64,000 nucleotides of DNA from NCBI RefSeq assembly GCF_900105785.1, contig NZ_LT629799.1, positions 3,038,001-3,102,000 of the forward strand, in the 5' to 3' direction. The notes beneath the pieces were generated by a model, which saw nothing but the letters and a program-made list of their open reading frames with translations, was not told the DNA's origin and did no database searches. The position numbers and the translations under genes were made by a program. Below are positions 1 to 64,000 of the stretch, one piece after another. The stretch comes from Microlunatus sagamiharensis (GTDB lineage Bacteria > Actinomycetota > Actinomycetes > Propionibacteriales > Propionibacteriaceae). Each line of letters opens with the position of its first letter. The stretch's first letter is position 1.

Positions 1-102
1 TCGGCGAGGAAAAGGCGCGGCAACCTACCGCTCGGCGAGGAGAGCTGGGCGCACCGGATCATGCAGAGGCAGAGGGTGCTGGAGAACGCAGAACGCCCGT
101 GA
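1..102 (+). CDS. C-terminal end of an unidentified protein (partial)
   Basis: Frame 1 is open from the window edge to a TGA at 100-102 and gives 33 residues ending ...VLENAERP. Third codon positions are mostly G or C and the peptide is rich in Arg and Glu, which fits a real coding end in this genome. The stop lies inside the hairpin at 94-116, a natural end point for a rightward gene meeting the leftward tRNA gene. No domain is recognisable in so short a stretch, so no function is offered. It could also be a chance open frame. Confidence 0.35.
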   Translation, partial: SARKRRGNLPLGEESWAHRIMQRQRVLENAERP

Positions 103-116
103 CATGGTCACGGGCG
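94..116. terminator. Hairpin between partial gene and tRNA-Ala
   Basis: A 10-bp perfect inverted repeat (CGCCCGTGAC / GTCACGGGCG) with a 3-nt ATG loop. It sits 8 nt past the 3' end of the leftward tRNA-Ala and overlaps the stop of the rightward partial gene, so it could end transcription from both sides. There is no T-tract, which is usual for actinobacterial terminators. Confidence 0.6.
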
Positions 117-124
117 CTGGAGGG

Positions 125-197
125 TGGAGCCTAGGGGATTCGAACCCCTGACCTTCTCATTGCGAACGAGACGCGCTACCAACTGCGCCAAGGCCCC
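125..197 (-). tRNA. tRNA-Ala, anticodon CGC
   Basis: A 73-nt cloverleaf on the minus strand. The acceptor stem GGGGCCT pairs with AGGCTCC and contains the G3:U70 wobble that alanyl-tRNA synthetase recognises. The T-arm carries the GGTTCGAATCC-type sequence seen in reverse at 133-149. The anticodon loop is TTCGCAA, giving CGC, which reads GCG, a common alanine codon in this DNA. The discriminator base is A. CCA is not encoded. A hairpin at 94-116 follows the 3' end. Confidence 0.95.
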
Positions 198-269
198 TCG
201 TGGTCGTTCCCGACCGGTGGTGAACATTACCACCGTCGGGAGGCGATCGCCTCCCGACGAGACCCGGGG

Positions 270-1055
270 TCAGGCCGAGGCGGCCTTGGCCCCGCCGTCC
301 TGCTCGTCGATCCCGGTGGTCTCGACGTCCTCGACGACGACCTCCGGGGCGTCGGCGGTGACCGGGACGCTCCGGCGGCCCGAGGAGGTGACGTCGGGGG
401 CGGACAGGTCGATGGTGCGGACCGTGCGCGGGGCCAGCGGCTTGGACACGTACGTCGGCACGGTGATCGGCAGCGGGTCCCACAGGCCCGGCTTGCTGTC
501 GGTCTCGGCGTCCTTCTTGGCGGCCTTGCGGGTCTTGCGGTCGCGGGACTCGACGTCCTTGCGGCTGATGAGGACCGTCTTCTCGTCACTGCCGCGGCTG
601 ATGGCGACGTAGCGCGCGTCGAGGTCGCGACGCATCGCGCGGACGCTGACGCGGGAGACGACCACGAAGAGGAGCACCAGACCGCCGGGGACGGCGACGC
701 TCCACCAGGGCAGCCAGCCGACGGAGGCGACGCTGATCACGCCGCACAGGACGGCGAACAGCGCCGACAGCACGCGGCGGCGACGAGAGGCCGCGACCCG
801 CTCGAGACGGCGCAGGTCGGCGACGGCCGCGCGGCGCGTGACGGGGGTCGACACCTCGAACTCACGCAGCTCGGTCAGGTCCTGGTCGAGCAGCGGCGCG
901 GTGCCGTGCCGCAGGATGCGGACGGAGTCGGAGAAGGGGTCGACGTGCTCGCCCTCGACGTCCGGCTCGCCCTCCCGACGGCGCACGAAGTGCGGCACCA
1001 GGTAGGCCAGCCAGGCGATCGCGATGGCCGCAAAGATCAGTCCCGTCGTCCCCAC
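270..1055 (-). CDS. SepX/GlpR-like divisome-associated membrane protein
   Basis: 261 residues. An N-terminal hydrophobic segment (about residues 4-24, ending in PHFVRRR) is followed by a charged cytoplasmic stretch, two closely spaced transmembrane segments around residues 100-140, and an acidic, probably disordered C-terminus. This single helix plus basic patch, then a helical hairpin, matches the actinobacterial SepX/GlpR family, linked in Streptomyces and mycobacteria to Z-ring stability. Position beside rimJ and the moeA cluster, with tRNA-Ala next door, is the usual setting of this family. The assignment rests on architecture and neighbourhood, so it is moderate. Confidence 0.6.
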   Translation of the reverse strand: MGTTGLIFAAIAIAWLAYLVPHFVRRREGEPDVEGEHVDPFSDSVRILRHGTAPLLDQDLTELREFEVSTPVTRRAAVADLRRLERVAASRRRRVLSALFAVLCGVISVASVGWLPWWSVAVPGGLVLLFVVVSRVSVRAMRRDLDARYVAISRGSDEKTVLISRKDVESRDRKTRKAAKKDAETDSKPGLWDPLPITVPTYVSKPLAPRTVRTIDLSAPDVTSSGRRSVPVTADAPEVVVEDVETTGIDEQDGGAKAASA

Positions 1056-1154
1056 GAGCGAACGCTATGGGGTGGGCCGGTGCGGGCAGCCGACCTGCGG
1101 GGGTGTGTCGCGTGATCGTCGCGTGACCTCGCCGTCGAGGAGGTCACAGTTCAG

Positions 1155-1805
1155 TCAGGCGGGCGCCGTCGGGCCCCGCAGGGACTCGTAGCGGCGCACC
1201 ATGCCCTCGCCCACCTCCTCGGCGTTCAGCGCGAAGACGAGGTGGTCGCGCCAGTCGCCGTCGATGTGGAGGTAGCGCGGACGCAGCCCCTCGGTGCGGA
1301 AGCCGAGCTTCTCCACCACGCGCAGGCTCGCCGCGTTCTCGGGGCGGATCGCGATCTCGATGCGGTGCAGCCGCATGACCGAGAAGCAGTAGTCGACGGC
1401 CAGCGCCACCGCGGTCGGGATGATGCCGCGCCCGGCGAGACGCTGGTCGACCCAGTAGCCGATCTGGCCCCACGACGCCGACCCGCCGACGATGCCGCTC
1501 ACCGTGAGCTGGCCGGCGAGCGAGGCCGGTCCCCCGGGCTGCTCGTCGTAGAAGACGAGCCAGGGCAGCATCCGGTCGTCGCGGGCCTGGCGGGTCAGCG
1601 AGCGCACCAGCGCGGAGTACGAGGTGGGTCCGGCCGACGACCCCGGCGGCAGGGTCGCCTCCCACGGCTTGAGCCAGGCGGCGTTGCGGCGGCGCACACG
1701 CTCCCACGGCAGCTGGTCGCGGCGCCGCATCGGCGAGAGCACGACGCGGTCGTGCCGCAGGCTGACCGGCCAGTGGTGCGTGCCGTAGCTGTACCCGGAG
1801 CTCAC
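1155..1805 (-). CDS. rimJ: GNAT acetyltransferase, RimJ/RimL type
   Basis: 216 residues with the RimJ/RimL form of the GNAT fold. The N-terminal part has the strand 'RHDRVVLSPMRRRD'. The acetyl-CoA-binding region is seen as 'QRLAGRGIIPTAVALAVDYC', followed by 'MRLHRIEIAIRPENAASLRVVEKLGFRTEG', typical of N-alpha-acetyltransferases acting on ribosomal or other protein N-termini. The true substrate is unknown. I start at the GTG at 1805, with a GAGG motif upstream and the mogA stop 11 nt away; a longer frame to 1952 would overlap mogA. It is last in the molybdenum-cofactor gene run. Confidence 0.85.
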   Translation of the reverse strand: MSSGYSYGTHHWPVSLRHDRVVLSPMRRRDQLPWERVRRRNAAWLKPWEATLPPGSSAGPTSYSALVRSLTRQARDDRMLPWLVFYDEQPGGPASLAGQLTVSGIVGGSASWGQIGYWVDQRLAGRGIIPTAVALAVDYCFSVMRLHRIEIAIRPENAASLRVVEKLGFRTEGLRPRYLHIDGDWRDHLVFALNAEEVGEGMVRRYESLRGPTAPA

Positions 1806-1815
1806 CGGACGGGCC

Positions 1816-2307
1816 TCAGTGGTCCCCGCCGCGGAGCTGGGCCACCGCGTGCTGCAGCACCGGCGCCAGCACCGACATCGCGTCGCGGGCGCCGCCCCGG
1901 GAGCCGGGCACGTTGACGACGAGCGTCCCGCCCACCGTCCCGGCGACACCACGGCTCAGCACCGCGGTGGGCACCCCGTGCGCGACCCCGTACGCCGCGA
2001 TCGCCGCGCTCAGCTGCGGCACCTCGCGCTCGAGCACCGCGCGCGTCTGCTCGGGGGTGTGGTCGTCCGGGCTGAGCCCGGTGCCTCCGGTGGTGATCAC
2101 CACGGCGTGTCCCGCCGCGACGGCCGAGCGCAGCGCCTCGCCGACCTCGTCGCCGTCGGGCACGACGAGCGGGTCGCCCACGTCGAAGCCGACCTCACGG
2201 AGACCGGCGACCAGGATCGGGCCGGAGCGGTCCTCGTACACCCCCGCGGAGGCCCGCGTCGACACCGTCACGACGAGAGCGGTGGGACCGGCAGACGGGA
2301 CCGTCAC
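1816..2307 (-). CDS. mogA: Molybdopterin adenylyltransferase-like protein (MogA/MoaB)
   Basis: 163 residues of the MoCF-binding fold. 'ALVVTVSTRASAGVYEDRSG' opens the domain. 'VVITTGGTGLSPDDHTPEQT' is the nucleotide and molybdopterin-binding TTGGTG(I/L)SPRD-type signature, and 'VVNVPGSRGGARDAM' is the second conserved loop. Enzymes of this family adenylylate molybdopterin before metal insertion. The GTG start at 2305-2307 overlaps the moaC stop (GTGA), so the two are translationally coupled. An upstream extension in the same frame runs through moaC and is not real. Confidence 0.9.
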   Translation of the reverse strand: MTVPSAGPTALVVTVSTRASAGVYEDRSGPILVAGLREVGFDVGDPLVVPDGDEVGEALRSAVAAGHAVVITTGGTGLSPDDHTPEQTRAVLEREVPQLSAAIAAYGVAHGVPTAVLSRGVAGTVGGTLVVNVPGSRGGARDAMSVLAPVLQHAVAQLRGGDH

Positions 2308-2813
2308 TTCCCCGCCCTCCGGTAGTCGCCGCTGCGCCCGCCGGACTTGGCGATCACGCGGACGTCGGTGATCACCGCGTCGCGGTCGAGCGCCTTGACC
2401 ATGTCGACCACGGCCAGACCGGCGACACCGACCGCGGTCAGGGCCTCCATCTCGACCCCGGTGCGCTCGTTGGTCTTGACGGTGGCGCGCAGCTCGACTC
2501 CGTCGTCGGTCACCTCTGCGGTCACGTCCACGCCGCTGATCATGAGGGGGTGGCACAGCGGGACGAGCTCGGGGGTCTTCTTGGCCGCCATGATCCCGGC
2601 GATCCGGGCGACCGCGAGGGCGTCGCCCTTGGGCACGTCACCCGACCGCAGGGCGGCGACGCACGCGGCGCTGAGGCGTACGCGGCCTGCGGCGGTCGCC
2701 GTGCGGATGGTGACCTCTTTGGCCGAGACGTCGACCATCCGGGCCTCCCCGGCGGCGTTGAGATGCGTCAGCCCGCCCGGGCCCGCCGTGTCTCCCGAAC
2801 CGGTCGCGCTCAT
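2304..2813 (-). CDS. moaC: Cyclic pyranopterin monophosphate synthase MoaC
   Basis: 169 residues. 'LTHLNAAGEARMVDVSAKEVTIRTATAAG' is the conserved opening, 'KKTPELVPLCHPLMISGVDV' the core motif, and 'RTGVEMEALTAVGVAGLAVVDMVKALD' the signature helix with catalytic Asp and Lys. MoaC makes cyclic pyranopterin monophosphate, the first stable intermediate of molybdenum cofactor synthesis. Its ATG overlaps the moeA stop by 4 nt and its stop overlaps the mogA start. No moaA is in this window, so the pathway is completed elsewhere. Confidence 0.95.
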   Translation of the reverse strand: MSATGSGDTAGPGGLTHLNAAGEARMVDVSAKEVTIRTATAAGRVRLSAACVAALRSGDVPKGDALAVARIAGIMAAKKTPELVPLCHPLMISGVDVTAEVTDDGVELRATVKTNERTGVEMEALTAVGVAGLAVVDMVKALDRDAVITDVRVIAKSGGRSGDYRRAGK

Positions 2814-4129
2814 CGCGGCTGGTCCAGCAGCCAGACCTCGAGCTCGGTGCCGGCCGGGACGAAGTCGGTGTCGTGGGGCAGCACCACCAGCGCGTCCGCC
2901 TTGGACAGGTCGCCCAGCAGGTGCGAGCCGTGCCCCCCGACGAGCTCGACGCTGCGGGCGCCGGTGTCGTCGGCGCGCACCACCCCGCGGGCCAGCTGCG
3001 TACGGCCCGGGATCGAGCTCATCGCGTGCGCCGCCGTCGCCCGCACGCCCGGCCGCACGTACGGCGTGACGCCCATCAGCTTGCGGATGACGGGACGCAC
3101 GAAGGCCTCGAAGGACACGAAGGCGCTCACCGGGTTGCCCGGCAGCATGACGATCGGCGTCCGGTCCTCGCCGATGAGGCCGAAGCCCTGCGGCTTGCCC
3201 GGCTGCATCGCCACGGCGGCGAAGTCCGTCGCGCCGAGCTCGGGCATCACGGCCTTGACGATGTCGTAGTCGCCCTGGCTCACCCCGCCGGTGGTGATGA
3301 TCAGGTCGGCGCGGACGAGCTGGTCGTAGACGAGCTGCTTGAGCGAGGCCGGGTCGTCGCCGACGTGGCCGACGCGGAAGACCTGGGCGCCCGCGTCCTT
3401 GGCCGCCGCCGCGAGGAGGTAGGAGTTCGAGTCGTAGATCTGCTCGGGGTCCAGCGGCAGGCCGGGGTCGACGAGCTCGGAGCCCGTGGAGATCACCACG
3501 ACGCGGGGCCGCGGGCGCACCATCACCTTGTCGATGCCGACGGCGGCGAGCAGGCCGACGTCGCGGACGCCGATCCGTGAGCCGGCGGCGAGCAGCAGGT
3601 CGCCGACGCCGATGTCCTCGCCCTGGCGACGGATGTGCTGGCCGGGCGAGCTGGCGCGGTTCACGGTGACGTCGGTGCTGCCGCGGTCGGTCGCCTCGTA
3701 GGGGACGATCGCGTCGGCGTCGGCCGGGATCGGCGCGCCCGTCATGATCTTCATCGCCGTGCCGGGCGACAGGCGGTGCGGGGCCGAGGCGCCCGCCGGG
3801 ACCTCACCGACGACCGGGAGCCGGACGGGGCGCACGTCGGTCGCGTGCTGGACGTCGGCGGCACGGACGGCGTACCCGTCCATCGCCGTGTTGTCGAAGC
3901 GCGGCAGGTCGATGCCGGACGTGACGTCCTCGCAGATGCTGAGGCCGAGGGCGTCGAGCACGTGCTGGCCGAAGGGCATGAGCTCCTCGACGCAGGACAG
4001 CAGGTAGTCGCGGTGCTGCTCGAGGGTGCGCAGGCCGTCGGGCCCGGTCGCGGGCGGCTCGGGGAGCGTCGCGACCTCGGGGGTGTGCCGCAGCGCCTCG
4101 TCGTTCTTCTTGCGGCCGAACAGGGGCAT
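2810..4129 (-). CDS. moeA: Molybdopterin molybdenumtransferase MoeA (gephyrin-like)
   Basis: 439 residues in the MoeA layout: domain with 'ICEDVTSGIDLPRFDNTAMDGYAVRA', the beta-rich insert with 'GTAMKIMTGAPIPADADAIVPYE', then the MoCF domain with 'VVVISTGSELVDPG' and 'IITTGGVSQGDYDIVK', and a C-terminal beta domain. It inserts molybdate into adenylylated molybdopterin. I start at the ATG at 4129 (MPLFGRKKND), because the extra upstream frame has no family match and enters the intergenic region. It is first in the moeA-moaC-mogA-rimJ run and overlaps moaC by 4 nt. Confidence 0.95.
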   Translation of the reverse strand: MPLFGRKKNDEALRHTPEVATLPEPPATGPDGLRTLEQHRDYLLSCVEELMPFGQHVLDALGLSICEDVTSGIDLPRFDNTAMDGYAVRAADVQHATDVRPVRLPVVGEVPAGASAPHRLSPGTAMKIMTGAPIPADADAIVPYEATDRGSTDVTVNRASSPGQHIRRQGEDIGVGDLLLAAGSRIGVRDVGLLAAVGIDKVMVRPRPRVVVISTGSELVDPGLPLDPEQIYDSNSYLLAAAAKDAGAQVFRVGHVGDDPASLKQLVYDQLVRADLIITTGGVSQGDYDIVKAVMPELGATDFAAVAMQPGKPQGFGLIGEDRTPIVMLPGNPVSAFVSFEAFVRPVIRKLMGVTPYVRPGVRATAAHAMSSIPGRTQLARGVVRADDTGARSVELVGGHGSHLLGDLSKADALVVLPHDTDFVPAGTELEVWLLDQPR

Positions 4130-4304
4130 GGTCGGCACCCTACGGGGGCGCGCGGACCGGCCCCAGTACGCGCGCCGCGGCGCGGACCCGGTGCGCCCGC
4201 GCGAGAGGCGTCGCGTCCGCGGGCGCCGGGTCCGGTGAAGGATGTCCCAGCGCCTCCTGGGCGCGACGAGGCCCGGCGTCCGCCGGCGAGAGAAGGAGCA
4301 CCGC

Positions 4305-5105
4305 GTGCCCGAGGGCCACACGATCCACCGGTTCGCGCGTCTGCACCGGGAGGCGTTCGCCGGGCACGAGGTGGCGGCGTCGAGCCCGCAGGGACGGTTC
4401 GCCGAGGGGGCTGCGCTGATCGACGGACGGGTGTTCGAGGGCACGGACGCCTGGGGCAAGCACCTCTTCCACCGCTACTCGGGCGACGTCCTCGTGCACG
4501 TGCACCTCGGCCTCTACGGCAAGTTCGCGCAGGGTCCGCTGCCCGCGCCCGAGCCGCGCGGCGCGCTGCGGATGCGCATCGAGGGCAACGGGGAGTACCT
4601 CGACCTGCGTGGCGCGACCCGCTGCGAGGTCGTGACGCCGGAGGAGAAGAAGGAGATCACCGCCGGGCTCGGCCCCGACCCGCTGCGGCCGAGGACGGAC
4701 CCGACGCCCGCCCGCGAGCGGATCGGCCGGTCCCGGGTCGCCATCGGCGCGCTGCTGATGGACCAGAGCGTGCTGGCCGGCATCGGCAACGTCTACCGCG
4801 CGGAGATCCTCTACCGCCACGGCGTGAACCCCTACGTCCTCGGCCGCGACCTCGAGCCGGCCGTGTTCGACGACATGTGGGCCGACCTGACCAAGCTGAT
4901 GCAGGCGGGCGTGCGCGCCGGCCGCATCGTCACGACCGAGCGCGAGGACCGCGTACGCCGCTCCGGCCGCGCCACCCGCGCCGACTCGTTCTACGTCTAC
5001 CGCCGCACGGGCGAGCCCTGCCGCCGATGCGACACCCCGATCGCCCACGCGGTCATGGTCGCGCGCAACCTCTTCTGGTGCCCGCACTGCCAGCCCGCGC
5101 TGTGA
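4305..5105 (+). CDS. nei: Fpg/Nei-family DNA glycosylase (Nei2-like)
   Basis: 266 residues starting with PEGHT after the initiator: proline 2 is the Schiff-base nucleophile and glutamate 3 the acid of this family. That fixes the GTG start at 4305, with AAGGAG 8 nt upstream; the longer upstream frame would bury the catalytic proline. A conserved lysine follows in 'DAWGKHLFHRY', then 'MDQSVLAGIGNVYRAEILY' (helix-two-turn-helix) and a C-terminal zinc finger CRRC...CPHC. The enzyme excises oxidised bases and cuts abasic sites. PEGHT rather than PELPE favours Nei2 over Fpg. Confidence 0.9.
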   Translation: MPEGHTIHRFARLHREAFAGHEVAASSPQGRFAEGAALIDGRVFEGTDAWGKHLFHRYSGDVLVHVHLGLYGKFAQGPLPAPEPRGALRMRIEGNGEYLDLRGATRCEVVTPEEKKEITAGLGPDPLRPRTDPTPARERIGRSRVAIGALLMDQSVLAGIGNVYRAEILYRHGVNPYVLGRDLEPAVFDDMWADLTKLMQAGVRAGRIVTTEREDRVRRSGRATRADSFYVYRRTGEPCRRCDTPIAHAVMVARNLFWCPHCQPAL

Positions 5106-5178
5106 GGACGGCCGAGCCCCAGGCGCGGATGTGGCGCTGCCGCTGACCTCGGGCGGGCTTCGTGCACCTGAGCGCCGC

Positions 5179-5227
5179 ACAACGGGGACGATCCGGCACC
5201 GCAGCGGTGCCAGATCGTCCCCGTTGT
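5179..5227. terminator. Two-stage hairpin between convergent nei and alpha-glucosidase genes
   Basis: A 15-bp perfect outer stem (5179-5193 with 5213-5227), one C/A mismatch, then a 6-bp inner stem (GGCACC / GGTGCC) and a GCAGC loop. It lies midway between two convergent stops and reads the same on both strands, so it is probably a shared terminator. No T-tract follows on either strand. Confidence 0.75.
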
Positions 5228-5240
5228 CGCCGGAGCCCGA

Positions 5241-6926
5241 TCAGGCGGTGAACCAGGCGCTCGACTCGCCCGCGAGCCGGCCGTCCTCGACGGGCGCGCT
5301 CGCGACGCGGACCTCGCCGGACGGGAGGGCGTACGGCTCCGTGCCGAAGTTGGTGACGCAGTGCCAGCCGTTCGGGCGGACGAAGTGCACGACGTCCTCG
5401 CGGCCGGTCTCGACCCAGGCCAGGGACTCCTCGGTCTGCAGCGCACGGCGGGCGTGCAGCGCCGCGCGGTAGAGCTCGAGGGTCGAGGTCGGGTCGCCCA
5501 CCTGCTCGCCCACGGCGATGCGCGACCACGCGGCCGGCTGCGGGAGCCACGCGTTGCCGGAGCCGAAGCCGTACGTGGCCCCGTCCCGCGTCCACGGCAG
5601 CGGCACGCGGGCGCCGTCGCGGCCCTTCTTGGTGTTCTGGGTCCGCAGCCAGATCGGGTCCTGCAGCGCCCCGGCCGGCAGGTCGGCCACCTCGTGCAGA
5701 CCGATCTCCTCGCCCTGGTAGAGGTACGCCGAGCCGGGCAGCGCGAGCATGAACAGCACCGCGGCGCGCGCCCGGTGCAGGCCCTGCTCGACGTCGAGCA
5801 CGGTGCCCAGGCCGTCGGTCATCAGCCAGTCGTCGAGGTCGGTGCCGGCGGGCAGCCCGTAGCGCGAGGCGTGGCGCACGACGTCGTGGTTGGACAGCAC
5901 CCAGGTCGACGACGACCCCGCCTCGGCCGCCTGCGCGAGGCAGAAGTCGACGACCTCACGGAACTGCGCCGCGTCGAAGTCGGCCTTGAGCAGGTCGAAG
6001 TTGAACGCCTGGCCCAGCTCGGTCGGACGCGCGTAGAGCGCGCGGCGCTCGGGCGCGGAGAAGGCCTCGGCGACGGCCGTGCGCGGCGGGTCGTAGGAGT
6101 CGAAGACCTGGCGCCACTCGGCGTAGATCTCGTGCACCTCGTTGCGGTCGAAGAGCGGGTCGCTGCCGTCGAGCGGCAGCTCGCCGGGCGTCTCGGGCTT
6201 GCTGCGTAGCGGCTCGGAGAGGTCCTTGGCCAGCGCGTGCGCGACGTCGACGCGGTAGCCGTCGACACCGCGGTCGGCCCAGAAGCGCAGCGTGGTCAAG
6301 AACTCCTCGTGCACCTCACGGTTGTCCCAGTTGAGGTCGGGCTGCTCCGGGGCGAACAGGTGCAGGTACCACTGCTCCGGGTTGCCGTCGGCGTCGACGA
6401 GCCGGGTCCAGGCCCGGCCGCCGAAGTGGCTCTGCCAGTCCGAGGGCGGCAGCGAACCGTCCGGGCCCGTGCCGTCGCGGAAGACGTAGCGGGCCCGCTC
6501 GGGCGAGCCCGGGCCGGCGGCGAGCGCGGCGAGGAACCAGGCGTGCCGGTTGGAGGTGTGGTTGGGGACGATGTCCACGACGATCTTGATCCCGACGGCG
6601 TGCGCGGCCCCGACGAGCGCGTCGAAGTCCGTCAGGGTGCCCAGCTCGGGCGCGACGTCGCGGTAGTCGTCGACGTCGTAGCCCCCGTCGGCGAGCGCAG
6701 AGGGGTAGAAGGGGCTGAGCCAGATGGCGTCGACGCCCAGCTCGGCGAGGTAGCCGACGCGCGAGGTGACGCCCGGGATGTCGCCGAGCCCGTCGCCGTC
6801 GCTGTCGGCGAAGCTGCGCGGGTAGACCTGGTAGACGACCGCCTGGCGCCACCAGCTCGCGCCGCTGACGTCGGTGAGGCTGGGCTGGGGACTGTCGGTG
6901 GGCTGCTCGGGAGCAGGAGAGGGCAC
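5241..6926 (-). CDS. GH13 alpha-glucosidase (oligo-1,6-glucosidase type)
   Basis: 561 residues, the usual length for oligo-alpha-glucosidases. 'WWRQAVVYQVYPRSFADSDGDGLGDI' opens the (beta/alpha)8 barrel. Catalytic residues by position are nucleophile Asp227 in 'DGYRVDVAHAL', acid Glu287 in 'TAVAEAF', and Asp348 in 'LSNHDVV'. 'IVVDIVPNHTS' is conserved region I. No signal peptide, so it acts in the cytoplasm on imported malto- or isomalto-oligosaccharides. The GTG start at 6926 has GAGGA upstream. It is divergent from a LacI regulator that probably controls it. Substrate linkage cannot be read from the sequence. Confidence 0.9.
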   Translation of the reverse strand: MPSPAPEQPTDSPQPSLTDVSGASWWRQAVVYQVYPRSFADSDGDGLGDIPGVTSRVGYLAELGVDAIWLSPFYPSALADGGYDVDDYRDVAPELGTLTDFDALVGAAHAVGIKIVVDIVPNHTSNRHAWFLAALAAGPGSPERARYVFRDGTGPDGSLPPSDWQSHFGGRAWTRLVDADGNPEQWYLHLFAPEQPDLNWDNREVHEEFLTTLRFWADRGVDGYRVDVAHALAKDLSEPLRSKPETPGELPLDGSDPLFDRNEVHEIYAEWRQVFDSYDPPRTAVAEAFSAPERRALYARPTELGQAFNFDLLKADFDAAQFREVVDFCLAQAAEAGSSSTWVLSNHDVVRHASRYGLPAGTDLDDWLMTDGLGTVLDVEQGLHRARAAVLFMLALPGSAYLYQGEEIGLHEVADLPAGALQDPIWLRTQNTKKGRDGARVPLPWTRDGATYGFGSGNAWLPQPAAWSRIAVGEQVGDPTSTLELYRAALHARRALQTEESLAWVETGREDVVHFVRPNGWHCVTNFGTEPYALPSGEVRVASAPVEDGRLAGESSAWFTA

Positions 6927-7085
6927 GGCTGGTCCTCGCGAGGATCGGTTCGGGAGCGCCGCGGGCGTCCGGTGCCGTCGCGCGCGCCCTCAGCGTAGGG
7001 ACGACGGGCATTCGTACGCAACGCGTCCGGGGCGGCCTTGTTACCCTCCTCGTCAGGCCGGGTCCCTGCCCGGGCAGGGGGTGCG

Positions 7086-8117
7086 GTGCCGACGGACAGC
7101 CACGCGAGCATGGCCGACGTGGCCCGGTTGGCCGGGGTCTCGGTGGCCACCGTCTCCCGTGCGCTGCGCGGTTCCCCGCTCGTCTCCGCCGAGACCACCG
7201 CCCGCGTCACCGCGGCGGCCGATGAGCTCTCCTTCGCCATCTCCCGGGCAGCCTCGGGCCTGGCCCGGGGGCGCCTGGGGCGCATCGGCGTCCTGGTCGG
7301 CGCCCCCCTGCGGACGTGGTTCAGCGGCTCGGTCCTCGACGCCGTCTACGCCCGCCTCGCGCAGGCCGACGTAGAGCTGACGATCTTCCGCACGCAGGAC
7401 GCGGCGGAGCGCGAGGCGTTCTTCACCCGCCTGCCGGCGCGGCGCAACGTCGACGCCCTGATCGTGGCGTCCTTCGAGCTCACCGGCGCCGAGCGGGCCC
7501 GGCTGGCGTCGCTCGACCTGCCGCTGGTCTACCTCAACCAGCGCGTGCGCGGCGTGCCGAGCGTCGCGATCGACGACGCCGGCGGGATGCAGGAGGGCGT
7601 GCAGAGCCTGCTCGACCACGGGCACCGCCGGATCGGCTTCGTCCGGACCGACCTGCGCCAGCCGGGGTTCGTCTTCAGCTCCGACCGCCGGATCGAGGGC
7701 TACCGCCGGGCGATGGCCGCGGCGGGCGTGCCCGAGCAGGACCTGGTCGTGCTGTCGGCCCCGAGCCCTGACGCCGGGGAGCTCGTGGCCCGGAGCTACC
7801 GCGCGCTGGCCGACCCGCCCACGGCGCTGGCCGTCGACTCCGACGACCTCGCACTCAGCGTGCTCGTCGAGCTCGACCAGGGCGGGGTCCGCGCCCCGCG
7901 CGACATCTCGGTGATCGGCTTCGACGACCACGCGTACGCCGCCCGCATGGGCCTCAGCACCGTGGCCCAGCCCGTGGACGACCTGGGCACCGAGGCGGCC
8001 GACCTGGCGCTGATGCTCGCCGCCGGCGAGGTGCCCACGCACCCGGACGTGCTGGTCGCGACCCGCGTCGTCCACCGCCTGACCACCGGCCCCGTGCCGA
8101 CGCCGGGACCGCGATGA
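7086..8117 (+). CDS. LacI-family transcriptional regulator
   Basis: 343 residues. The helix-turn-helix is 'MADVARLAGVSVATVSRALRG' near residues 8-28, followed by the hinge and a periplasmic-binding-protein-like sensor domain with 'GHRRIGFVRTD' and 'PRDISVIGFDDHAYA', both typical of LacI/GalR. I chose the GTG at 7086 because an AGGGGG purine run lies just upstream; a frame extension to 7038 has no such signal. It faces the alpha-glucosidase gene across about 160 nt and probably represses it in response to an oligosaccharide. It overlaps the cyclo-ligase start by 4 nt. Confidence 0.9.
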   Translation: MPTDSHASMADVARLAGVSVATVSRALRGSPLVSAETTARVTAAADELSFAISRAASGLARGRLGRIGVLVGAPLRTWFSGSVLDAVYARLAQADVELTIFRTQDAAEREAFFTRLPARRNVDALIVASFELTGAERARLASLDLPLVYLNQRVRGVPSVAIDDAGGMQEGVQSLLDHGHRRIGFVRTDLRQPGFVFSSDRRIEGYRRAMAAAGVPEQDLVVLSAPSPDAGELVARSYRALADPPTALAVDSDDLALSVLVELDQGGVRAPRDISVIGFDDHAYAARMGLSTVAQPVDDLGTEAADLALMLAAGEVPTHPDVLVATRVVHRLTTGPVPTPGPR

Positions 8118-8743
8118 CCACCGGGGACGCCGACCAGGCCGCGCTCGCCGGGGCCAAGCGGACGCTGCGGGACGCGGTGCTGCGGCGGCGCGCGTCGCGC
8201 CCCGAGCCCGACCGGACCGCGGACGACGAGGCCCGCTTCGCCCTGCTCGCGACGACGCTGGGCGACCGCCTGCCCGACACGGTGGCGGCGTACCTCTCGG
8301 TGGGCGACGAGCCGGACACGCTGCGCCTGGTGGCCTGGCTCGACGCCCGGCGGGTGCGGGTGCTGCTGCCGGTGCTCACCGACGGCGCGGGGGCCCGGCT
8401 CGACAGGCCTGCGTGGGCGGCGTACGAGGGCCCGGACGCCCTGCGGGCGGGCCCGCTGGGGCTGCTCGAGCCCACCGGCGCGGTGCTGCCCGCCCGTCAG
8501 CTGCCCGAGGCCGAGCTCGTGGTGTGCCCGGGCCTGGCCGCGAACCGTCACGGCGACCGGCTGGGACGCGGCGGCGGGTGGTACGACCGCGCGCTCGCCC
8601 ACGCGGGCCAGGCCTCCCCGGTGCTCGTCCTCCTCAACCGCGACGAGGTGCTCGAGGCCATCCCCGCTCAGCCCTGGGACCGGCGCGTGGACCGCATCGT
8701 CACGCCCGACGACGTGCTCGACTGCGACCCGCCGTACTCCTGA
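8114..8743 (+). CDS. 5-formyltetrahydrofolate cyclo-ligase
   Basis: 209 residues. An N-terminal 'KRTLRDAVLRRRAS' basic helix and the C-terminal signature 'LVVCPGLAANRHGDRLGRGGGWYDRAL' (the G-x-G-x-G-x-YDR ATP site) are diagnostic. It converts 5-formyl-THF to 5,10-methenyl-THF with ATP, recovering a dead-end folate. The ATG overlaps the LacI stop (ATGA), so it is co-translated with the regulator, which looks like convenience rather than function. In many actinobacteria this gene sits next to galU and moeA; both are elsewhere in this window. Confidence 0.9.
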   Translation: MTTGDADQAALAGAKRTLRDAVLRRRASRPEPDRTADDEARFALLATTLGDRLPDTVAAYLSVGDEPDTLRLVAWLDARRVRVLLPVLTDGAGARLDRPAWAAYEGPDALRAGPLGLLEPTGAVLPARQLPEAELVVCPGLAANRHGDRLGRGGGWYDRALAHAGQASPVLVLLNRDEVLEAIPAQPWDRRVDRIVTPDDVLDCDPPYS

Positions 8744-8759
8744 GCGCCACCCAGGGGAC

Positions 8760-9047
8760 TCAGCGGACCCGGAACACCTCGTCGCCCTCCGGGGGCACGA
8801 CGGTCGCGTCGACGACGTCGACGCCGGCCAGGAGCGGCCCACGGTGCATCCAGGTGAGGAGGGCGTCAACCGCGTCCTGCCGGCCCTCCAGCGCCGCCTC
8901 GACGGAGCCGTCGGGCAGGTTGCGGACCCAGCCCGCGACGCCGAGCCGCTCGGCCTCGCGGCGGGTGGAGTCGCGGTAGGTCACGTTCTGCACGCGACCG
9001 GTGACCCGGACGTGGCGGCGGACCACCGCCACGTCCGGGACGCCCAC
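8760..9047 (-). CDS. acyP: Acylphosphatase
   Basis: 95 residues, the usual size. The phosphate cradle reads 'GRVQNVTYR', with the catalytic arginine as its last residue; most family members have GRVQGVxFR, so the second glycine is Asn here. The catalytic asparagine is in 'WVRNLPDGSVEAALEG'. It hydrolyses carboxyl-phosphate bonds in small acyl phosphates. The GTG start at 9047 gives a complete fold. It runs convergent to the cyclo-ligase gene with only 16 nt between stops. Confidence 0.9.
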   Translation of the reverse strand: MGVPDVAVVRRHVRVTGRVQNVTYRDSTRREAERLGVAGWVRNLPDGSVEAALEGRQDAVDALLTWMHRGPLLAGVDVVDATVVPPEGDEVFRVR

Positions 9048-9061
9048 GCTCAGGACCTGAC

Positions 9062-9982
9062 CTAGATCCCGACCGGGTTGGTGCGCAGGGTGCGCTCCTC
9101 CGAGCTATGGCGCACGAGCACCTGCCCGTCGCGCTCGACGGTCTCGTACGCCAGCTGCGGCCGCGTCGCCGGGCCGCGCTCGACGGCACCGTCGAGGGCG
9201 AACGCGCTGTCGTGCCACGGGCACACGATGCAGCCGTCCTCGAGCGAGCCCTCGTGCAGCGGTGCGCCGCGGTGGGTGCAGCGGTCGGCCAGGGCGACGA
9301 CGGTGCCGTCGGTCTGGCGGGTGAGCACCACCGGCACCCCGTTCGCGTCCCCGCCGGTCAGCTCGCCGACGCGGACCTCGCCCGCCGCGGCGGCCGGGGT
9401 CCAGTCCTCGTCGGTGTGCTGGAAGGCGGTGGTGTCGATGCCGACGCCGAGCGCGTAGGACATGTGCCCGCCGAGCCAGCCGCCGACCGCCATCGTCGTC
9501 GCGCCGACCACGGACCAGGCGATGCCCCGGGCGTCGTTGCCGCGGTGCCGCTCCCACCAGCTGAGGGCGTACGCCCCGAGCGTGGCCGAGTTGGCGCTCG
9601 CGTGCACCAGGCCGACGCGCTGCTCCGCGCCGTTGGTGTAGGCCCAGTCGGAGCCGCCGCTGGCCATCGTCGGCAGCGCCCCGAGGATGCCCAGCCCGAT
9701 CAGGCGCTTGGCGCCCTTGCGGTCACCGACGACGTCGAAGGCGGCGGCCGCGGTCCACGACCCGATCGGCACGGTCACCAGCAGCGGGTGCAGCGGGTGG
9801 CCGAGGAAGGTGCCGCTCATCAGGTTCTTCCACCACGGCAGCGTCTCGCCGATCTTCTGCTCGACCGCGGCCACCGGGGCGGCGACCGGGTCGAGGAAGT
9901 CCGCGTGCTCGATCGCGCCGACGAGACGGTCCAGCAGCCGGGTGAACGGCGCGGCCGCCGTCAGCGTGCGGGTGCGGCTCAC
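9062..9982 (-). CDS. DUF2231 membrane protein with C-terminal Rieske [2Fe-2S] domain
   Basis: 306 residues. The N-terminal half has several hydrophobic helices of the DUF2231 type ('SGTFLGHPLHPLLVTVPIGS', 'GWLGGHMSYALG'). The C-terminal third is a Rieske domain with both cluster motifs, 'CTHRGAPL' and 'CPWHDSAF', so the Cys-His and Cys-His ligands are intact. It may carry electrons at the membrane. The GTG start at 9980-9982 overlaps the upstream dehydrogenase stop (GTGA), which couples the two. A longer open frame upstream is antisense noise within the dehydrogenase. The partner reaction is not known. Confidence 0.85.
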   Translation of the reverse strand: MSRTRTLTAAAPFTRLLDRLVGAIEHADFLDPVAAPVAAVEQKIGETLPWWKNLMSGTFLGHPLHPLLVTVPIGSWTAAAAFDVVGDRKGAKRLIGLGILGALPTMASGGSDWAYTNGAEQRVGLVHASANSATLGAYALSWWERHRGNDARGIAWSVVGATTMAVGGWLGGHMSYALGVGIDTTAFQHTDEDWTPAAAAGEVRVGELTGGDANGVPVVLTRQTDGTVVALADRCTHRGAPLHEGSLEDGCIVCPWHDSAFALDGAVERGPATRPQLAYETVERDGQVLVRHSSEERTLRTNPVGI

Positions 9983-11166
9983 GGGTTGAGCACGATCTTG
10001 ACGGCGCCGTCTTCCTTGTTCTGGAAGATCTCGTACGCGTGCGCGGCCTCTTCCAGCGACAGGTGGTGCGTCGCGAAGGTGTCGACGCCCAGCGGGTCGT
10101 CGTCGGTCAGCAGCGGCAGGATGTCGGGCACCCAGCGCTTGACGTTCGCCTGACCCATCCGCAGCTGGATCTGCTTGTCGAACAGCGTGAGCATCGGCAG
10201 CGGGTCGGCCGCCCCGCCGTAGACGCCGCTGAGCGAGATCGTTCCGCCGCGGCGGACGAGCTCGATCGCCGAGTAGAAGGCGGCGAGCTTGTCGACCCCG
10301 GAGGTCTTGAGCAGCGGCTCGGCGACGGCGTCGGGCAGCAGCCCGGCCATCGTCTGCACGACCTTGGCCTTGGGCGAGCCGTGGGCGTCGAGGCCGACGG
10401 CGTCGATCACCGCGTCCGCGCCGCGACCCCCGGTCAGGCTCTGCACGGCCTCGAGCAGGTTGTCCCCGGCCTCGTTGAGGTCGATGGTGATGACGCCCCG
10501 CGCGCGGGCCCGCTCGAGCCGCTCGGGCACCAGGTCGACGCCGATGACGGTGCGGCCCGGGTCGTTGTGCAGCGCGATGCGGCAGGCCATGTCGCCGATC
10601 GGGCCGAGGCCCAGGACCAGCAGCGAACCCTCCGGCGGCGCCTCGGCGTACGTCACGGCCTGCCAGGCCGTCGGCAGCACGTCGGAGAGGTAGACGAAGC
10701 GGTCGTCCGAGGGGCCCTCGGGGACCTTGATGTGGGTGAACTGCGCCTGCGGCACGCGTAGGTACTCCGCCTGCCCGCCCGGGACCTGCCCGTAGAGCTT
10801 GGAGTAGCCGAAGAGCGCGGCGCCGCTGCCCTGGTCGCGGACCTGGGTGGTCTCGCACTGGGTGTAGAGCCCGCGGGTGCACATCCAGCAGTGCCCGCAG
10901 GAGATCTGGAACGGGATGACGACGCGGTCGCCGACCTTGAGGTCGCCGACCTCGCTGCCGACCGCCTCGACGATGCCCATCGGCTCGTGGCCGAGGACGT
11001 CCCCGCGGTCCATCAGCGGGCCGAGGGTCTCGTAGAGGTGCAGGTCGGACCCGCAGATGTTGGTGCTGGTGATCTTGATGATGGCGTCGGTCGGCTGCTC
11101 GATCGTGGGGTCGGGCACCTCCTCGACCGAGACGTTCCGCTTGCCCTGCCAGGTGACGGCGCGCAT
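9979..11166 (-). CDS. Zinc-dependent alcohol/formaldehyde-type dehydrogenase (MDR family)
   Basis: 395 residues of the medium-chain dehydrogenase family. Catalytic zinc ligands are visible in 'NICGSDLHLY' and 'GHEPMGIVEAVG'. The structural zinc loop has 'SCGHCWMCTRGLYTQC', and the Rossmann motif is 'VLGLGPIGDMACRIAL'. The insert and length resemble glutathione-independent formaldehyde dehydrogenase-like enzymes, but the substrate is unproven. It is coupled to the downstream DUF2231-Rieske gene, suggesting a redox pair. Confidence 0.85.
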   Translation of the reverse strand: MRAVTWQGKRNVSVEEVPDPTIEQPTDAIIKITSTNICGSDLHLYETLGPLMDRGDVLGHEPMGIVEAVGSEVGDLKVGDRVVIPFQISCGHCWMCTRGLYTQCETTQVRDQGSGAALFGYSKLYGQVPGGQAEYLRVPQAQFTHIKVPEGPSDDRFVYLSDVLPTAWQAVTYAEAPPEGSLLVLGLGPIGDMACRIALHNDPGRTVIGVDLVPERLERARARGVITIDLNEAGDNLLEAVQSLTGGRGADAVIDAVGLDAHGSPKAKVVQTMAGLLPDAVAEPLLKTSGVDKLAAFYSAIELVRRGGTISLSGVYGGAADPLPMLTLFDKQIQLRMGQANVKRWVPDILPLLTDDDPLGVDTFATHHLSLEEAAHAYEIFQNKEDGAVKIVLNP

Positions 11167-11255
11167 GGCCGTTCCTTCCGTCGGTGTGTCGGGTGGGACT
11201 CACCTGCACCGTCGCACCGCCGGTCAGGCGGTGCGACGGCGGGTGGGCCTGGGTG

Positions 11256-11444
11256 CTAGGAGCTGATCTCCTTGGTGACGCCGTTCGGGCCACCGAACTC
11301 ACGGTCGGGCAGGTCGTTCAGGAACGTCATGACCTCGTCGTCCGCGCCGTTGTCCTTGGCGGTGGCGATGAGGTCGTCCTTGCTGGCGGGGTAGTTCGCG
11401 CCCTTGAGCGCCTTCTGCAGGTGGATCGGGTTGATGTCAGCCAT
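11256..11444 (-). CDS. DUF2795 small protein
   Basis: 62 residues. 'INPIHLQKALKGANYPASKDDLIATAKDNGADDEVMTFLNDLPDREF' is the complete DUF2795 pattern of a short helical protein. No function is established for the family. It lies 89 nt downstream of the dehydrogenase start, in the same direction. No signal peptide or cysteine is present. Confidence 0.85.
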   Translation of the reverse strand: MADINPIHLQKALKGANYPASKDDLIATAKDNGADDEVMTFLNDLPDREFGGPNGVTKEISS

Positions 11445-11502
11445 GCCCTTCCCCTACCCGGCTCGGGTGGGGCGCAATCAGCCCGGCACCGCGCCGGCCC
11501 GC

Positions 11503-11542
11503 CCCGTTCCCGTACGGGGTCGTCACGAGCGGGAGTGACGAC
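11503..11542 (-). terminator. Paired hairpins downstream of ileS
   Basis: Two adjacent inverted repeats: CCCCGT/ACGGGG near 11503-11518, and GTCGTCAC/GTGACGAC at 11519-11542 with an 8-nt loop. They lie about 50 nt after the ileS stop and are the likely terminator of that long transcript. Confidence 0.55.
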
Positions 11543-11593
11543 GCGCCGACGGCCTCCGCAGAGATCGCCGGTGCGTCGTCACGCTCGGTGGTT

Positions 11594-14500
11594 CTAGATC
11601 CGGCTGAGCGCCAGCCGCACCTGCTGGCCGTCGCCGACGGCCACCCCGGCCGAGCCGTCCGGGACCGCGCCCCCGATCTCGACCGACGCCGCCAGGACCT
11701 CGCGGGCCACGAGGTCGCGGTGCTGCTCCAGCGCCCCGCGCACGCGCTCGTCGCCGTCGAGCACGAGGGCGATCCGGTCGCTCACCTGGAGCCCGGCGTC
11801 GCGACGCGCCTGCTGGACCGCGCGGACGACGTCGCGCGCCAGGCCCTCGGCCGCCAGCTCCGGGGTGACCGCGGTGTCCAGCACGACGAACCCGCCGCCG
11901 GGCAGCATCGAGACCGCCCGCTGGTCGTCGGCGCCGGTCTCGGCGACCTGCGTGAGGAGCGTGTACTCCCCCGCCTGCAGGGCGATGCCGCCCGCGGTAA
12001 CTCCACCGTCGGCGTCGACCGACCAGTCGCCGCCCTTGCTGCCCTTGATCGCGGTCTGCACCTCGCGTCCCAGACGCGGACCGGCGGCCCGGGCGTTCAC
12101 CTGGAGCACCTGGCGCACGCCGAAGGAGCCCGCCGCCTCGTCGTCGGCCGCGACCAGGTCGACGGCCCGCACGTTGAGCTCGTCGCGGACGAGGTCCACG
12201 AAGGGCTCCAGCGCCGCGGGGTCGTCGGTCACCACCGTGAGGCGCGACAGCGGCAGGCGTACGCGCAGCCCCTCGGCCTTGCGCAGCGCCGAGCCCGTCG
12301 AGCAGACCTCGCGGACCCGGTCCATCGCCGCGGTCAGGGACGCGGCGTCCTCCGACGCCTCGCCCACCGTCGGCCAGTCCTCCAGGTGCACCGAACGTCC
12401 ACCCGTCAGCCCGCGCCACACCTCCTCGCCCACCAGCGGCAGCAGCGGCGCCGCCGCGCGGGTCACGGTCTCGAGCACCGTGTAGAGCGTGTCGAACGCC
12501 GCGTGCGAGGCGTCGGAGTCGCCGTCCCAGAAGCGGTCGCGGGAGCGCCGGATGTACCAGTTGCTCAGCACCTCGAGGAAGCCGCGCACCGCGTCGCAGG
12601 CGCCCGCGACGTCGAGGGTGTCGAGCCGCGTGGTGAGGTCGGCGACGAGCTCGTCGAGCTTGCCCAGGACGTAGCGGTCGAGCACGTGCTCGGAGTCGCG
12701 GCTGATCTTGGCCTCGTAGCCGGCGCCGCCGTTGGCCGCGTTCGCGTACAGGGTGAAGAAGTAGTACGCGTTCCACAGCGGGATGAGCGTCTGGCGCACG
12801 CCCTCGCGGATGCCCTGCTCGGTGACGACGAGGTTGCCGCCGCGCAGGATCGGGCTCGACATGAGGAACCAGCGCATCGCGTCGGCCCCGTCGCGGTCGA
12901 AGACCTCGCTCACGTCGGGGTAGTTGCGCAGCGACTTGCTCATCTTGGCGCCGTCGCTGCCCAGCACGATGCCGTGGCTGATGCAGCTGGAGAAGGCCGG
13001 CCGGTCGAAGAGCGCCGTCGCCAGCACGTGCATCGTGTAGAACCAGCCGCGCGTCTGCCCGATGTACTCGACGATGAAGTCGCCCGGGTAGTGGTGCTCG
13101 AACCAGCCCGCGTTCTCGAACGGGTAGTGGACCTGGGCGTAGGGCATCGACCCGGAGTCGAACCACACGTCGAAGACGTCGCCGATCCGGCGCATGGTCG
13201 AGCGCCCCGTCGGGTCGTCGGGGTTGGGCCGGGTCAGCTCGTCGATGAACGGGCGGTGCAGGTCGGTGACCTCCACGCCGAAGTCCGCCTCGAGCTGCGC
13301 GATCGAGCCGTAGACGTCGGTGCGCGGGTGGGCCGGGTCGTCGGAGACCCAGATCGGGATCGGCGTGCCCCAGTAGCGGTTGCGGCTGATCGACCAGTCG
13401 CGCGCGCCGGCCAGCCACTTGCCGAACTGGCCGTCCTTGACGTGCTCGGGCACCCAGGTGATCTGGTCGTTGAGCTCGCCCATGCGGTGCTTGATCTTGG
13501 TGACCTCGACGAACCAGCTCGACACGGCCTTGTAGATCAGCGGGTTGCGGCAGCGCCAGCAGTGCGGGTAGGAGTGCGCGTACGACTCCTGGCGCAGCAG
13601 CACCGTGCCCGGCGTGACCGAGCCCGCGGCACCGCCCCGGGTGACCGTCTTGAGGTCGTCGATGACGTGCGGGTTCGCGTCGAAGACGAGCATGCCGGCG
13701 TACTCCTCGACCGGCCAGGTGAACTTCCCGTCCGGCCCGACCGGCATCACCGCCTCGATGCCCTCGCGGTCGGTGACCTCCTTGTCCTCCTCGCCGAAGG
13801 CGCCGGCGCTGTGGACCAGCCCGGTGCCCTCGTCGGTGCTGACGAAGTCGGCGACGACGACGCGGTGCGCACGCGGGTGGCCGGCGTAGTAGGAGAACGG
13901 CGGCGCGTACGAGCGGCCGACCAGGTCGGCGCCGGTGAGGCGCTCGACGACGCGGGACTGCCAGTCGAAGCCCTTCTCCTTGGCGGCGTCGCCGAAGAGC
14001 TCGCGGGCGTACGCGGCCACGCGCGCCTCGCCGATCACGTAGCGCTCGGTCGTGCCGGTGTAGTCGCTCTCGACGACCACGTAGTCGATCTCCGGGGAGA
14101 CCATGATCGCCAGGTTGCTCGGCAGGGTCCACGGCGTCGTCGTCCAGATCAGCGCGAGCTCGCCGGTCTCGAGGCGGAAGCCGACGGTGACGGCCGGGTC
14201 GTTGCGCACCTGGTAGACGTCGTCGTCCATGCGCAGCTCGTGGCTGGACAGCGGCGTCTCGTCGTTCCAGCAGTAGGGCAGCACGCGCCAGCCCTCGTAG
14301 ACCAGGCCCTTGTCGTAGAGCGTCTTGAACGCCCACAGCACCGACTCCATGTAGTCGGGCTCGAGGGTCTTGTAGTCGTTGTCGAAGTCGACCCAGCGCG
14401 CCTGGCGGGTGACGTAGTCCTGCCACTCGTCGGTGTAGCGCAGCACGGACTCCCGGCACGCGGCGTTGAACTTCTCGACGCCGAGCTCCTCGATGTCGGC

Positions 14501-14878
14501 CTTGGTCTTCAGCCCGAGCTGACGCATCGCCTCGAGCTCGGCGGGCAGGCCGTGGGTGTCCCAGCCGAAGCGCCGCTCGACGTGGCGCCCGCGCATCGTC
14601 TGGTAGCGCGGGACGATGTCCTTGACGTAGCCGGTCAGCAGGTGGCCGTAGTGCGGCAGGCCGTTGGCGAAGGGCGGCCCGTCGTAGAAGACGAACTCGT
14701 TGGCGCCGTCCGTGCCCGTCGGGTTCCTCGCGACCGAGGCGCGGAAGGTGTCGTCACCCTTCCAGAACGCGAGGACGCCCTCCTCGATGCGCGGGAAGTC
14801 CGGGCTCGCGGGGACGCCGCCCCTGGTCTCCACGTTCCCTGAGCCTGTCGAAGGGCCGGTCTTCTGCTTGGGGTACAT
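11594..14878 (-). CDS. ileS: Isoleucyl-tRNA synthetase
   Basis: 1094 residues. The class I signature is '[11 protein letters not shown]' (HxGH), the second is 'KMSKSLRN', and the editing domain lies between them. The length and C-terminal half resemble the long, eukaryote-like IleRS form common in actinobacteria; that subtype is an inference. The ATG at 14878 (MYPKQK) sits just past the T-box leader. Codons near residues 8-14 coincide with a copy of a 19-nt interspersed repeat (14837-14855), so the N-terminus carries a short foreign-looking stretch read in frame. Regulation is by tRNA-Ile charging through the T-box. Confidence 0.97.
14837..14855. repeat. REP-like 19-mer, copy 1 (inside ileS 5' end)
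   Basis: CCCTGAGCCTGTCGAAGGG, identical to a second copy at 15163-15181. It is an imperfect palindrome. Here it is translated in frame near the ileS N-terminus. The same kind of sequence is scattered in many actinobacterial genomes. Confidence 0.8.
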
Positions 14879-14920
14879 CGGCGTGTCTCTCGTGATCGCG
14901 TTCGTGCACTGACCACGAGG

Positions 14921-15108
14921 ACGACGGGCCCCCGTCCGAGGACCCACCGCGGTACCACCCCGCTTGACGGCCCACCGGCACGGCCGCCCGCTCGTCCGGG
15001 CTGTGTCGGGCCCACCCGTCCGGTTCTACTGAGGCCCCGCTCGCGCTCGGCCCGTTCTTCCGGAGGCTCGCCGGTGATGGCCGGGTCGACGCCTTGTGGA
15101 CCTCATCC
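14921..15108 (-). promoter_or_regulatory. T-box leader of ileS (isoleucine-specific)
   Basis: On the minus strand, the sequence AAGCGGGGTGGTACCGCGG at 14947-14965 matches the T-box consensus almost base for base. Its UGGU bulge is complementary to the ACCA end expected of uncharged tRNA-Ile. Upstream, an ATC triplet at 15076-15078 lies in CCATCACCGG, the position of the specifier in the ultra-short stem I leaders of actinobacterial ileS genes. Those leaders usually act on translation. A GACGGG/CCCGTC hairpin lies between the T-box and the start; there is no clear U-tract. Positions 14879-14920 hold no other recognisable site. Confidence 0.93.
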
Positions 15109-15162
15109 TAGCGACGTGCCCCCGTGGTGGCACCACACTTCACGCCGCGCACGCGGTACGTC

Positions 15163-15181
15163 CCCTGAGCCTGTCGAAGGG
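15163..15181. repeat. REP-like 19-mer, copy 2
   Basis: Identical to the copy at 14837-14855 and in the same orientation, 326 nt away. It begins one base beyond the stop of the penicillin-acylase-like gene, in the spacer before the ileS leader. Confidence 0.8.
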
Positions 15182-15182
15182 C

Positions 15183-17702
15183 CTAGCCGTCGGGCGTGAG
15201 GACGAGCGTGTGCCGCGTCTGCGCGGCCACGGCGTTGCGCGTGGTGACCATCGGCCACGTGCGGTTCGTCGCCCACAGCTCGGCCTGGTCGGCGTAGTAG
15301 GGGCCGAAGGGGTGGCCCGAGGCGCCGCTCTGGTTGACCCAGCGCCCGCCGTCGGGGTCGGCCAGGTCGACCAGCATCCGCATCGTCGGCCCGGCGGTGA
15401 CGGTGTAGCCGTCGGCGCCGTACGCGAGCGCGTTCACCGTCGCCGGGGCGCCGCCGACGCCGACCGGCTTGCGGTTGAACAGCGCCTCGACGGCCGGGTT
15501 GCCGCTCGTGCCGAGCGTCGAGCTCTTCAGCGCGACCGTGTGGATCCGGTCCCACGACCAGCCCGCCGGGTCGCGGGACATGAGCGAGGTCGCCTCCTTG
15601 CGCGCCAGCGTCATGGCCGCGAGCAGGACGTCGTCGCGCTTCTCCACGCCCGGCGTCGAGGCGTCGTCCCACCAGGGGTTGTCCGGGTCCTGCAGCAGCG
15701 TGTCGAGCACCGCGTACCAGCGGTCCCCGCCGGCCGGCCACAGCGCGGGCGGCAGCTGGTCGCGGAAGACGAGCTTTTCCAGGTCGTGCTCGACGACGGC
15801 GAAGTAGGCCGCGGCCGCCGAGCCCGGCTCCATCCGGTAGTCCCACCCGAGCAGGGTCTGCTGGCCCTCGCGCACGAATGCGTCGTCGACGCGCACCTTG
15901 AGCAGCGCGGGGACGAGGTCGGCGGCGAACCGCTGCCGGGTGTCGTAGAACAGCGGCTCGGCCGTCGCAGCGGTCAGGCCGCGCGCGTCGGTGAGCCGGT
16001 CGAGCAGCTCCTGGCTGCGCCAGCCGTAGGAGTTCGCGGACCCGACGACGTAGGGGTACTGCGACCCGATCACCTGGTTGTTGGCGGCCACCACGACGCC
16101 GCTCGACGGGTTCTCCACGAAGGGCAGCTCGGCGAACGGGATCGTGCCCGTCCAGTCGTAGCGGCGGTCCCAGCCCGGCACCGGCACGGTGCCGTCGCCG
16201 CGGCCGCGGACCGGCACCAGCCCGGGGAGCTGGTAGCCGATGTTCCCGCGGACGTCGGCGTAGACGAGGTTCTGCGAGGGCACCGTGAGCAGCGAGGCGG
16301 CGCTGCGGAAGGAGTCCCAGTCGCTCGCCGCGTCCAGCCCGAGCAGGGCGTCCATGCTGCGGCCCGGCGTCGAGCCGGTCCAGGCGATCGAGACCGCGTA
16401 CGCCCCGCCCGGCGCGTCGGTGCGGCGGCCGGCGTCGGCGGTGGCCGGGTCGGCGTCGGACAGCAGCGGACCGTGCCGGGTCGAGCGGACCGTGATGGTG
16501 CGCGGCTCGTCCTCGCCGGCGACGCGCAGCTCCTCGGTGCGGACGGTCAGGGGCTCGTACGCCTCCCCCACCCGCACGGTGTCGCCGACGACCTGCTCGA
16601 GGTAGAGGTCCTGCACGTCGGCGTAGCTGGTGGTCATGCCCCAGGCGATCGAGGCGTTGCGCCCGATCACCACGCCCGGGAGGCCGGTGATCGAGTAGCC
16701 GGTGACGTCGAAGGGGCAGTCGCGCCCCACGGTCCCGCAGTGCAGGCCGACCTGGGCGAGCACCGAGGGGATGGAGGCCGCTAGGTGCGGGTCGTTGGAC
16801 AGCATCGGCTTGCCGCTGGCGGTGTGCGCGCCGCTGACGACCCAGGAGTTGGACCCGATGCCGTCGCCGGAGCCGAAGAGGCCGGTCAGCGTCTCCCGCG
16901 CCCGGGCCGAGGCCTCGACCGCGCCCGTCCCCTCGGTCGCGGCCACGGTCCCCGACGGCCCGGCTGACGTCGTCCCCGTGGCGTCGGGGTCGAAGGCCTT
17001 CCCGCGGACCGTCCCGGCGGTCACGATCGGGTCGTAGCCCGGCAGCGGGCCCGGGAAGAGGTCGGCGGCGCGGTCGGCACCCACCGCGGCGGTGGCGCGG
17101 GCGCGGTAGGTCTCGGCGTCGGCGTTCGAGCCCAGCTGCCAGCCGAAGACCTTGAGGATGGCGAGGGAGTCGACCGCGGTCCACGGCTCCGGCGTCGCGA
17201 CGCGGCCCGCCAGGTCGAGCACGCTGTACTCCAGCGACAGCTGCCCCGGCGAGCGTCCGCGCAGGTAGGCGTTGACGCCCGAGGCGTACGCGTCCAGGTA
17301 GCGCCGGGTCGAGGGCGACAGCAGCGGCAGCTCGGCCTCGGCCGTGCGGTACCAGCCGAGCGTCCGGACGAAGGTGTCGGTGGAGACCTGCGAGGACCCG
17401 AACAGCTCCGACAGGCGCCCGGCCGCCGCGTGCCGGCGCACGTCCATCTCGAAGAAGCGGTCGGACGCCGCCACGTAGCCCTGCGCCTCGAAGAGGTCCT
17501 CGGGCTCGTCGGCGTAGACCTGCGGCACGCCGTGGTCCTCCCGCAGGACCGTCGCGCGCCCGTTCAGGCCCGGCAGGGTGACCTCCCCCTCGAGCATCGG
17601 CAGCGGCCGCCGCACGGTGGCGGCGCCGAGGCTGACCAGCCCGCCGGCGACCAGCACGACCACCACGAGCGCGAAGACGAGCCAGCGGGGGACGAGACGC
17701 AC
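15183..17702 (-). CDS. Penicillin acylase family (Ntn-hydrolase) protein
   Basis: 839 residues. A hydrophobic N-terminal segment (about residues 7-29) anchors or exports the protein. The precursor is expected to self-cleave before Ser284 in 'GIGSNSWVVSG', which becomes the N-terminal nucleophile. 'HTASGKPMLSNDPHL' and 'GRNASIAWGMTT' are further family motifs. Members hydrolyse penicillins, acyl-homoserine lactones or other N-acyl amides; the substrate here is unknown. The GTG start at 17702 directly precedes the basic-hydrophobic signal. The gene stands alone, with the 19-mer repeat at its end. Confidence 0.9.
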   Translation of the reverse strand: MRLVPRWLVFALVVVVLVAGGLVSLGAATVRRPLPMLEGEVTLPGLNGRATVLREDHGVPQVYADEPEDLFEAQGYVAASDRFFEMDVRRHAAAGRLSELFGSSQVSTDTFVRTLGWYRTAEAELPLLSPSTRRYLDAYASGVNAYLRGRSPGQLSLEYSVLDLAGRVATPEPWTAVDSLAILKVFGWQLGSNADAETYRARATAAVGADRAADLFPGPLPGYDPIVTAGTVRGKAFDPDATGTTSAGPSGTVAATEGTGAVEASARARETLTGLFGSGDGIGSNSWVVSGAHTASGKPMLSNDPHLAASIPSVLAQVGLHCGTVGRDCPFDVTGYSITGLPGVVIGRNASIAWGMTTSYADVQDLYLEQVVGDTVRVGEAYEPLTVRTEELRVAGEDEPRTITVRSTRHGPLLSDADPATADAGRRTDAPGGAYAVSIAWTGSTPGRSMDALLGLDAASDWDSFRSAASLLTVPSQNLVYADVRGNIGYQLPGLVPVRGRGDGTVPVPGWDRRYDWTGTIPFAELPFVENPSSGVVVAANNQVIGSQYPYVVGSANSYGWRSQELLDRLTDARGLTAATAEPLFYDTRQRFAADLVPALLKVRVDDAFVREGQQTLLGWDYRMEPGSAAAAYFAVVEHDLEKLVFRDQLPPALWPAGGDRWYAVLDTLLQDPDNPWWDDASTPGVEKRDDVLLAAMTLARKEATSLMSRDPAGWSWDRIHTVALKSSTLGTSGNPAVEALFNRKPVGVGGAPATVNALAYGADGYTVTAGPTMRMLVDLADPDGGRWVNQSGASGHPFGPYYADQAELWATNRTWPMVTTRNAVAAQTRHTLVLTPDG

Positions 17703-17712
17703 GTGCTTGATT

Positions 17713-17823
17713 GTCCTCGCTCCGCTCGAACGCGGACCGCGCTCTCACCCGGTGTCTTCCTCCTCGTTCGCGAACGAGAAGCGTGTTCGCACTCTCGTCG
17801 TCCAGACACCGGCGCGCGGTCCG
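17713..17823 (+). repeat. Nested triple-stem element, copy A
   Basis: Three nested inverted repeats: outer CGGACCGCGC (17733-17742) with GCGCGGTCCG (17814-17823); middle CCGGTGTC (17749-17756) with GACACCGG (17805-17812); inner GCGAAC (17770-17775) with GTTCGC (17785-17790) and loop GAGAAGCGT. Connectors are TCTCAC, TTCCTCC and TCGTCGTCCA. A leader (GTCCTCGCTCCGCTCGAACG) precedes. It lies between the divergent penicillin-acylase and ruc genes. Confidence 0.85.
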
Positions 17824-17915
17824 GTGGTGGTCGACTTGAAGACGTCGAGGTCAGGTCAGAGACGTCGGCGTCGGGCAGGAAGGCGCACGGCTCGTTCCGG
17901 CGTCCCGGGAATGGG

Positions 17916-17942
17916 TTGGCAGTCGATATTCTTGAGTGCTAG
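17916..17942. promoter_or_regulatory. CIRCE element (HrcA operator)
   Basis: TTGGCAGTC, 9 nt, GAGTGCTAG. The consensus is TTAGCACTC-N9-GAGTGCTAA, so 15 of 18 arm bases agree and the spacing is exact. It ends 46 nt before the ATG of the zinc-ribbon gene at 17989. HrcA represses heat-shock genes through this site. No hrcA gene is in the window. Confidence 0.85.
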
Positions 17943-17988
17943 CGAGACACGGTCGGCCCGCGGGGCCGGTCACGACGGAGAGAGCACC

Positions 17989-18360
17989 ATGCCTACCTAC
18001 CAGTACCGCTGCACCGAGTGCGGGCACGACCTCGAGGCCGTGCAGAAGTTCAGCGACGCCGCGCTGACGGAGTGCCCGAACTGCCACGGGCAGCTGCGGA
18101 AGATCTACAACGCGGTGGGCGTGGTGTTCAAGGGCTCGGGCTTCTACCGCACGGACTCGCGGCCCAAGGAGGGTTCGTCGAGCGGTTCCGGCTCGTCGGG
18201 CTCCTCGGGGTCCTCCGGCTCCGACACCAAGAGCAGCGGGTCCGGCTCCTCCGACAAGTCCGGCGACAGCGGCTCGGGCTCGTCGGGCACCAAGACCGAC
18301 ACCGCCAAGCCGGCCAAGGCCGCCGCCTCCTCGTCCACAGGGTCGGGCTCCGCCGGCTGA
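17989..18360 (+). CDS. Zinc-ribbon protein of the FmdB/Ruc type with disordered Ser/Gly tail
   Basis: 123 residues. The N-terminal zinc ribbon has Cys8-x2-Cys11 ('RCTEC') and a second pair in 'ECPNCHG', followed by 'LRKIYNAVGVVFKGSGFYRTDSR'. From about residue 60 the protein is almost only Ser, Gly, Asp, Lys, Thr and Ala and should be disordered. This layout matches mycobacterial Ruc (Rv0991c), a chaperone activated by oxidation of its zinc-binding cysteines and controlled by HrcA. The CIRCE site at 17916-17942 supports that role. The ATG at 17989 follows a GGAGAGAG purine run. Confidence 0.8.
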   Translation: MPTYQYRCTECGHDLEAVQKFSDAALTECPNCHGQLRKIYNAVGVVFKGSGFYRTDSRPKEGSSSGSGSSGSSGSSGSDTKSSGSGSSDKSGDSGSGSSGTKTDTAKPAKAAASSSTGSGSAG

Positions 18361-18409
18361 GGTCTGTGGACGACCGGCACGTCCGGGCCGACGTCATGAG
18401 GGTTGAGGC

Positions 18410-19057
18410 GTGCGCGCCTCGACCAGCCGACCCGGCATCCCCCACCACCGTCACCACCCGCTGCGCCTCCTGGCGCGGGCGGCGTCCTGGCACCGGCGCA
18501 AGCTCGCGGTCGTCGCGGCCGCGGCCGCGGTCCTGACGGGGCTGGCTGCCACCGCGCCACCCGCGCCCGCGACGACGGACGTCGTCCGGGCGCGCAGCGA
18601 CCTGGTCGGCGGTGCCGTCCTCACCGCGGACGACCTCGAGACGGTCGCCCTGCCCAGCGACGGGCTCCCCGACGGGGCGAGCGCCGACCTCGACGCGCTC
18701 GTCGGTCTGCGGCTGGCCGCCCCGGTCCCCCGCCACCAGGTCCTCACCCCCGTCGCGCTCACCGGTCCCGCCGCCGTGGGTCCCGGGCACGTCCTCGCCC
18801 CGGTCCGTCTGGCCGACGCCGACGTCGTCGGGCTCCTCCGCCCCGGCGACCTCGTCGACGTCCTCGGCGTCAGCGCGGAGGGCGGTCGTTCGTCGACCGT
18901 GGCGCGGCGCGTCCGTGTGGTGACGGTGCCCGCTCGGAGCGAGGACGACCAGGCGACCTCCGCCGGCGCGCTCGTCGTGCTCGACGTCCCCGACACCGAC
19001 GTCGGAGCGTTGACCCGGGCAGCGGCGGGTGGCAGCCTGACGATCACCTGGACGTGA
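18410..19057 (+). CDS. SAF-domain protein (CpaB/RcpC-like)
   Basis: 215 residues. A basic N-terminus leads to one transmembrane segment ('KLAVVAAAAAVLTGLAA', about residues 31-47). The SAF domain follows ('VVRARSDLVGGAVLTADDLETVALP', 'LVGLRLAAPVPRHQVLTPVAL') and then a C-terminal beta domain ('LLRPGDLVDVLGV'). CpaB/RcpC proteins belong to Flp pilus assembly, but no pilus genes are nearby, so that role is only possible. The GTG at 18410 has GAGGG 7 nt upstream. Confidence 0.75.
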   Translation: MRASTSRPGIPHHRHHPLRLLARAASWHRRKLAVVAAAAAVLTGLAATAPPAPATTDVVRARSDLVGGAVLTADDLETVALPSDGLPDGASADLDALVGLRLAAPVPRHQVLTPVALTGPAAVGPGHVLAPVRLADADVVGLLRPGDLVDVLGVSAEGGRSSTVARRVRVVTVPARSEDDQATSAGALVVLDVPDTDVGALTRAAAGGSLTITWT

Positions 19058-19117
19058 GTCGCCGACGTGGGCGCACGCGGAAACCAGATCCCGACCACCC
19101 CACGGAGGACACGACCT

Positions 19118-19555
19118 ATGAAGAGCCTGACCGGTTTCCGCGACTTCCTGATGCGCGGAAACCTCGTCGACCTGGCCGTCGCCGTCATCATCGGCACGGC
19201 GTTCGCCGCCGTGGTGAAGGCGTTCACCGGGATGATCATGGACATCATCGGCAAGTTCGGGGGTGTCCCCGACTTCAGCAGCACCTCGATCTACGGCATC
19301 AGCGTCGGCGTCTTCATCACGGCGCTCCTGAGCTTCGTGCTCACGGCCGCCGTCGTGTACTGGCTCGTCGTCATCCCCTTCACCAACATCAGCGCCCGCC
19401 TCAAGAAGCAGGAGGAGCAGGTCGAGGCCGCGCCCGCCGTGACCTCCGAGGACCTCCTCACCGAGATCCGCGACCTCCTGCGCCAGCAGGCCGTCGGTAA
19501 CCCGACGCCCGGCCAGGTCCCCGGCTCCTTCCCTGGCCAGGTCACCGAGCGCTGA
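19118..19555 (+). CDS. mscL: Large-conductance mechanosensitive channel MscL
   Basis: 145 residues. 'FRDFLMRGNLVDLAVAVIIGTAFAAVVKAF' is the N-terminal amphipathic helix plus pore-lining TM1, and 'GVFITALLSFVLTAAVVYWLVVIPFTNI' is TM2. A charged C-terminal bundle follows. The homopentamer opens under membrane tension to release solutes in osmotic downshock. The ATG at 19118 has GGAGGA upstream. It is a likely co-transcript with the SAF-domain gene and is closed by the hairpin at 19590-19632. Confidence 0.95.
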   Translation: MKSLTGFRDFLMRGNLVDLAVAVIIGTAFAAVVKAFTGMIMDIIGKFGGVPDFSSTSIYGISVGVFITALLSFVLTAAVVYWLVVIPFTNISARLKKQEEQVEAAPAVTSEDLLTEIRDLLRQQAVGNPTPGQVPGSFPGQVTER

Positions 19556-19589
19556 GGCCCCACCCGGGTCTTCACACCAGCAGCACGAC

Positions 19590-19632
19590 GAAGCGCCCTC
19601 CACCTCGCTGATCGGCGAGGTGGGGGCGCTTC
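19590..19632. terminator. Hairpin between mscL and the convergent gene
   Basis: GAAGCGCC at 19590-19597 pairs with GGCGCTTC at 19625-19632, and CCACCTCGC pairs with GCGAGGTGG inside. It gives an almost continuous stem of about 17 bp around a TGATCG loop. It lies 35 nt after the mscL stop and 60 nt after the facing gene's stop. Confidence 0.75.
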
Positions 19633-19691
19633 GACATCTGCCGTGACGTCGGCCGAGGGCGTCCCGCATGGAGGTCGTCGCGACGTCGTCC

Positions 19692-20015
19692 TCAGGAGCC
19701 GTGGTGCGGCGGCACGTCCGCGAGCAGCCGACGCTCGTCGGCGTCGGGCGCGCGGTCGACGAGGACCGGGCGCGAGGCTCGGCCGAGCCGGGCGCGCAGC
19801 TCGGTCACCGCCGCGGCCATCTGGGCCGCACCGATCCCCTCGCGGAGGTCGGCGGGCACGACGAACGCGCCCCGCGGACGCCCCTCCAGCGCCTCGACCA
19901 CGGCGTCGAGGTCGGGCGCGACCTGCGCGCCGAGCTCGGGGCGCCGCTCGCCGCAGACCGCGTACGCCAGCGCCTGGTGCCAGGGGCGGAGCGGCAGCCC
20001 GGGAGCCTCGTCCAC
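19692..20015 (-). CDS. Unknown 107-residue protein downstream of UDP-glucose pyrophosphorylase
   Basis: I do not recognise this protein. It begins VDEAPGLPLRPWHQALAYAV, has a mostly helical, Ala/Arg-rich composition and no transmembrane segment, and ends DVPPHHGS. The GTG start at 20015 is 1 nt from the upstream stop, so it is co-translated with the UDP-glucose pyrophosphorylase gene. Longer frames upstream lie in that gene and are not real. Codon third positions are strongly G/C, as in neighbouring genes. Confidence 0.65.
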   Translation of the reverse strand: MDEAPGLPLRPWHQALAYAVCGERRPELGAQVAPDLDAVVEALEGRPRGAFVVPADLREGIGAAQMAAAVTELRARLGRASRPVLVDRAPDADERRLLADVPPHHGS

Positions 20016-20016
20016 C

Positions 20017-21408
20017 TCAGGCCTGGTCCCCGCCCAGCACGGTGCCGCTCGGCACGGTGCTCGGCGAGCCCTCGTCGTCGAGCGTCGCGGCACCGGTGAC
20101 CCGGACGTCGGCCTCGAAGGTCCAGTCGCCGTGCACGGTAAGGCTGCGGGCCTCGCGCAGGGAGGGCACGCCCGCCGGGAAGCGCGCGTCGAACTTCGAG
20201 ATGGTCTTGTAGTGCTTGGGGTCGAGGTCGACCAGCGGCGCCGGGTCGGTGACGCGGTCCAGCCGCCCCTCGGGCGTGACGTCGTAGACGTCGGAGCGCA
20301 GCAGGGCCAGGTCGTTCGTCGTCTTCACGGGCAGGAAGCGCTCGCGCCCGACGCCGATCGCCGTGGCGCCGGGGAAGACCTCGATCGCGGCGCCCATCGC
20401 GCTCTCGACCTGCACGACCTCCGGCGAGGAGGAGTCCGACGGGTCGACGTTCTTCACGTTCTTGATCAGCGGCAGCCCGAGGACGGCGTTGCGCTCCTTG
20501 AGCACCGTCGAGACCGCGGCCAGGTCGAACCACAGGTTGTTGCAGTGGAAGAACGGGTGGCGGTGCTCGTCGGTGAAGAAGTGCATCTCGTCGGGCGCGG
20601 TCTGCGCCGTGTCGCGCAGGATCAGCTGCCCGTCGGACTTCCGGACCGCGAGGTGGCCGCCCTTGCGGTCCGCGGGCGTGCGCCGGCACACCTCGGCCGC
20701 GTACGGCGCGCCGGTCGCGGCGAACCACCCCGCGATGCGGGCGTCGGGCGCGGCGCCGAGGTTGTCGGAGTTCGAGACCGAGGCGTAGCGGTAGCCCTGC
20801 TCGATCAGCCGGTCGAGGACGCCGGAGCCCTCGAGGGTCGTGTAGAGGTCGCCGTGCCCGGGCGGGCACCACTCCAGGGCCGGATCGGCCGGCCACTCCA
20901 CCGGGGTCAGGTCCTCGGTGAGGAGCTTGGGCTCCTGGTTCTGCTGGAAGTCGAGGTCGAGGCCGTCGACCGGGAGGTCGGTGTGGCGCGCCAGCGCGGC
21001 GAGGGTGTCCTCGCGCGTGCGGAAGCTGTCCATGAACAGCAGCGGGAGCCGGGCGCCGTACGTGGCACGCGCCGCCTGCACCTGCTCGACGATGAGGTCG
21101 AGGAACGTCTGGTCCCCGCGCACGGGCAGCAGCGACTTGGCCTTCTCCATGCCCATCGACGTGCCGAGACCGCCGTTGAGCTTGATGATCGCGGTCCGCC
21201 CGAGCGCCTCGGCGGCCTGCTCGTCGCTGACCTCGACGTCGACCAGCATCGGCGGGTCGGTCAGCGGCTCGATGCTGTCCTCGGCGATGAGGCCGGTGAC
21301 GCCCTCCTCCAGCTGGTGGTAGTAGTGCGCGAAGACCTCGATCGCCTGGGGCTGCACCCCCGCGTCGGCCATCTTCGTGCGGGCGGCTTCCAGACCTGCT
21401 GCGCTCAT
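20017..21408 (-). CDS. UTP-glucose-1-phosphate uridylyltransferase, eukaryote-type UGP family
   Basis: 463 residues. 'IIKLNGGLGTSMGMEKAKSLL' is the nucleotide-binding signature of the UDPGP family found in eukaryotes and some actinobacteria; bacterial GalU is shorter and has a different loop. 'EWCPPGHGDLY' and 'SVSNSDNLGA' form the sugar and metal site, and 'FHCNNLWFDL' follows. The C-terminal stretch carries a short beta-helix-like segment. It makes UDP-glucose from UTP and glucose-1-phosphate for polysaccharides, trehalose and glycogen. The ATG at 21408 follows a clear gap from the next gene. Confidence 0.92.
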   Translation of the reverse strand: MSAAGLEAARTKMADAGVQPQAIEVFAHYYHQLEEGVTGLIAEDSIEPLTDPPMLVDVEVSDEQAAEALGRTAIIKLNGGLGTSMGMEKAKSLLPVRGDQTFLDLIVEQVQAARATYGARLPLLFMDSFRTREDTLAALARHTDLPVDGLDLDFQQNQEPKLLTEDLTPVEWPADPALEWCPPGHGDLYTTLEGSGVLDRLIEQGYRYASVSNSDNLGAAPDARIAGWFAATGAPYAAEVCRRTPADRKGGHLAVRKSDGQLILRDTAQTAPDEMHFFTDEHRHPFFHCNNLWFDLAAVSTVLKERNAVLGLPLIKNVKNVDPSDSSSPEVVQVESAMGAAIEVFPGATAIGVGRERFLPVKTTNDLALLRSDVYDVTPEGRLDRVTDPAPLVDLDPKHYKTISKFDARFPAGVPSLREARSLTVHGDWTFEADVRVTGAATLDDEGSPSTVPSGTVLGGDQA

Positions 21409-21448
21409 GGGTCGATCGTAGGGACGATCCGCCCCGCCCGCGGAACCG

Positions 21449-22486
21449 CTACTTGGCCTCGGGCGTGATCGCGACCAGCAGGGCGACCGCCGCGGCGGCC
21501 ACCTGCTCCTGGACCGCGCCGAGGTCGGCGGTCGCCGTGCCGTCGTGGGGCTGGAGGCCGTAGTCGGCGAAGCTCGCGTGCGCGGCGCCGGAGATCACGA
21601 CGTAGGTGGTCTCGGCCGGCAGGTTCGCCTTGGAGCGCTCGATGTCGGCGGGCGTGGCGAGCCCGTCCTGGCCACCGGAGACCGACGTGACGCGCAGGTC
21701 GGTGCGCTCGAGCCGGCTCGCGGGGTAGGAGGCGAGCAGGAGCAGCCCCTGCACGCGCTGGTCGTCCTCGGCGAAGGACGCGGCGACGGTCCCGCCGAGC
21801 GAGTGCCCGCCGACAGCCCAGTGGGTGATCTCCGGGTGGTTGGCCAGGATGGTCCCTGCGTGGCCGCCGTCGAAGATCGAGAAGCCGAAGGGCTCCTTGA
21901 GCACCACGACGAGGTAGCCGGCCTCGGCCACCCGGCGCAGCTCCGGGGCGTACGAGCGCGGGTCGACCCGGGCGCCGGGCAGGAAGACCAGGCCGGTCGT
22001 GGGCCGCACCGTGGCGCCCTTGGCGTCCTCCATGCTCGGCACGAGCTCGTACCAGGTCACCCGGTCGACGACGCGGACGCCGTTCTCGCTGCGCATCGCG
22101 GCGAGCGCCGACGGCTGGGCGGCGAAGGGCCTCGAGTAGCCGAGGAGCACGACCGACAGCACGGCGAGCACGAGCAGCGGCACGGCCAGCAGGACCCGCA
22201 CCTTGGCACGGCGCTCGAGCTGCGCCGGAGTGCGGCGCACGGGGTGCTCGTCGTCGCCCTCGCGGTCCTGCCGGTCGCCCATCACGAGCGTGGCCACCGC
22301 CCAGGCCATCGCGACGAAGCCCAGCAGCCCGGTGGCCAGCCCGAGGACGACGGCGGCCGGGTGACCGTTCAGGAGCACGCCGCCGCGCGTCCAGCCGATC
22401 CACGCGGTCACGACGACCATCGCGGCGCCGACCACGAGCCAGATCAGGGCCAGCACGGTGCGGCTGAGAGCACCGGGTTGCCGCAT
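21449..22486 (-). CDS. Membrane-anchored alpha/beta hydrolase
   Basis: 345 residues. Three hydrophobic helices lie in the first 125 residues (about 10-30, 40-65 and 98-115). A dienelactone-hydrolase-like alpha/beta hydrolase domain follows: nucleophile Ser in 'GGHSLGGTVAASFA', acid Asp in 'GGQDGLATP', and His in 'SGAAHASFADYG'. The catalytic triad is complete and should face the outside or the membrane surface. The substrate is unknown. The ATG at 22486 fits the start of the first helix. Confidence 0.8.
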   Translation of the reverse strand: MRQPGALSRTVLALIWLVVGAAMVVVTAWIGWTRGGVLLNGHPAAVVLGLATGLLGFVAMAWAVATLVMGDRQDREGDDEHPVRRTPAQLERRAKVRVLLAVPLLVLAVLSVVLLGYSRPFAAQPSALAAMRSENGVRVVDRVTWYELVPSMEDAKGATVRPTTGLVFLPGARVDPRSYAPELRRVAEAGYLVVVLKEPFGFSIFDGGHAGTILANHPEITHWAVGGHSLGGTVAASFAEDDQRVQGLLLLASYPASRLERTDLRVTSVSGGQDGLATPADIERSKANLPAETTYVVISGAAHASFADYGLQPHDGTATADLGAVQEQVAAAAVALLVAITPEAK

Positions 22487-22587
22487 GGCGACGAGGGTAC
22501 GGCGCGACCCCGATGAGTGTTCCGCGACGCGCGGGTCAGGATGGTCGTGCCGAGCGCCCGGCCGGCCGCGAGCAGAGGAGCACCGCC

Positions 22588-22998
22588 ATGCCTTCCCGTC
22601 TCAACCCCTACCTGAACTTCCGCGGCCAGGCCCGCGAGGCCCTGGACTTCTACCGGTCGGTCTTCGGAGGCGAGTACACCGTCACGACGTTCGGCGAGTT
22701 CGGCGAGACCCCGCCCGGCGTCGAGGGCGACCAGGTCATGCACGGCCAGCTCGAGACGTCGATGGGGTTCACGCTGATGATCTCCGACGTGCCGTCCTCG
22801 ATGGACCTCACCCCCGGCGACAACATCACGGTGAGCCTCAGCGGCGACGACGTCGACGCGCTGCGCGGCTACTGGGAGCGGCTCTCCGAGGGCGGAACGG
22901 TGACCTTCCCCCTCGAGAAGCAGATGTGGGGCGACGAGTACGGGCAGTGCCAGGACCGGTTCGGCATCCCCTGGATGGTCAACATCGCCGGCAGCTGA
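22588..22998 (+). CDS. VOC-superfamily protein (PhnB/glyoxalase-like)
   Basis: 136 residues. 'LNPYLNFRGQAREALDFYRSVFGGEY' is the opening of the PhnB-like VOC family, and 'WGDEYGQCQDRFGIPWMVNI' the closing motif. The fold is the paired beta-alpha-beta-beta-beta module, often metal-dependent. No substrate can be assigned. The ATG at 22588 has AGGAG 7 nt upstream. It is followed at 25 nt by an ATPase gene in the same direction. Confidence 0.85.
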   Translation: MPSRLNPYLNFRGQAREALDFYRSVFGGEYTVTTFGEFGETPPGVEGDQVMHGQLETSMGFTLMISDVPSSMDLTPGDNITVSLSGDDVDALRGYWERLSEGGTVTFPLEKQMWGDEYGQCQDRFGIPWMVNIAGS

Positions 22999-23023
22999 CC
23001 CGCCACGTCCCACGGCGTCCAGG

Positions 23024-23740
23024 ATGCGGTTCGACGACCGCCCCGTCCGCCGGGTCGAGGCCCGGGAGCCGGTGCCCGACGACGAGTGGCCGGCCACCGT
23101 CCCCGCCGTCGCCCAGGTGCTGCGCGACGGCCTCGACCTGCCGGCCGGGGTGACCTTCCTGGTCGGGGAGAACGGCGCGGGCAAGTCCACGCTCGTGGAG
23201 GGCCTGGCCGGTGCGTTCGGCCTGGGCGTCGAGGGTGGCGAGCGCGGCTCGCTGCACGCGACGTACGCCTCCGAGTCGGGACTGGCCGACACGCTGCGCC
23301 TCGTGCGCGGCGGCGGTGCCCAGCGCAACGGGTTCTTCCTGCGCGCCGAGACGATGCACGGCTTCTTCACCTACCTGGCCACCGAGGCCGCGGTCGGTCG
23401 CTACCACGAGATGAGCCACGGGGAGTCGTTCCTGTCGGCGGTCGAGTGGTACCTCCGCAGGCCCGGCTTCTACTGCCTCGACGAGCCGGAGGCGGCCCTG
23501 TCCTTCTCCTCGACGCTCGTGCTGCTCGGCCGCCTGCACGAGCTGGCGCGGACGCCTGGCGCGCAGGTCGTGTGCGCGACCCACTCCCCCGTGCTCGCGG
23601 CGCTGCCCGGCGCGACCATCCTCGAGCTGGGCGAGTGGGGCGTGCGCGAGACGACGTGGGACGACCTCGTCCTCGTCGCGAACTGGCGCTCCTACCTGAC
23701 CGACCCGCGGCACTACCTGCGCCACGTCCTCGACGACTGA
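23024..23740 (+). CDS. AAA/ABC-type ATPase (SMC-like, stand-alone)
   Basis: 238 residues with a full ABC-ATPase set: Walker A 'GENGAGKST', signature 'MSHGESF', Walker B 'YCLDEPEAAL' and switch 'CATHSPV'. No transmembrane segment is present, and it lacks the coiled coil of SMC and RecF proteins. This compact form is typical of the AAA_21-type predicted ATPases that often work with an unknown partner. The upstream VOC gene is 25 nt away and could share its transcript. No nuclease partner is adjacent, so a defence role is not supported. Confidence 0.8.
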   Translation: MRFDDRPVRRVEAREPVPDDEWPATVPAVAQVLRDGLDLPAGVTFLVGENGAGKSTLVEGLAGAFGLGVEGGERGSLHATYASESGLADTLRLVRGGGAQRNGFFLRAETMHGFFTYLATEAAVGRYHEMSHGESFLSAVEWYLRRPGFYCLDEPEAALSFSSTLVLLGRLHELARTPGAQVVCATHSPVLAALPGATILELGEWGVRETTWDDLVLVANWRSYLTDPRHYLRHVLDD

Positions 23741-23786
23741 CGCGCCGAACCGATCTCCTCGACCGGCGCCGGCGTCGTCGGACGAC

Positions 23787-24206
23787 TCAGAGGTGCGTGA
23801 GCACCACCGCGAGCACCGCGGCGACGGCCACGAGCGCGAACGCCAGCAGGACGACGTTGATGCGGGCCGCCTGGTCGAACAGCGCGTCCACGGCGGCGCT
23901 CTCCTCCGCGGTCGGGGCGCCGGTCGGCTGCGCGAGCGCGAAGGGCGCGGCGACGGCCGGGACGACGGACGCGGCGGCCTCCGGCTCGACGGTCGGGGTG
24001 AGCTTGATCGTCCCGCTCAGGGCCTCGGCCTGGCGCTGCTGCGCCGCGGCGTGGTGGCCGGGGGTCCAGCCCGGCGCGCCGACGGTCAGCGCCGCGTCAC
24101 GGACGAGCGGCGACGCGTCGCCGGCGAGGGCGGACTGCCGGGTCAGGACCTGTGCACCGTCGAGCGCGGAGGGGGTGGGGACGAGGCCTGCACTACGGGG
24201 GGACAT
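23787..24206 (-). CDS. Unknown small protein with C-terminal membrane anchor
   Basis: 139 residues. The first 110 are rich in Ala, Pro, Thr and Val with no recognised domain. One strong transmembrane helix ('INVVLLAFALVAVAAVLAVVLTHL') ends at the last residue, giving a tail-anchored layout. The ATG at 24206 is the first of the frame. It is convergent with the ATPase gene, 46 nt apart. Function unknown. Confidence 0.65.
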   Translation of the reverse strand: MSPRSAGLVPTPSALDGAQVLTRQSALAGDASPLVRDAALTVGAPGWTPGHHAAAQQRQAEALSGTIKLTPTVEPEAAASVVPAVAAPFALAQPTGAPTAEESAAVDALFDQAARINVVLLAFALVAVAAVLAVVLTHL

Positions 24207-24324
24207 GCGACTCCCTGGTTCACGGGCTGCGGACAGCCGTTGCGATCAAGCTCTTTCCCCGAGTGCTTCACGCAGGGCACAAGCGTCGGTCCGGCCGCAC
24301 CCCGGCGGGGGCGATTTCGCACTG

Positions 24325-24345
24325 TTCCCAGGAAATTCTTGGGAA
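24325..24345. other. 21-bp near-perfect palindrome next to a TTGACA
   Basis: TTCCCAGGAA, A, TTCTTGGGAA: ten base pairs with one G/T mismatch around a central A, followed 4 nt later by TTGACA at 24350-24355. No good -10 hexamer appears at 16-18 nt. The spacer 24207-24460 otherwise shows no gene. It could be an operator or a short hairpin. Confidence 0.4.
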
Positions 24346-24460
24346 GGGGTTGACAATCGCTCGATCGTTGTGCTTTCCGCCTCGGAAGTGGTCCTGGGAG
24401 GCGATAACACGCCGAGGCGGGACACCGCCCGGAGCAGCGGGAGCCGCGAGGGCGACGGGG

Positions 24461-24533
24461 CGCCCCCAGCAGGATTCGAACCTGCGACACGAGGTTTAGG
24501 AAACCTCTGCTCTATCCCCTGAGCTATGGGGGC
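24461..24533 (-). tRNA. tRNA-Arg, anticodon CCT
   Basis: A 73-nt cloverleaf on the minus strand. The acceptor stem GCCCCCA pairs with TGGGGGC and the discriminator is G. The anticodon stem GAGGT/ACCTC encloses the loop TTCCTAA, giving CCT, which reads AGG. The T-arm has GGTTCGAATCC. CCA is not encoded. It stands alone between two protein genes. Confidence 0.95.
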
Positions 24534-24632
24534 CGGCGACCCAGGCTAGTGGCAAGCGGCGTGCCGCGCCTCCGGGTCCGCCCCTCCGGGCCGCGCGCTC
24601 CGGCGGCGCCCGCCGCTGCGAGCATGAGGCCC

Positions 24633-25589
24633 ATGGCCCGACCGATCGTGGTGGACGTCGACACCGGCACCGACGACGCGCTCGCCCTGCTCTACGCCGT
24701 GGGCTGCACCGACCTCGACCTGCGCGCGGTGACCTGCGTGGCCGGCAACGCCGGTCTGGAGCAGGTCGTCGAGAACACCCTGCGGGTGCTGGAGGCGGCG
24801 GGTGCGGGAGACGTCCCCGTCGCCGCCGGCGCGACGAAGCCCCTGATCGAGCGCATGCGGCCCGAGGGGCAGTTCCACGGGGCGGACGGGCTCGCGGGCG
24901 TGGAGCTCGCGCCGACGAGCCGTACGGTCGCCGACCAGCCCGCCACCGAGCTGCTGCACGCCGCCATCACGGGGGCGTCCGAACCGGTGACGCTCGTCAG
25001 CCTCGCGCCGATGACGAACGTCGCGATGCTGCTCACGCTGCACCCCGACGTCGCCGACCACCTCGAGCGGCTGGTCTTCATGGGCGGCTCCGCGTCGGTG
25101 GGCAACGTGACCGCGCTCGCCGAGTTCAACGTCTGGCAGGACCCCGAGGCGGCGACCTGCGTCGTCGAGTCGGGCCTGCCCGTGACGATGTACGGGCTCG
25201 ACGTCTTCAACCGCCTGGTGATCGAGCAGGAGGTGGCGGACCGCTGGACCCGCTCCGACCACCCGGCGGTCCGGGCGGCCGGGGAGCTGCTGCACCGTCG
25301 TGGCACGCGGGCCGCGGGCTTCGAGCAGGACTACGTCGGCGTCCTCGGCGACGCCGGTGCCCTGCTGGTGCTGACGCACCCCGAGCTGTTCACCACCGAG
25401 CACCTGCCCGTCCGCGTGAACCTCGAGGGGCTCGGCCGCGGTCAGACGATCGTCGACCGGAGGCCGCACGCGCAGGACCAGCAGGCCCTCGACCGCGACC
25501 CGTGGCCGGTGCTGGAGGTCGCCCTCGACGCCGACCTGGCGGCCGCCGCACAGGCCTTCGTCGACGTGGTCGACGCCCTCGAGCGGTAG
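24633..25589 (+). CDS. Inosine-uridine-preferring nucleoside hydrolase family protein
   Basis: 318 residues. 'PIVVDVDTGTDDALALLYA' is the DTDxGxDD-type metal-binding start of the family. 'VTLVSLAPMTNVA', 'LVFMGGSASVGNVTALAEFNVWQDPEAA' and 'GLDVFN' are the further conserved blocks, including the Ca-binding Asn and Asp. It cleaves the N-glycosidic bond of ribonucleosides for salvage. I start at the ATG at 24633; an upstream extension to 24549 enters the tRNA-flanking spacer and is not conserved-looking. A terminator hairpin follows at 25621. Confidence 0.9.
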   Translation: MARPIVVDVDTGTDDALALLYAVGCTDLDLRAVTCVAGNAGLEQVVENTLRVLEAAGAGDVPVAAGATKPLIERMRPEGQFHGADGLAGVELAPTSRTVADQPATELLHAAITGASEPVTLVSLAPMTNVAMLLTLHPDVADHLERLVFMGGSASVGNVTALAEFNVWQDPEAATCVVESGLPVTMYGLDVFNRLVIEQEVADRWTRSDHPAVRAAGELLHRRGTRAAGFEQDYVGVLGDAGALLVLTHPELFTTEHLPVRVNLEGLGRGQTIVDRRPHAQDQQALDRDPWPVLEVALDADLAAAAQAFVDVVDALER

Positions 25590-25620
25590 CCGCTCACCGC
25601 GCGACGGCGGCAGGACGCAC

Positions 25621-25657
25621 GAGGACCCGCGCCGGGATGATTCCCGGGCGGGTCCTC
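25621..25657. terminator. Hairpin between nucleoside hydrolase and thioredoxin genes
   Basis: A 10-bp perfect stem, GAGGACCCGC (25621-25630) with GCGGGTCCTC (25648-25657), and a possible inner CCGGG/CCCGG pairing. It lies between convergent stops and probably serves both genes. Confidence 0.8.
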
Positions 25658-25689
25658 CGTGTCTACTGCGGCTCGTTCCGAGCCGGGTC

Positions 25690-26076
25690 TCACTCGTGCG
25701 AGTGGCCCTCGTGCTTGTCCTTGAGCTCGGCGACCTGCTTGTGCACCTCGGCCATGTCGAGGCCCTTGACCGCGTCCACGACCTGCTTCAGCGCCGGGCC
25801 CGGCAGCGCGCCGGCCTGGTTGAAGACGAGGACGCCCTCGCGGAAGGCCATCAGCGTCGGGATTCCCTCGATGCCGAGCGAGCCCGAGAGCTGCTGGTTG
25901 GCGTCGGTGTCGAGCTTGGCGAAGACGATGTCGCCGTTCTCCTCCGACTCCTTCTCGAAGATCGGGCCGAAACGCTTGCACGGGCCGCACCAGTCGGCCC
26001 AGAAGTCGACCAGCACGATGTCGTTGTCGCTGATCGTCTTCTCGAAGTTGTCGGAGTTGATCTCGACCGTCGCCAT
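25690..26076 (-). CDS. Thioredoxin
   Basis: 128 residues. The active site is 'FWADWCGPCKRFGPIFE', with the cis-proline in 'IEGIPTLMAFREG'. The first 105 residues form a normal thioredoxin; a C-terminal extension of about 25 residues ('DMAEVHKQVAELKDKHEGHSHE') is helical and ends in a His-rich tail. It reduces protein disulphides in the cytoplasm. The ATG at 26076 has GGAGGAGCAGGAAGC upstream. It is a single gene, with no thioredoxin reductase beside it. Confidence 0.93.
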   Translation of the reverse strand: MATVEINSDNFEKTISDNDIVLVDFWADWCGPCKRFGPIFEKESEENGDIVFAKLDTDANQQLSGSLGIEGIPTLMAFREGVLVFNQAGALPGPALKQVVDAVKGLDMAEVHKQVAELKDKHEGHSHE

Positions 26077-26182
26077 GCTTCCTGCTCCTCCACGTCGCGT
26101 GGTCCGTCCGACGTACGTCGCGGACCTGCACACCAGAACCACACGCCGGCCGGGGCTATTCCGGGCCCCGCCGGAGGTCCGG

Positions 26183-26956
26183 CTACCTGAGGGCGACGAT
26201 CCTGCGGACCGGGATCGCGATCTCCACGCCACCCTCGCGCTCGGCCGCCTCCGAGAGGTGGTCGACGGCGGCCGCGACGCGCGCCGGCGACGTGTGCGGC
26301 AGGTAGAGCGAGGAGACGAGCAGCCAGGCGTCGTCGGAGGTGCCGACCGTGAACCGGTAGCGCTCGCGCTTGTCCTCCACGACCTGGAGGCCGTGCTCGG
26401 CGAGGCCTCGGCGGAAGCCGGCGAGCTCCACCGGTCCGGGGAAGCGCGGGCCGCCGCGCAGGGTCGTGCTGAGTCGTCCGAGCCGGCGCAGGTCGCTCGG
26501 CGCGAGCGGCCTGAGGGCGGGGGCGATCGCGGCGAGCACACCACCGGGCCGCAGCACCCGGGCGACCTCGGCCAGGACCTCCCCGAGCGGCTGCACGACG
26601 ACCAGCCCGAGCGCGCTCGTCACCACGTCCACCGAGGCGTCGCGGAACGGGAGCGTCCTCGCGTCCGCGCGGACCAGCGGTCCGGCCCCACGGCGCGCGG
26701 CCAGGCGCAGCTCGTCGGCGGAGAGGTCGAGGCCGACGACCGTACGGCCGGGCCGCGCGAGCTCGCGGGCGACCGGGCCCGAGCCCGACGCCAGGTCGAC
26801 GACGGTCGTCGCGTCCTCGGAGACGGCCCGGGCGAGCCAGCGGTAGGGCGACTGCCCGGCCCGCGACGCACGCGACAGCACGTCCTCCACCACGCCCGGG
26901 CGCTCGGCGTGGAAGCGGGCGAGGTACGCGGGCCAGTCGACCTCGCGACCAGGCAC
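26183..26956 (-). CDS. Class I SAM-dependent methyltransferase
   Basis: 257 residues. Motif I is 'VVDLASGSGPVARELA', motif II 'LVRADARTLPFRDASVDVVTSALGLVV', and motif III 'VARVLRPGGVLAAIAP', as in UbiE-like small-molecule methyltransferases. The substrate is unknown. The GTG start at 26956 gives MPGREVDWPAYLARFH. It is a single gene between thioredoxin and the iron regulator. Positions 26957-27117 hold no feature that I can name. Confidence 0.85.
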   Translation of the reverse strand: MPGREVDWPAYLARFHAERPGVVEDVLSRASRAGQSPYRWLARAVSEDATTVVDLASGSGPVARELARPGRTVVGLDLSADELRLAARRGAGPLVRADARTLPFRDASVDVVTSALGLVVVQPLGEVLAEVARVLRPGGVLAAIAPALRPLAPSDLRRLGRLSTTLRGGPRFPGPVELAGFRRGLAEHGLQVVEDKRERYRFTVGTSDDAWLLVSSLYLPHTSPARVAAAVDHLSEAAEREGGVEIAIPVRRIVALR

Positions 26957-27117
26957 TAGGCCGTGTCCCTCGACCGGTGCTCGTGGCGAGCGGCGTCGAG
27001 GTGCGGTGGCGGCACGGCGGAGGAGGAGTCAGCGACCGGACGTCCCTGCGACGACGACGCAGCGGACGCCGTGCGTCGGCGCCGCGCAGCCGAGCAGCGG
27101 GCGAGGGGCACGGCCTG

Positions 27118-27807
27118 TCAGACCCGGGTGACGAAGAGGTGGGTCGACGCCTCGCGGTCGATCTCGCAGCCGGGGTGGCCCTCGGCGTTGAGCCGGACGC
27201 CCAGGCCGCCGGCTTCGGCCTCGACCTCCGCGCCCGGGCGGATGCCGGCGACGCGCAGGGTGCCCATCATCTCGACGTCCTTCTGGATCTCCTCGCTCAT
27301 CCGCTCGATCACGACCCGCACCGGCGCACCGCGCACGGCGTCGGCCAGCTGCTCGTTGCCGTCGCGGAAGCGCCCGGACGTCTCGAGCACGCCGAGCTCG
27401 TCGAGCCCGGGGATCGGGTTGCCGTACGGCGACACCTGGGGCTGGCCGAGCAGGTCGACGAGCTTGCGCTCCACGTCCTCGGAGATGACGTGCTCCCAGC
27501 GGCAGGCCTCGTCGTGGACGAGCTCCCAGTCCAGGCCGATCACGTCGATGAGCAGGCGCTCGGCGAGGCGGTGCTTGCGCATCACGCGGATCGCCCGGGA
27601 GCGGCCCTCGTCGCTCAGCTCCAGGTGGCGGTCGCCCTGCACGCGGACGAGGTTGTCGCGCTCCATGCGGGCGACCGTCTGGGACACCGTCGGACCACTC
27701 TGGTGGAGGCGCTCGGCGATGCGCGCGCGGAGGGGGACGATGCCCTCCTCCTCCAGCTCGTAGATCGTCCGGAGATACATCTCCGTGGTGTCGATCAGGT
27801 CACTCAC
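27118..27807 (-). CDS. ideR: Iron-dependent regulator of the DtxR/IdeR family
   Basis: 229 residues, matching IdeR. The winged helix is in residues 1-70. With the GTG start at 27807, metal ligands fall on DtxR numbering: Met10, Cys102, Glu105 and His106 for the primary site, and His79, Glu83 and His98 for the ancillary site. A C-terminal SH3-like domain follows. GGAGGG lies 6 nt before the start. When loaded with Fe(II) it binds iron boxes such as the one at 44597-44615. An extension to 27882 has no support. Confidence 0.95.
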
Positions 27808-27887
27808 GTTCAGCCCTCCGTGGTCGGCCCGCGGGTCCTCCGGAGCAGGACTGCCCCTCTCGCGCACGCGACCCGGGGGCAAGACTA

Positions 27888-29288
27888 GTGGACGTGCCCG
27901 ACCCCCACCCGCCGGCGATCTGGTGGCTGCGCCGCGACCTGCGCCTCGCCGACAACCCGGCCCTCCTCGCCGCCCTGGCGGAGGGGCCGGTCCTGCCCCT
28001 GTTCGTCAGCGACCCCGTCCTGCGCCAGGGCGCCGGGCGCGCCCGGGCGACGTGGCTCGCCGCCGCGCTCGTCGACCTCGACGGCGAGCTCCGCGAGGCC
28101 GGCGGACCGGGACTGAGCGTGGTCGAGGGCCGCCCCGAGGACGTGGTCCGGCGGGTCGCCGCCGAGGTCGGCGCGGGCACCGTGCACGTCAGCGCGGACT
28201 TCGGGCCGTACGGGCGCCGGCGTGACACCCGGGTGGCCGAGGCCCTCGCGGCGGACGGGCGCAGCCTGCGGGCGACTGGGTCGCCGTACGCGGTCGCCCC
28301 CGGGACGTTGCTCAACCAGTACGGCACGCCCTTCCAGGTGTTCTCGCCCTTCCACCGCGCGTGGTCCGCCCGTGGCGTCCACGGCCCCGCGGAGCCGGTC
28401 GACCCCACGGCCGTCACCTGGGTGGCGAGCGAGCAGCGGGTGCCGCTCGAGGACGCCGACGCCGACCTGCTGCCCTTCGTGGGCGAGCGGCACGCCCGCG
28501 CCGCCTGGCAGGCGTGGCTCGACCGCGAGGCGGAGGGGCCGGCCGGCTACAAGCGCCTCCACGACCTGCCCGCGCCCGACGCCACCGCCCACGTCTCCAA
28601 GGCCCTGCGCTGGGGGCACCTGCACCCCCGCACGCTCCTGGCCGACCTGGCCGGGCTCGACGGCGAGGGGCCGGCCGCCTTCGCCCGCCAGGTCGTCTGG
28701 CGCGACTTCTACGCCGACGTGCTGTGGAACCGGCCCGACGCCATCCGCAGCCCCGTCCAGCCGAGGTTCCGCGACTTCGAGCGCGACGACCCGGCCACGT
28801 CCGGCGTCGCGGCCGCGCGGCTCGACGCCTGGCAGCAGGGCCGCACGGGCTACCCGCTCGTCGACGCCGGGATGCGCCAGCTGCTCGCCGAGTGCTGGAT
28901 GCACAACCGCGTACGGCTCGTGGTCGGGTCGTTCCTGGTCAAGGACCTGCACCTGCCGTGGGAGGACGGGGCGGCGTGGTTCATGGAGCACCTGCACGAC
29001 GGCGACGTGGCCAGCAACCAGCTCAACTGGCAGTGGGTCGCCGGGTGCGGCAACGACCCCTCACCCTTCTACCGGGTCTTCAACCCCACCCTGCAGTCGA
29101 CGAAGTTCGACCCCGACGGCGCCTACATCCGCCGCTGGGTGCCCGAGCTGGCCGGCGTCAGCGGCAAGCACGTCCACGAGCCGTGGCTCGCCCCCGAGGG
29201 CCTGCCACCCGGCTACCCGGCCCCGGTCGTCGACCACAAGGCCGAACGCCTCGAGGCCCTCGAGCGCTACCAGCAGGTCCGCGGCTGA
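27888..29288 (+). CDS. phr: Deoxyribodipyrimidine (CPD) photolyase
   Basis: 466 residues, the class I photolyase length. '[20 protein letters not shown]' opens the antenna domain. The FAD and DNA-binding half has '[16 protein letters not shown]', '[37 protein letters not shown]' and '[30 protein letters not shown]', including the electron-transfer tryptophans. It repairs cyclobutane pyrimidine dimers using blue light. The GTG start at 27888 is divergent from ideR, with an 80-nt spacer shared by both promoters. Confidence 0.95.
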
Positions 29289-29352
29289 GCGCCTCGCGCG
29301 CCCACCTCCCGGTCCGCTCGGGGTTGGCCGCGGAATGCGCTGGAGAAAGTCG

Positions 29353-29381
29353 TTGACCCCCTTGAAGAGCCGACCTAACGT
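29353..29381 (+). promoter_or_regulatory. Sigma-A-type promoter before a mini-ORF
   Basis: TTGACC (29353-29358), a 17-nt spacer and TAACGT (29376-29381), fitting the actinobacterial -10 pattern TANNNT. Transcription would begin near 29388, about 26 nt before the ATG of the mini-ORF at 29414. Confidence 0.6.
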
Positions 29382-29413
29382 GGTGGGTACACGGGAAGGA
29401 GGTGGTCCGATAA

Positions 29414-29452
29414 ATGAGTGACATACGGACGAGTGAGGTGGCGGCGGCCTAG
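29414..29452 (+). CDS. 12-codon mini-ORF with perfect Shine-Dalgarno
   Basis: ATG to TAG encodes MSDIRTSEVAAA. AAGGAGGTG, a full complement of the 16S rRNA tail, lies 29397-29405, 8 nt before the ATG. A good promoter lies 33 nt upstream. No rightward gene follows for over 3 kb, so this is not an ordinary leader peptide of a downstream operon. It may be a small protein gene or the translated start of a small RNA. I do not recognise the peptide. Positions 29289-29352 hold nothing else; 29491-29607 is discussed with the repeat. Confidence 0.5.
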   Translation: MSDIRTSEVAAA

Positions 29453-29455
29453 CCG

Positions 29456-29490
29456 TTCGACCAGGACGCGGCGTGATCCGCCCGGTCGAG
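29456..29490 (+). terminator. Hairpin directly after the mini-ORF
   Basis: TCGACC (29457-29462) pairs with GGTCGA (29484-29489), with an inner GCGG/CCGC pairing. It starts 5 nt after the mini-ORF stop. No T-tract follows, so it may be a terminator or a structured 3' end. Confidence 0.4.
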
Positions 29491-29607
29491 AGGCCGGCTA
29501 ATCCACAGCCAACACCCGAACCCGCGAGTGCCGGACCGTCCATCCGGCCGACCGCACAGCTCCACCGGAGCCCGGTTGACAAGCTCGCGGGTTTGTCCAT
29601 GTTTGAT

Positions 29608-29751
29608 GTCCTTCGCTTCGCTCCGGACGCGGATCGGGCTCCAACCCGGTGCCTTCCTCCCTTCGTCGGAAGCCCGCGGGCAACGCCTCCGGTCATGACC
29701 GCGCCGCGGAGGCTTCCTCCTCCGGTCGTCCAGGCACCGGCGCCCGATCCG
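29608..29751 (+). repeat. Nested triple-stem element, copy B (variant centre)
   Basis: Outer CGGATCGGGC (29630-29639) with GCCCGATCCG (29742-29751); middle CCGGTGCC (29646-29653) with GGCACCGG (29733-29740); connectors TCCAAC, TTCCTCC and CCGGTCGTCCA. The usual inner stem and AAGCGT loop are replaced by a longer piece with GGAAGCC/GGCTTCC arms and an inner GCCTCCGG hairpin. It lies between the mini-ORF and the ligase gene end. Confidence 0.75.
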
Positions 29752-29795
29752 GCGCATCCCGGGCTTCAGGCGCTCCTGCCGCAGCGCGTCCTCGT

Positions 29796-31358
29796 CTAGT
29801 CGGGGTCCTCGTCCTTGTCTCGCTCAGTCGGTAGCACCGGGGCCAGCGCTCTCACGGTCTCCAGCAGGTCGGCCTCGTCGGCCGACTTGTCCTGCCGGTA
29901 GCGGAGGACCCTGGCGAAGCGGAGGGCGACGCCGCCCGGGTAGCGGGTGGAGACCTGCAGGCCGTCGATCGCGATCTCGACCACCGTCGTCGGCTCGACG
30001 TGCACGACGTGGCGCGTCCGGCTCGTCTCCAGGCCCAGGAAGTGCTCGGTCTGCCAGCGGAGCGTCTCGTCGGTCAGGCCCTTGAACGTCTTGCCGAGCA
30101 TGACGAAGCCGCGCTCGGGGTCGCGGGCCGCGAGGTGCAGGTTCGACAACCAGCCCTGACGCCGCCCGCTCCCCCACTCCACCGCGACGACGACGAGGTC
30201 GAAGGTGTGGCGGGGCTTGAGCTTGACCCAGGCCGAGTCGCGCCGGCCGGCGGCGTACGGGGCGTCGAGCCGCTTGACCACGACCCCCTCGTAGCCCTGC
30301 CCGACCCACTCGCCGAACACCCGCTCGACCGTGGCCACGTCGTCGGCGACCACGCGCGGCACCACCTGGTGCGCGGGCAGCAGCGCCTCCATCGCGGCCA
30401 CCCGTTCGTGCAGGGGAGCGTCGAGGTAGTCGTGCTCGTCGACGCGCAGCACGTCGAAGAAGAAGGGCCGCAGCGGCAGCCGGCGCTGCGCCGACTCGAC
30501 GTCGGAGCTGCTCATCGTCCGCGAGGCGACGGCCTGGAACACCTCGGGCCGACCGTCCTCGCGCAGGGCGAGCACCTCGCCGTCGAGCACCACCCGCGCG
30601 TGCGGCAGCGCACGGACGGCGGCGACCACCTCGGGCAGCCGGGCGGTGATGTCGTCCAGGCTGCGCGTGTAGACGCGCACCTCGTCGCCGTCGCGGTGGA
30701 CCTGCACCCGGATGCCGTCGAGCTTGGCGTCGACCAGGGCCGGCAGGCCCGTCCGCGCGACGGCGGCGACCGGGTCGGGCTCGCTCGCCGCCAGCATCGG
30801 CTGCACCGCGGTCCCCACCTCCAGCCCGACCGCCTCCAGCGCCGCCAGGCCCCCGGTGTGGAGCAGGGCCGCTGCGGCCACCGTCGAGGAGCGCAGCATC
30901 GCCGCACGCCGCACGGCGGCGAGCGGGACCCCGTACGTCGTCGCGAGCGCGTCCTGGACCGCCGCCTCCGACGCCCCCTGCCGCAGCTCGCCGAAGACCA
31001 GCCCGCGCAGGAAGGGCTGCTCGGCGGCGGTCGCCCGCCCGAACAGCTCGGCCACCGCGTCGGCCCGCGCCGCCACCGAACCCGCACCCGCCAGCCCGGC
31101 GATGCGCCCGAACGTCGCGTCGACCTCGGCCACGGTGAGCGACGCGTCGGCGGCGGGTGGCGGCAGCCGCACGAGCGAGCGGGCCCCGACCCCCGTACGC
31201 CGTTGCCGCAGCGACCCGATGAGGTAGGCGACGACGGTCTCGAGCTCGTCGTCGGGGCCCACGTCGGCCAGGACGCCCGCGATCAGCTCGCGCTTGGCGA
31301 TCCGGCTCCGCGTCGCGGCGAGCGCGGACCAGGTCTCGGCCAGGCGCTGGAGCAGCAT
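29796..31358 (-). CDS. ligB: ATP-dependent DNA ligase (LigB type)
   Basis: 520 residues. An N-terminal DNA-binding domain comes first; then the nucleotidyltransferase domain with the AMP-accepting Lys212 in 'VDAKLDGIRVQVHRDG', motif III 'VVLDGEVLAL', motif IV 'EGVVVKRLD' and motif V 'WVKLKPRHTFDLVVVAVEWG'; then the OB domain. This is the LigB layout of actinobacteria, a second ligase beside the essential NAD-dependent LigA (not in the window). It likely acts in repair. The ATG at 31358 starts the DNA-binding domain. The photolyase gene is nearby. Confidence 0.95.
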   Translation of the reverse strand: MLLQRLAETWSALAATRSRIAKRELIAGVLADVGPDDELETVVAYLIGSLRQRRTGVGARSLVRLPPPAADASLTVAEVDATFGRIAGLAGAGSVAARADAVAELFGRATAAEQPFLRGLVFGELRQGASEAAVQDALATTYGVPLAAVRRAAMLRSSTVAAAALLHTGGLAALEAVGLEVGTAVQPMLAASEPDPVAAVARTGLPALVDAKLDGIRVQVHRDGDEVRVYTRSLDDITARLPEVVAAVRALPHARVVLDGEVLALREDGRPEVFQAVASRTMSSSDVESAQRRLPLRPFFFDVLRVDEHDYLDAPLHERVAAMEALLPAHQVVPRVVADDVATVERVFGEWVGQGYEGVVVKRLDAPYAAGRRDSAWVKLKPRHTFDLVVVAVEWGSGRRQGWLSNLHLAARDPERGFVMLGKTFKGLTDETLRWQTEHFLGLETSRTRHVVHVEPTTVVEIAIDGLQVSTRYPGGVALRFARVLRYRQDKSADEADLLETVRALAPVLPTERDKDEDPD

Positions 31359-31373
31359 GGACCGATCATGCCG

Positions 31374-32738
31374 TCAGGCCCTGACGGTTCCCGCCGGACG
31401 GCCGTCGGGACGCCGGAGCCGCAGCACCAGCACGGCGCTCGCGACGAGCGCCGCAGCCAGCGCGACGCCCGACGCGGCCTCGAGCGGCAGCAGGGTGACG
31501 CGGGCCAGGTAGGTCCAGTAGGTGCTCAGCGTCGCGACCTGCATGAGGACGGCCACCGCGACGAAGCGCCGGTCGACGAAGGCCGCGAGCACGGCCAGCA
31601 CCTCGCCGAGGAAGAAGTAGCGCTCGTGCATCTCGGGCAGGAGCAGGGGGACGACGAGGCTCAGGGTCGCGGCGACGAGCAGCACCTCCCCGGGCACCAG
31701 CCGGCGGCGCCGGGCCACGAGCCAGACCGCGAAGGCGAGGGCGACGGCCGCCGCGACCCCGAGGCCGACCCACTTCCAGGTGGTGGCGGCGTCACCCGGG
31801 AGCCAGGCGTACCAGGTCGGGGCGTTGTCGGTGAAGCTGTGCGCCGTCACGGTCGCCCCGCGGCCGCCACCTCCCCCGCCGAACCCGCCGCCGCCCGGGG
31901 CGCGCCCACCGAACCCGCCCCCGCCGACGCCTCCCCCGCCGAAGCCGCCGGTGGGCCGGCCGGCGCCGCCGCCCGCCGTGCCGGAGCCGTCCGTCACCTG
32001 CGCCGGGTAGACCGACAGCTGGCTGGCGAAGCCGCGGCCCGCGAACCAGGCGGGCAGCAGCGCGGCGAAGAACGTCACCGGGACGAGGACCAGGCCCCGC
32101 AGCCGCCGACGGTCCACGACGAGGAGCACGAGCAGCGCGGGCAGGAGGAAGACCGCCTGGAGCTTGAAGGCGAACGCCAGCCCGAAGGCCGCGCAGGCCA
32201 GCGCGGTCCGCCGCCGGAGGAGGAAGAAGAGGCTGCCGAGGCAGAGCGAGGCGTAGACGGAGTCGCACTGGGCCCACCAGGCGCTGTTCAGGACGACGGT
32301 CGGCAGCAGGAAGGTCAGCCCGGCGGCGACCACCGGCGACCAGCGCGAGCCGGGCCGGACGCAGCGGACGATCCCGTACGCGAACGCGGCGAGCACCACG
32401 TCGAAGACGATCGAGATCGCCTTGATCCCGACCAGCGGGTCGACGGGCAGGTGGGTCAGCGCCGCGAGCAGCACGAGGTAGGGGGTGTTGTAGTTCGAGA
32501 ACGCGTCGGCGAGCCCGCCGAACCCGCCCGCGTCGAGCAGGTGCTCGTACCAGGGCAGCAGGAACGCCCGGTAGTCCCCCGACTGCTCCGACAGCATCGG
32601 CACCCGCACCGCGAGCCCGACCACGAGAAGCGCCGCGAGGACGACGGGGACCGTCCACCGGCGGCGCGGGCCCTGGAGGTCGGCGCCGGCGGGAGGCGTG
32701 CGCGGAGCCGCCTCGACGGGGATCGGGGTCGTCGTCAC
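31374..32738 (-). CDS. GT-C-type membrane glycosyltransferase (Gpi18/mannosyltransferase-like)
   Basis: 454 residues with about ten hydrophobic helices. The first extracytoplasmic loop has 'DYRAFLLPWYEHLLD', typical of the GT-C acidic motif. Later come 'WWAQCDSVYASLCLGSLFFLL' and 'LLLPEMHERYFFLGEVLAVLAAF', matching the Gpi18-related mannosyltransferases. It would transfer sugar from a polyprenyl-phosphate donor on the outer membrane face. Between two helices (about residues 240-290) lies a loop made mostly of Gly with Phe and Arg. The GTG start at 32738 has GAAGGG 6 nt before; the longer frame is not supported. Confidence 0.75.
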   Translation of the reverse strand: MTTTPIPVEAAPRTPPAGADLQGPRRRWTVPVVLAALLVVGLAVRVPMLSEQSGDYRAFLLPWYEHLLDAGGFGGLADAFSNYNTPYLVLLAALTHLPVDPLVGIKAISIVFDVVLAAFAYGIVRCVRPGSRWSPVVAAGLTFLLPTVVLNSAWWAQCDSVYASLCLGSLFFLLRRRTALACAAFGLAFAFKLQAVFLLPALLVLLVVDRRRLRGLVLVPVTFFAALLPAWFAGRGFASQLSVYPAQVTDGSGTAGGGAGRPTGGFGGGGVGGGGFGGRAPGGGGFGGGGGGRGATVTAHSFTDNAPTWYAWLPGDAATTWKWVGLGVAAAVALAFAVWLVARRRRLVPGEVLLVAATLSLVVPLLLPEMHERYFFLGEVLAVLAAFVDRRFVAVAVLMQVATLSTYWTYLARVTLLPLEAASGVALAAALVASAVLVLRLRRPDGRPAGTVRA

Positions 32739-32871
32739 GGCAGGCCCTTCGTACGTGGTCGCCGACCGGACGGCCGGGCGACGACCACCCTCACGGGCGG
32801 GGCTGTGGGCGGGCTTTGACCACCGTGTGGTTCCCCCGTCGGACGCGACCGGGGCCTGCGAGCATCGGGGG

Positions 32872-33552
32872 ATGAGCGCGGACGACAAGCCCGGGGTGCT
32901 GCTGGACGTCGACGGCACCCTCCTCGACACCAACTACCTGCACGCGCTGGCGTGGTGGCAGGCGTTCCGGGACGCGGGCGTGGCCGGCGTGACCATGGCC
33001 GACACCCACCAGGCCGTCGGCATCGCCAGCGCCGGCCTGGTCGACCGGCTCGCCCACGAGGCCGACGAGCGGACCAAGCGCAAGGTGACCAAGCGCCACA
33101 CCAAGCGCTACGCCAGGCTCCAGGGCGAGGTCGTCTCCTTCGCCGGTGCCGACCACCTGGTGCGCCGGTGCCAGGAGGCGGGCTTCCGGGTCGTCCTGGC
33201 CACCAGCGGTCCCCGGAGCGACCTCGACTGGATGCTGCCGGCCATCGGCGTCGGCGAGGGCGTGCTCGCCGGGACGACGACGTCCGACGACGTCGCCGAG
33301 GGCAAGCCCGCGCCCGACCTGATGACGACGGCCATCCAGCAGCACGGCCTCGACCCCGCGCGGACCGTCGCCATCGGCGACACGGTGTGGGACGTGCAGG
33401 CCGCCCACGCGGCCGGCGTACGCCTGATCGGGCTCACCTGCGGGGGCATCCCCCGCTGCGAGCTCAGCGGCGCCGGGGCGGACGAGATCTTCGACGGACC
33501 CGCCGACCTCGTCGACCGCTGGGACGAGTCCATCCTGTCCCGGCTGGCCTGA
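32872..33552 (+). CDS. HAD-superfamily hydrolase
   Basis: 226 residues. Motif I is 'LLDVDGTLLDTNYLHALAWW' (nucleophile Asp and acid Asp), motif II 'VVLATSGPRSDLDW', motif III 'GKPAPD', and motif IV 'TVAIGDTVWDVQAAHAAG'. An alpha-helical cap after motif I places it with phosphoglycolate-phosphatase-like HADs. It should remove phosphate from a small molecule of unknown identity. The ATG at 32872 follows a GGGG purine run and starts directly at the fold. Confidence 0.88.
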   Translation: MSADDKPGVLLDVDGTLLDTNYLHALAWWQAFRDAGVAGVTMADTHQAVGIASAGLVDRLAHEADERTKRKVTKRHTKRYARLQGEVVSFAGADHLVRRCQEAGFRVVLATSGPRSDLDWMLPAIGVGEGVLAGTTTSDDVAEGKPAPDLMTTAIQQHGLDPARTVAIGDTVWDVQAAHAAGVRLIGLTCGGIPRCELSGAGADEIFDGPADLVDRWDESILSRLA

Positions 33553-33553
33553 C

Positions 33554-33958
33554 CTACTCCCGCACGTCCGCCGGGCCCGCGACGAGCGGCAGCCCGGCCG
33601 CCAGCCAGCCCTCGACCCCGTCGACGACGTCGGTGGCGTCGACCCCGAGGCCGCGCAGCGAGCGGGCAGCGAGGGAGCTGCTGAAGCCCTGACGGCACAC
33701 GACCACGACCTGCGGGCGCGCGCCCGCCTCGGGGATCCGTACGGGGCTCGTCGGGTCGAGGCGCCACTCGAGCACGGTGCGGTCGATGACCAGCGCCCCG
33801 GGCAGCTCCCCGGTCCGCGCCCGCTGCGCGGCCGTCCGGGTGTCGACGAGGAGCGCGCCGCGGGCCACGGCATCACGGGCCTCGAGGGCGGTGAGGCGCG
33901 TCCAGCCCTGCCGGGCCCGGTCGAGCAGCAGGTCGATCGCGGCGGGCGGCGTGGGCAC
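33554..33958 (-). CDS. Rhodanese-like sulfurtransferase domain protein
   Basis: 134 residues, one rhodanese domain. The active-site loop is 'VVCRQGFSSSLAARSLRGLG', with the catalytic cysteine in CRQGFSS. 'GALLVDTRTAAQRARTGELPGALVID' is the N-terminal half of the domain. It probably moves sulfane sulphur. I chose the GTG at 33958, since a frame start at 34009 would place coding sequence over the rplQ terminator at 33974-34007. It converges with the HAD gene, with 1 nt between stops. Confidence 0.82.
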   Translation of the reverse strand: MPTPPAAIDLLLDRARQGWTRLTALEARDAVARGALLVDTRTAAQRARTGELPGALVIDRTVLEWRLDPTSPVRIPEAGARPQVVVVCRQGFSSSLAARSLRGLGVDATDVVDGVEGWLAAGLPLVAGPADVRE

Positions 33959-33973
33959 CGGCCGATCATGCAC

Positions 33974-34007
33974 GAACGGCGCCCACCCCGAGGGGTGGAC
34001 GCCGTTC
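33974..34007 (-). terminator. Terminator of the rpoA-rplQ operon
   Basis: GAACGGCG (33974-33981) pairs with CGCCGTTC (34000-34007), and CCACCCC with GGGGTGG inside, around a GA loop. It starts 22 nt after the rplQ stop. Confidence 0.8.
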
Positions 34008-34028
34008 ACGTGGTCGTACGGGCCTTCG

Positions 34029-34673
34029 TCAGGCCTTCTGCTCGCCCTCGGTCGAGGTCTCGGCCGAGGCCGCCTCCTCGGCGTTGACGTCGTCGCTCGG
34101 CTGCTCCTGGGCGGAGGTGGCCTCGTCGCGCTCGTTGGTCTCGGTCACGAGCTCCTCGGCGGGAGTCTCCTCGACCGGGGCCTCCGGGGCGACCTGCTCG
34201 TCGGCACCGCCGGCCGCCGGAGCCGCCGCCTTCCGGGCGCCACCACGCTCGGCCGACTTGCGCGCGGCCGGCGCCGGGGCGGCGACCTTGGCGCGGTTCT
34301 TGCGGCCGTCCTCGACCGTCTCGGTGAGGATCTCGACCTGCGCCATGGGGGCGTTGTCGCCCTTGCGCGGCCCGACCTTCGTGATGCGGAGGTAGCCGCC
34401 GTCACGGTCGGTCAGGGTCGGCGCGATCTCGGTGAAGAGCACGTGCACCACGCCCTTGTCGCGGACGGTCGTCAGCACCTGGCGGCGGGCGTGGATGTCA
34501 CCGCGCTTCGCCTTGGTGATGAGCTTCTCCGCGAGCGGGCGGAGACGCTTGGCCTTGGCCTCGGTCGTCACGATCTTGCCGTGCTCGAACAGCTGCGTCG
34601 CGAGGTTGGCGAGGATGATCCGCTCGTGCGACGGGCTGCCGCCGAGGCGGGCGCCCTTGGTCGGTGTGGGCAT
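34029..34673 (-). CDS. rplQ: 50S ribosomal protein L17 with long acidic tail
   Basis: 214 residues, compared with 127 in E. coli. '[51 protein letters not shown]' is the conserved L17 core, complete by about residue 120. The remaining 90 residues are rich in Ala, Glu, Pro and Thr and should be disordered on the ribosome surface. Long L17 tails are seen in other actinobacteria. It is the last gene of the alpha-type operon, after rpoA. Confidence 0.97.
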
Positions 34674-34753
34674 GGTGTCCGTTCTCCAGTGTCAGGTGCT
34701 TGCTCTGCCTACCCGTGCCCGACCGCCGGGGCGGGCGGGCACGGGGTGCGGGA

Positions 34754-35770
34754 TCAGTACTGCTCGGTCTCGCTGTAGTCGGCCTCGTCGGCCTCGTCGT
34801 CGTAGCGGATGGCGCTCAGCGGGTCGAAGCCGGGAGCGCTGTCCTTGAGCGACAGACCCATCTCGTGCAGCTTCAGCTTGACCTCGTCGATGGACTTGGA
34901 GCCGAAGTTGCGGATGTCGAGCAGGTCCTGCTCGCTGCGCGAGACGAGCTCGGACACCGTGTGGATGCCCTCGCGCTTGAGGCAGTTGTAGGACCGGACG
35001 GTGAGGTTCAGGTCCTCGACCGGCAGGGCCAGGTCGGCGGCCAGCTGCTCGTCGATCGGCGAGGGGCCGATCTCGATGCCCTCGGCCTCGACGTTCAGCT
35101 CGCGCGCCAGGCCGAAGAGCTCGGTCAGCGTGCGACCGGCCGACGCGACGGCGTCGCGCGGGCGGATGGCCGGCTTGGTCTCGACGTCCAGGATCAGACG
35201 GTCGAAGTCGGTGCGCTGCTCGACGCGGGTGGCCTCGACCTTGTAGGTGACCTTGAGGACCGGGGAGTAGATCGAGTCGACCGGGATGCGGCCGATCTCG
35301 GCGTCGATGGACTTGTTCTGCACCGCGGAGACGTAGCCGCGGCCGCGCTCGACCACGAGCTCCATGTCCAGGCGACCGGAGTCGTTGAGCGTGGCGATGT
35401 GCAGCTCGGGGTTGTGCACCTCGACACCGGCCGGCGGCGCGATGTCCGCGGCGGTGACCTCACCGGCACCCGACTTGCGCAGGTACATGGTGACGGGCTC
35501 GTCCTCCTCGGAGGAGACGACGAGCGCCTTGAGGTTGAGGATGATCTCGGTGATGTCCTCGACCACGCCCTCGATCGTGGAGAACTCGTGGAGGTTGCCC
35601 TCGACCTTGATGCTCGTCACGGCCGCGCCCGGGATGGACGACAGCAGCGTGCGGCGCAGGGAGTTGCCGAGGGTGTAGCCGAAACCGGGCTCGAGCGGCT
35701 CGATGGCGAACCGCGAGCGGTTCTCGGAGACGGTCTCCTCGGACAGCGTGGGGCGCTGGGCGATCAGCAT
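34754..35770 (-). CDS. rpoA: RNA polymerase alpha subunit
   Basis: 338 residues. The N-terminal assembly domain has '[38 protein letters not shown]'. The C-terminal domain has '[46 protein letters not shown]', the part that binds UP elements and activators. A 20-residue acidic end follows. I start at the ATG at 35770 (MLIAQRPTL), with GGAAGAG just upstream, rather than the longer frame. Hairpins lie between it and rpsD. Confidence 0.98.
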
Positions 35771-35785
35771 GGTGCTCTTCCTTCC

Positions 35786-35838
35786 CCGCACCCCCGTTAT
35801 TTGACGGTGCGGAACCGGACCCGCATCTGGCGGTCCGG
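35786..35838 (-). other. Two hairpins in the rpsD-rpoA spacer
   Basis: CCGCACC (35786-35792) pairs with GGTGCGG (35806-35812), and CCGGACC (35815-35821) with GGTCCGG (35832-35838). They are directly upstream of the rpoA ribosome-binding site, on its transcript. Confidence 0.5.
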
Positions 35839-35867
35839 GTGGTGCTCCGTGGCCGGGGCCACTGACG

Positions 35868-35899
35868 CCCGGACCCGTCGATCGCTCGACGGGCCCGGG
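35868..35899 (-). terminator. Strong hairpin after rpsD (possible terminator or attenuator)
   Basis: CCCGG-x-CCCGTCGA, loop TCGC, TCGACGGG-x-CCGGG: 13 base pairs around one mismatch. It lies 16 nt after the rpsD stop and upstream of rpoA. It has no T-tract, so it may terminate, attenuate or be a processing site. Confidence 0.5.
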
Positions 35900-35914
35900 G
35901 TACGACGGTGAGGA

Positions 35915-36520
35915 CTACTTGGAGTAGAGCTCGACGATCAGCTGCTCCTGGACGTCGATCGCGATCTGCGCACGGCTCGGGAGCTGGTGCACGAAGATGC
36001 GGCCGCGCTCGGGGAGCACCTGCAGCCAGGCCGGGACCTCGCGCTCGCCGTGGGTCTCGCGGTTGATGACGTGGGGCGTCTGCTCCAGCGCCTTCGGGGC
36101 GAGGTCCACGATGTCGTGCTGGCTCACGCGGTACGACGGGATGTCGACCTTGTGGCCGTTCACGAGGAAGTGGCCGTGCACGACGAACTGGCGGGCCTGC
36201 CGACGCGTGCGGGCGAGCCCGGCGCGGTAGACCACGTTGTCGAGGCGGGACTCCAGGATCTGCAGCAGGTTGTCACCCGTCTTGCCCTGGACCCGGTTCG
36301 CCTCCTCGTAGTAGAGGCGGAACTGCTTCTCGAGGACGCCGTAGGAGAAACGGGCCTTCTGCTTCTCGCGCATCTGCAGGAGGTACTCGGACTCCTTGAT
36401 GCGGCCCTTGCCGTGGGCACCGGGCGGGTAGGGGCGCTTCTCGAACGAGCTGTCGCCGCCGACCAGGTCAACACCCAGGCGACGCGACTTCTTGGTCATG
36501 GGACCGGTGTAACGAGCCAT
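35915..36520 (-). CDS. rpsD: 30S ribosomal protein S4
   Basis: 201 residues. 'MARYTGPMTKKSRRLGVDLVGGD' is the zinc-free actinobacterial start (no Cys ligands). The S4 RNA-binding domain is 'SRLDNVVYRAGLARTRRQARQFVVHGHFLVNGHKVDIPSYRV'. It nucleates 30S assembly on the 5' domain of 16S rRNA and in some bacteria represses its own operon. It lies between rpsK and rpoA. Confidence 0.98.
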   Translation of the reverse strand: MARYTGPMTKKSRRLGVDLVGGDSSFEKRPYPPGAHGKGRIKESEYLLQMREKQKARFSYGVLEKQFRLYYEEANRVQGKTGDNLLQILESRLDNVVYRAGLARTRRQARQFVVHGHFLVNGHKVDIPSYRVSQHDIVDLAPKALEQTPHVINRETHGEREVPAWLQVLPERGRIFVHQLPSRAQIAIDVQEQLIVELYSK

Positions 36521-36552
36521 GTCTGTTCAGCTTTCCTTTCTGGGTGTGAGGG

Positions 36553-36957
36553 TCAGACCCGGCGCCGCTTGGGAGGGCGGCAGCCGTTGTGCGGGATGGG
36601 GGTGACGTCGGCGATCGCGCCGACCTCGAGGCCGACGGCCCCGAGCGAGCGGATCGCGGTCTCGCGGCCCGACCCCGGGCCCTTGACGAAGACGTCGATG
36701 CGCTTCATGCCGTGCTCCATGGCGCGGCGGCCGGCGGCCTCGGCGGCCATCTGAGCGGCGTACGGGGTCGACTTGCGCGACCCCTTGAAGCCGACGGTGC
36801 CGGCAGAGGCCCAGGCGATGACCGCACCCGTGGGGTCGGTGATCGAGATGACGGTGTTGTTGAACGTGCTCTTGATGTGGGCCTGGCCCGACACCACGTT
36901 CTTCTTTTCCTTCTTCCGCACCTTCGTGGCGCGGGTGTTGCGGCCTGCGGTAGCCAT
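36553..36957 (-). CDS. rpsK: 30S ribosomal protein S11
   Basis: 134 residues. '[48 protein letters not shown]' is the conserved core and '[18 protein letters not shown]' the closing RNA-binding tail. It forms part of the 30S platform near the mRNA exit. The N-terminus is basic (KVRKKEKK). It is 32 nt from rpsD and 44 nt from rpsM, in one transcript. Confidence 0.98.
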
Positions 36958-37001
36958 CTGTGCTCTGTTCTCCTGGATCTAGGCGCGGGACCCGCGGGGG
37001 G

Positions 37002-37376
37002 TCAGCGCGCCTTCTTCTTGCCGGCGACGGGCTTGCGCGCACCCTTGCGGCCACGGGCGTTCGTCCGGGTGCGCTGACCACGGACGGGCAGACCGGCGCG
37101 GTGGCGACGGCCCTGGTAGGAGCCGATCTCGACCTTGCGGCGGATGTCGGCGGCCACCTCGCGACGGAGGTCACCCTCGGTCTGGTAGTGCGCTTCGATC
37201 CAGTCACGCAGGGCGACGAGCTGCTCGTCGTTCAGCTGGTGGACACGGGTGTCCCCGCTGATCCCGGTGTTCTCCAGGGTCTCCAGCGCACGGGTGTGAC
37301 CGACGCCGAAGATGTAGGTGAGGGCGACCTCGAGGCGCTTGTCGCGCGGGAGGTCAACCCCGATCAGGCGAGCCAT
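37002..37376 (-). CDS. rpsM: 30S ribosomal protein S13
   Basis: 124 residues. '[26 protein letters not shown]' starts the family and '[26 protein letters not shown]' is the conserved C-terminal region reaching the P-site tRNA. The ATG at 37376 is the family start; the frame extends upstream to 37490 but that part is spacer. The end is Lys-rich. A long 275-nt spacer separates it from rpmJ. Confidence 0.98.
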
Positions 37377-37651
37377 CAGGCTTACGACCTTTCGTGTGTC
37401 GGCGCGCGCCTGTCGGGGCGCTGCGCCGCGGAGGTGTCTGGCGTGACGCGTCCCCGGCTGCCTTGTGGTGGTCCCGGTCTCCGGTCCCACCGCCTGGGCC
37501 CCGGCCTCCGACCGGGGGTGTCCCCCGGGCCTCGCGGTCCGGGGGTTGCGATCACACTTTTCTGGGTGCTGCTGTGGTGCTGGTGCTGCTTGTCGTGCTG
37601 CTCTGCTCGTGCGCCGGGGCGGGCCCCGGGTCTTTCAGGTGAGGGGTGCGA
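37377..37651 (-). other. 275-nt rpmJ-rpsM spacer with hairpin and TGC-rich tract
   Basis: CCGGGGG (37512-37518), TGT, CCCCCGG (37522-37528) forms a tight 7-bp hairpin. Between 37567 and 37611 runs a tract of TGC/TGG/TCG triplets. No open frame has coding character and no promoter could be fixed. The hairpin may uncouple infA-rpmJ from rpsM. Confidence 0.4.
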
Positions 37652-37765
37652 TCAGCCCTGGCGCTGCTTGTGGCGCGGGTTCTCGCAGATCACCATCACG
37701 TTGCCGTGACGACGGATCACCTTGCACTTGTCGCAGATCGGCTTGACGCTCGGCTGGACCTTCAT
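37652..37765 (-). CDS. rpmJ: 50S ribosomal protein L36
   Basis: 37 residues, the full family length: [20 protein letters not shown] is followed by a segment ending [12 protein letters not shown]. Zinc ligands Cys11, Cys14, Cys27 and His32 are all present, so this is the zinc-binding form. The ATG is at 37763-37765. It lies 98 nt downstream of infA, in the usual infA-rpmJ-rpsM order. Confidence 0.98.
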
Positions 37766-37863
37766 CGAGCTTCCTTCTTCGTGCTTCGTTGCCGGACGGG
37801 GCGGCCCGTCCGACGGCTGGTGGTGTGCTCAGCTGCCGGCCCGTCGCGAGACGGGCCCGGGGA

Positions 37864-38085
37864 TCACTTGTGCCGGTAGACGATGCGTCCGCGGGTCAGG
37901 TCGTACGCCGAGAGCTCGACGACGACGCGGTCGGCCGGGAGGATGCGGATGTAGTGCTGCCGCATCTTGCCACTGATCGTGGCGAGGACCTTGTGACCGT
38001 TGGCCAGCTCCACGCGGAACATCGCGTTCGGCAGGGCCTCGACCACGGTGCCCTCCAGCTCGAGCGCGCCTTCTTTCTTCGCCAT
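37864..38085 (-). CDS. infA: Translation initiation factor IF-1
   Basis: 73 residues. '[27 protein letters not shown]' and '[36 protein letters not shown]' give a complete OB fold. It binds the 30S A site during initiation. I use the ATG at 38085, the family start; GGGAG lies only 2-3 nt upstream, and a TTG three codons earlier has no better signal. It begins the infA-rpmJ-rpsM-rpsK-rpsD-rpoA-rplQ run. Confidence 0.97.
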
Positions 38086-38144
38086 GACTCCCAATCAACC
38101 TGATCGCATGATGCATCGTGTCACCGGCAGGTGACCGACAGGCA

Positions 38145-38174
38145 ATGTTACGTCAGCGCGTCGCGGCCCCCAAA
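38145..38174 (-). promoter_or_regulatory. Possible infA promoter
   Basis: On the minus strand, TTTGGG (38169-38174), 18 nt and TAACAT (38145-38150). The -10 fits TANNNT but the -35 is poor. A GTCACC-TGCC-GGTGAC hairpin lies just downstream in the leader. Some promoter is needed here because the proDH gene upstream reads toward infA from over 200 nt away. Confidence 0.3.
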
Positions 38175-38316
38175 TCGTGCGCGGGTGGCGTACAAGGCGC
38201 GGGGCGGGAGCGCTGTGGTCGTGCCAACGCCGGGGCCGTGGGCGCCATTCCCCCTGGTGCCCGGTCCCCCGACCGTCGACGCCGGTGCCGCGCAGCTCCG
38301 GGGCGCGAGCGCCCGG

Positions 38317-39348
38317 CTAGCGCCCGACCAGCGAACGGGCGAAGAAGAGCAGGTTGGCCGGGCGCTCGGCGAGGCGGCGCATGAAGTAGCCGTACCACTC
38401 GTCGCCGTAGGGGGTGTAGACGCGCACCGTGTGGCCGTCGGCGGCCAGGCGGCGCTGCTCGTCGTCGCGGATGCCGTAGAGCATCTGGAACTCGTAGCCG
38501 TCCTTGCCCTTGCCGGTCCGCTCCGCGAGCGCGTGGGCGGTGTCGATCATCGCCGGGTCGTGCGAGGCGACCATCGGGTAGCCCTCACCGGCGAAGAGGA
38601 CCTCCAGGCAGCGCTGGTAGGAGGCGTCGACCTCCTCGCCGCGCTGGAAGGCGACGTCGGCGGGCTCGGCGTACGCGCCCTTGCAGAGCCGGATCCGCGA
38701 ACCCGGGCCCGACAGCGCGCGGCAGTCGTCCTCGGTGCGCCGCAGGTAGGCCTGGAGCACGGTCGCCAGCGTCGGGTGGTCGACCCGCAGCTCGCGCACG
38801 ATCGCCAGCGTGGAGTCGGTCGTCGTGTGGTCCTCGGCGTCGACGTTCACCCAGGCGCCGACCGCCTCGGCCGCGGCGCAGATCCGTCGGGCGTTGGCCA
38901 GGGCGATGTCGTGGCCGTCCTGGGGCAGGAACTGCCCGAGCGCGGACAGCTTGAGCGACACCTCGAGCGCGGGCACCGGGAGCCCGGCGGGCACCTCGAG
39001 GCGGCCGAAGTCCGCGAGCAGGTCGAGGTAGGCCTGGACGGTCGCCTCCGCCTGGGCGGGGTCGGAGGTGTCCTCGCCGAGGTGGTCGATGCTGATCGCG
39101 CGGCCCGAGGCGAGGATCTCGCGGGTCGCGGAGACGACCGCGTCCTGCGCCTCCCCGGGCACGTAGCGCCGGACCATGGAGCGGGTCACCGGCAGCGCCG
39201 TGACGGCGCGCTTGAGCCCCGACGAGCGGCCGGCGGCGAGCAGCAGGGGACGCAGCGGGTTGGAGACCGCCGGCAGCCGCTCGCGCAGCTTGGAGAGAGC
39301 GCCGCTCGAGGGGTTGAGCCCGGCGCGGGGCGTCGTGGAGGTCGTCAC
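38317..39348 (-). CDS. Proline dehydrogenase
   Basis: 343 residues, the monofunctional form. 'EVSLKLSALGQFL' and 'VNVDAEDHTTTDSTLAIV' are barrel motifs, 'LQAYLRRTEDDC' follows, and 'RIRLCKGAYAEP' and 'YEFQMLYGIRDDEQRRL' form the FAD and proline site, closing with 'VYTPYGDEWYGYFMRRLAERP'. It oxidises proline to pyrroline-5-carboxylate, passing electrons to the membrane. The GTG start at 39348 lies 1 nt from the pruA stop, so the two genes of the pathway are co-expressed, with pruA first. Confidence 0.95.
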   Translation of the reverse strand: MTTSTTPRAGLNPSSGALSKLRERLPAVSNPLRPLLLAAGRSSGLKRAVTALPVTRSMVRRYVPGEAQDAVVSATREILASGRAISIDHLGEDTSDPAQAEATVQAYLDLLADFGRLEVPAGLPVPALEVSLKLSALGQFLPQDGHDIALANARRICAAAEAVGAWVNVDAEDHTTTDSTLAIVRELRVDHPTLATVLQAYLRRTEDDCRALSGPGSRIRLCKGAYAEPADVAFQRGEEVDASYQRCLEVLFAGEGYPMVASHDPAMIDTAHALAERTGKGKDGYEFQMLYGIRDDEQRRLAADGHTVRVYTPYGDEWYGYFMRRLAERPANLLFFARSLVGR

Positions 39349-39349
39349 G

Positions 39350-40990
39350 TCAGGACTCCTGTCCCTGGTGCGGGTAGCGGGGGCTGCGCGGCGGGACGAG
39401 GGTCTCCTTCATCGACCGGGCCGACGTCCAGCGCAGCAGGTTCTGCGGGGAGCCGGCCTTGTCGTTGGTGCCGGAGGCCCGGCCCCCGCCGAAGGGCTGC
39501 TGGCCGACGACGGCGCCGGTCGGCTTGTCGTTGACGTAGAAGTTGCCGGCGGCGAAGCGCAGGTCCGCGCTCGCCTGGGCGACCGCCGCGCGGTCGTCGG
39601 CGATCACCGCACCGGTGAGGGCGTACGGCGTGCCCTGGTCGATCACCTTCATGACGTCGGAGAAGGCCGTCGGCCCGTCCTCGTAGACGTGCACCGACAG
39701 GATCGGGCCGAAGTACTCGTCGCAGAAGGCCGCGTCGGTCGGGTCGTCTCCGAGGAGCACGGTCGGCTCCACGAAGTAGCCCTCGGAGTCGTCGGTGCCG
39801 CCGCCGGCCGCGACCGTGACGCCGCTGGTGGCCCGGGCGCGGTCGATGGCCGCCTTGTTCTTGTCGTACGCGCGCTGGTCGATGACCGCGCCGCCGAAGT
39901 TCGACAGGTCGGTCACGTCGCCGTAGCGCAGCCCGCGGACCTGCTCGAGGAAGTCCTCACCCATCCGCGACCACACCGAGCGCGGCACGAAGGCGCGCGA
40001 GGCGGCCGAGCACTTCTGGCCCTGGTAGTCGAAGGCCCCGCGGATCAGCGCGGTGGTGAGGACCTCGGGGTCGGCCGAGGCGTGCGCGAGGACGAAGTCC
40101 TTGCCGCCGGTCTCGCCGACGAGGCGCGGGTAGGAGGCGTAGCGCTCGATGTTCGTCCCGACCTCGCGCCACAGGTGCTGGAAGGTCCGGGTGCTGCCGG
40201 TGAAGTGGATGCCCGCGAGGCGCGGGTCGGCGAGGGCGACCTCGGAGACGACCGGGCCGTCGCCCAGTACCAGGTTGATGACGCCGGCCGGCAGGCCCGC
40301 GGCCTCGAGCAGCTGCATCGTCAGGTACGCCGACAGCGCCTGGGTCGGCGACGGCTTCCAGACCACGACGTTGCCCATCAGCGCCGGGGCCGTCGGGAGG
40401 TTGCCGGCGATGGCGGTGAAGTTGAAGGGGGTGATCGCGTAGACGAAGCCCTCGAGCGGGCGGTGGTCGGTGCGGTTCCAGACCCCAGGGCCCGACATCG
40501 GCTGCTCGGCGAGGATCTGGCGGGCGAAGCCGACGTTGAAGCGCCAGAAGTCGATGAGCTCGCAGGGGGTGTCGATCTCGGCCTGGTAGGCCGTCTTCGA
40601 CTGGCCCAGCATGGTCGCGGCGGCCAGCGTCGCGCGCCACGGGCCGGACAGGAGGTCGGCCGCGCGGAGGAAGACCGCGGCGCGGTCGTCGAAGGACAGG
40701 GCCTGCCAGCCGGGGGCCGCGGCCTGCGACGCCTCGATGGCCGCGGCGACGTCGGCGTGCGTGCTGCTGGCGTAGCGGCCGACGACTGCGCTGTGGCGGT
40801 GCGGCTGCACGACCTCGTACGCGTCGCCCGACGCCGGCTTGTGCTCACCGCCCACGACCTGGCTGATCTCGGTGACCTGGCCGCCCAGCCGGTCGAGCTC
40901 GGCGGTCAGCCGGGTCCGTTCCGGGCTGCCCGGTGCGTAGTCGCGCACCGGCTCGTTGGTCGGGGCCGGCACCTGCGTGATCGCGTCCAC
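39350..40990 (-). CDS. pruA: L-glutamate gamma-semialdehyde dehydrogenase (P5C dehydrogenase)
   Basis: 546 residues, the typical PruA size. The general base is in 'LVGETGGKDFV', the catalytic cysteine in 'FDYQGQKCSAASR', and NAD-binding loops include 'ITPFNFTAIAGNLPTAPALMGN' and 'IHFTGSTRTF'. The C-terminal 'QPFGGGRASGTNDKAGSPQNLLRW' is diagnostic. It turns glutamate semialdehyde into glutamate. I start at the GTG at 40990, with GAGGAG upstream. It forms a two-gene unit with proline dehydrogenase. Confidence 0.96.
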   Translation of the reverse strand: MDAITQVPAPTNEPVRDYAPGSPERTRLTAELDRLGGQVTEISQVVGGEHKPASGDAYEVVQPHRHSAVVGRYASSTHADVAAAIEASQAAAPGWQALSFDDRAAVFLRAADLLSGPWRATLAAATMLGQSKTAYQAEIDTPCELIDFWRFNVGFARQILAEQPMSGPGVWNRTDHRPLEGFVYAITPFNFTAIAGNLPTAPALMGNVVVWKPSPTQALSAYLTMQLLEAAGLPAGVINLVLGDGPVVSEVALADPRLAGIHFTGSTRTFQHLWREVGTNIERYASYPRLVGETGGKDFVLAHASADPEVLTTALIRGAFDYQGQKCSAASRAFVPRSVWSRMGEDFLEQVRGLRYGDVTDLSNFGGAVIDQRAYDKNKAAIDRARATSGVTVAAGGGTDDSEGYFVEPTVLLGDDPTDAAFCDEYFGPILSVHVYEDGPTAFSDVMKVIDQGTPYALTGAVIADDRAAVAQASADLRFAAGNFYVNDKPTGAVVGQQPFGGGRASGTNDKAGSPQNLLRWTSARSMKETLVPPRSPRYPHQGQES

Positions 40991-41105
40991 GTCGCTCCTC
41001 GGTCGCTCGACGACGCCGGTCGCGCCACTCGCTCCCGGCACTGCCCATCCCATCGTCCACCGCGGCAGAAGTCACGCGACAGCGGTCGCAGGTCCTGGGT
41101 CGGGG

Positions 41106-41121
41106 TTCGACAGGTGTCGAA
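41106..41121. promoter_or_regulatory. 16-bp palindrome upstream of pruA
   Basis: TTCGACA-GG-TGTCGAA, a perfect 7-bp dyad, 116 nt before the pruA start and 14 nt after the amidohydrolase stop. It may be an operator for the proline genes or a short terminator. It shares TTCGACAGG with the 19-mer repeats. Confidence 0.35.
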
Positions 41122-41135
41122 GTCCCGCGAGCCGG

Positions 41136-42299
41136 TCAGGCGTCGAGGTAGACCCGCCGGGCGTTGTCGCGCCCGACCATCGTCGCGACGCGGGCCGCGT
41201 CGCCCGCCGACCACTCCCCCTGCTCGACCCAGCCGCCGAGCACGCTCACCACGGCGTTGCGCCACAGCCGTGCCCCGAGGTGGTGCAGCTCGGCGGGCCC
41301 GGCGGCGTCGGAGGAGTAGAGCACCTTGTGGAAGGGGGCCAGCTCCAGCGAGCGGGCGACGGCCCCCACGCCGCGCGCGCCCAGGAAGTGGGTGGTCAGC
41401 CCGACGTCGAGGTGCACCTCCTCGAAGGCCTGGGCCAGGTAGCCGGCGGCCCGCTCGTAGGGGTAGCAGTGCAGCAGCATGACCGGCACGCCACGGACCT
41501 CGTCGCGGCGCAGCAGGCCGGTCAGCAGCAGCGGGTCGACGGCGGCGAGGTCGAGGTCCCGGTCGCCGAAACCCACGTGCAGCTGCAGGGGCCGGCGGGT
41601 GCGCAGCGCGGCGTACAGGCCGGCCACGAGGAGCACGGGGTCGTCGAGCCGCGGGGCGCGGCCGTCCACGACGCCGGCGTGCCAGCGCCGGGCCGCCTCG
41701 GCGACGGCGCGCGGAGCGGGCGGGGCGAGGTCGACCGCGAACCCGCAGCGGTAGGCGATGACCGACTTGAACCCCACCGAAGTCCGGGCGGCCTCCTCGA
41801 CCCGGGCGCCGAACGCCTCGGCCCAGGAGCTGGGGTCGTCCAGGGTCGGCAGCAGCTGCTCGGCCAGGGTCTCGAGGCGCACGACCTCGTGGCCCGTGCC
41901 GCCGCCGAGCGCCGCCAGCCCGTCGGGGCTCGTGAGCCCGGTGCTCCAGCCCGTGTCGACGAACCACGCGTCGACGTTCGTGGGCCGCAGCAGCCTCCTG
42001 GCCACCTCCTCCTCGCCGAGCTCGGCGCGACGGGCGACGTACGCCTCGGGCGCGACGTGCGGCTCGAGGTCCAGCAGCGGCGCGCACCAGCGCCGCACGG
42101 CGAAGCCGAGCTGGGTGTCCCAGGCCGTGCGGGGGTCCGCCAGCGGCGCGGTGTCGGCCTCGTTGAGGGCGTTGGCGAGCCGTACGGGGTCGGCGTCGGC
42201 CGTCCAGGTCCCGTGGACGTGGTGGTCGACCAGGCCGAGCCGCTCGACGTGCTCGCGCAGCGCCGCGGTGGCGCCGCTCGCGCTCGCGTCCGCGCTCAC
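41136..42299 (-). CDS. Amidohydrolase (FluG N-terminal-like)
   Basis: 387 residues of the amidohydrolase-2 family. 'LGLVDHHVHGTWTAD' holds the first metal-binding HxH, 'PLQLHVGFGDRDLDL' and 'VMLLHCYPYERAAGYLA' are the next histidine strands, and 'KVLYSSDAAG' has the late Asp. This combination with a glutamine-synthetase-like partner is found fused in fungal FluG and plant NodGS proteins. The GTG at 42299 overlaps the upstream stop (GTGA), giving tight coupling. Extra upstream sequence in this frame is shadow. The substrate is unknown. Confidence 0.85.
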   Translation of the reverse strand: MSADASASGATAALREHVERLGLVDHHVHGTWTADADPVRLANALNEADTAPLADPRTAWDTQLGFAVRRWCAPLLDLEPHVAPEAYVARRAELGEEEVARRLLRPTNVDAWFVDTGWSTGLTSPDGLAALGGGTGHEVVRLETLAEQLLPTLDDPSSWAEAFGARVEEAARTSVGFKSVIAYRCGFAVDLAPPAPRAVAEAARRWHAGVVDGRAPRLDDPVLLVAGLYAALRTRRPLQLHVGFGDRDLDLAAVDPLLLTGLLRRDEVRGVPVMLLHCYPYERAAGYLAQAFEEVHLDVGLTTHFLGARGVGAVARSLELAPFHKVLYSSDAAGPAELHHLGARLWRNAVVSVLGGWVEQGEWSAGDAARVATMVGRDNARRVYLDA

Positions 42300-43621
42300 G
42301 CCGACCACGCCAGCCGGAGCCGCCGGGCGACCTCGTCGAGCTCGACGTCGGCGAAGGTCTCGCGCTCGAGCCGGCGCACGGCGACGGTCGCGTCGACGAC
42401 CGCGTCGCCGAGCAGGCGGCGGACCCGCTCGGAGCGGTCGAGGGTGTCCACGACCGCCGCGAGGTCCGTGGGGAGGATCTCGAGCCCCGCGGCCGCACGG
42501 TCGGCCTCGGCGACCACGCTCGGGTCGTCCACGACCTCGGGCGGGAGCTCCGTGCCCTGCTCGATCCCGTCGAGCGCGAGCGCCAGCAGCGCGGCCGAGG
42601 CGAGGTAGACGCAGGAGGACGGGTCGACGACCTTCACCTCGACGTTCGCCCCGTGCGGGTTGCCCGTCCCGGCGGCGAGGTAGCGGACCGCGGCCTCCCG
42701 GTTCTCGGTGCCCCAGCACCGGAAGGCCCCGGACCAGCCGCCCGGCGCGAGCCGGGTCCCGGACAGCACCGAGCCGCCCAGCAGCGCCTGGACCTCGGGC
42801 AGCCCGTCGACGAGCGCGCCCAGCGCCGCCGCGCCGTCGCCGGTGAGCCCGCGCGGCCCGTCGCCGCCGGAGAAGAGCGGGACCCCGTCGCGGGTGAGCG
42901 AGAGGTGCTGGTGGGCCCCGCTGCCCACCGTGCCGGGGAACGGGGCGGGCGAGAAGGACGCGCGCACGCCGTGGCGCCGCGCGACCTGGCCGATGACCAC
43001 CCGGGCGAGCACCACGCCGTCGGCGGCGCGGACCGGGTCCGCGGGCGGCAGGGACAGCTCCAGCTGCTGACGGCCGTACTCGGCGTGGACCTGCTCGAGC
43101 GGGATGCCGGCGCGCGCGCAGGAGGACATGAGGTCGTCGACGAACCCGGCGTGGTCGAGCAGCCCGGTGGCGCCGTACGGCACCCACGAGCCGGTCTCGA
43201 GCGCCGAGCCGTCCGGGGCCACGAGGACCAGCTCCAGCTCGTGGCCGACGAGCGCCTGCAGCCCGGCCGCGGCGAGCCGGTCGGTCACCGAGCGGAGCGT
43301 GGTGCGGGGGCAGCCGGACACCGGTCCGCCGTCCTGCGTCACGAGGTCGAGCGGCCCCCAGGCCAGCCCGTCGCCCAGGTCGGCGAGCCCGTCCGTGTCC
43401 AGCCGGAGGCGCCGGTCACCGACCGCGCTGATGGCGTCGGTGAAGGCGATGGCGCCGTCGACGGTGAAGACGTCCCAGACCGGGGCCGCCCCCAGGCCGT
43501 GGCGGGCGAAGGCGTCGACCCGCCCCAGCGGCACGGCCTTGGCCAGCAGCAGCCCCGACGCGTTGACCATCGTCCCGAGCACGCGCCGGACACCGGCCGC
43601 CTCGAGTTCGCTCCCGATCAT
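42296..43621 (-). CDS. Glutamine synthetase-like ligase (FluG C-terminal-like)
   Basis: 441 residues. The GS fold is shown by 'GHELELVLVAPDGS' (metal-binding Glu), 'SPAPFPGTVGSGAHQHLSL' (ATP and glutamate-binding His loop) and 'RCWGTENREAAVRYLA' (Arg and Glu of the active site). Its divergence from GlnA motifs suggests a gamma-glutamyl ligase on an amine other than ammonia, or a FluG-like role. The ATG at 43621 starts at the N-terminal domain. Its stop overlaps the amidohydrolase start, so the two proteins are made together. Confidence 0.85.
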   Translation of the reverse strand: MIGSELEAAGVRRVLGTMVNASGLLLAKAVPLGRVDAFARHGLGAAPVWDVFTVDGAIAFTDAISAVGDRRLRLDTDGLADLGDGLAWGPLDLVTQDGGPVSGCPRTTLRSVTDRLAAAGLQALVGHELELVLVAPDGSALETGSWVPYGATGLLDHAGFVDDLMSSCARAGIPLEQVHAEYGRQQLELSLPPADPVRAADGVVLARVVIGQVARRHGVRASFSPAPFPGTVGSGAHQHLSLTRDGVPLFSGGDGPRGLTGDGAAALGALVDGLPEVQALLGGSVLSGTRLAPGGWSGAFRCWGTENREAAVRYLAAGTGNPHGANVEVKVVDPSSCVYLASAALLALALDGIEQGTELPPEVVDDPSVVAEADRAAAGLEILPTDLAAVVDTLDRSERVRRLLGDAVVDATVAVRRLERETFADVELDEVARRLRLAWSA

Positions 43622-43657
43622 GGCCGCAGCCTAGGGCTGGCCCGTGACGGGCGCGTG

Positions 43658-44533
43658 TCAGGCCGTGGCCGGGCCGAACCCGCGCTCGCGGTAGAGGTCG
43701 ACGCTCTCGCGGAGCGCGCGCAGGATGTACGGCGGGAAGGGCATGCCCTGGCGGTGCGCCCACAGCAGCCGCTGCTCCACGCGGCCGATCTCGCGGGCGT
43801 ACCCCTCGAGGTCGGTGTCGATGCCGAGGTCCTCGGCGACGCGACCCATGGCCGCCTTGTGGTCGGCGCGGCCGTTGGTGCCGACCAGGCCGTAGCTGCG
43901 CTCGCGCAGCACCCGGGCGAGGAAGAGCTGCCACGGCTTGAGCACGCCGTCGTTGACCATGGCCGACGCCGACATGTTGTAGAAGGCGAAGTGGCCCGGC
44001 TCCTGCTGCTTGATGGGGTTGACGATGGTCTCGGCGATCGCCGTCTCCCCCATCTCCTTGAGCCCGGCGCTGATCTGGTTGTACGCGAGCACGGCCTGAC
44101 GCTCGGTGCTCGCACCGGTCAGGAAGTACATCAGCTTGGCGACCTCCTGGATCGGCTTGAGGTTCGCCAGCGCACCCAAGATCTTGATCTTGAAGGAGAC
44201 GTCCATGTGGGGCGAGGCCGGCTCGCGCCCGAGGTCCTGCTGGAGCCGGTCGAGGATCAGCCCGTGCTGGATCTCCTGCGGCTGCCAGACGTCGGAGTAG
44301 AAGGTCTTGTTGGTGTCGTCGACGTCGGGCAGGAGCACGAGCAGCTCCAGCACGTTGCGGTCGACCTCGAGCTCGACGCGGGCCAGGTAGTCGATCGTGT
44401 GGCCGAAGCGGGCCTTGACCGCCTCGGCGTCGTGGATCGTGCGGTCGACGGAGTCGAGCGGGATCGGCGGGTGCTTCTCGCCGAGCCGCTGCACGTGCTC
44501 CGCGATCTTCGCGTGCGAGTCCTGCCTGGCCAC
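43658..44533 (-). CDS. Ferritin-like (acyl-ACP desaturase-like) diiron-type protein
   Basis: 291 residues, all helical. Two E-x-x-H pairs, 'QPQEIQHGL' and 'KQQEPGHFAFY', with acidic residues in other helices, fit a ferritin-like diiron site. Relatives are often named only 'ferritin-like' or misannotated; no substrate is known. The GTG at 44533 starts MARQDSHAK. An IdeR iron box lies 64-82 nt upstream, so the gene should respond to iron. The link to iron supports a metal-dependent function. Confidence 0.7.
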   Translation of the reverse strand: MARQDSHAKIAEHVQRLGEKHPPIPLDSVDRTIHDAEAVKARFGHTIDYLARVELEVDRNVLELLVLLPDVDDTNKTFYSDVWQPQEIQHGLILDRLQQDLGREPASPHMDVSFKIKILGALANLKPIQEVAKLMYFLTGASTERQAVLAYNQISAGLKEMGETAIAETIVNPIKQQEPGHFAFYNMSASAMVNDGVLKPWQLFLARVLRERSYGLVGTNGRADHKAAMGRVAEDLGIDTDLEGYAREIGRVEQRLLWAHRQGMPFPPYILRALRESVDLYRERGFGPATA

Positions 44534-44596
44534 GGCGGAATCTTAGTGGCGAAAGGAGCTCAGGTGGGCACGATAGAACAGTGGTGTGCGCCACTC

Positions 44597-44615
44597 TTAG
44601 GTTTGCCTAACCAAA
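44597..44615. promoter_or_regulatory. Iron box (IdeR/DtxR operator)
   Basis: TTAGGTTTGCCTAACCAAA agrees with the DtxR/IdeR consensus TTAGGTTAGSCTAACCTAA at 17 of 19 positions. It lies upstream of the ferritin-like gene, near the -35 region of a possible promoter whose -10 would be TATCGT near 44567. Confidence 0.88.
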
Positions 44616-44654
44616 CGCGGCGTCCGCACCGGCCGTCGACCGCCGTCCGACGGC

Positions 44655-45029
44655 TCAGCCCAGGCCGACGAGCACCAGGAAGAGGACGGCGATCACGACC
44701 AGCACGCCCGCGACGGCCACGACCACGCCCAGCGAGACGCGGCGCACGTCGCGGGCCTCCGACAGCTGCCCGGGCTCCCCGCCGCTCGGCGCCACCATGG
44801 CGGGGCTGTCGTAGGTCGTCGCCGGCAGCAGCCCGTCGACGACGGGGACCAGCTGGCCGAGGGTGCTCGCGCCGAACAGCGTGTCCAGCCGGGCCTGGTA
44901 GTCGTCGGCGCTCAGGCGGCCGTCGGTGTACGCCGCGTTGAGCCGGGCGTTGAGCTGCTCGCGCTCGGAGTCGGTCACGGGCGCGTCGGGCCGGCTGCGG
45001 TAGGGCGAGGAGATCGGCAGCTCGGACAC
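44655..45029 (-). CDS. DUF1707 protein with C-terminal transmembrane helix
   Basis: 124 residues. The DUF1707 motif is 'VTDSEREQLNARLNAAYTDGRLSADDYQARLDTLFGASTLGQLVPVVDGL', a SHOCT-like helical module. A single membrane helix ('VSLGVVVAVAGVLVVIAVLFLVLVGLG') ends the protein. The function of the domain is unknown. The GTG at 45029 is 10 nt from the sigma-factor stop, so they may be one transcript; a membrane partner of the sigma factor is conceivable but unproven. Confidence 0.8.
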   Translation of the reverse strand: MSELPISSPYRSRPDAPVTDSEREQLNARLNAAYTDGRLSADDYQARLDTLFGASTLGQLVPVVDGLLPATTYDSPAMVAPSGGEPGQLSEARDVRRVSLGVVVAVAGVLVVIAVLFLVLVGLG

Positions 45030-45039
45030 GCTCTCCAGG

Positions 45040-46089
45040 CTACCCGTGGGAGGTCTCGCCGCTCCCGGCCCGGAGGGCCTGCGCGCGGCCACGGTGCTCC
45101 TCGGGGAGCTCCTCGGGCAGGCCGAACCGGGCGAAGAGCGAGGTGTCGAAGAAGGCCGAGACGTGGGTGAAGCCGCCCTCGCCCAGCACCGGCACCTGCA
45201 GGTGGAAGGCGCGGTGCACGCCGTCGGCGGGGTCGCGCATGTAGAGCGCGAAGGCCGGGCCACCGTTGGCCGTGGTCTCCACCAGGATCTGGTCCCCCGC
45301 GCGCTCCGCGGGGCAGTTCAGCCGGATGAGGTCGCCGATCTCCTCGGCCCCGGAGTACCAGCCGGTGAAGGGCGGCATCTCCCACACCGCGTCGGCGCTG
45401 AGAAGCGCCACGATGCGCTCGACGTCGTAGCGCTCGAACGCGTCGACGTACTGCGCGAGCAGCTCCCGCTTACGCTCGTCGTCGGGCTGCCGGGCGCTGT
45501 CACGCTCCGACTCGGGGTCGAGCTTGGCCAGGTGGGCCCGGGCCCGCTGCAGGCTGCTGTTCACCGCGGCCACGGTGGTGCCGAGCAGCTCGGCCACCTC
45601 GCTCGCCGACATGCTCAGCACGTCGAAGAGCACGACCGCGGCGCGCTGCGGCGGGGTGAGGTGCTGCAGCGCCGCCACGAAGGCCAGCCGGACGCTCTCG
45701 TGGTCGAGCGTCGCGGCCTCCGGGTCCTCCGGGCTCCCGCCCCAGATGACCGCGTCGGGCAGGGGCTCGAGCCAGGTCACCTCCGGGCGCGACTCGAGCG
45801 TCCCGCGAGGGTCGGAGGCCGGCTGACCCAGCCCGGTCGGCATCGGTCGACGGGCGCGGCCGTCCAGCGCGGTGAGGCACACGTTCGTGGCGATCTTGTA
45901 CATCCACGTCCGGACCGACGAGCGCCCCTCGAACTTGTCGTACGAGCGCCAGGCGCGGATGAACGTCTCCTGGACCAGGTCCTCCGCGTCGTGGACCGAC
46001 CCGAGCATCCGGTAGCAGTGCGCGGTCAGCTCGCCGCGCAGCGGCTCGACCAGGGTGGAGAAGACGTCGCCGTCCGTCGCCAGCGTCAT
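45040..46089 (-). CDS. ECF sigma factor with C-terminal SnoaL-like domain (SigG-like)
   Basis: 349 residues. Region 2 is 'LTAHCYRMLGSVHDAEDLVQETFIRAWRSYDKFEGRSSVRTWMYKIATN'. Region 4 is 'LTPPQRAAVVLFDVLSMSASEVAELLGTTVAAVNSSLQRARAHL'. From about residue 215 a SnoaL-like/NTF2 domain follows ('LLAQYVDAFERYDVERIVALLSADAVWEMPPFTGWYSG'). These tailed ECF factors usually lack an anti-sigma factor and may sense a ligand through the tail. No target promoter can be given. Confidence 0.93.
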   Translation of the reverse strand: MTLATDGDVFSTLVEPLRGELTAHCYRMLGSVHDAEDLVQETFIRAWRSYDKFEGRSSVRTWMYKIATNVCLTALDGRARRPMPTGLGQPASDPRGTLESRPEVTWLEPLPDAVIWGGSPEDPEAATLDHESVRLAFVAALQHLTPPQRAAVVLFDVLSMSASEVAELLGTTVAAVNSSLQRARAHLAKLDPESERDSARQPDDERKRELLAQYVDAFERYDVERIVALLSADAVWEMPPFTGWYSGAEEIGDLIRLNCPAERAGDQILVETTANGGPAFALYMRDPADGVHRAFHLQVPVLGEGGFTHVSAFFDTSLFARFGLPEELPEEHRGRAQALRAGSGETSHG

Positions 46090-46151
46090 GGCGGCAAACT
46101 ACTAGCGCACGCTGACAATGCGCAGCCCCCTGCGCGAGGTCGCGGCAGCGC

Positions 46152-47009
46152 TCAGAGCGGGGCGTACGGGGCGCCGAGCGCGGCCAGCGCCGCCTCTCCC
46201 CCGTCGTGCGCGGTGAGCACCCACAACCCGGCCGGCGTCAGCGCGACGGTGTGCTCGAAGTGGCAGGCGAGCCCGCCGTCGTCGGTGACGGCGGTCCAGC
46301 CGTCGTCGAGCTCGTGCGTCTCCGGCGACCCGAGCGTGAGCATGGGCTCCACGGCGAGGACCGTCCCGGGCACCAGCCGGGGCCCTCGGCCCCGGACCCG
46401 CTCGAGCAGCCCGTGCGGGGCACGGTTGGGCACGTCGGGCTCCTGGTGCATCGCCGTGCCGATCCCGTGGCCGACGTAGTCGTCGACGATGCCGTACGGC
46501 CCGGCGGCGCGCACGGCCGCCTCGACGGCCCGCCCGACGTCGGCGACCCGTCCATCGGGGCGCAGCGCGGCGATGCCGTGCCACATGGCCGTCCGTGTCG
46601 CGTCCAGCAGCCCGGCCACCTCGTGGCGCGGCGGCTCGGGGCCGACGACGACGCTGACCGCGGCGTCGCCGTGCCAGCCGTCGACGACGGCACCGCAGTC
46701 GATCGAGAGGAGGTCACCGGCGGCCAGGACACGGTCGCCCGGGATCCCGTGCACGACCTCGTCGTCCACGGAGAGGCAGAGCACGCCCGGGAAGCCGGGG
46801 CGGTCCTCCTCGGCGCCGTAGCCGAGGAACGACGGCTGCGCACCGGCCCGCGCCATGACCTCGGCGGCCACGGCGTCGAGCTCACGGGTCGTGGTCCCGG
46901 GCCGGACCGCCGCGACGACCGCCTCGAGGGCGTCGGCGACGACGAGCCCGGCGCGGCGCATCAGCCGCACCTGCTCGGGGCTCTTGACCTCGACGCCGGT
47001 GCGGCTCAC
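46152..47009 (-). CDS. map: Methionine aminopeptidase type I
   Basis: 285 residues. Metal ligands are in 'LSIDCGAVVDGWHGDAAV' (two Asp), 'VGHGIGTAMHQEPDVPN' (His), 'VLAVEPML' (Glu) and 'CHFEHTVALT' (Glu). It removes the initiator methionine from new proteins. The GTG start at 47009 is 10 nt after the adk stop, in the standard secY-adk-map order. In most relatives infA would follow directly; here an unrelated 8-kb stretch comes between. Confidence 0.97.
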   Translation of the reverse strand: MSRTGVEVKSPEQVRLMRRAGLVVADALEAVVAAVRPGTTTRELDAVAAEVMARAGAQPSFLGYGAEEDRPGFPGVLCLSVDDEVVHGIPGDRVLAAGDLLSIDCGAVVDGWHGDAAVSVVVGPEPPRHEVAGLLDATRTAMWHGIAALRPDGRVADVGRAVEAAVRAAGPYGIVDDYVGHGIGTAMHQEPDVPNRAPHGLLERVRGRGPRLVPGTVLAVEPMLTLGSPETHELDDGWTAVTDDGGLACHFEHTVALTPAGLWVLTAHDGGEAALAALGAPYAPL

Positions 47010-47019
47010 GCCGGTGGGT

Positions 47020-47616
47020 TCAGGAGCTGGCGACGAGCGCGCCGTCGCCGGCCCGCTGGTCGAGGGCGGCGAAGAGCCGGCGGGTCACGTCGTCGATGTC
47101 GCCGAGGCCGTCGACCTCGACGAGGAGGCCGCGCTCCCGGTAGACGTCCAGCAGCGGCGCCGTCTGGTCGGCGTAGACCTGCTGGCGCGTGCGGATGGCC
47201 TCGGGCGTGTCGTCGGCGCGGCCGTCGGTCGCCCCACGACGCGTCAGCCGGGCCACCAGCTCGTCGGCGTCGACCGAGAGGGAGATGACCGCGTCGAGCT
47301 CGCAGTCGGCCTCCTTCAGCACCCCGTCGAGGAACGACACCTGGTCGAGCGTGCGCGGGTAGCCGTCGAGCAGGAAGCCGTCCGCGCAGTCGTCGGCGAC
47401 GAGGCGGTCGGCCACGACCGCGTTGGTGACCTCGTCGGGGACGTACGCGCCGGACGTCATGATCTCCTGCACCTGCTTGGCCAGCGGGGTGTCGGAGTCC
47501 TTCATCGCGCGGAACATGTCGCCGGTCGAGATCGCCGGGATCGAGTAGTGCCCGCCGATCCGGCTGGCCTGCGTGCCCTTGCCGGCGCCGGGCGGACCCA
47601 TGATCAACAGATGCAT
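47020..47616 (-). CDS. adk: Adenylate kinase
   Basis: 198 residues. The P-loop is 'IMGPPGAGKGTQASRIG', the AMP-binding part 'ISTGDMFRA' and 'GFLLDGYPRTLDQ'. The LID is the short, zinc-free form ('RLTRRGATDGRADDTPEAIRTR'). It balances AMP, ADP and ATP. The ATG at 47616 shares one base with the secY stop (TGATG). A long upstream frame in the same phase is shadow within secY. Confidence 0.98.
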   Translation of the reverse strand: MHLLIMGPPGAGKGTQASRIGGHYSIPAISTGDMFRAMKDSDTPLAKQVQEIMTSGAYVPDEVTNAVVADRLVADDCADGFLLDGYPRTLDQVSFLDGVLKEADCELDAVISLSVDADELVARLTRRGATDGRADDTPEAIRTRQQVYADQTAPLLDVYRERGLLVEVDGLGDIDDVTRRLFAALDQRAGDGALVASS

Positions 47617-48923
47617 CAGCGGAGGAACCCTTCGTAGTTGCGCTGCTGCAGCTGCGACTCGATCTGCTTCACGGTGTCGAGGCCGACGCCGACGATGATC
47701 AGGATCGAGGTTCCACCGAAGGGGAAGTTCTGGTTGGCGTTCAAGAAGATGAACGCGACCGACGGCAGCAGTGCGATCAGTCCGAGGTAGAGGGCGCCCG
47801 GCAGGGTCAGCCGCGACAGCACGAACGCGAGGTAGTTCTCGGTCGGCTTGCCGGCGCGGATGCCGGGGATGAAGCCGCCGTACTTCTTCATGTTGTCGGC
47901 GACCTCTTCGGGGTTGAAGGTGATCGCGACGTAGAAGTAGGCGAAGAACACGATGAGCAGGAAGAACGTCGCCATGTAGATCGGGTGGTCGCCCTTGACG
48001 AAGTTCCCCGAGATCCAGCTCGAGAAGCGGTCCTCCGGCCGGAACTGCGCGTAGAGCGCCGGCAGGTAGAGCAGCGAGCTGGCGAAGATGACGGGGATGA
48101 CGCCGGCCTGGTTGACCTTGATGGGGATGTAGGTGGTGGTGCCACCGAACATCCGCCGCCCGACCATGCGCTTGGCGTACTGCACCGGGATCCGGCGCTG
48201 GGACTGCTCGACGAAGATGACGCCGACCATGACCAGCAGGCCGAGGGCGATGACGAGCAGGAAGACGACCCAGCCCTGCTGGCCCGGGCGGGCGACCTTG
48301 AGGCTCCACAGCGCGGAGGGGAAGGTGGCGGCGATCTGGGTGAAGATCAGGACCGACATGCCGTTGCCGACGCCGCGCTCGGTCACGAGCTCACCGAGCC
48401 ACATGATGACGCTGGTGCCGGCCGTCATCGTCAGGATCATGACGATGACCGGGAAGTAGCCCTTGTCGTAGACGATGCCGGTGCAGCCGGTGAAGAGCCG
48501 GTCGTTGACCGCGACGGTGACGAACGCCGTTGAGTTCAGCAGCGCGAGGACCAGGGTCAGGTAGCGCGTGTACTGCGTGATCTTCGTCTGGCCGGACTGG
48601 CCCTCCTTCTTGAGGGCCTCCAGCCGCGGGATGACCACGGTCAGCAGCTGCAGGATGATGCTCGCCGTGATGTACGGCATGATCCCGAGCGCGAAGATCG
48701 CCAGCTGGAGCAGCGCCCCGCCGGAGAACAGGTTGATCAGCGAGTAGAGCCCCTGCTGGTCACCCGAGGTCGCCTGGCGCAGGCACAGGTTGACCTGGGC
48801 CGCGTTGACGTTGGGCGTGGGGATGATCGAGCCGAGCCGGAAGATGGCCAGGATCCCGAGCGTGAAGAGGATCTTCTTGCGCAGGTCCGGCGTACGGAAG
48901 GCGTTGGCGAACGCGGAAAGCAC
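47616..48923 (-). CDS. secY: Protein translocase subunit SecY
   Basis: 435 residues with ten membrane helices. 'FRLGSIIPTPNVN' is TM1 and the plug region. 'LGIMPYITASIILQLL' and 'RLEALKKEGQSGQTKITQYTRYLT' are SecY signatures, and 'PVQYAKRMVGRRMFGG' is the cytoplasmic loop contacting SecA and ribosomes. It is the channel of the Sec pathway. The GTG at 48923 has GGAGGG 5 nt upstream. It should have its own promoter in 48924-49062, because a terminator and another gene separate it from rplO; I could not fix that promoter. Confidence 0.98.
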   Translation of the reverse strand: MLSAFANAFRTPDLRKKILFTLGILAIFRLGSIIPTPNVNAAQVNLCLRQATSGDQQGLYSLINLFSGGALLQLAIFALGIMPYITASIILQLLTVVIPRLEALKKEGQSGQTKITQYTRYLTLVLALLNSTAFVTVAVNDRLFTGCTGIVYDKGYFPVIVMILTMTAGTSVIMWLGELVTERGVGNGMSVLIFTQIAATFPSALWSLKVARPGQQGWVVFLLVIALGLLVMVGVIFVEQSQRRIPVQYAKRMVGRRMFGGTTTYIPIKVNQAGVIPVIFASSLLYLPALYAQFRPEDRFSSWISGNFVKGDHPIYMATFFLLIVFFAYFYVAITFNPEEVADNMKKYGGFIPGIRAGKPTENYLAFVLSRLTLPGALYLGLIALLPSVAFIFLNANQNFPFGGTSILIIVGVGLDTVKQIESQLQQRNYEGFLR

Positions 48924-49062
48924 TCCGGCCCTCCCTTTCAAGTCGCGAGGCGTCCTGGCGAGGGTACGCGCCGCCTGAGGACCGCCCGAGACTATCAAGC
49001 GAATCCGCGTCCGCCGCATCCGTCGGTCGGCGGCTGTCCAGTCGGTGGAGCCCGACCCCGCC

Positions 49063-49179
49063 CGGCCGGGGCGCCGGCGCCTGGACGACCGAGCGGGCAG
49101 GACACGCTTTTCGTCCTGCCCGAGAGGGAGGAGGGCGCCGGACCAGAGCACCGGCCGCGTCCGAGCGCAGCGAGGACAG
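49063..49179 (-). repeat. Nested triple-stem element, copy C1
   Basis: Read on the minus strand: outer CGGCCGGTGC (49148-49157) with GCCCCGGCCG (49063-49072), one mismatch; middle CCGGCGCC (49134-49141) with GGCGCCGG (49074-49081); inner CGGGCAGGAC with GTCCTGCCCG and loop GAAAAGCGT. Connectors are TCTGGT, TCCTCCC and CGGTCGTCCA. It precedes secY in the same orientation. Confidence 0.88.
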
Positions 49180-49188
49180 AAGGAACGT

Positions 49189-49297
49189 GCGCCGGCGCCT
49201 GGACGACCGAGCGGGCAGGACACGCTTTTCGTCCTGCCCGAGAGGGAGGAAGGCGCCGGACCAGAGCACCGGCCGCGTCCGAGCGGAGCGAGGACAG
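49189..49297 (-). repeat. Nested triple-stem element, copy C2 (tandem with C1)
   Basis: Nearly identical to C1, 118 nt away; I see two base differences across the shared part. Middle and inner stems and loop GAAAAGCGT are intact. The outer 3' arm keeps only its first four bases before the junction with C1, so the outer stem is lost. This looks like a tandem duplication. Confidence 0.88.
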
Positions 49298-49302
49298 GAT
49301 GC

Positions 49303-49350
49303 GCGAGGCGCACCCTCCCCCACCCCGCGCACCCTGCGGGGTGCGCCTCG
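49303..49350 (-). terminator. Hairpin after the beta-propeller gene
   Basis: CGAGGCGCACCC near 49304 pairs with GGGTGCGCCTCG at 49339-49350. A second GGGTGCGCCTCG lies at 49358-49369, giving an alternative partner. It follows the leftward gene that ends at 49386. Across 48924-49385 I otherwise see only the two repeats and the secY leader. Confidence 0.6.
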
Positions 49351-49385
49351 TGGCGGAGGGTGCGCCTCGTGGCGCCGCTACCGGG

Positions 49386-50369
49386 TCAGCGGGCGACGCG
49401 GTTGATGCTGTACGCCAGCGTGGCCGGGTCCCCCGTGGCGCCGAAGCGGGCGTTGGGCAGGTAGAGGTACCGCCCCGATGCGGCGACGGTGCTGGGCACG
49501 TCGAAGGCCGGGCTGGTGATGGTCCGCACCAGGCGGCCCTGCGTGCCCGTCCGGTCCAGGGACACGACGGCGACCTTGTTGAGGCGGTTCTGCACGGCGT
49601 ACAGCGTCCGGCCCTGCAGGAGGAGCCCGTCGCCGTTCGTCAGGGCGTAGCCGCCGAGGTCGACGAGGCTCGCCCGTCCCGAGGGCTCCACGCGGAACAG
49701 CTGGCCGGTGTCGGACTTGACCACGAGCAGCGCGCGGCCGTCGGGCGTACGCGCGATGCCGTTGGCGTTGTTGACCCCGGGCGTCTGGCTCCAGTCCCCG
49801 GTCAGCGGGACCGTCTTCACCGCGCGGTCCGGGTGGGCCCGGTCGACGCGGTAGAGCTGGGCCTGCAGCGAGTCGGTGAACCAGACGTAGCGCCCGGCGA
49901 CCACCTCGTCGTTGACGAAGGTCGAGCCGGCCGGGGCCGACGTGAGCTCGATGCTGGCCCGTACGCGGCCCATCCGGGTGTCGATCACCCGGGCATCCCC
50001 GCCCGAGCCTCCGGCGACCCACAGCCGGCGCCCGTCGACCTTGAGGCCCAGGGACGGCGTGCCCGGGCCCGTCGACAGGACGCGGCCCTTGCCGGTGCGC
50101 AGGTCGGCCGCGTAGATGTCGCCGCTCACCCGGGAGCCCGAGTAGACGGTCTTCCCGCCGATGGCGATGCCCTCGGGCTGGAACCCGGTCGGCAGCGCGA
50201 TGCTCGCGGGGCTCTTCGACCCGTGGTCGTGGCGAGGGCCGGCCGAGGCGGCGCCCGCGCCCACGAGGGTCAGCCCGGCACCGAGGCCGAGCGTGGTGAC
50301 GGTGACGACCGCTCGCCTCAGGCTGCGCGAGAGGCGGGATCGGGTGGCGGGGCGGTGCGTCGGTTCCAT
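49386..50369 (-). CDS. Secreted NHL/SMP-30-like beta-propeller protein
   Basis: 327 residues. The N-terminus has RSRLSRSLRR followed by a hydrophobic stretch ending in 'GAGAASAGP', a signal peptide with a likely cut after ASA. The rest is made of repeating strands such as 'FQPEGIAIGGKTVYSGSRVSGDIYAADLRTGKGRVL' and 'VNNANGIARTPDGRALLVV', typical of six-bladed propellers. It may bind or hydrolyse a sugar or lactone outside the cell; no catalytic residues can be named. It lies between rplO and secY, which is not its usual place. The ATG at 50369 starts the signal. Confidence 0.8.
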   Translation of the reverse strand: MEPTHRPATRSRLSRSLRRAVVTVTTLGLGAGLTLVGAGAASAGPRHDHGSKSPASIALPTGFQPEGIAIGGKTVYSGSRVSGDIYAADLRTGKGRVLSTGPGTPSLGLKVDGRRLWVAGGSGGDARVIDTRMGRVRASIELTSAPAGSTFVNDEVVAGRYVWFTDSLQAQLYRVDRAHPDRAVKTVPLTGDWSQTPGVNNANGIARTPDGRALLVVKSDTGQLFRVEPSGRASLVDLGGYALTNGDGLLLQGRTLYAVQNRLNKVAVVSLDRTGTQGRLVRTITSPAFDVPSTVAASGRYLYLPNARFGATGDPATLAYSINRVAR

Positions 50370-50488
50370 GGCGGTCTCCAGTGATCGGCGGGCCTGTGGT
50401 TGAGCAGTCAACGTCACCGGGCCGGTCAGGCGGAAGGTCCACCGCCTAGGAACTCGCTGAGACCCCGGACGGATGCAGGGAACGACGA

Positions 50489-50516
50489 AAGGCCGCCCGC
50501 TGGTGCGGGCGGCCTT
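50489..50516 (-). terminator. Terminator of the spc operon after rplO
   Basis: AAGGCCGCCCGC, loop TGGT, GCGGGCGGCCTT: 12 perfect pairs, beginning 14 nt after the rplO stop. It is among the strongest hairpins in the window and separates rplO from secY. Confidence 0.9.
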
Positions 50517-50529
50517 GCGACGTGCGTGC

Positions 50530-50973
50530 TCAGAGCTCGGTGGTGCTCCCACCGGCCGCGGCGATCTTCTCCTTGGCGCTGGTGGAGAAGGCGTGCGCGC
50601 TGACCTGCACCGCGACGCCGATCTCCCCGTTGCCGAGGACCTTGACCGGCTGGTTGGCGCGGACCGCGCCGGCGGCGACGAGGTCGTCGACGCCCACGGT
50701 GCCGCCGCCCGGGAACAGGTTCCCGAGCTTGTCGAGGTTGACGACCTGGAACTCGACGCGGAACGGGTTCTTGAACCCGCGCAGCTTCGGCAGGCGCATC
50801 TGCAGCGGCATCTGGCCGCCCTCGAAGTTGGCCGGGGTGCCCTTGCGAGCGCCCGTGCCCTTGGTGCCGCGGCCGGCGGTCTTGCCGCCCTTGCCGCCCT
50901 CACCACGACCCACGCGGTGCTTCGCGGTCTTGGCGCCGGGGGCCGGCCTCAGGTGATGGACCTTCAGAGCCAT
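50530..50973 (-). CDS. rplO: 50S ribosomal protein L15
   Basis: 147 residues. '[37 protein letters not shown]' is the glycine- and lysine-rich tail entering 23S rRNA; '[22 protein letters not shown]' follows, and the globular part ends at STTEL. It is a late 50S assembly protein. It closes the spc group here, with the strong terminator just behind it, instead of leading into secY. Confidence 0.98.
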
Positions 50974-50974
50974 G

Positions 50975-51157
50975 TCAGCTCACCTCCTCCACGGTCACCA
51001 GGTGGGCGACCGTGTTGATCATGCCACGGACCTCGGGACGGTCCTCGCGGACCGACGAGTCCCCGATCTTGCGCAGACCGAGGGTGCGCAGCGTGTCGCG
51101 CTGGTTCTGCTTGCCGCCGACGCTGCTGCGGATCTGACGGACGAGGAGCTGCGTCAC
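50975..51157 (-). CDS. rpmD: 50S ribosomal protein L30
   Basis: 60 residues: '[20 protein letters not shown]' then '[19 protein letters not shown]' and '[16 protein letters not shown]', the full L30 fold. The GTG start at 51157 overlaps the rpsE stop (GTGA). It lies 1 nt from the rplO start. Confidence 0.97.
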
Positions 51158-51759
51158 GACGCGCTCACCGCCTCGCGGGCCCGCAGGATCGCGGCCGGGG
51201 TGACCTGCTCGACCGACAGCCCACGACGGCGGGCGACCTGCTCGGGCTGCTCGAGGCTCTGCAGGGCCGCGACCGTCGCGTGGACGACGTTGATCGCGTT
51301 GGCCGAGCCGAGCGACTTGGCGAGCACGTCGTGCACGCCGGCGCACTCGAGCACCGCACGGGCCGAACCGCCCGCGATCACACCGGTACCGGGCGACGCC
51401 GGACGCAGCATGACCACGCCGGCCGCCTTCTCGCCCTGGACGGGGTGCGGGATGGTGCCCTGGATGCGGGGCACGGCGAAGAAGTGCTTCTTGGCCTCCT
51501 CGACACCCTTGGCGATCGCCGCGGGCACCTCCTTGGCCTTGCCGTAGCCGACGCCGACGTTGCCGTCACCGTCGCCCACCACGACCAGCGCGGTGAAGCT
51601 GAAGCGACGACCACCCTTCACGACCTTCGCCACCCGGTTGATGGCGACGACGCGCTCGATGTAGTTGCTCTTCTCGGCGGGCCCGCCGCGGCCGCCGTCA
51701 CGGCCGCCACCGCGACGGTCACCACCTGCGCCGCCTCCGCGGCGCTGGGTTCCACTCAT
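51154..51759 (-). CDS. rpsE: 30S ribosomal protein S5
   Basis: 201 residues. The double-stranded-RNA-binding S5 domain starts '[32 protein letters not shown]'; the C-terminal domain has '[36 protein letters not shown]'. A Gly/Arg-rich extension of about 30 residues leads the protein. It supports decoding fidelity on the 30S. It overlaps rpmD. Confidence 0.98.
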
Positions 51760-51793
51760 CTGACTTACCTCTTCCTATTCCGGCGCGTCGCGG

Positions 51794-52177
51794 TCAGAAG
51801 CCGAGGCCGGCTTCGCGGGCCGCGTCGGCCAGGGCCGCGATCCGTCCGTGGTACTTGTTGCCGGCCCGGTCGAAGACGACCTGCTCGACCCCGGCGGCCT
51901 TGGCGCGGGTGGCGACGAGCTCGCCGACCTGACGCGCCTTGGCCGACTTGTCACCGTCGTTGCCACGGAGGTCGCCCTCCATGGTCGAGGCGTACGCCAG
52001 CGTGTGGCCGGCGACGTCGTCGATCACCTGGGCGGTGATGTGACGGGCCGACCGGGTGACGACCAGCCGCGGACGGTCGGGGGCGCCGAAGATCTTCTTG
52101 CGACCACGGACCTGACGGCGCAGCCGCGAACGGGTCTTGACCGCGGTGCCCTTGTGCTGCGACAGCGAGACAGCCAT
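51794..52177 (-). CDS. rplR: 50S ribosomal protein L18
   Basis: 127 residues. '[39 protein letters not shown]' and '[28 protein letters not shown]' are the 5S rRNA-binding L18 pattern. The ATG at 52177 shares one base with the rplF stop (TGATG), so I prefer it to an extra Met one codon earlier. Confidence 0.98.
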
Positions 52178-52719
52178 CACTTACCAGCCTTTCCAGCCTT
52201 CATGCGGACGTGCTCGCCCACGTAACGCACGCCCTTGCCCTTGTAGGGCTCCGGCTTGCGCAGCTTGCGGATGTTCGCGGCGACCTCGCCCACCATCTGC
52301 TTGTCGATGCCGATGACCGAGAAACGGGTCGGCGCCTCGACGTTGAACGTGATGCCCTCGGGGGCGGTCACGTGCACGGGGTGGCTGTAGCCGAGCGCGA
52401 ACTCCAGCTGCGTCGGGCCCTTGGCCACGACGCGGTAGCCGACGCCGCGGATCTCGAGCTTCTTCTCGTAGCCCGTAGTCACGCCGGCGACCATGTTGGC
52501 CACCAGGGTGCGGGTCAGGCCGTGGAGCGAGCGGCTGACGCGCTCGTCGTCGGGGCGGTTGACCTCGAGCTCGCCGCTCTCGGCGCGCTCGACGGTGATG
52601 GGACGTGCGACGACGTGGCTCAGGGTGCCCTTGGGCCCCTTGACCTCGACGTTCTGCCCGTCGAGCGTCACGGTGACGCCGGCCGGGACGGGAACCGGCA
52701 GCCTGCCGATGCGGGACAT
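52177..52719 (-). CDS. rplF: 50S ribosomal protein L6
   Basis: 180 residues. '[34 protein letters not shown]' opens the first of two similar domains, and '[32 protein letters not shown]' is the C-terminal signature near the factor-binding site. It lies in the rpsH-rplF-rplR order of the spc operon. Confidence 0.98.
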
Positions 52720-52746
52720 GTCTTCAGATCCTCTCGGGTGTCCGGG

Positions 52747-53154
52747 TCACCAGACGTAGGCGACGACTTCGCCACCCACGCCGTTGCGGTGGGCCTGACG
52801 GTCGGTCAGGAGCCCCTGGGAGGTCGAGATGATGGCGATGCCGAGGCCGCCGAGGACCTTGGGCAGGCCGGTCGACTTCGCGTAGACGCGCAGGCCGGGC
52901 TTCGACACCCGGCGGACGCCGGCGATCGCGCGCTCGCGGTTCGTGCCGTACTTCAGCGTGATCGAGAGGGTCCTGCCCACCTCGCCCTCGCTCGGCTCCT
53001 TCACCTCGTAGCCCGCGATGTAGCCCTCGGACGTCAGGATCTCGGCGATGCCGACCTTGATGGTGCTGCTGGGCATGATCGCCTCGTCGTGGAACGCCTG
53101 AGAGGCGTTCCGGACGCGGGTCAGCATGTCCGCGATCGGGTCTGTCATGGTCAT
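52747..53154 (-). CDS. rpsH: 30S ribosomal protein S8
   Basis: 135 residues. '[29 protein letters not shown]' starts the family and '[36 protein letters not shown]' is the conserved 16S-binding end. Two ATGs lie 6 nt apart at the start (53154 and 53148); neither has a clearly better ribosome-binding site, so the N-terminus is uncertain by two residues. Confidence 0.97.
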
Positions 53155-53239
53155 GGGTGCTGCTTCTTTCTCGCGCGGTTTCCCGTCCCCGGGACCTGCA
53201 GCGTGGGATCGGTGGCCTGGGCCCGCTCAGGGGCTCTGG

Positions 53240-53425
53240 TCACCAGGAGGACTTGGTGATGCCGGGCAGCTCGCCCTTGTGCGCCATGTCGCGGAAGCAG
53301 ATCCGGCACAGGCCGAACTTGCGGTAGACCGCCTGCGAGCGCCCGCACTTCTGGCAACGGGTGTACGCGCGCACCGCGAACTTGGGCTTGCGGGCCTGCT
53401 TGACCTTGAGTGCTGTCTTCGCCAT
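53240..53425 (-). CDS. rpsZ: 30S ribosomal protein S14, zinc-binding type Z
   Basis: 61 residues: '[20 protein letters not shown]' then '[41 protein letters not shown]'. The two CxxC pairs bind zinc. This is the short zinc form; the zinc-free paralogue used under zinc limitation is not in the window. It lies between rplE and rpsH as expected. Confidence 0.98.
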
Positions 53426-53436
53426 CTGTCGATTCC

Positions 53437-54024
53437 TCAGTTGGTCCGGAACGGGAAGCCGAGGCCGCGCAGCAGGGCGCGGCCCTGCTCGTCGGTCGTG
53501 GCGGTCGTCACGAAGGTGATGTCCATGCCCCGCGTGCGGTCGATCCGGTCCGGGTCGATCTCGTGGAACATGACCTGCTCGTTCAGCCCGAAGGTGTAGT
53601 TGCCGTTGCCGTCGAACTGCTTCGGCGACAGCCCCCGGAAGTCACGGATGCGGGGCAGCGCGAGGCTGACCAGACGGTCCGCGAACTCCCACATCCGGTC
53701 GCCGCGCAGCGTGACGTGCGCGCCGATCGGCATGCCCTCGCGCAGCTTGAACTGCGCGATCGACTTGCGGGCCTTGGTCACCTGCGGCTTCTGCCCGGTG
53801 ATCGCCGCCAGGTCCTTGGTCGCCCCGTCGATGAGCTTCGAGTCACGGGCGGCGTCGCCGACACCCATGTTCACGACGACCTTGACCAGGCGCGGGATCT
53901 GCATGACGTTCGCGAAGCCGAACTCGGTGTTCAGCGCCGGCGCGATCTCGTCGCGGTAGCGCTGCTTGAGCCGGGGCACGGCCCGCGGCTCGCGGATCGT
54001 CGGCTCGGTCTCGGTGGCCGTCAT
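53437..54024 (-). CDS. rplE: 50S ribosomal protein L5
   Basis: 195 residues. '[42 protein letters not shown]' and '[30 protein letters not shown]' bracket the fold. L5 binds 5S rRNA and touches P-site tRNA. About 15 residues precede the usual start ('[15 protein letters not shown]'). Its ATG shares one base with the rplX stop. Confidence 0.98.
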
Positions 54025-54434
54025 CAGATCTCCTCCCCGGTCACCCGGGCGATCCGCATGCTGCGGGTCGACTTGTACTCGCTGCCGTCGGGACGGCGCT
54101 TGGTCACCTCGACGCGCTCGTGGCCCACGCGGGTCACGACCTCGTCGCCCTCGGCGTTCTTCACGACGAGCTGGACGTTGGACGCGTTCACCGGCGCCTC
54201 GGACGAGACGATGCCGCCCTTGGTCGTCTGGCGCGACTGCGGCTGCGCCGAGCTGTCCTTGAGGTGGCGCTTGACGATGTTCACGCCGGCGACGGTCACG
54301 GTGCCGCGCTCGGGCTGGGTCGCGAGGACCTCACCGACCAGGCCCTTGTCCTTGCCGGCGATGACCTTCACGCGGTCACCCTTGCGGACGTGGAGCTTGA
54401 CGCTCTTCGTGCTCTTGGTGGACGTACGGGCCAT
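54024..54434 (-). CDS. rplX: 50S ribosomal protein L24
   Basis: 136 residues, longer than the usual 105. '[49 protein letters not shown]' is the KOW-domain core. An N-terminal basic stretch (TSTKSTKS) and a longer loop in the middle account for the extra length. It starts 50S assembly. It lies 1 nt from the rplN stop. Confidence 0.97.
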
Positions 54435-54435
54435 G

Positions 54436-54807
54436 TCAGATCACCTCCGGGGCGAGCGAGATGATGCGCATGAAGCGCTTCTCGCGGAGCTCACGGCCGA
54501 CCGGGCCGAAGATGCGGGTGCCGCGGGGCTCCGCGCTGTCGGCGCGGAGGATCACCGCGGCGTTCTCGTCGAACTTGATGTAGGAACCGTCGCCGCGACG
54601 GTTCTCCTTGACGGTGCGCACGATCACCGCCTTGACGACGTCGCCCTTCTTGACGTTGCCGCCCGGGATGGCGTCCTTGACGGTGGCGACGATGACGTCG
54701 CCGATGCCGGCGTAGCGACGACCGGACCCGCCGAGCACGCGGATGCACAAGATCTCCTTGGCACCCGTGTTGTCGGCGACCTTGAGCCGCGACTCCTGCT
54801 GGATCAT
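54436..54807 (-). CDS. rplN: 50S ribosomal protein L14
   Basis: 123 residues. '[50 protein letters not shown]' and '[38 protein letters not shown]' cover the whole family. It contacts 16S rRNA across the subunit interface. It starts the spc group, after a 126-nt spacer with a hairpin that probably holds a promoter as well. Confidence 0.98.
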
Positions 54808-54898
54808 CTGATGTCTCCTGGTTGTCTCACCGGTTCCCTCACGGGCCTGGTGGAACTGACGTTCCCTGAGCCCGTGGGGCTCCGGGTCTTGCTGAGCC

Positions 54899-54919
54899 GC
54901 CCCGCGACGAGCGCGGGGC
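54899..54919 (-). terminator. Hairpin at the S10/spc boundary
   Basis: GCCCCGCG, loop ACGA(G), CGCGGGGC: 8 base pairs, 15 nt after the rpsQ stop. It probably ends or attenuates the S10 transcript before rplN. Confidence 0.6.
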
Positions 54920-54933
54920 AGGCGGGCGTGGTG

Positions 54934-55227
54934 CTACTTGGCCTTCTCGAGGATCTCCACGACGCGCCAGCGCTTGGTCGCGCTCAGCGGCCGGGTCTCC
55001 ATGATCCGGACCCGGTCGCCGACACCGGCGGCGTTCTCCTCGTCGTGGGCCTTGAGCCGCGTGCTCTGGCGCAGCACCTTGCCGTACAGGCGGTGCTTGA
55101 CGCGGTCCTCGACGCTGACCACGACGGTCTTGTCCATCTTGTCGCTGACCACGTAGCCCTCGCGGACCTTGCGCGCGGTGCGCTCGGTCGCGGAGGCCTC
55201 GACGGTCTCGTTGGTCGTCTCGCTCAT
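54934..55227 (-). CDS. rpsQ: 30S ribosomal protein S17
   Basis: 97 residues. '[49 protein letters not shown]' and '[25 protein letters not shown]' form the OB fold of S17. A 15-residue Thr/Glu-rich leader precedes it. It overlaps the rpmC stop by 4 nt and is the last gene of the S10 group. Confidence 0.98.
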
Positions 55228-55463
55228 GCGTTCACTTCCTCGGCGTCAGGATCGGTCGTGATCCCGAGCTCGCGCTCGGTCAGCACGGTGTAGATCCGGG
55301 CGATGTCCTTGCGCACGGCGCGCAGCCGGCCGTGGCTCTCCAGCTGCCCGGTGGCGTTGGAGAAGCGGAGCCCGAAGAGCTCCTCCTTCAGCTCGCCGAC
55401 CTTGCGGTCCAGCTCGCTGCGCGACAGGCCGCGCAGCTCAGCGGCGGTCAGTCCCTTGGCCAT
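55224..55463 (-). CDS. rpmC: 50S ribosomal protein L29
   Basis: 79 residues. '[61 protein letters not shown]' is the two-helix L29 pattern at the exit of the peptide tunnel. The start overlaps the rplP stop by one base and the end overlaps the rpsQ start by 4 nt. Confidence 0.97.
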
Positions 55464-55882
55464 CAGATGTCACCTGCTTCGCGCTTGATGAAGCGCGCCT
55501 TCATGGGCAGCTTGTGGATCGCCAGGCGCATCGCCTCACGAGCCACCTCTTCGTCGACACCGGCGAGCTCGAAGAGCACCCGGCCCGGCTTGATGTTCGC
55601 GATCCACCACTCCGGGGAGCCCTTGCCCGAACCCATGCGGGTCTCGGCGGGCTTCTTGGTCAGCGGGCGGTCGGGGTAGACGTTGATCCACACCTTCCCA
55701 CCGCGCTTGATGTGGCGGGTCATGGCGATACGGGCGGACTCGATCTGACGGTTGGTCAGGTACGAGGCCTCCACGGCCTGGATGCCGAAGTCGCCGAAGG
55801 CGAGCGACGTGCCGCCCTTGGCCGCACCGGTCCGCTTGGGGTGGTGCTGCTTGCGGAACTTGACCTTGCGAGGGATCAGCAT
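55463..55882 (-). CDS. rplP: 50S ribosomal protein L16
   Basis: 139 residues. '[88 protein letters not shown]' covers the A-site-facing core of L16. It lies 2 nt from the rpsC stop, in the normal order rpsC-rplP-rpmC-rpsQ. Confidence 0.98.
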
Positions 55883-55884
55883 GC

Positions 55885-56733
55885 TCAGGCCTCCTGCGTG
55901 CTCGGAGCGGTCTCGGTCGCCGCACCGGCGCCGGCCGTGACGGCCTCGGCCGGGGCGTCCTCGCGACGACGGGCGCCGCCGCGCTCGGGACGGTCGCCGC
56001 GGGCCGGACGGTCACCACGGGCCGGACGGTCACCACGGCCACCCGGACGGCTGCGACCGCCGGCGGCGTTGCGGGCCGCCTTCTGGGCCGCGCGCTCGGT
56101 GCGGGTGCCCGAGACGTCGCCCTTGTAGATCCAGACCTTCACGCCGATGCGGCCGAAGGTCGTCTTGGCCTCGAAGAAGCCGTAGTCGATATCGGCGCGC
56201 AGCGTGTGCAGCGGGACCCGACCCTCGCGGTAGAACTCCGAGCGGCTCATCTCGGCGCCACCCAGACGGCCCGAGCACTGGATCCGGATGCCCTTGGCGG
56301 CACCGGAGCGCATGGCCGACTGCTGCGCCTTGCGCATTGCGCGACGGAACTGCACGCGCGAGGCGAGCTGCTCGGCCACGCCCTGCGCCACGAGCTGGGC
56401 GTCGGTCTCGGGGTTCTTGACCTCGAGGATGTTCAGCTGGACCTGCTTGCCGGTGAGCTTCTCGAGCTCGCCGCGCACGCGCTCGGCCTCGGCGCCGTTG
56501 CGGCCGATGACGATGCCCGGACGCGCGGTGTAGATGTCGACGCGGACCCGGTCACGGGTGCGCTCGATCTCCACCGAGGAGATGCCGGCGCGCTCGAGGG
56601 TCTTGGTGAGCATCGCGCGGACCTTGATGTCCTCGCCGATGTACTCCTTGTACGCCTTGTCGGTGTACCAGCGGCTCTTGTGGTCGGTGCTGATGCCCAG
56701 ACGGAAGCCGTACGGCTGGATCTTCTGGCCCAT
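55885..56733 (-). CDS. rpsC: 30S ribosomal protein S3 with repetitive tail
   Basis: 282 residues; E. coli S3 has 233. '[14 protein letters not shown]' opens the family, '[39 protein letters not shown]' is the KH domain, and '[25 protein letters not shown]' ends the core. The last 60 residues carry three RPARGD-type repeats and an acidic end, probably disordered and RNA-facing. It helps form the mRNA entry channel. Confidence 0.98.
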
Positions 56734-56735
56734 GC

Positions 56736-57146
56736 TCAGGCCCCCTTCTCGGACGTGCTCTTGGGCTCGACGACGACGGTGATGTGGCTGCTCCGCTTGA
56801 GGATGCGGCTCGCGCTCCCCTTGGCCCGCGGGCGGATGCGGCGCATCGTCACGCCCTCGTCCACGAACGCGGCCGAGATGAACAGGTCGTCGCGGCGCAG
56901 GTTGTGCGTCTGCTCCGCGTTGGCCGCCGCGCTGGCGACGACCTTGTAGACCGGCTCGCTCGCGGCCTGCGGCGCGAACTTGAGGGTGTCCAGGGCCGCG
57001 TTGACGTCCATGCCGCGCACCAGGTCGACGACCCGGCGGCTCTTGGTCGCCGAGATGCGGACCTGCTTCGCGATCGCGAACGACCCGGGACGGTCGCCGA
57101 GCAGCGACTTGCGCCGGCTCGGGCGGGAGTCCTTGTCCTTGCTCAT
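56736..57146 (-). CDS. rplV: 50S ribosomal protein L22
   Basis: 136 residues. '[60 protein letters not shown]' and '[21 protein letters not shown]' include the hairpin that lines the peptide exit tunnel. A charged 20-residue leader precedes. It lies 2 nt from the rpsC start. Confidence 0.98.
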
Positions 57147-57177
57147 GACTTCTCTTCTCCTCTACGCACCACCGCGG

Positions 57178-57459
57178 TCAGCGGCGGCGCGCCTTCCGGT
57201 CGTCCTTGACGTGGCCGCGGAAGGTCCGGGTGGGGGCGAACTCGCCCAGCTTGTGACCGACCATCGACTCGGTGACGAACACCGGGACGTGCTTGCGACC
57301 GTCGTGCACCGCGATCGTGTGACCGAGCATGTCCGGCACGATCATCGAGCGACGCGACCACGTGCGGATGACGTTCTTCGTCCCGCGCGTGTTCTGCACC
57401 TCGACCTTCTTGGCCAGGTGGTCGTCGACGAACGGGCCCTTCTTCAGGCTGCGTGGCAT
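57178..57459 (-). CDS. rpsS: 30S ribosomal protein S19
   Basis: 93 residues: '[93 protein letters not shown]' is the complete S19 pattern, by segment. It sits at the 30S head near S13. It lies in rplB-rpsS-rplV order. Confidence 0.98.
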
Positions 57460-57476
57460 CTTCTACTCGCTCCTGC

Positions 57477-58313
57477 TCAGCGCTTCTTGCCGGACTTGCG
57501 GCGGCGGACGATCTGGCGGTTGCTCGCCTTGTTGGGGTTGCGGGTGCGGCCCTCGGGCTTGCCCCACGGGGTGACCGGGTGGCGACCACCGGAGGTCTTG
57601 CCCTCACCACCACCGTGCGGGTGGTCGATCGGGTTCATCGCGACACCGCGGACGGTCGGGCGCTTGCCCTTCCAGCGGTTGCGACCCGCCTTGCCCCAGT
57701 TGATGTTCGACTGCTCGGCGTTGCCGACGGCGCCAACCGTGGCGCGGCACCGCACGTCGACCATCCGCATCTCGCCCGACGGCATGCGCAGCGTGGCGTT
57801 CTTGCCCTCGCGGGCGACCAGCTGGATGCTCGCACCGGCCGAGCGGCCGAGCTTGGCCCCACCGCCGGGACGCAGCTCGACGGCGTGGATCGTGGTGCCG
57901 ACCGGGATGCGCGACAGCGGCAGGTTGTTGCCCGCCTTGATGTCGGCGGCCTCGCCGGCCTCGACCTCGGCGCCCTGGTTCAGCCCGTTCGGCGCGATGA
58001 TGTAGCGCTTCTCGCCGTCCGCGAAGTGCAGCAGCGCGATGCGCGCCGTGCGGTTCGGGTCGTACTCGATGTGCGCGACCTTGGCCGGCACGCCGTCCTT
58101 GTCGTAGCGCTTGAAGTCCACGAGGCGGTAGGCCTGCTTGTGACCGCCACCGATGTGCCGGGTGGTGATCCGGCCGGTGTTGTTGCGGCCACCGGTCTTG
58201 GGGCTCGGGACGAGGAGCGACTTCTCCGGCGTCGACCGGGTCAGCTCGACGAAGTCGGCCACGGACGAGCCACGACGGCCCGGGGTGGTCGGCTTGTACT
58301 TACGGATACCCAT
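57477..58313 (-). CDS. rplB: 50S ribosomal protein L2
   Basis: 278 residues. '[30 protein letters not shown]' is the N-terminal signature and '[36 protein letters not shown]' the conserved loop near the peptidyl-transferase centre, with the essential histidine. It ends in a basic tail. It is one of the most conserved proteins in the window. Confidence 0.98.
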
Positions 58314-58330
58314 TCGAATCAGTCCTTCGC

Positions 58331-58639
58331 TCAGCTCGCCGGAGCCGAGAAGATGTCGATGCGCTGGCCGTCGGCCACCGAGACGATGGCGCGCTTGGTG
58401 TCGGCGCGCTTGCCCGTGCCCGAGCGGGTGCGCCGCTTCTTGCCGGTGCGGTTCAGCGTGTTGACGCCGGTCACCTTGACGTCGAACACCGACTCGACCG
58501 CGATCTTGATCTCGGTCTTGTTGGCGTCCGGCGCGACGAGGAACGTGTACTTGTTCTCGTCCAGCAACGCGTACGACTTCTCGCTCACGACCGGCGCGAG
58601 CAGGATGTCGCGGTGGTTCCGGATCTTGATGGTGCTCAC
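58331..58639 (-). CDS. rplW: 50S ribosomal protein L23
   Basis: 102 residues. '[61 protein letters not shown]' is the L23 fold. It forms the docking site for trigger factor and SRP at the tunnel exit. The start overlaps the rplD stop by 4 nt. Confidence 0.97.
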
Positions 58640-59427
58640 TTGGCGTCCTCCTCGGTGACGTCGGTGCTCGGCTCGAGGACCTCGGCGACGCTGGCGGCGG
58701 AGGCCGCGAGCTCGGCGTCGGTCGGCTCGGCCGAACCCTCGACCGAGGCGGCGTCCAGCTCGGCCTCGCTGACGCGGGCCGTGGCCTTGGCCGAGCGGCC
58801 CGAGACCGGGCCGGCGACGAAGGTGTCGAGCGCGGCGGAGGTGAAGACCACCTCGTCGCAGACGAGCACGTCGTAGGCGTTGAGCTGGTCGACCGTGATC
58901 ACGTGGACCGTCGGGACGTTGCGCAGGCTGACCCAGGCGAGGTCGTCGTCGCGGTGCAGGACGACGAGCACCTTGTCGGTGGTCGCGACCCGGTCGAGCG
59001 AGACGAGCGCGGCCTTGGTCGACGGCACCTCGCCGGCGACGAGGTCGCTGACGACGTGGACGCGGCCGTCGCGGGCCCGGTCGGAGAGCGCACCGCGCAG
59101 GGCGGCGGCGATCATCTTCTTGGGCGTGCGCTGCGCGTAGCCGTGCGGGACGGGCCCGTGGGCCACGCCACCGCCGGCGAACTGCGGCGAGCGGGTCGAG
59201 CCCTGGCGGGCGCGGCCGGTGCCCTTTTGGCGGTACGGCTTCTTGCCACCGCCGCGGACGTCGCCGCGGGTCTTGGTGGCGTGGGTGCCCTGACGGGCCG
59301 CGGCCAGCTGGGCCACCACGACCTGGTGGATCAGCGGGACGTTCGCGGTCACGTCGAAGAGCTCCGCGGGGAGCTCGGCGGTGCCGGCGGTGCTGCCGTC
59401 GGCGGCGAGGACGTCAACGGTGCTCAC
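58636..59427 (-). CDS. rplD: 50S ribosomal protein L4 with acidic tail
   Basis: 263 residues, compared with 201 in E. coli. The tunnel-lining loop is '[40 protein letters not shown]'. The last 50 residues are Ala-, Glu- and Ser-rich and not part of the usual fold. In enterobacteria L4 regulates the S10 operon; whether this holds here is unknown. The GTG at 59427 overlaps the rplC stop (GTGA). The much longer upstream frame is shadow within rplC. Confidence 0.98.
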
Positions 59428-60101
59428 TTGGCGTCTCCCTTCTTGCTCGCGCTGCGCAGGACGACGAGGCCGCCCTTGTTGCCGGGGATGGCGCCCTTGA
59501 TCAGGACGAGGCCGCGCTCGGCGTCGATCGCGTGCACCTGCAGGTTCTGCACGGTGACGCGCTCGACACCCATGCGGCCGGCCATCTTGAGGCCCTTGAA
59601 GACGCGACCGGGGGTCGCGCAGCCGCCGATGGAGCCGGGCGAACGGTGCTTGCGGTGCACACCGTGGCTGGCGCGCAGACCGTGGAACCCGTGGCGCTTC
59701 ATGACGCCCGCGGTGCCCTTGCCCTTGCTGACGCCGGTCACGTCGATGACCTCGTCGGCGGCGAAGAGCTCGGCCGTGACCTCCTGGCCGAGCGTGTACT
59801 CGCTGGCGTCGGCGGTGCGGATCTCGACGAGGTGCTTGCGCGGGGTGACCCCGGCGCGCTCGAAGTGCCCGGCGTCGGGCTTGGTGACCTGCTTGGCCTT
59901 CACGGCGCCGTAGCCCAGCTGGACGGCGGAGTAGCCGTCGGAGGCGGGCGTGCGGACCTGGGTCACGACGCAGGGGCCGGCCTGGACGACCGTCACCGGG
60001 ACGACGCGGTTGTTGGCGTCCCACAGCTGGGTCATGCCGAGCTTCTTGCCCAGCAGGCCCTTGACGGTGCGGCCGCTCGTGGATGTGGCAGTGGTGCTCA
60101 T
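59424..60101 (-). CDS. rplC: 50S ribosomal protein L3
   Basis: 225 residues. '[39 protein letters not shown]' and '[50 protein letters not shown]' form the two parts of L3, the second reaching the peptidyl-transferase centre. The ATG at 60101 gives a ten-residue Ser/Thr leader. It lies 14 nt from the rpsJ stop. Confidence 0.98.
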
Positions 60102-60115
60102 GCTGTTCGCGGTCC

Positions 60116-60424
60116 TCAGAGCTTGATCTCGATGTCGACCCCGGCCGGCAGGTCGAGGCGCATCAGAGAGTCGACGGTCTTCGGGGTCGGGTCGATGATG
60201 TCGATGAGGCGCTTGTGCGTGCGCATCTCGAACTGCTCCCGGCTGTCCTTGTACTTGTGCGGGGAGCGGATGACGACGTAGACGTTCTTCTCCGTCGGCA
60301 GCGGCACCGGACCGGCGACGCGGGCACCCGTGCGGGTCACCGTGTCGACGATCTTGCGCGCCGAGGAGTCGATGACCTCGTGGTCGTAGGCCTTGAGCCT
60401 GATGCGGATCTTCTGTCCCGCCAC
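60116..60424 (-). CDS. rpsJ: 30S ribosomal protein S10
   Basis: 102 residues, the usual length: '[29 protein letters not shown]' to '[15 protein letters not shown]'. S10 also acts as NusE in antitermination. The GTG at 60424 is the family start; the frame continues upstream through spacer. It leads the S10 group. No tuf or fusA lies upstream here, as the next gene is divergent. Confidence 0.98.
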
Positions 60425-60851
60425 CGTGTCCTCTTCTCGCTTCACTCGTGCTGTCTGTGTGCGGCGTGGTGCTCGTGCCGCAGTCCTGCTCTCGGTCCTT
60501 CTTCTCCGACCCCCGCGGTCGGGCGTGTCGCCCGTCCTCCGGCAAACCACGACTGCTTCTTGCCCTGCCGTGGGATGTGGCCCGGCTGCCCGGACGAGGT
60601 CCAGGTGGCCGAGCGAGCGGGATCTCCTGGTGCGGCGGCACCGCTCGGGCCCACGGAAGGACCCCTGAACAGCGCACACCCCGGCGACCTCGTCGGAGCA
60701 ACCGGACAATCTTGTCAGAAGGGCCCAGACGGATCAAATCCGGCCGCACATCCTTGGACGCGGCTCAGGGTCCGGCGCGGCGATCCGCGGCGGGGCGGGG
60801 CCCCTAGGCTGGGTCGGTGCGTCAGCAAACCGCCGCCCAGCGGCTCCGTCG
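60425..60851. promoter_or_regulatory. 427-nt divergent spacer: S10-operon leader and gamma-glutamyltransferase upstream region
   Basis: No coding sequence that I trust. GACAATCTTGTC at 60706-60717 is a perfect 12-bp dyad. The S10 transcript must begin in this region if the operon has its own promoter, but I could not find a convincing -10/-35 pair. The leader next to rpsJ is purine-rich on the minus strand. Confidence 0.4.
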
Positions 60852-62297
60852 GTGAGCGTACCCGTCGGGGTCGCCGCCGGGCACGAGGCGACCGTGGAGG
60901 CCGGGCGCGTCGTCCTCGAGGGCGGCGGCGGGGCCGTCGACGCGGGCGTGGCCATGATGCTCGTGAGCTGCGCGGCCGAGACGATCTTCACCGGCCTGGC
61001 CGGGGGCGGCTTCGCCACGGTCTACGAGGCGGCGACCCGCACGGTGACCTGCGTCGACTTCTTCGTCGCCGTCCCCGGTCTGGGCGAGCGGCGGGCCGGG
61101 CCGGGCACGGCCATCGAGATCACCTTCGTCGGCCAGCGCGTCCCCTACGAGATCGGGCCCGCGACGGTGGCCGTCCCCGGCGTCCCGGCCGGCGCGCGGC
61201 ACCTGTGGTCGCGCTGGGGCCGGCTGCCCTGGGCCGACGTCGTCGCGCCCGGGCTCGCCGCCTCGTACGGCACCCCGTTCCCCCGCACCCACGCCGAGCT
61301 GCTCCCCCGCGTCGCGCCGGCGATGTGCGTGGGCGAGGGCGACCTCGTCTACCGCCACGGTGACGGTTCGCTGCTGGAGGCGGGCGACCCGCTGCGCCAC
61401 CCCGACCACCACCGCGCGTACGAGCTGCTCGCCCGCGACCCCGACGCCTTCTACTCCGGCGAGTTCGCCGACGCCCTCCTCGAGGCCCTGGCCGACGGCT
61501 CCGCGCTGTCGCAGGCCGACCTCGACGCGTACGCGGTCGTCGAGAGCCGACCCTCCGTGGCCCGCTTCGACGACCTGACCGTGCACGCGCGCGGTGACGA
61601 CCTCGACGACGTCCTCGGCACGCTGCAGGCGGCGGGCCTGGCCGTGCCCGGCGACCCCCACCACGACGTCGCCTCGACGCTGGGGCTCGTCGCCGCGCTC
61701 CGGGCGCCCGACCGCCGCGCCGAGACGACCAACCTCGTCGCGGTCGACGAGCGCGGCGACGCCTGCGTGATCACGACCAGCCTCGGCCTCGGCTCGGGGG
61801 TGTGGGTGCCCGGCTTCGGCGTGCACCTCAACTCCATGCTCGGCGAGGGCGAGCTGATCCGCGCCGAGCTCGACCCCGGCGTGCGGATGGGCTCGATGAT
61901 GTCGCCGCTCGTGGCGCTGGACGCCGACGGCGCCCTCGTCGCGGCCGCCGGTGCCGCGGGCGGCAGCCGCATCCGGCCCGCGCTCGTGCAGACCCTGCTG
62001 CGGGTCCTGCGCGGCACCCCGCCGCAGCAGGCGATCGACGCCCCGCGGCTCAACGCGCTGCCCGACCTCGTCCGCCTCGAGCCGGGCTTCGACGCCGCCG
62101 TCCTCGAGGGACTCGCGCTCGCCGGCGTCCCCACCGCGGTCGCCGACGGCCTCGACCCGTACTTCGGCGGGGTGTCCGCGATCAGCACCGGCGGTGCGGG
62201 GTCGGACCCGCGGCGGAGCGGCCACGCGTGGCTTCTGCCTCCGCTCCGCTCCGGCGCGGCCGACGCTCTGACCCTCCGCCTTCCTCCCTCCCGCTGA
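60852..62297 (+). CDS. Gamma-glutamyltransferase family protein
   Basis: 481 residues. The N-terminal half has 'VAAGHEATVEAGRVVLEGGGGAVDAGVAMML' and 'GLAGGGFATVYEA'. Self-cleavage is expected before the first Thr of 'ETTNLVAVDERGDACVITTS'; most GGTs have TTHxS, so the histidine is Asn here. 'HLNSMLGEGEL' and 'SMMSPLVALDADGALVAAAGAAGGSRI' follow. No signal peptide is seen. The last 20 or so residues are encoded inside repeat copy D, which also supplies the stop. Substrate and cellular place are uncertain. The GTG start at 60852 is provisional. Confidence 0.82.
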   Translation: MSVPVGVAAGHEATVEAGRVVLEGGGGAVDAGVAMMLVSCAAETIFTGLAGGGFATVYEAATRTVTCVDFFVAVPGLGERRAGPGTAIEITFVGQRVPYEIGPATVAVPGVPAGARHLWSRWGRLPWADVVAPGLAASYGTPFPRTHAELLPRVAPAMCVGEGDLVYRHGDGSLLEAGDPLRHPDHHRAYELLARDPDAFYSGEFADALLEALADGSALSQADLDAYAVVESRPSVARFDDLTVHARGDDLDDVLGTLQAAGLAVPGDPHHDVASTLGLVAALRAPDRRAETTNLVAVDERGDACVITTSLGLGSGVWVPGFGVHLNSMLGEGELIRAELDPGVRMGSMMSPLVALDADGALVAAAGAAGGSRIRPALVQTLLRVLRGTPPQQAIDAPRLNALPDLVRLEPGFDAAVLEGLALAGVPTAVADGLDPYFGGVSAISTGGAGSDPRRSGHAWLLPPLRSGAADALTLRLPPSR

Positions 62298-62352
62298 CGA
62301 CGGAGAAGCGTGTCGTCAGCGTCCGGTCGTCCAGGCGGAGGCGCGTCGGCCG
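62237..62352 (+). repeat. Nested triple-stem element, copy D
   Basis: Outer CGGCCGACGC (62257-62266) with GCGTCGGCCG (62343-62352); middle CCTCCGCC (62273-62280) with GGCGGAGG (62334-62341); inner CGCTGACGAC (62292-62301) with GTCGTCAGCG (62312-62321), loop GGAGAAGCGT. Connectors are TCTGAC, TTCCTCC and CCGGTCGTCCA. All three stems are perfect. The TGA of the gamma-glutamyltransferase gene lies in the inner stem. Confidence 0.9.
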
Positions 62353-62462
62353 GCGAAAGCCGGGTTCGCTGACGCGCCGATCTGCGTCCTGGTCCAAGCG
62401 CGAGGGGTTCACGGACGGTTGGGCACATTTGAGCGTCTCCGGCGGCCTCTAGGGTTCTCGGC

Positions 62463-64000
62463 GTGACCGCGAACGTGCCCAGCTCGACCTACCGGCTCCA
62501 GATCACCGGGTCCTTCACCCTCGACCACGCCGCCGAGGAGACCGCGTACCTGCGCGACCTCGGTGTCGGCGCCGTCTACTGCTCGCCGCTGCTGCAGGCC
62601 GCGAGCGGCTCCGACCACGGCTACGACACCGTCGACCCGACGCGGGTCGACGCCGACCGGGGCGGGGCGGAGCAGCTGGACGCGCTGCTGGCCCGTGCGC
62701 AGGACGAGGGCCTCGGGGTCGTCGTCGACATCGTCCCCAACCACCTCGGCATCGAGGAGCCCTCGGAGAACCCGGCCTTCTTCGACGTGCTGCGCCTCGG
62801 CCAGGACTCGCCCTACGCGCCCTGGTTCGACATCGACTGGAGCGCCAACGGCGGCCGCCTGCTCCTGCCCGTGCTCGGCGACGACGCCGTGCTGAGCGTC
62901 GAGGACGGCGAGCTGCGCTACTACGACCACCGCTTCCCGCTCGCTCCGGGCACCTGGGTCGAGGGCGACCCCGACGAGACGGCCGACGCGGTGCACGCGC
63001 GCCAGCACTACGAGCTCGCGCACTGGACGCGGGCCAACGAGGAGCTGAACTACCGCCGCTTCTTCGCCGTCACCACGCTCGCGGGCGTCCGGCAGGAGGA
63101 CCCGGAGGTCTTCTCCGCGACGCACGAGCTCGTCGCGAGCTGGCCGGGCAAGGGCGTGACCGGGCTGCGCGTCGACCACCCCGACGGTCTGGTCGACCCG
63201 GCCGGCTACCTCGCGCAGCTGCGCGACCTCGCGCCGGACGCCTGGATCACCGTCGAGAAGATCCTCGAGCCGGGCGAGGAGCTGCCGCCGTGGCCGGTCG
63301 AGGGCACGACCGGCTACGACGCCATGCGCGAGGTGAACGGGGTCTTCGTCGACCACGAGGCCGAGGCGGGCCTGACCGACCTCTACCGCCGCCTCACCGG
63401 CGACGAGCGCACCCTGGCCGAGCACGTCGAGACCGGCAAGCGGATGGTCGACGAGACCCTGCTGCCCGCCGAGCTGCACCGCATGGCCCGCCTCGTGCCC
63501 GAGGTGCCCGACGCCGAGCCCGCGCTCGCCGAGGTCGCCGTCGCCTTCACCGTCTACCGCTCCTACCTCCCGGCCGGCGCCGAGCACCTCGACGAGGCGC
63601 TGGCGCTCGCCGCGCAGCGCAGGCCCGAGCTCGCCGAGCGGCTCGACGCCCTCAGCCCCCGTCTGCACGACCCCGAGGACGAGCTGGCGAAGCGCATGCA
63701 GCAGCTCTCCGGCGCGACGATGGCCAAGGGCGTCGAGGACACGGCGTACTACCGCTACGCCCGCTTCATCGCGCTCAACGAGGTCGGCGGCGACCCCGAC
63801 GAGGTCGGGATCCCGCTCGCCCGCTTCCACCAGCTGCAGGCGGAGCGCCAGCAGGCACAGCCCCGGTCCATGACGGCGCTCTCCACGCACGACACCAAGC
63901 GCGGCGAGGACGTCCGGGCCCGGCTCGCCGTCCTGACCGAGGTCAGCGACGCGTGGACCCGCTTCGCCGAGCGGGTGCTCGAGGTCAGCACCGTCCCCAA
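62463..64000 (+). CDS. treY: Malto-oligosyltrehalose synthase TreY (partial, runs off the window)
   Basis: 512 residues visible. 'VPSSTYRLQITGSFTLDHAAEE' is the TreY start, 'VVVDIVPNHLGIEEPSENPAFFDVL' conserved region I, and 'GLRVDHPDGLVDPAGYLAQLRDLAP' the nucleophile region. 'ITVEKILEPGEELPPWPVEGTTGYDAM' carries the acid Glu, and 'MTALSTHDTKRGEDVRARL' the third Asp region. It turns the reducing end of maltodextrins into a trehalosyl unit, which TreZ then releases. The GTG at 62463 opens the frame. treX or treZ is expected beyond the right edge. Confidence 0.96.
   Translation, partial: MTANVPSSTYRLQITGSFTLDHAAEETAYLRDLGVGAVYCSPLLQAASGSDHGYDTVDPTRVDADRGGAEQLDALLARAQDEGLGVVVDIVPNHLGIEEPSENPAFFDVLRLGQDSPYAPWFDIDWSANGGRLLLPVLGDDAVLSVEDGELRYYDHRFPLAPGTWVEGDPDETADAVHARQHYELAHWTRANEELNYRRFFAVTTLAGVRQEDPEVFSATHELVASWPGKGVTGLRVDHPDGLVDPAGYLAQLRDLAPDAWITVEKILEPGEELPPWPVEGTTGYDAMREVNGVFVDHEAEAGLTDLYRRLTGDERTLAEHVETGKRMVDETLLPAELHRMARLVPEVPDAEPALAEVAVAFTVYRSYLPAGAEHLDEALALAAQRRPELAERLDALSPRLHDPEDELAKRMQQLSGATMAKGVEDTAYYRYARFIALNEVGGDPDEVGIPLARFHQLQAERQQAQPRSMTALSTHDTKRGEDVRARLAVLTEVSDAWTRFAERVLEVSTVP

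Follow-up and report, generated by a model that had tools for sequence, protein, structure and literature searches.

Within a 64,000-nucleotide stretch of the Microlunatus sagamiharensis chromosome (contig NZ_LT629799.1, positions 3,038,001 to 3,102,000; here called the window), an initial annotation had marked five copies of a nested multi-stem element with widely differing arms, which raises the question of what such an element is and how its pairing persists while its letters change. All five were found where they had been placed, with arms, connectors and loops as described; the observation itself was confirmed, while its interpretation was partly supported. The strand on which the copies were first read is called the reading strand below. 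Copy A (17703..17837; reading strand plus, probable folded strand minus), consists of a 5′ flanking decamer (17703-17712), a leader hairpin (17713-17732), outer arms (17733-17742 and 17814-17823), middle arms (17749-17756 and 17805-17812), tandem-GA segments (17757-17763 and 17797-17804), an inner stem with its apical loop (17764-17796) and a tail (17824-17837). Copy B (29601..29765; reading strand plus, probable folded strand minus) has a long apical loop, and its leader begins 8 nt past the end of an Ms1-type sRNA gene (Rfam RF02471; 29389..29600, plus strand) that lies directly in front of it as a neighbour and not as part of the element. C2 (49189..49297) and C1 (49049..49184) are the first and second members of a tandem pair read on the minus strand, with plus as the probable folded strand; in C2 the 3′ outer arm breaks off about 4 nt in, at the C1/C2 junction, and the outer stem of C1 has one mismatch. 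At the orthologous site in genome G017, our covariance model R1 lists a single copy. Copy D (62230..62366; reading strand plus, probable folded strand minus), is entered by an upstream gamma-glutamyltranspeptidase-family ORF (60852-62297), which extends through the leader, outer arm, connector and middle arm and whose stop (TGA, 62295-62297) falls within the inner stem's 5′ arm. A scan of the window against Rfam 15 at the gathering score returned two tRNAs and Ms_IGR-5 only, with no match for the element, and leader hairpins alone were not more numerous in the window than expected by chance.

These copies belong to a repeat family that is restricted to Microlunatus, a genus of soil bacteria, and keeps a folded-hairpin shape while its letters change freely. 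The covariance model matched the whole M. sagamiharensis chromosome 44 times, far beyond the five copies first seen; one match is an assembly duplicate, and the four weakest score 36-55 bits. Matches to R1 were present in 13 of 20 Microlunatus genomes and in 0 of 37 genomes outside the genus. With the broader model R2, for which 22 candidates were scored per genome, 10 of 147 family genomes matched, all of them in Microlunatus (1 of 29 genera). The six species with long contigs carry about 20-60 matches per genome, and tandem arrays of copies are present in genus genomes. The element is about 110-165 bp long, and the matched stretch measures 120-139 nt in 115 of 165 copies. An exact-pattern match in Blastococcus / an IMG/VR contig was taken as chance because it scored only 12.6 bits with the covariance model; a second viral pattern search gave 0 matches, and a phage and plasmid search with copy D gave none. 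No description of these repeats was found in the literature searched, which lay outside most subscription papers.

The claim that every stem carries compensating changes held far beyond shuffled or slid controls. For 23 copies of this genome, RNAalifold predicted 30 pairs, 17 of them with both-sided changes, and 95.0% of the paired cells were paired, compared with 78.3% in shuffles, none of which (0/500) reached the observed value. When the structure was slid by 1-3 columns, 34-46% of the cells were paired, a comparison that favours the true register in that the structure was predicted from that very alignment. The covariation score was 0.416 versus 0.131 in the control, and the number of further pair types did not exceed shuffles (114/500 reached the count). 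When 43 diverse copies, drawn from 12 Microlunatus genomes, were aligned by fitting to the covariance model, 93.9% of the cells were paired, both-sided changes affected 28 of 30 pairs, and the covariation score was 0.565 versus 0.131. Copies that keep the arms but lose the pairing were not the pattern found: 4201 of 4512 cells are Watson-Crick, and the remainder comprise, on the reading strand, 85 A-C, 34 G-T and 192 other mismatches. The outer 5′ arm occurs in 74 distinct versions and the middle one in 53. Pairing was also kept through both-sided changes between copies at orthologous sites. In 27 of 35 ortholog pairs, hand-typed, with rounded flank identities and not all independent since several share a copy, both sides changed and stayed Watson-Crick 97 times (58 of transversion type), one side changed alone 40 times, and both changed to leave a mismatch 21 times. 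Together these data support the view that the structure is under selection: changes are compensated in each of its stems, and its conserved motifs recur in additional copies and species.

The segments that the initial annotation had taken as single-stranded are indeed conserved; they are not simply unpaired, as the TTCCTCC and GTCGTCCA parts of the reading strand align as tandem G-A pairs on the complementary strand in 158 of 161 copies (four copies of the 165 were too short and were left out). These 158 copies hold 441 tandem GA/GA units (TC/TC on the reading strand), whereas of eleven further self-tandem mismatches CC (150) and CT (32) alone occurred above 5 times. True partners scored 8.70, compared with 6.11 when partners were swapped (none of 200 swaps above 6.41), and in one subfamily the two segments are exchanged (GTCGTCG / CTCCTCC). 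From the letters, we infer that the G-A pairs form. The leader proved to be more than a lead-in: it is a covarying hairpin in its own right, the fourth in the element, and carries a GNA-type triloop and GA/GA pairs. In the 23 copies its loop reads TNC without exception, which is GNA on the opposite strand; they serve as an independent check on a wider pattern search. That search presupposes the GNA form and cannot reveal other loops; its pattern, a TNC loop with flanking GA/GA, was matched by 116 of 165 copies, and in 103 of these the arms pair fully. The arms seen include GTCC/GGAC, GACC/GGTC, GCCC/GGGC and GAGC/GCTC, among others, and the middle position of the triloop is free (GGA 98, GAA 14, GCA 4); the 49 copies that fail the pattern are core-only, divergent or G019 copies. 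A short apical motif, in a loose pattern, was present in 132 of 165 copies. The sequence 5′ of the leader, tabulated for the 115 copies with a recognisable leader, is conserved as about CGTGTCTTCT or ..TTGATT and could be a target or an element end.

With respect to the strand, the initial assignment was revised. On the reading strand A-C mismatches outnumber G-T, and tandem G-A and GNA motifs are confined to its complement, which is therefore the probable folded strand. After mismatches had been collapsed by genome and position, with the leader excluded, the imbalance on the reading strand was 46 A-C versus 17 G-T (p=0.0003). The complementary strand also has the lower folding energy in 139 of 165 copies; this was given little weight because shuffles of this G-rich strand fold better too, and for the five window copies the z-scores are no better on it. 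Wobble amounts to 0.75% on the reading strand and 1.9% on the complement, compared with 5.1% (36/700) in tRNA stems found with ARAGORN, which cannot report A-C pairs. The folded nucleic acid is more likely DNA than RNA.

Copies tend to follow a stop codon immediately, leader first. Neighbouring genes came from a simple GC3-based script rather than from an annotation. Of the 165 copies, 134 entered the placement count, which set aside every copy from G019, four copies inside one array, and any copy, D included, that overlapped a called gene or lacked two clear neighbours. Behind a co-oriented gene, 71 of 98 copies start at most 15 nt from the stop, where 21.1 are expected; 60 of 134 lie between convergent genes, and 38 of 134 show the +E+ arrangement, in which the genes on either side both have the complementary strand as their antisense. 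Such gene-trailing placement would suit a 3′-end RNA element equally. In several element-free orthologues the native stop sits at the junction. The site of A is copy-free in seven of eight relatives, and the eighth (G014) holds an oppositely oriented copy; D is present in one of seven relatives with a matching left flank; and behind Ms1 a copy occurs in 2 of 20 genomes, with a remnant (26.7 bits) in G017. These three sites were read by eye, and a rescan with R2 agrees. Presence or absence alone cannot separate gain from loss, except for the inverted A in G014, and the 35 ortholog pairs, in which copies are common to several species at the same sites, indicate that movement is not rampant. The eight genes beside window copies and five genes beside repeated copies (L183, L214, L218, L220) belong to ordinary families and include no transposase.

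The explanation that we favour, at even chances, is a genus-restricted, non-autonomous family of REP/MITE-like mobile elements whose complementary strand is selected to fold, likely as single-stranded DNA, and is placed behind stops by an enzyme. From 5′ to 3′, the folded strand would comprise a tail, a 10-bp outer stem, an asymmetric bulge (1 versus 6 nt), a middle stem of 8-9 bp, two or three tandem G-A units with single covarying Watson-Crick pairs between them, and an inner stem of variable length. An apical loop, conserved and pyrimidine-rich or long and variable, would follow, and then a separate hairpin of the form NNNN-GA-GC-GNA-GC-GA-NNNN. A putative enzyme may recognise this folded single strand by its shape and place copies directly 3′ of stop codons, while the arms would diverge fast under selection for pairing, at times helped by templated (quasi-palindrome) mutation. 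Against the mobile-element view, target-site duplication is not established, and the enzyme search covered Y1 only. Doubtful, on present data, is the further step that these are a new class of single-stranded DNA mobile elements, in which a non-Y1 enzyme inserts a GNA-capped, G-A-stacked hairpin behind stops and selection holds its shape.

A structured RNA, transcribed in or antisense to 3′ UTRs to end, stabilise or regulate transcripts and with the G-A pairs as protein-bound 3D motifs, strikes us as possible though rather unlikely. It would account for the starts just behind co-oriented stops, the many convergent-gene sites and the position of copy B right behind the Ms1 RNA gene; wobble exceeds A-C mismatches on the complementary strand, and tandem G-A pairs are frequent in structured RNAs too. 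However, in the sense orientation of the upstream gene, G-T pairs are rarer than A-C and T-C mismatches make up the loop motifs; the complementary strand lies antisense to the genes on both sides at +E+ sites and is less rich in wobble than tRNA; Rfam offers no family at the gathering score; and orthologous sites are often element-free. It is quite improbable that the matching is mainly mutational, with template switching in replication keeping quasi-palindromes matched under little selection on structure, a process described in PMC8794818. The excess of both-sided Watson-Crick changes over one-sided and mismatched ones speaks for it, and two copies, G018 L164 and G017 L203, have an internal loop clearly converted to a perfect stem, so that this proposal of the initial annotation fits those cases; alone, it cannot explain the conserved positions of the GA motifs and the apical loop, as interior mismatches should be perfected too, and it leaves placement and the presence or absence of whole copies unexplained. 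Highly improbable is a duplex-DNA protein site or cruciform that serves chromosome organisation and spread as an ordinary repeat: the copies are dispersed, mostly intergenic and strongly palindromic, and near-absent wobble suits DNA, but the arms vary freely and the mismatch asymmetry points to one strand. Orthologous copies at graded divergence amount to a natural experiment on shape retention in a folded nucleic acid whose letters change. With them, selection as DNA can be tested directly against selection as RNA, and template-switch mutation against ordinary compensation. Should it be DNA that folds, a machinery able to read its shape and find stop codons would be implied.

Among known systems, REP, BIME and REPIN repeats (GTAG and CGTC superfamilies) are, according to PMC3733652, dispersed palindromes, found for the most part 3′ of genes and between convergent or co-directional pairs; their sub-families carry alternative complementary stem residues, G-T pairing is often seen in GTAG REPs, and CGTC REPs, which lack a known transposase, have an 8-9-bp stem, a terminal unpaired CGTC and a CCA tail. 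Compared with what is described there, the Microlunatus repeats are likewise dispersed, palindromic, gene-downstream and variable in complementary stems; unlike a REP, with its single 20-40-bp hairpin, they have four helices over about 110-165 nt. They also differ from GTAG REPs, again as far as described there, in having no GTAG tag, almost no G-T, tandem G-A units and no Y1 in the genus, and from CGTC REPs in that CGTC lies inside the internal segment GTCGTCCA rather than at a free end. A GTAG-tagged 20-40-nt hairpin was rejected, as GTAG occurs anywhere on either strand in only 16 of 165 copies and lengths are mostly 120-139 nt. So was mobilisation by a RAYT, the partner proposed initially: Y1 transposases (RAYT- or TnpA_REP-type, PF01797) were found in 0 of 20 genus genomes, with the control positive in 5 of 14. 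The comparison with IS200/IS605-derived MITEs or PATEs, which have a related Y1 transposase and insert 3′ of an invariant short target that is not duplicated, gave a mixed picture: no Y1 was found, and the conserved 5′ flank may be either target or element end. The paired ends of an integron attC site (RYYYAAC and GTTRRRY) were both present in 0 of 165 copies. According to PMC4513846 and PMC7205883, Streptomyces telomeres are the ends of linear replicons, bound by Tap/Tpg, whose 3′ overhangs form single-stranded hairpins with 3-nt GCA/GGA loops and sheared G-A closing. The GNA-form leader resembles these as described there, its own G-A closure being predicted; unlike telomeres, the Microlunatus elements are internal and dispersed along chromosomes, and the likeness is one of form. 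Mitochondrial double-hairpin elements are likewise small, mobile and hairpin-built, but organellar and smaller. ERIC, NEMIS, YPAL and other MITE-like intergenic repeats are imperfect palindromes of 100-170 bp, transposase-free and kept in sequence; the Microlunatus family matches them in size, intergenic position, palindromy and lack of a transposase, and differs in that its arms diverge with compensation and its placement at stop codons is more exact.

The five copies reported in the initial annotation, A (17713-17823), B (29608-29751), C1 (49063-49179), C2 (49189-49297) and D (62237-62352), were verified at these positions in the sequence. C1 and C2 form a tandem pair, read on the minus strand, in which C2 lacks the 3′ outer arm. 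With copies A and D as BLAST queries, 20 and 39 matches, respectively, were obtained within the same 4.405-Mb chromosome. RNAalifold recovered all three claimed stems from a 23-copy alignment and, in addition, a leader hairpin. The claimed compensating changes were also borne out: 17 of the 30 consensus pairs changed on both sides, and 95.0% of the cells were paired, compared with 78.3% in shuffles and 34-46% when the structure was slid. The covariance model called for in that annotation (R1) gave 44 matches in G000, the genome holding the window, one of which (204-338) is a duplicate, and the lowest four of which scored 36 to 55 bits. Over 57 genomes, R1 matched 13 of the 20 genus genomes (63 matches in G017, 44 in G018, 35 in G019, 27 in G010 and 18 in G014), and none of the 37 outside the genus. 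A broader model, R2, trained on 43 diverse copies that span 12 genomes, was run over 147 family genomes with 22 candidates scored per genome; the ten genomes with matches all belonged to the same genus. In a sequence-pattern scan, 18 of 19 matching stretches came from Microlunatus flavus; the nineteenth, scoring 12.6 bits with the model, was taken as a chance match. Nearly 1 Mb of contig C1 of G000 (∼1.63-2.60 Mb) was devoid of R1 matches; those in G018 were distributed throughout. The start of the G000 contig (1-1800) recurs at ∼4390166-4391987 (loci L011 and L010) with 98% identity and many indels. This repeat, covering at least the first 1.8 kb, looks like an untrimmed overlap of the circular assembly.

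Across 165 copies from six genomes, 4201 of 4512 cells were Watson-Crick, the others being 34 G-T, 85 A-C and 192 other combinations. Since ARAGORN draws allowed pairs only, the sole fair control from its 33 distinct tRNAs was the wobble rate, 36/700. Counted as distinct genome-position-mismatch combinations, A-C exceeded G-T by 46 to 17 with the leader excluded (p=0.0003) and by 51 to 26 with the leader included (p=0.006); the two were near equal within G010 alone (9:10) and within G019 alone (8:7). Because A-C on one strand equals G-T on the other, this points to the complementary strand as the wobble-tolerating one. Matches on both flanks identified 35 between-genome copy pairs. The 27 that were scored showed 97 both-sided Watson-Crick changes (58 of the transversion type), and 40 one-sided changes (seven of these G-T); in 21 further cases both sides had changed with a mismatch as the outcome. 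Thus, the stems were altered in place, chiefly on both sides and seldom via wobble.

The segments TTCCTCC and GTCGTCCA, previously described as single-stranded, are indeed conserved, but they do not appear to be plainly unpaired. On the complementary strand they read GGAGGAA and TGGACGAC, which align as U-A, G-A, (G), A-G, C-G, G-A, A-G, C-G. A subfamily in G010 and G018 has the segments swapped, with the alignment C-G, GA/GA, C-G, GA/GA, C-G. Upon scoring of all self-tandem mismatches, 158 of 161 copies contained GA/GA, for a total of 441 uses, compared with 150 of CC, 32 of CT and at most 5 of the remainder. True partner segments scored 8.70 and swapped ones 6.11 (maximum 6.41 of 200). This suggests that G-A pairs form in the element.

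On the complementary strand, the leader reads NNNN-GA-GC-GNA-GC-GA-NNNN or NNN-GGA-GC-GNA-GC-GGA-NNN, and its loop, TNC on the opposite strand, was invariant across the 23-copy alignment. A pattern demanding the GNA form matched 116 of 165 copies. In 103 of these the arms pair in full, through many different compensated combinations; across the 116, the free position made the loop GGA in 98, GAA in 14 and GCA in four. In Streptomyces, single-stranded telomere DNA is described as carrying GNA-type triloops with sheared G-A closing pairs (PMC4513846 and PMC7205883). For 139 of 165 copies the complementary strand had the better folding energy, partly due to composition; z-scores gave no such preference. 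A long-apex sub-type, with matches of 150-165 nt, carries a variable region of 20-40 extra nt in place of the short GARRRRCGT loop (29665-29720 in the window, and other G000 and G017 copies).

Our best reading is a REP/MITE-like element in which one strand would be recognised by its shape. As the folded molecule, DNA seems likelier than RNA, albeit not proven, because wobble is scarce on both strands, because the leader loops are 3-nt GNA and because in some gene arrangements both neighbouring genes lie antisense to the folded strand. Y1 enzymes are thought to be the movers of REPs; the suggested Y1 (RAYT) partner was not found among the 20 genus genomes. The mutational alternative, template switching (PMC8794818), probably contributes, since at L164 (G018:C1:981360-981493) and L203 (G017:C15:225027-225163) perfect Watson-Crick pairing has replaced the G-A segments through mirror-image changes relative to the orthologues. 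However, it does not account for the conserved GA units. Compared with REPs (PMC3733652), the REP/MITE-like element is similar in placement and dispersal, but differs in size and architecture, in its scarcity of wobble and in the lack of a Y1 match in the 20 genus genomes. Together with the absence of attC ends from the copies and of any Rfam match to the element, this sets it apart within the REP-like kinds, and there is a real chance that it is something newer.

Placement was assessed with a simple GC3 gene caller on 134 usable copies, 98 of which are flanked at the leader by a gene in the same orientation. In 71 of these 98 the leader started within 15 nt of the stop codon, compared with 21.1 expected from random placement in the same gaps, the distances clustering at 2, 3-5 and 7 nt. 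On the tail side, a facing stop was this close in 3 of 81 cases (15.8 expected). Some element-free orthologous genes have their native stop at the same place (e.g. for L094 of G000, L042 and L154 of G018 and L204 of G017); some others end differently. The decamer preceding the leader (-10 to -1; 17703-17712 for copy A) is conserved as ∼CGTGTCTTCT or ..TTGATT, also where no stop is near; part of it is therefore element or target sequence. It is possibly an element end, a target or a loop-tail contact. Its CGTGTC recurs in the apical loop.

Orthologous sites differ between relatives in whether they hold a copy. At the site of copy A in eight relatives, G014 has an oppositely oriented copy, and G017, G018, G010, G002, G019, G016 and G009 have none. 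The left flank of copy D was matched in seven relatives: G017 carries a copy preceded by a 14.6-bit fragment, G018, G010 and G016 have only a spacer, and G002, G019 and G009 lack a copy beyond the flank. In G000, the upstream ORF, of the gamma-glutamyltranspeptidase family, extends across the greater part of D's 5′ half; its stop (62295-62297) lies within the inner stem. The G018 orthologue terminates with ..RRSGSVALL. D gives the G000 ORF ∼21 new C-terminal residues and a stop (62237-62297). Among the 20 genomes scanned with the model downstream of the sRNA gene Ms1, which directly precedes copy B, G000 and G014 carry a copy, G017 retains a 26.7-bit remnant and the remaining 17 gave no match. 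The G017 remnant of copy B (L268), truncated to leader, outer 5′ arm and connector, shows the decay of a copy.

Tandem arrays of three to five copies, spaced roughly 110-175 bp apart, occur in G010 and G019 (L183, 1571-2241; L217, L218 and L220). One in G010 comprises five copies at ∼135-bp spacing between the trigger-factor and Clp-protease genes. In tandem pairs (49189-49310 in the window; L172 in G018), the upstream copy is missing its tail or its 3′ arm at the junction with the next one, which may reveal how new copies are joined.
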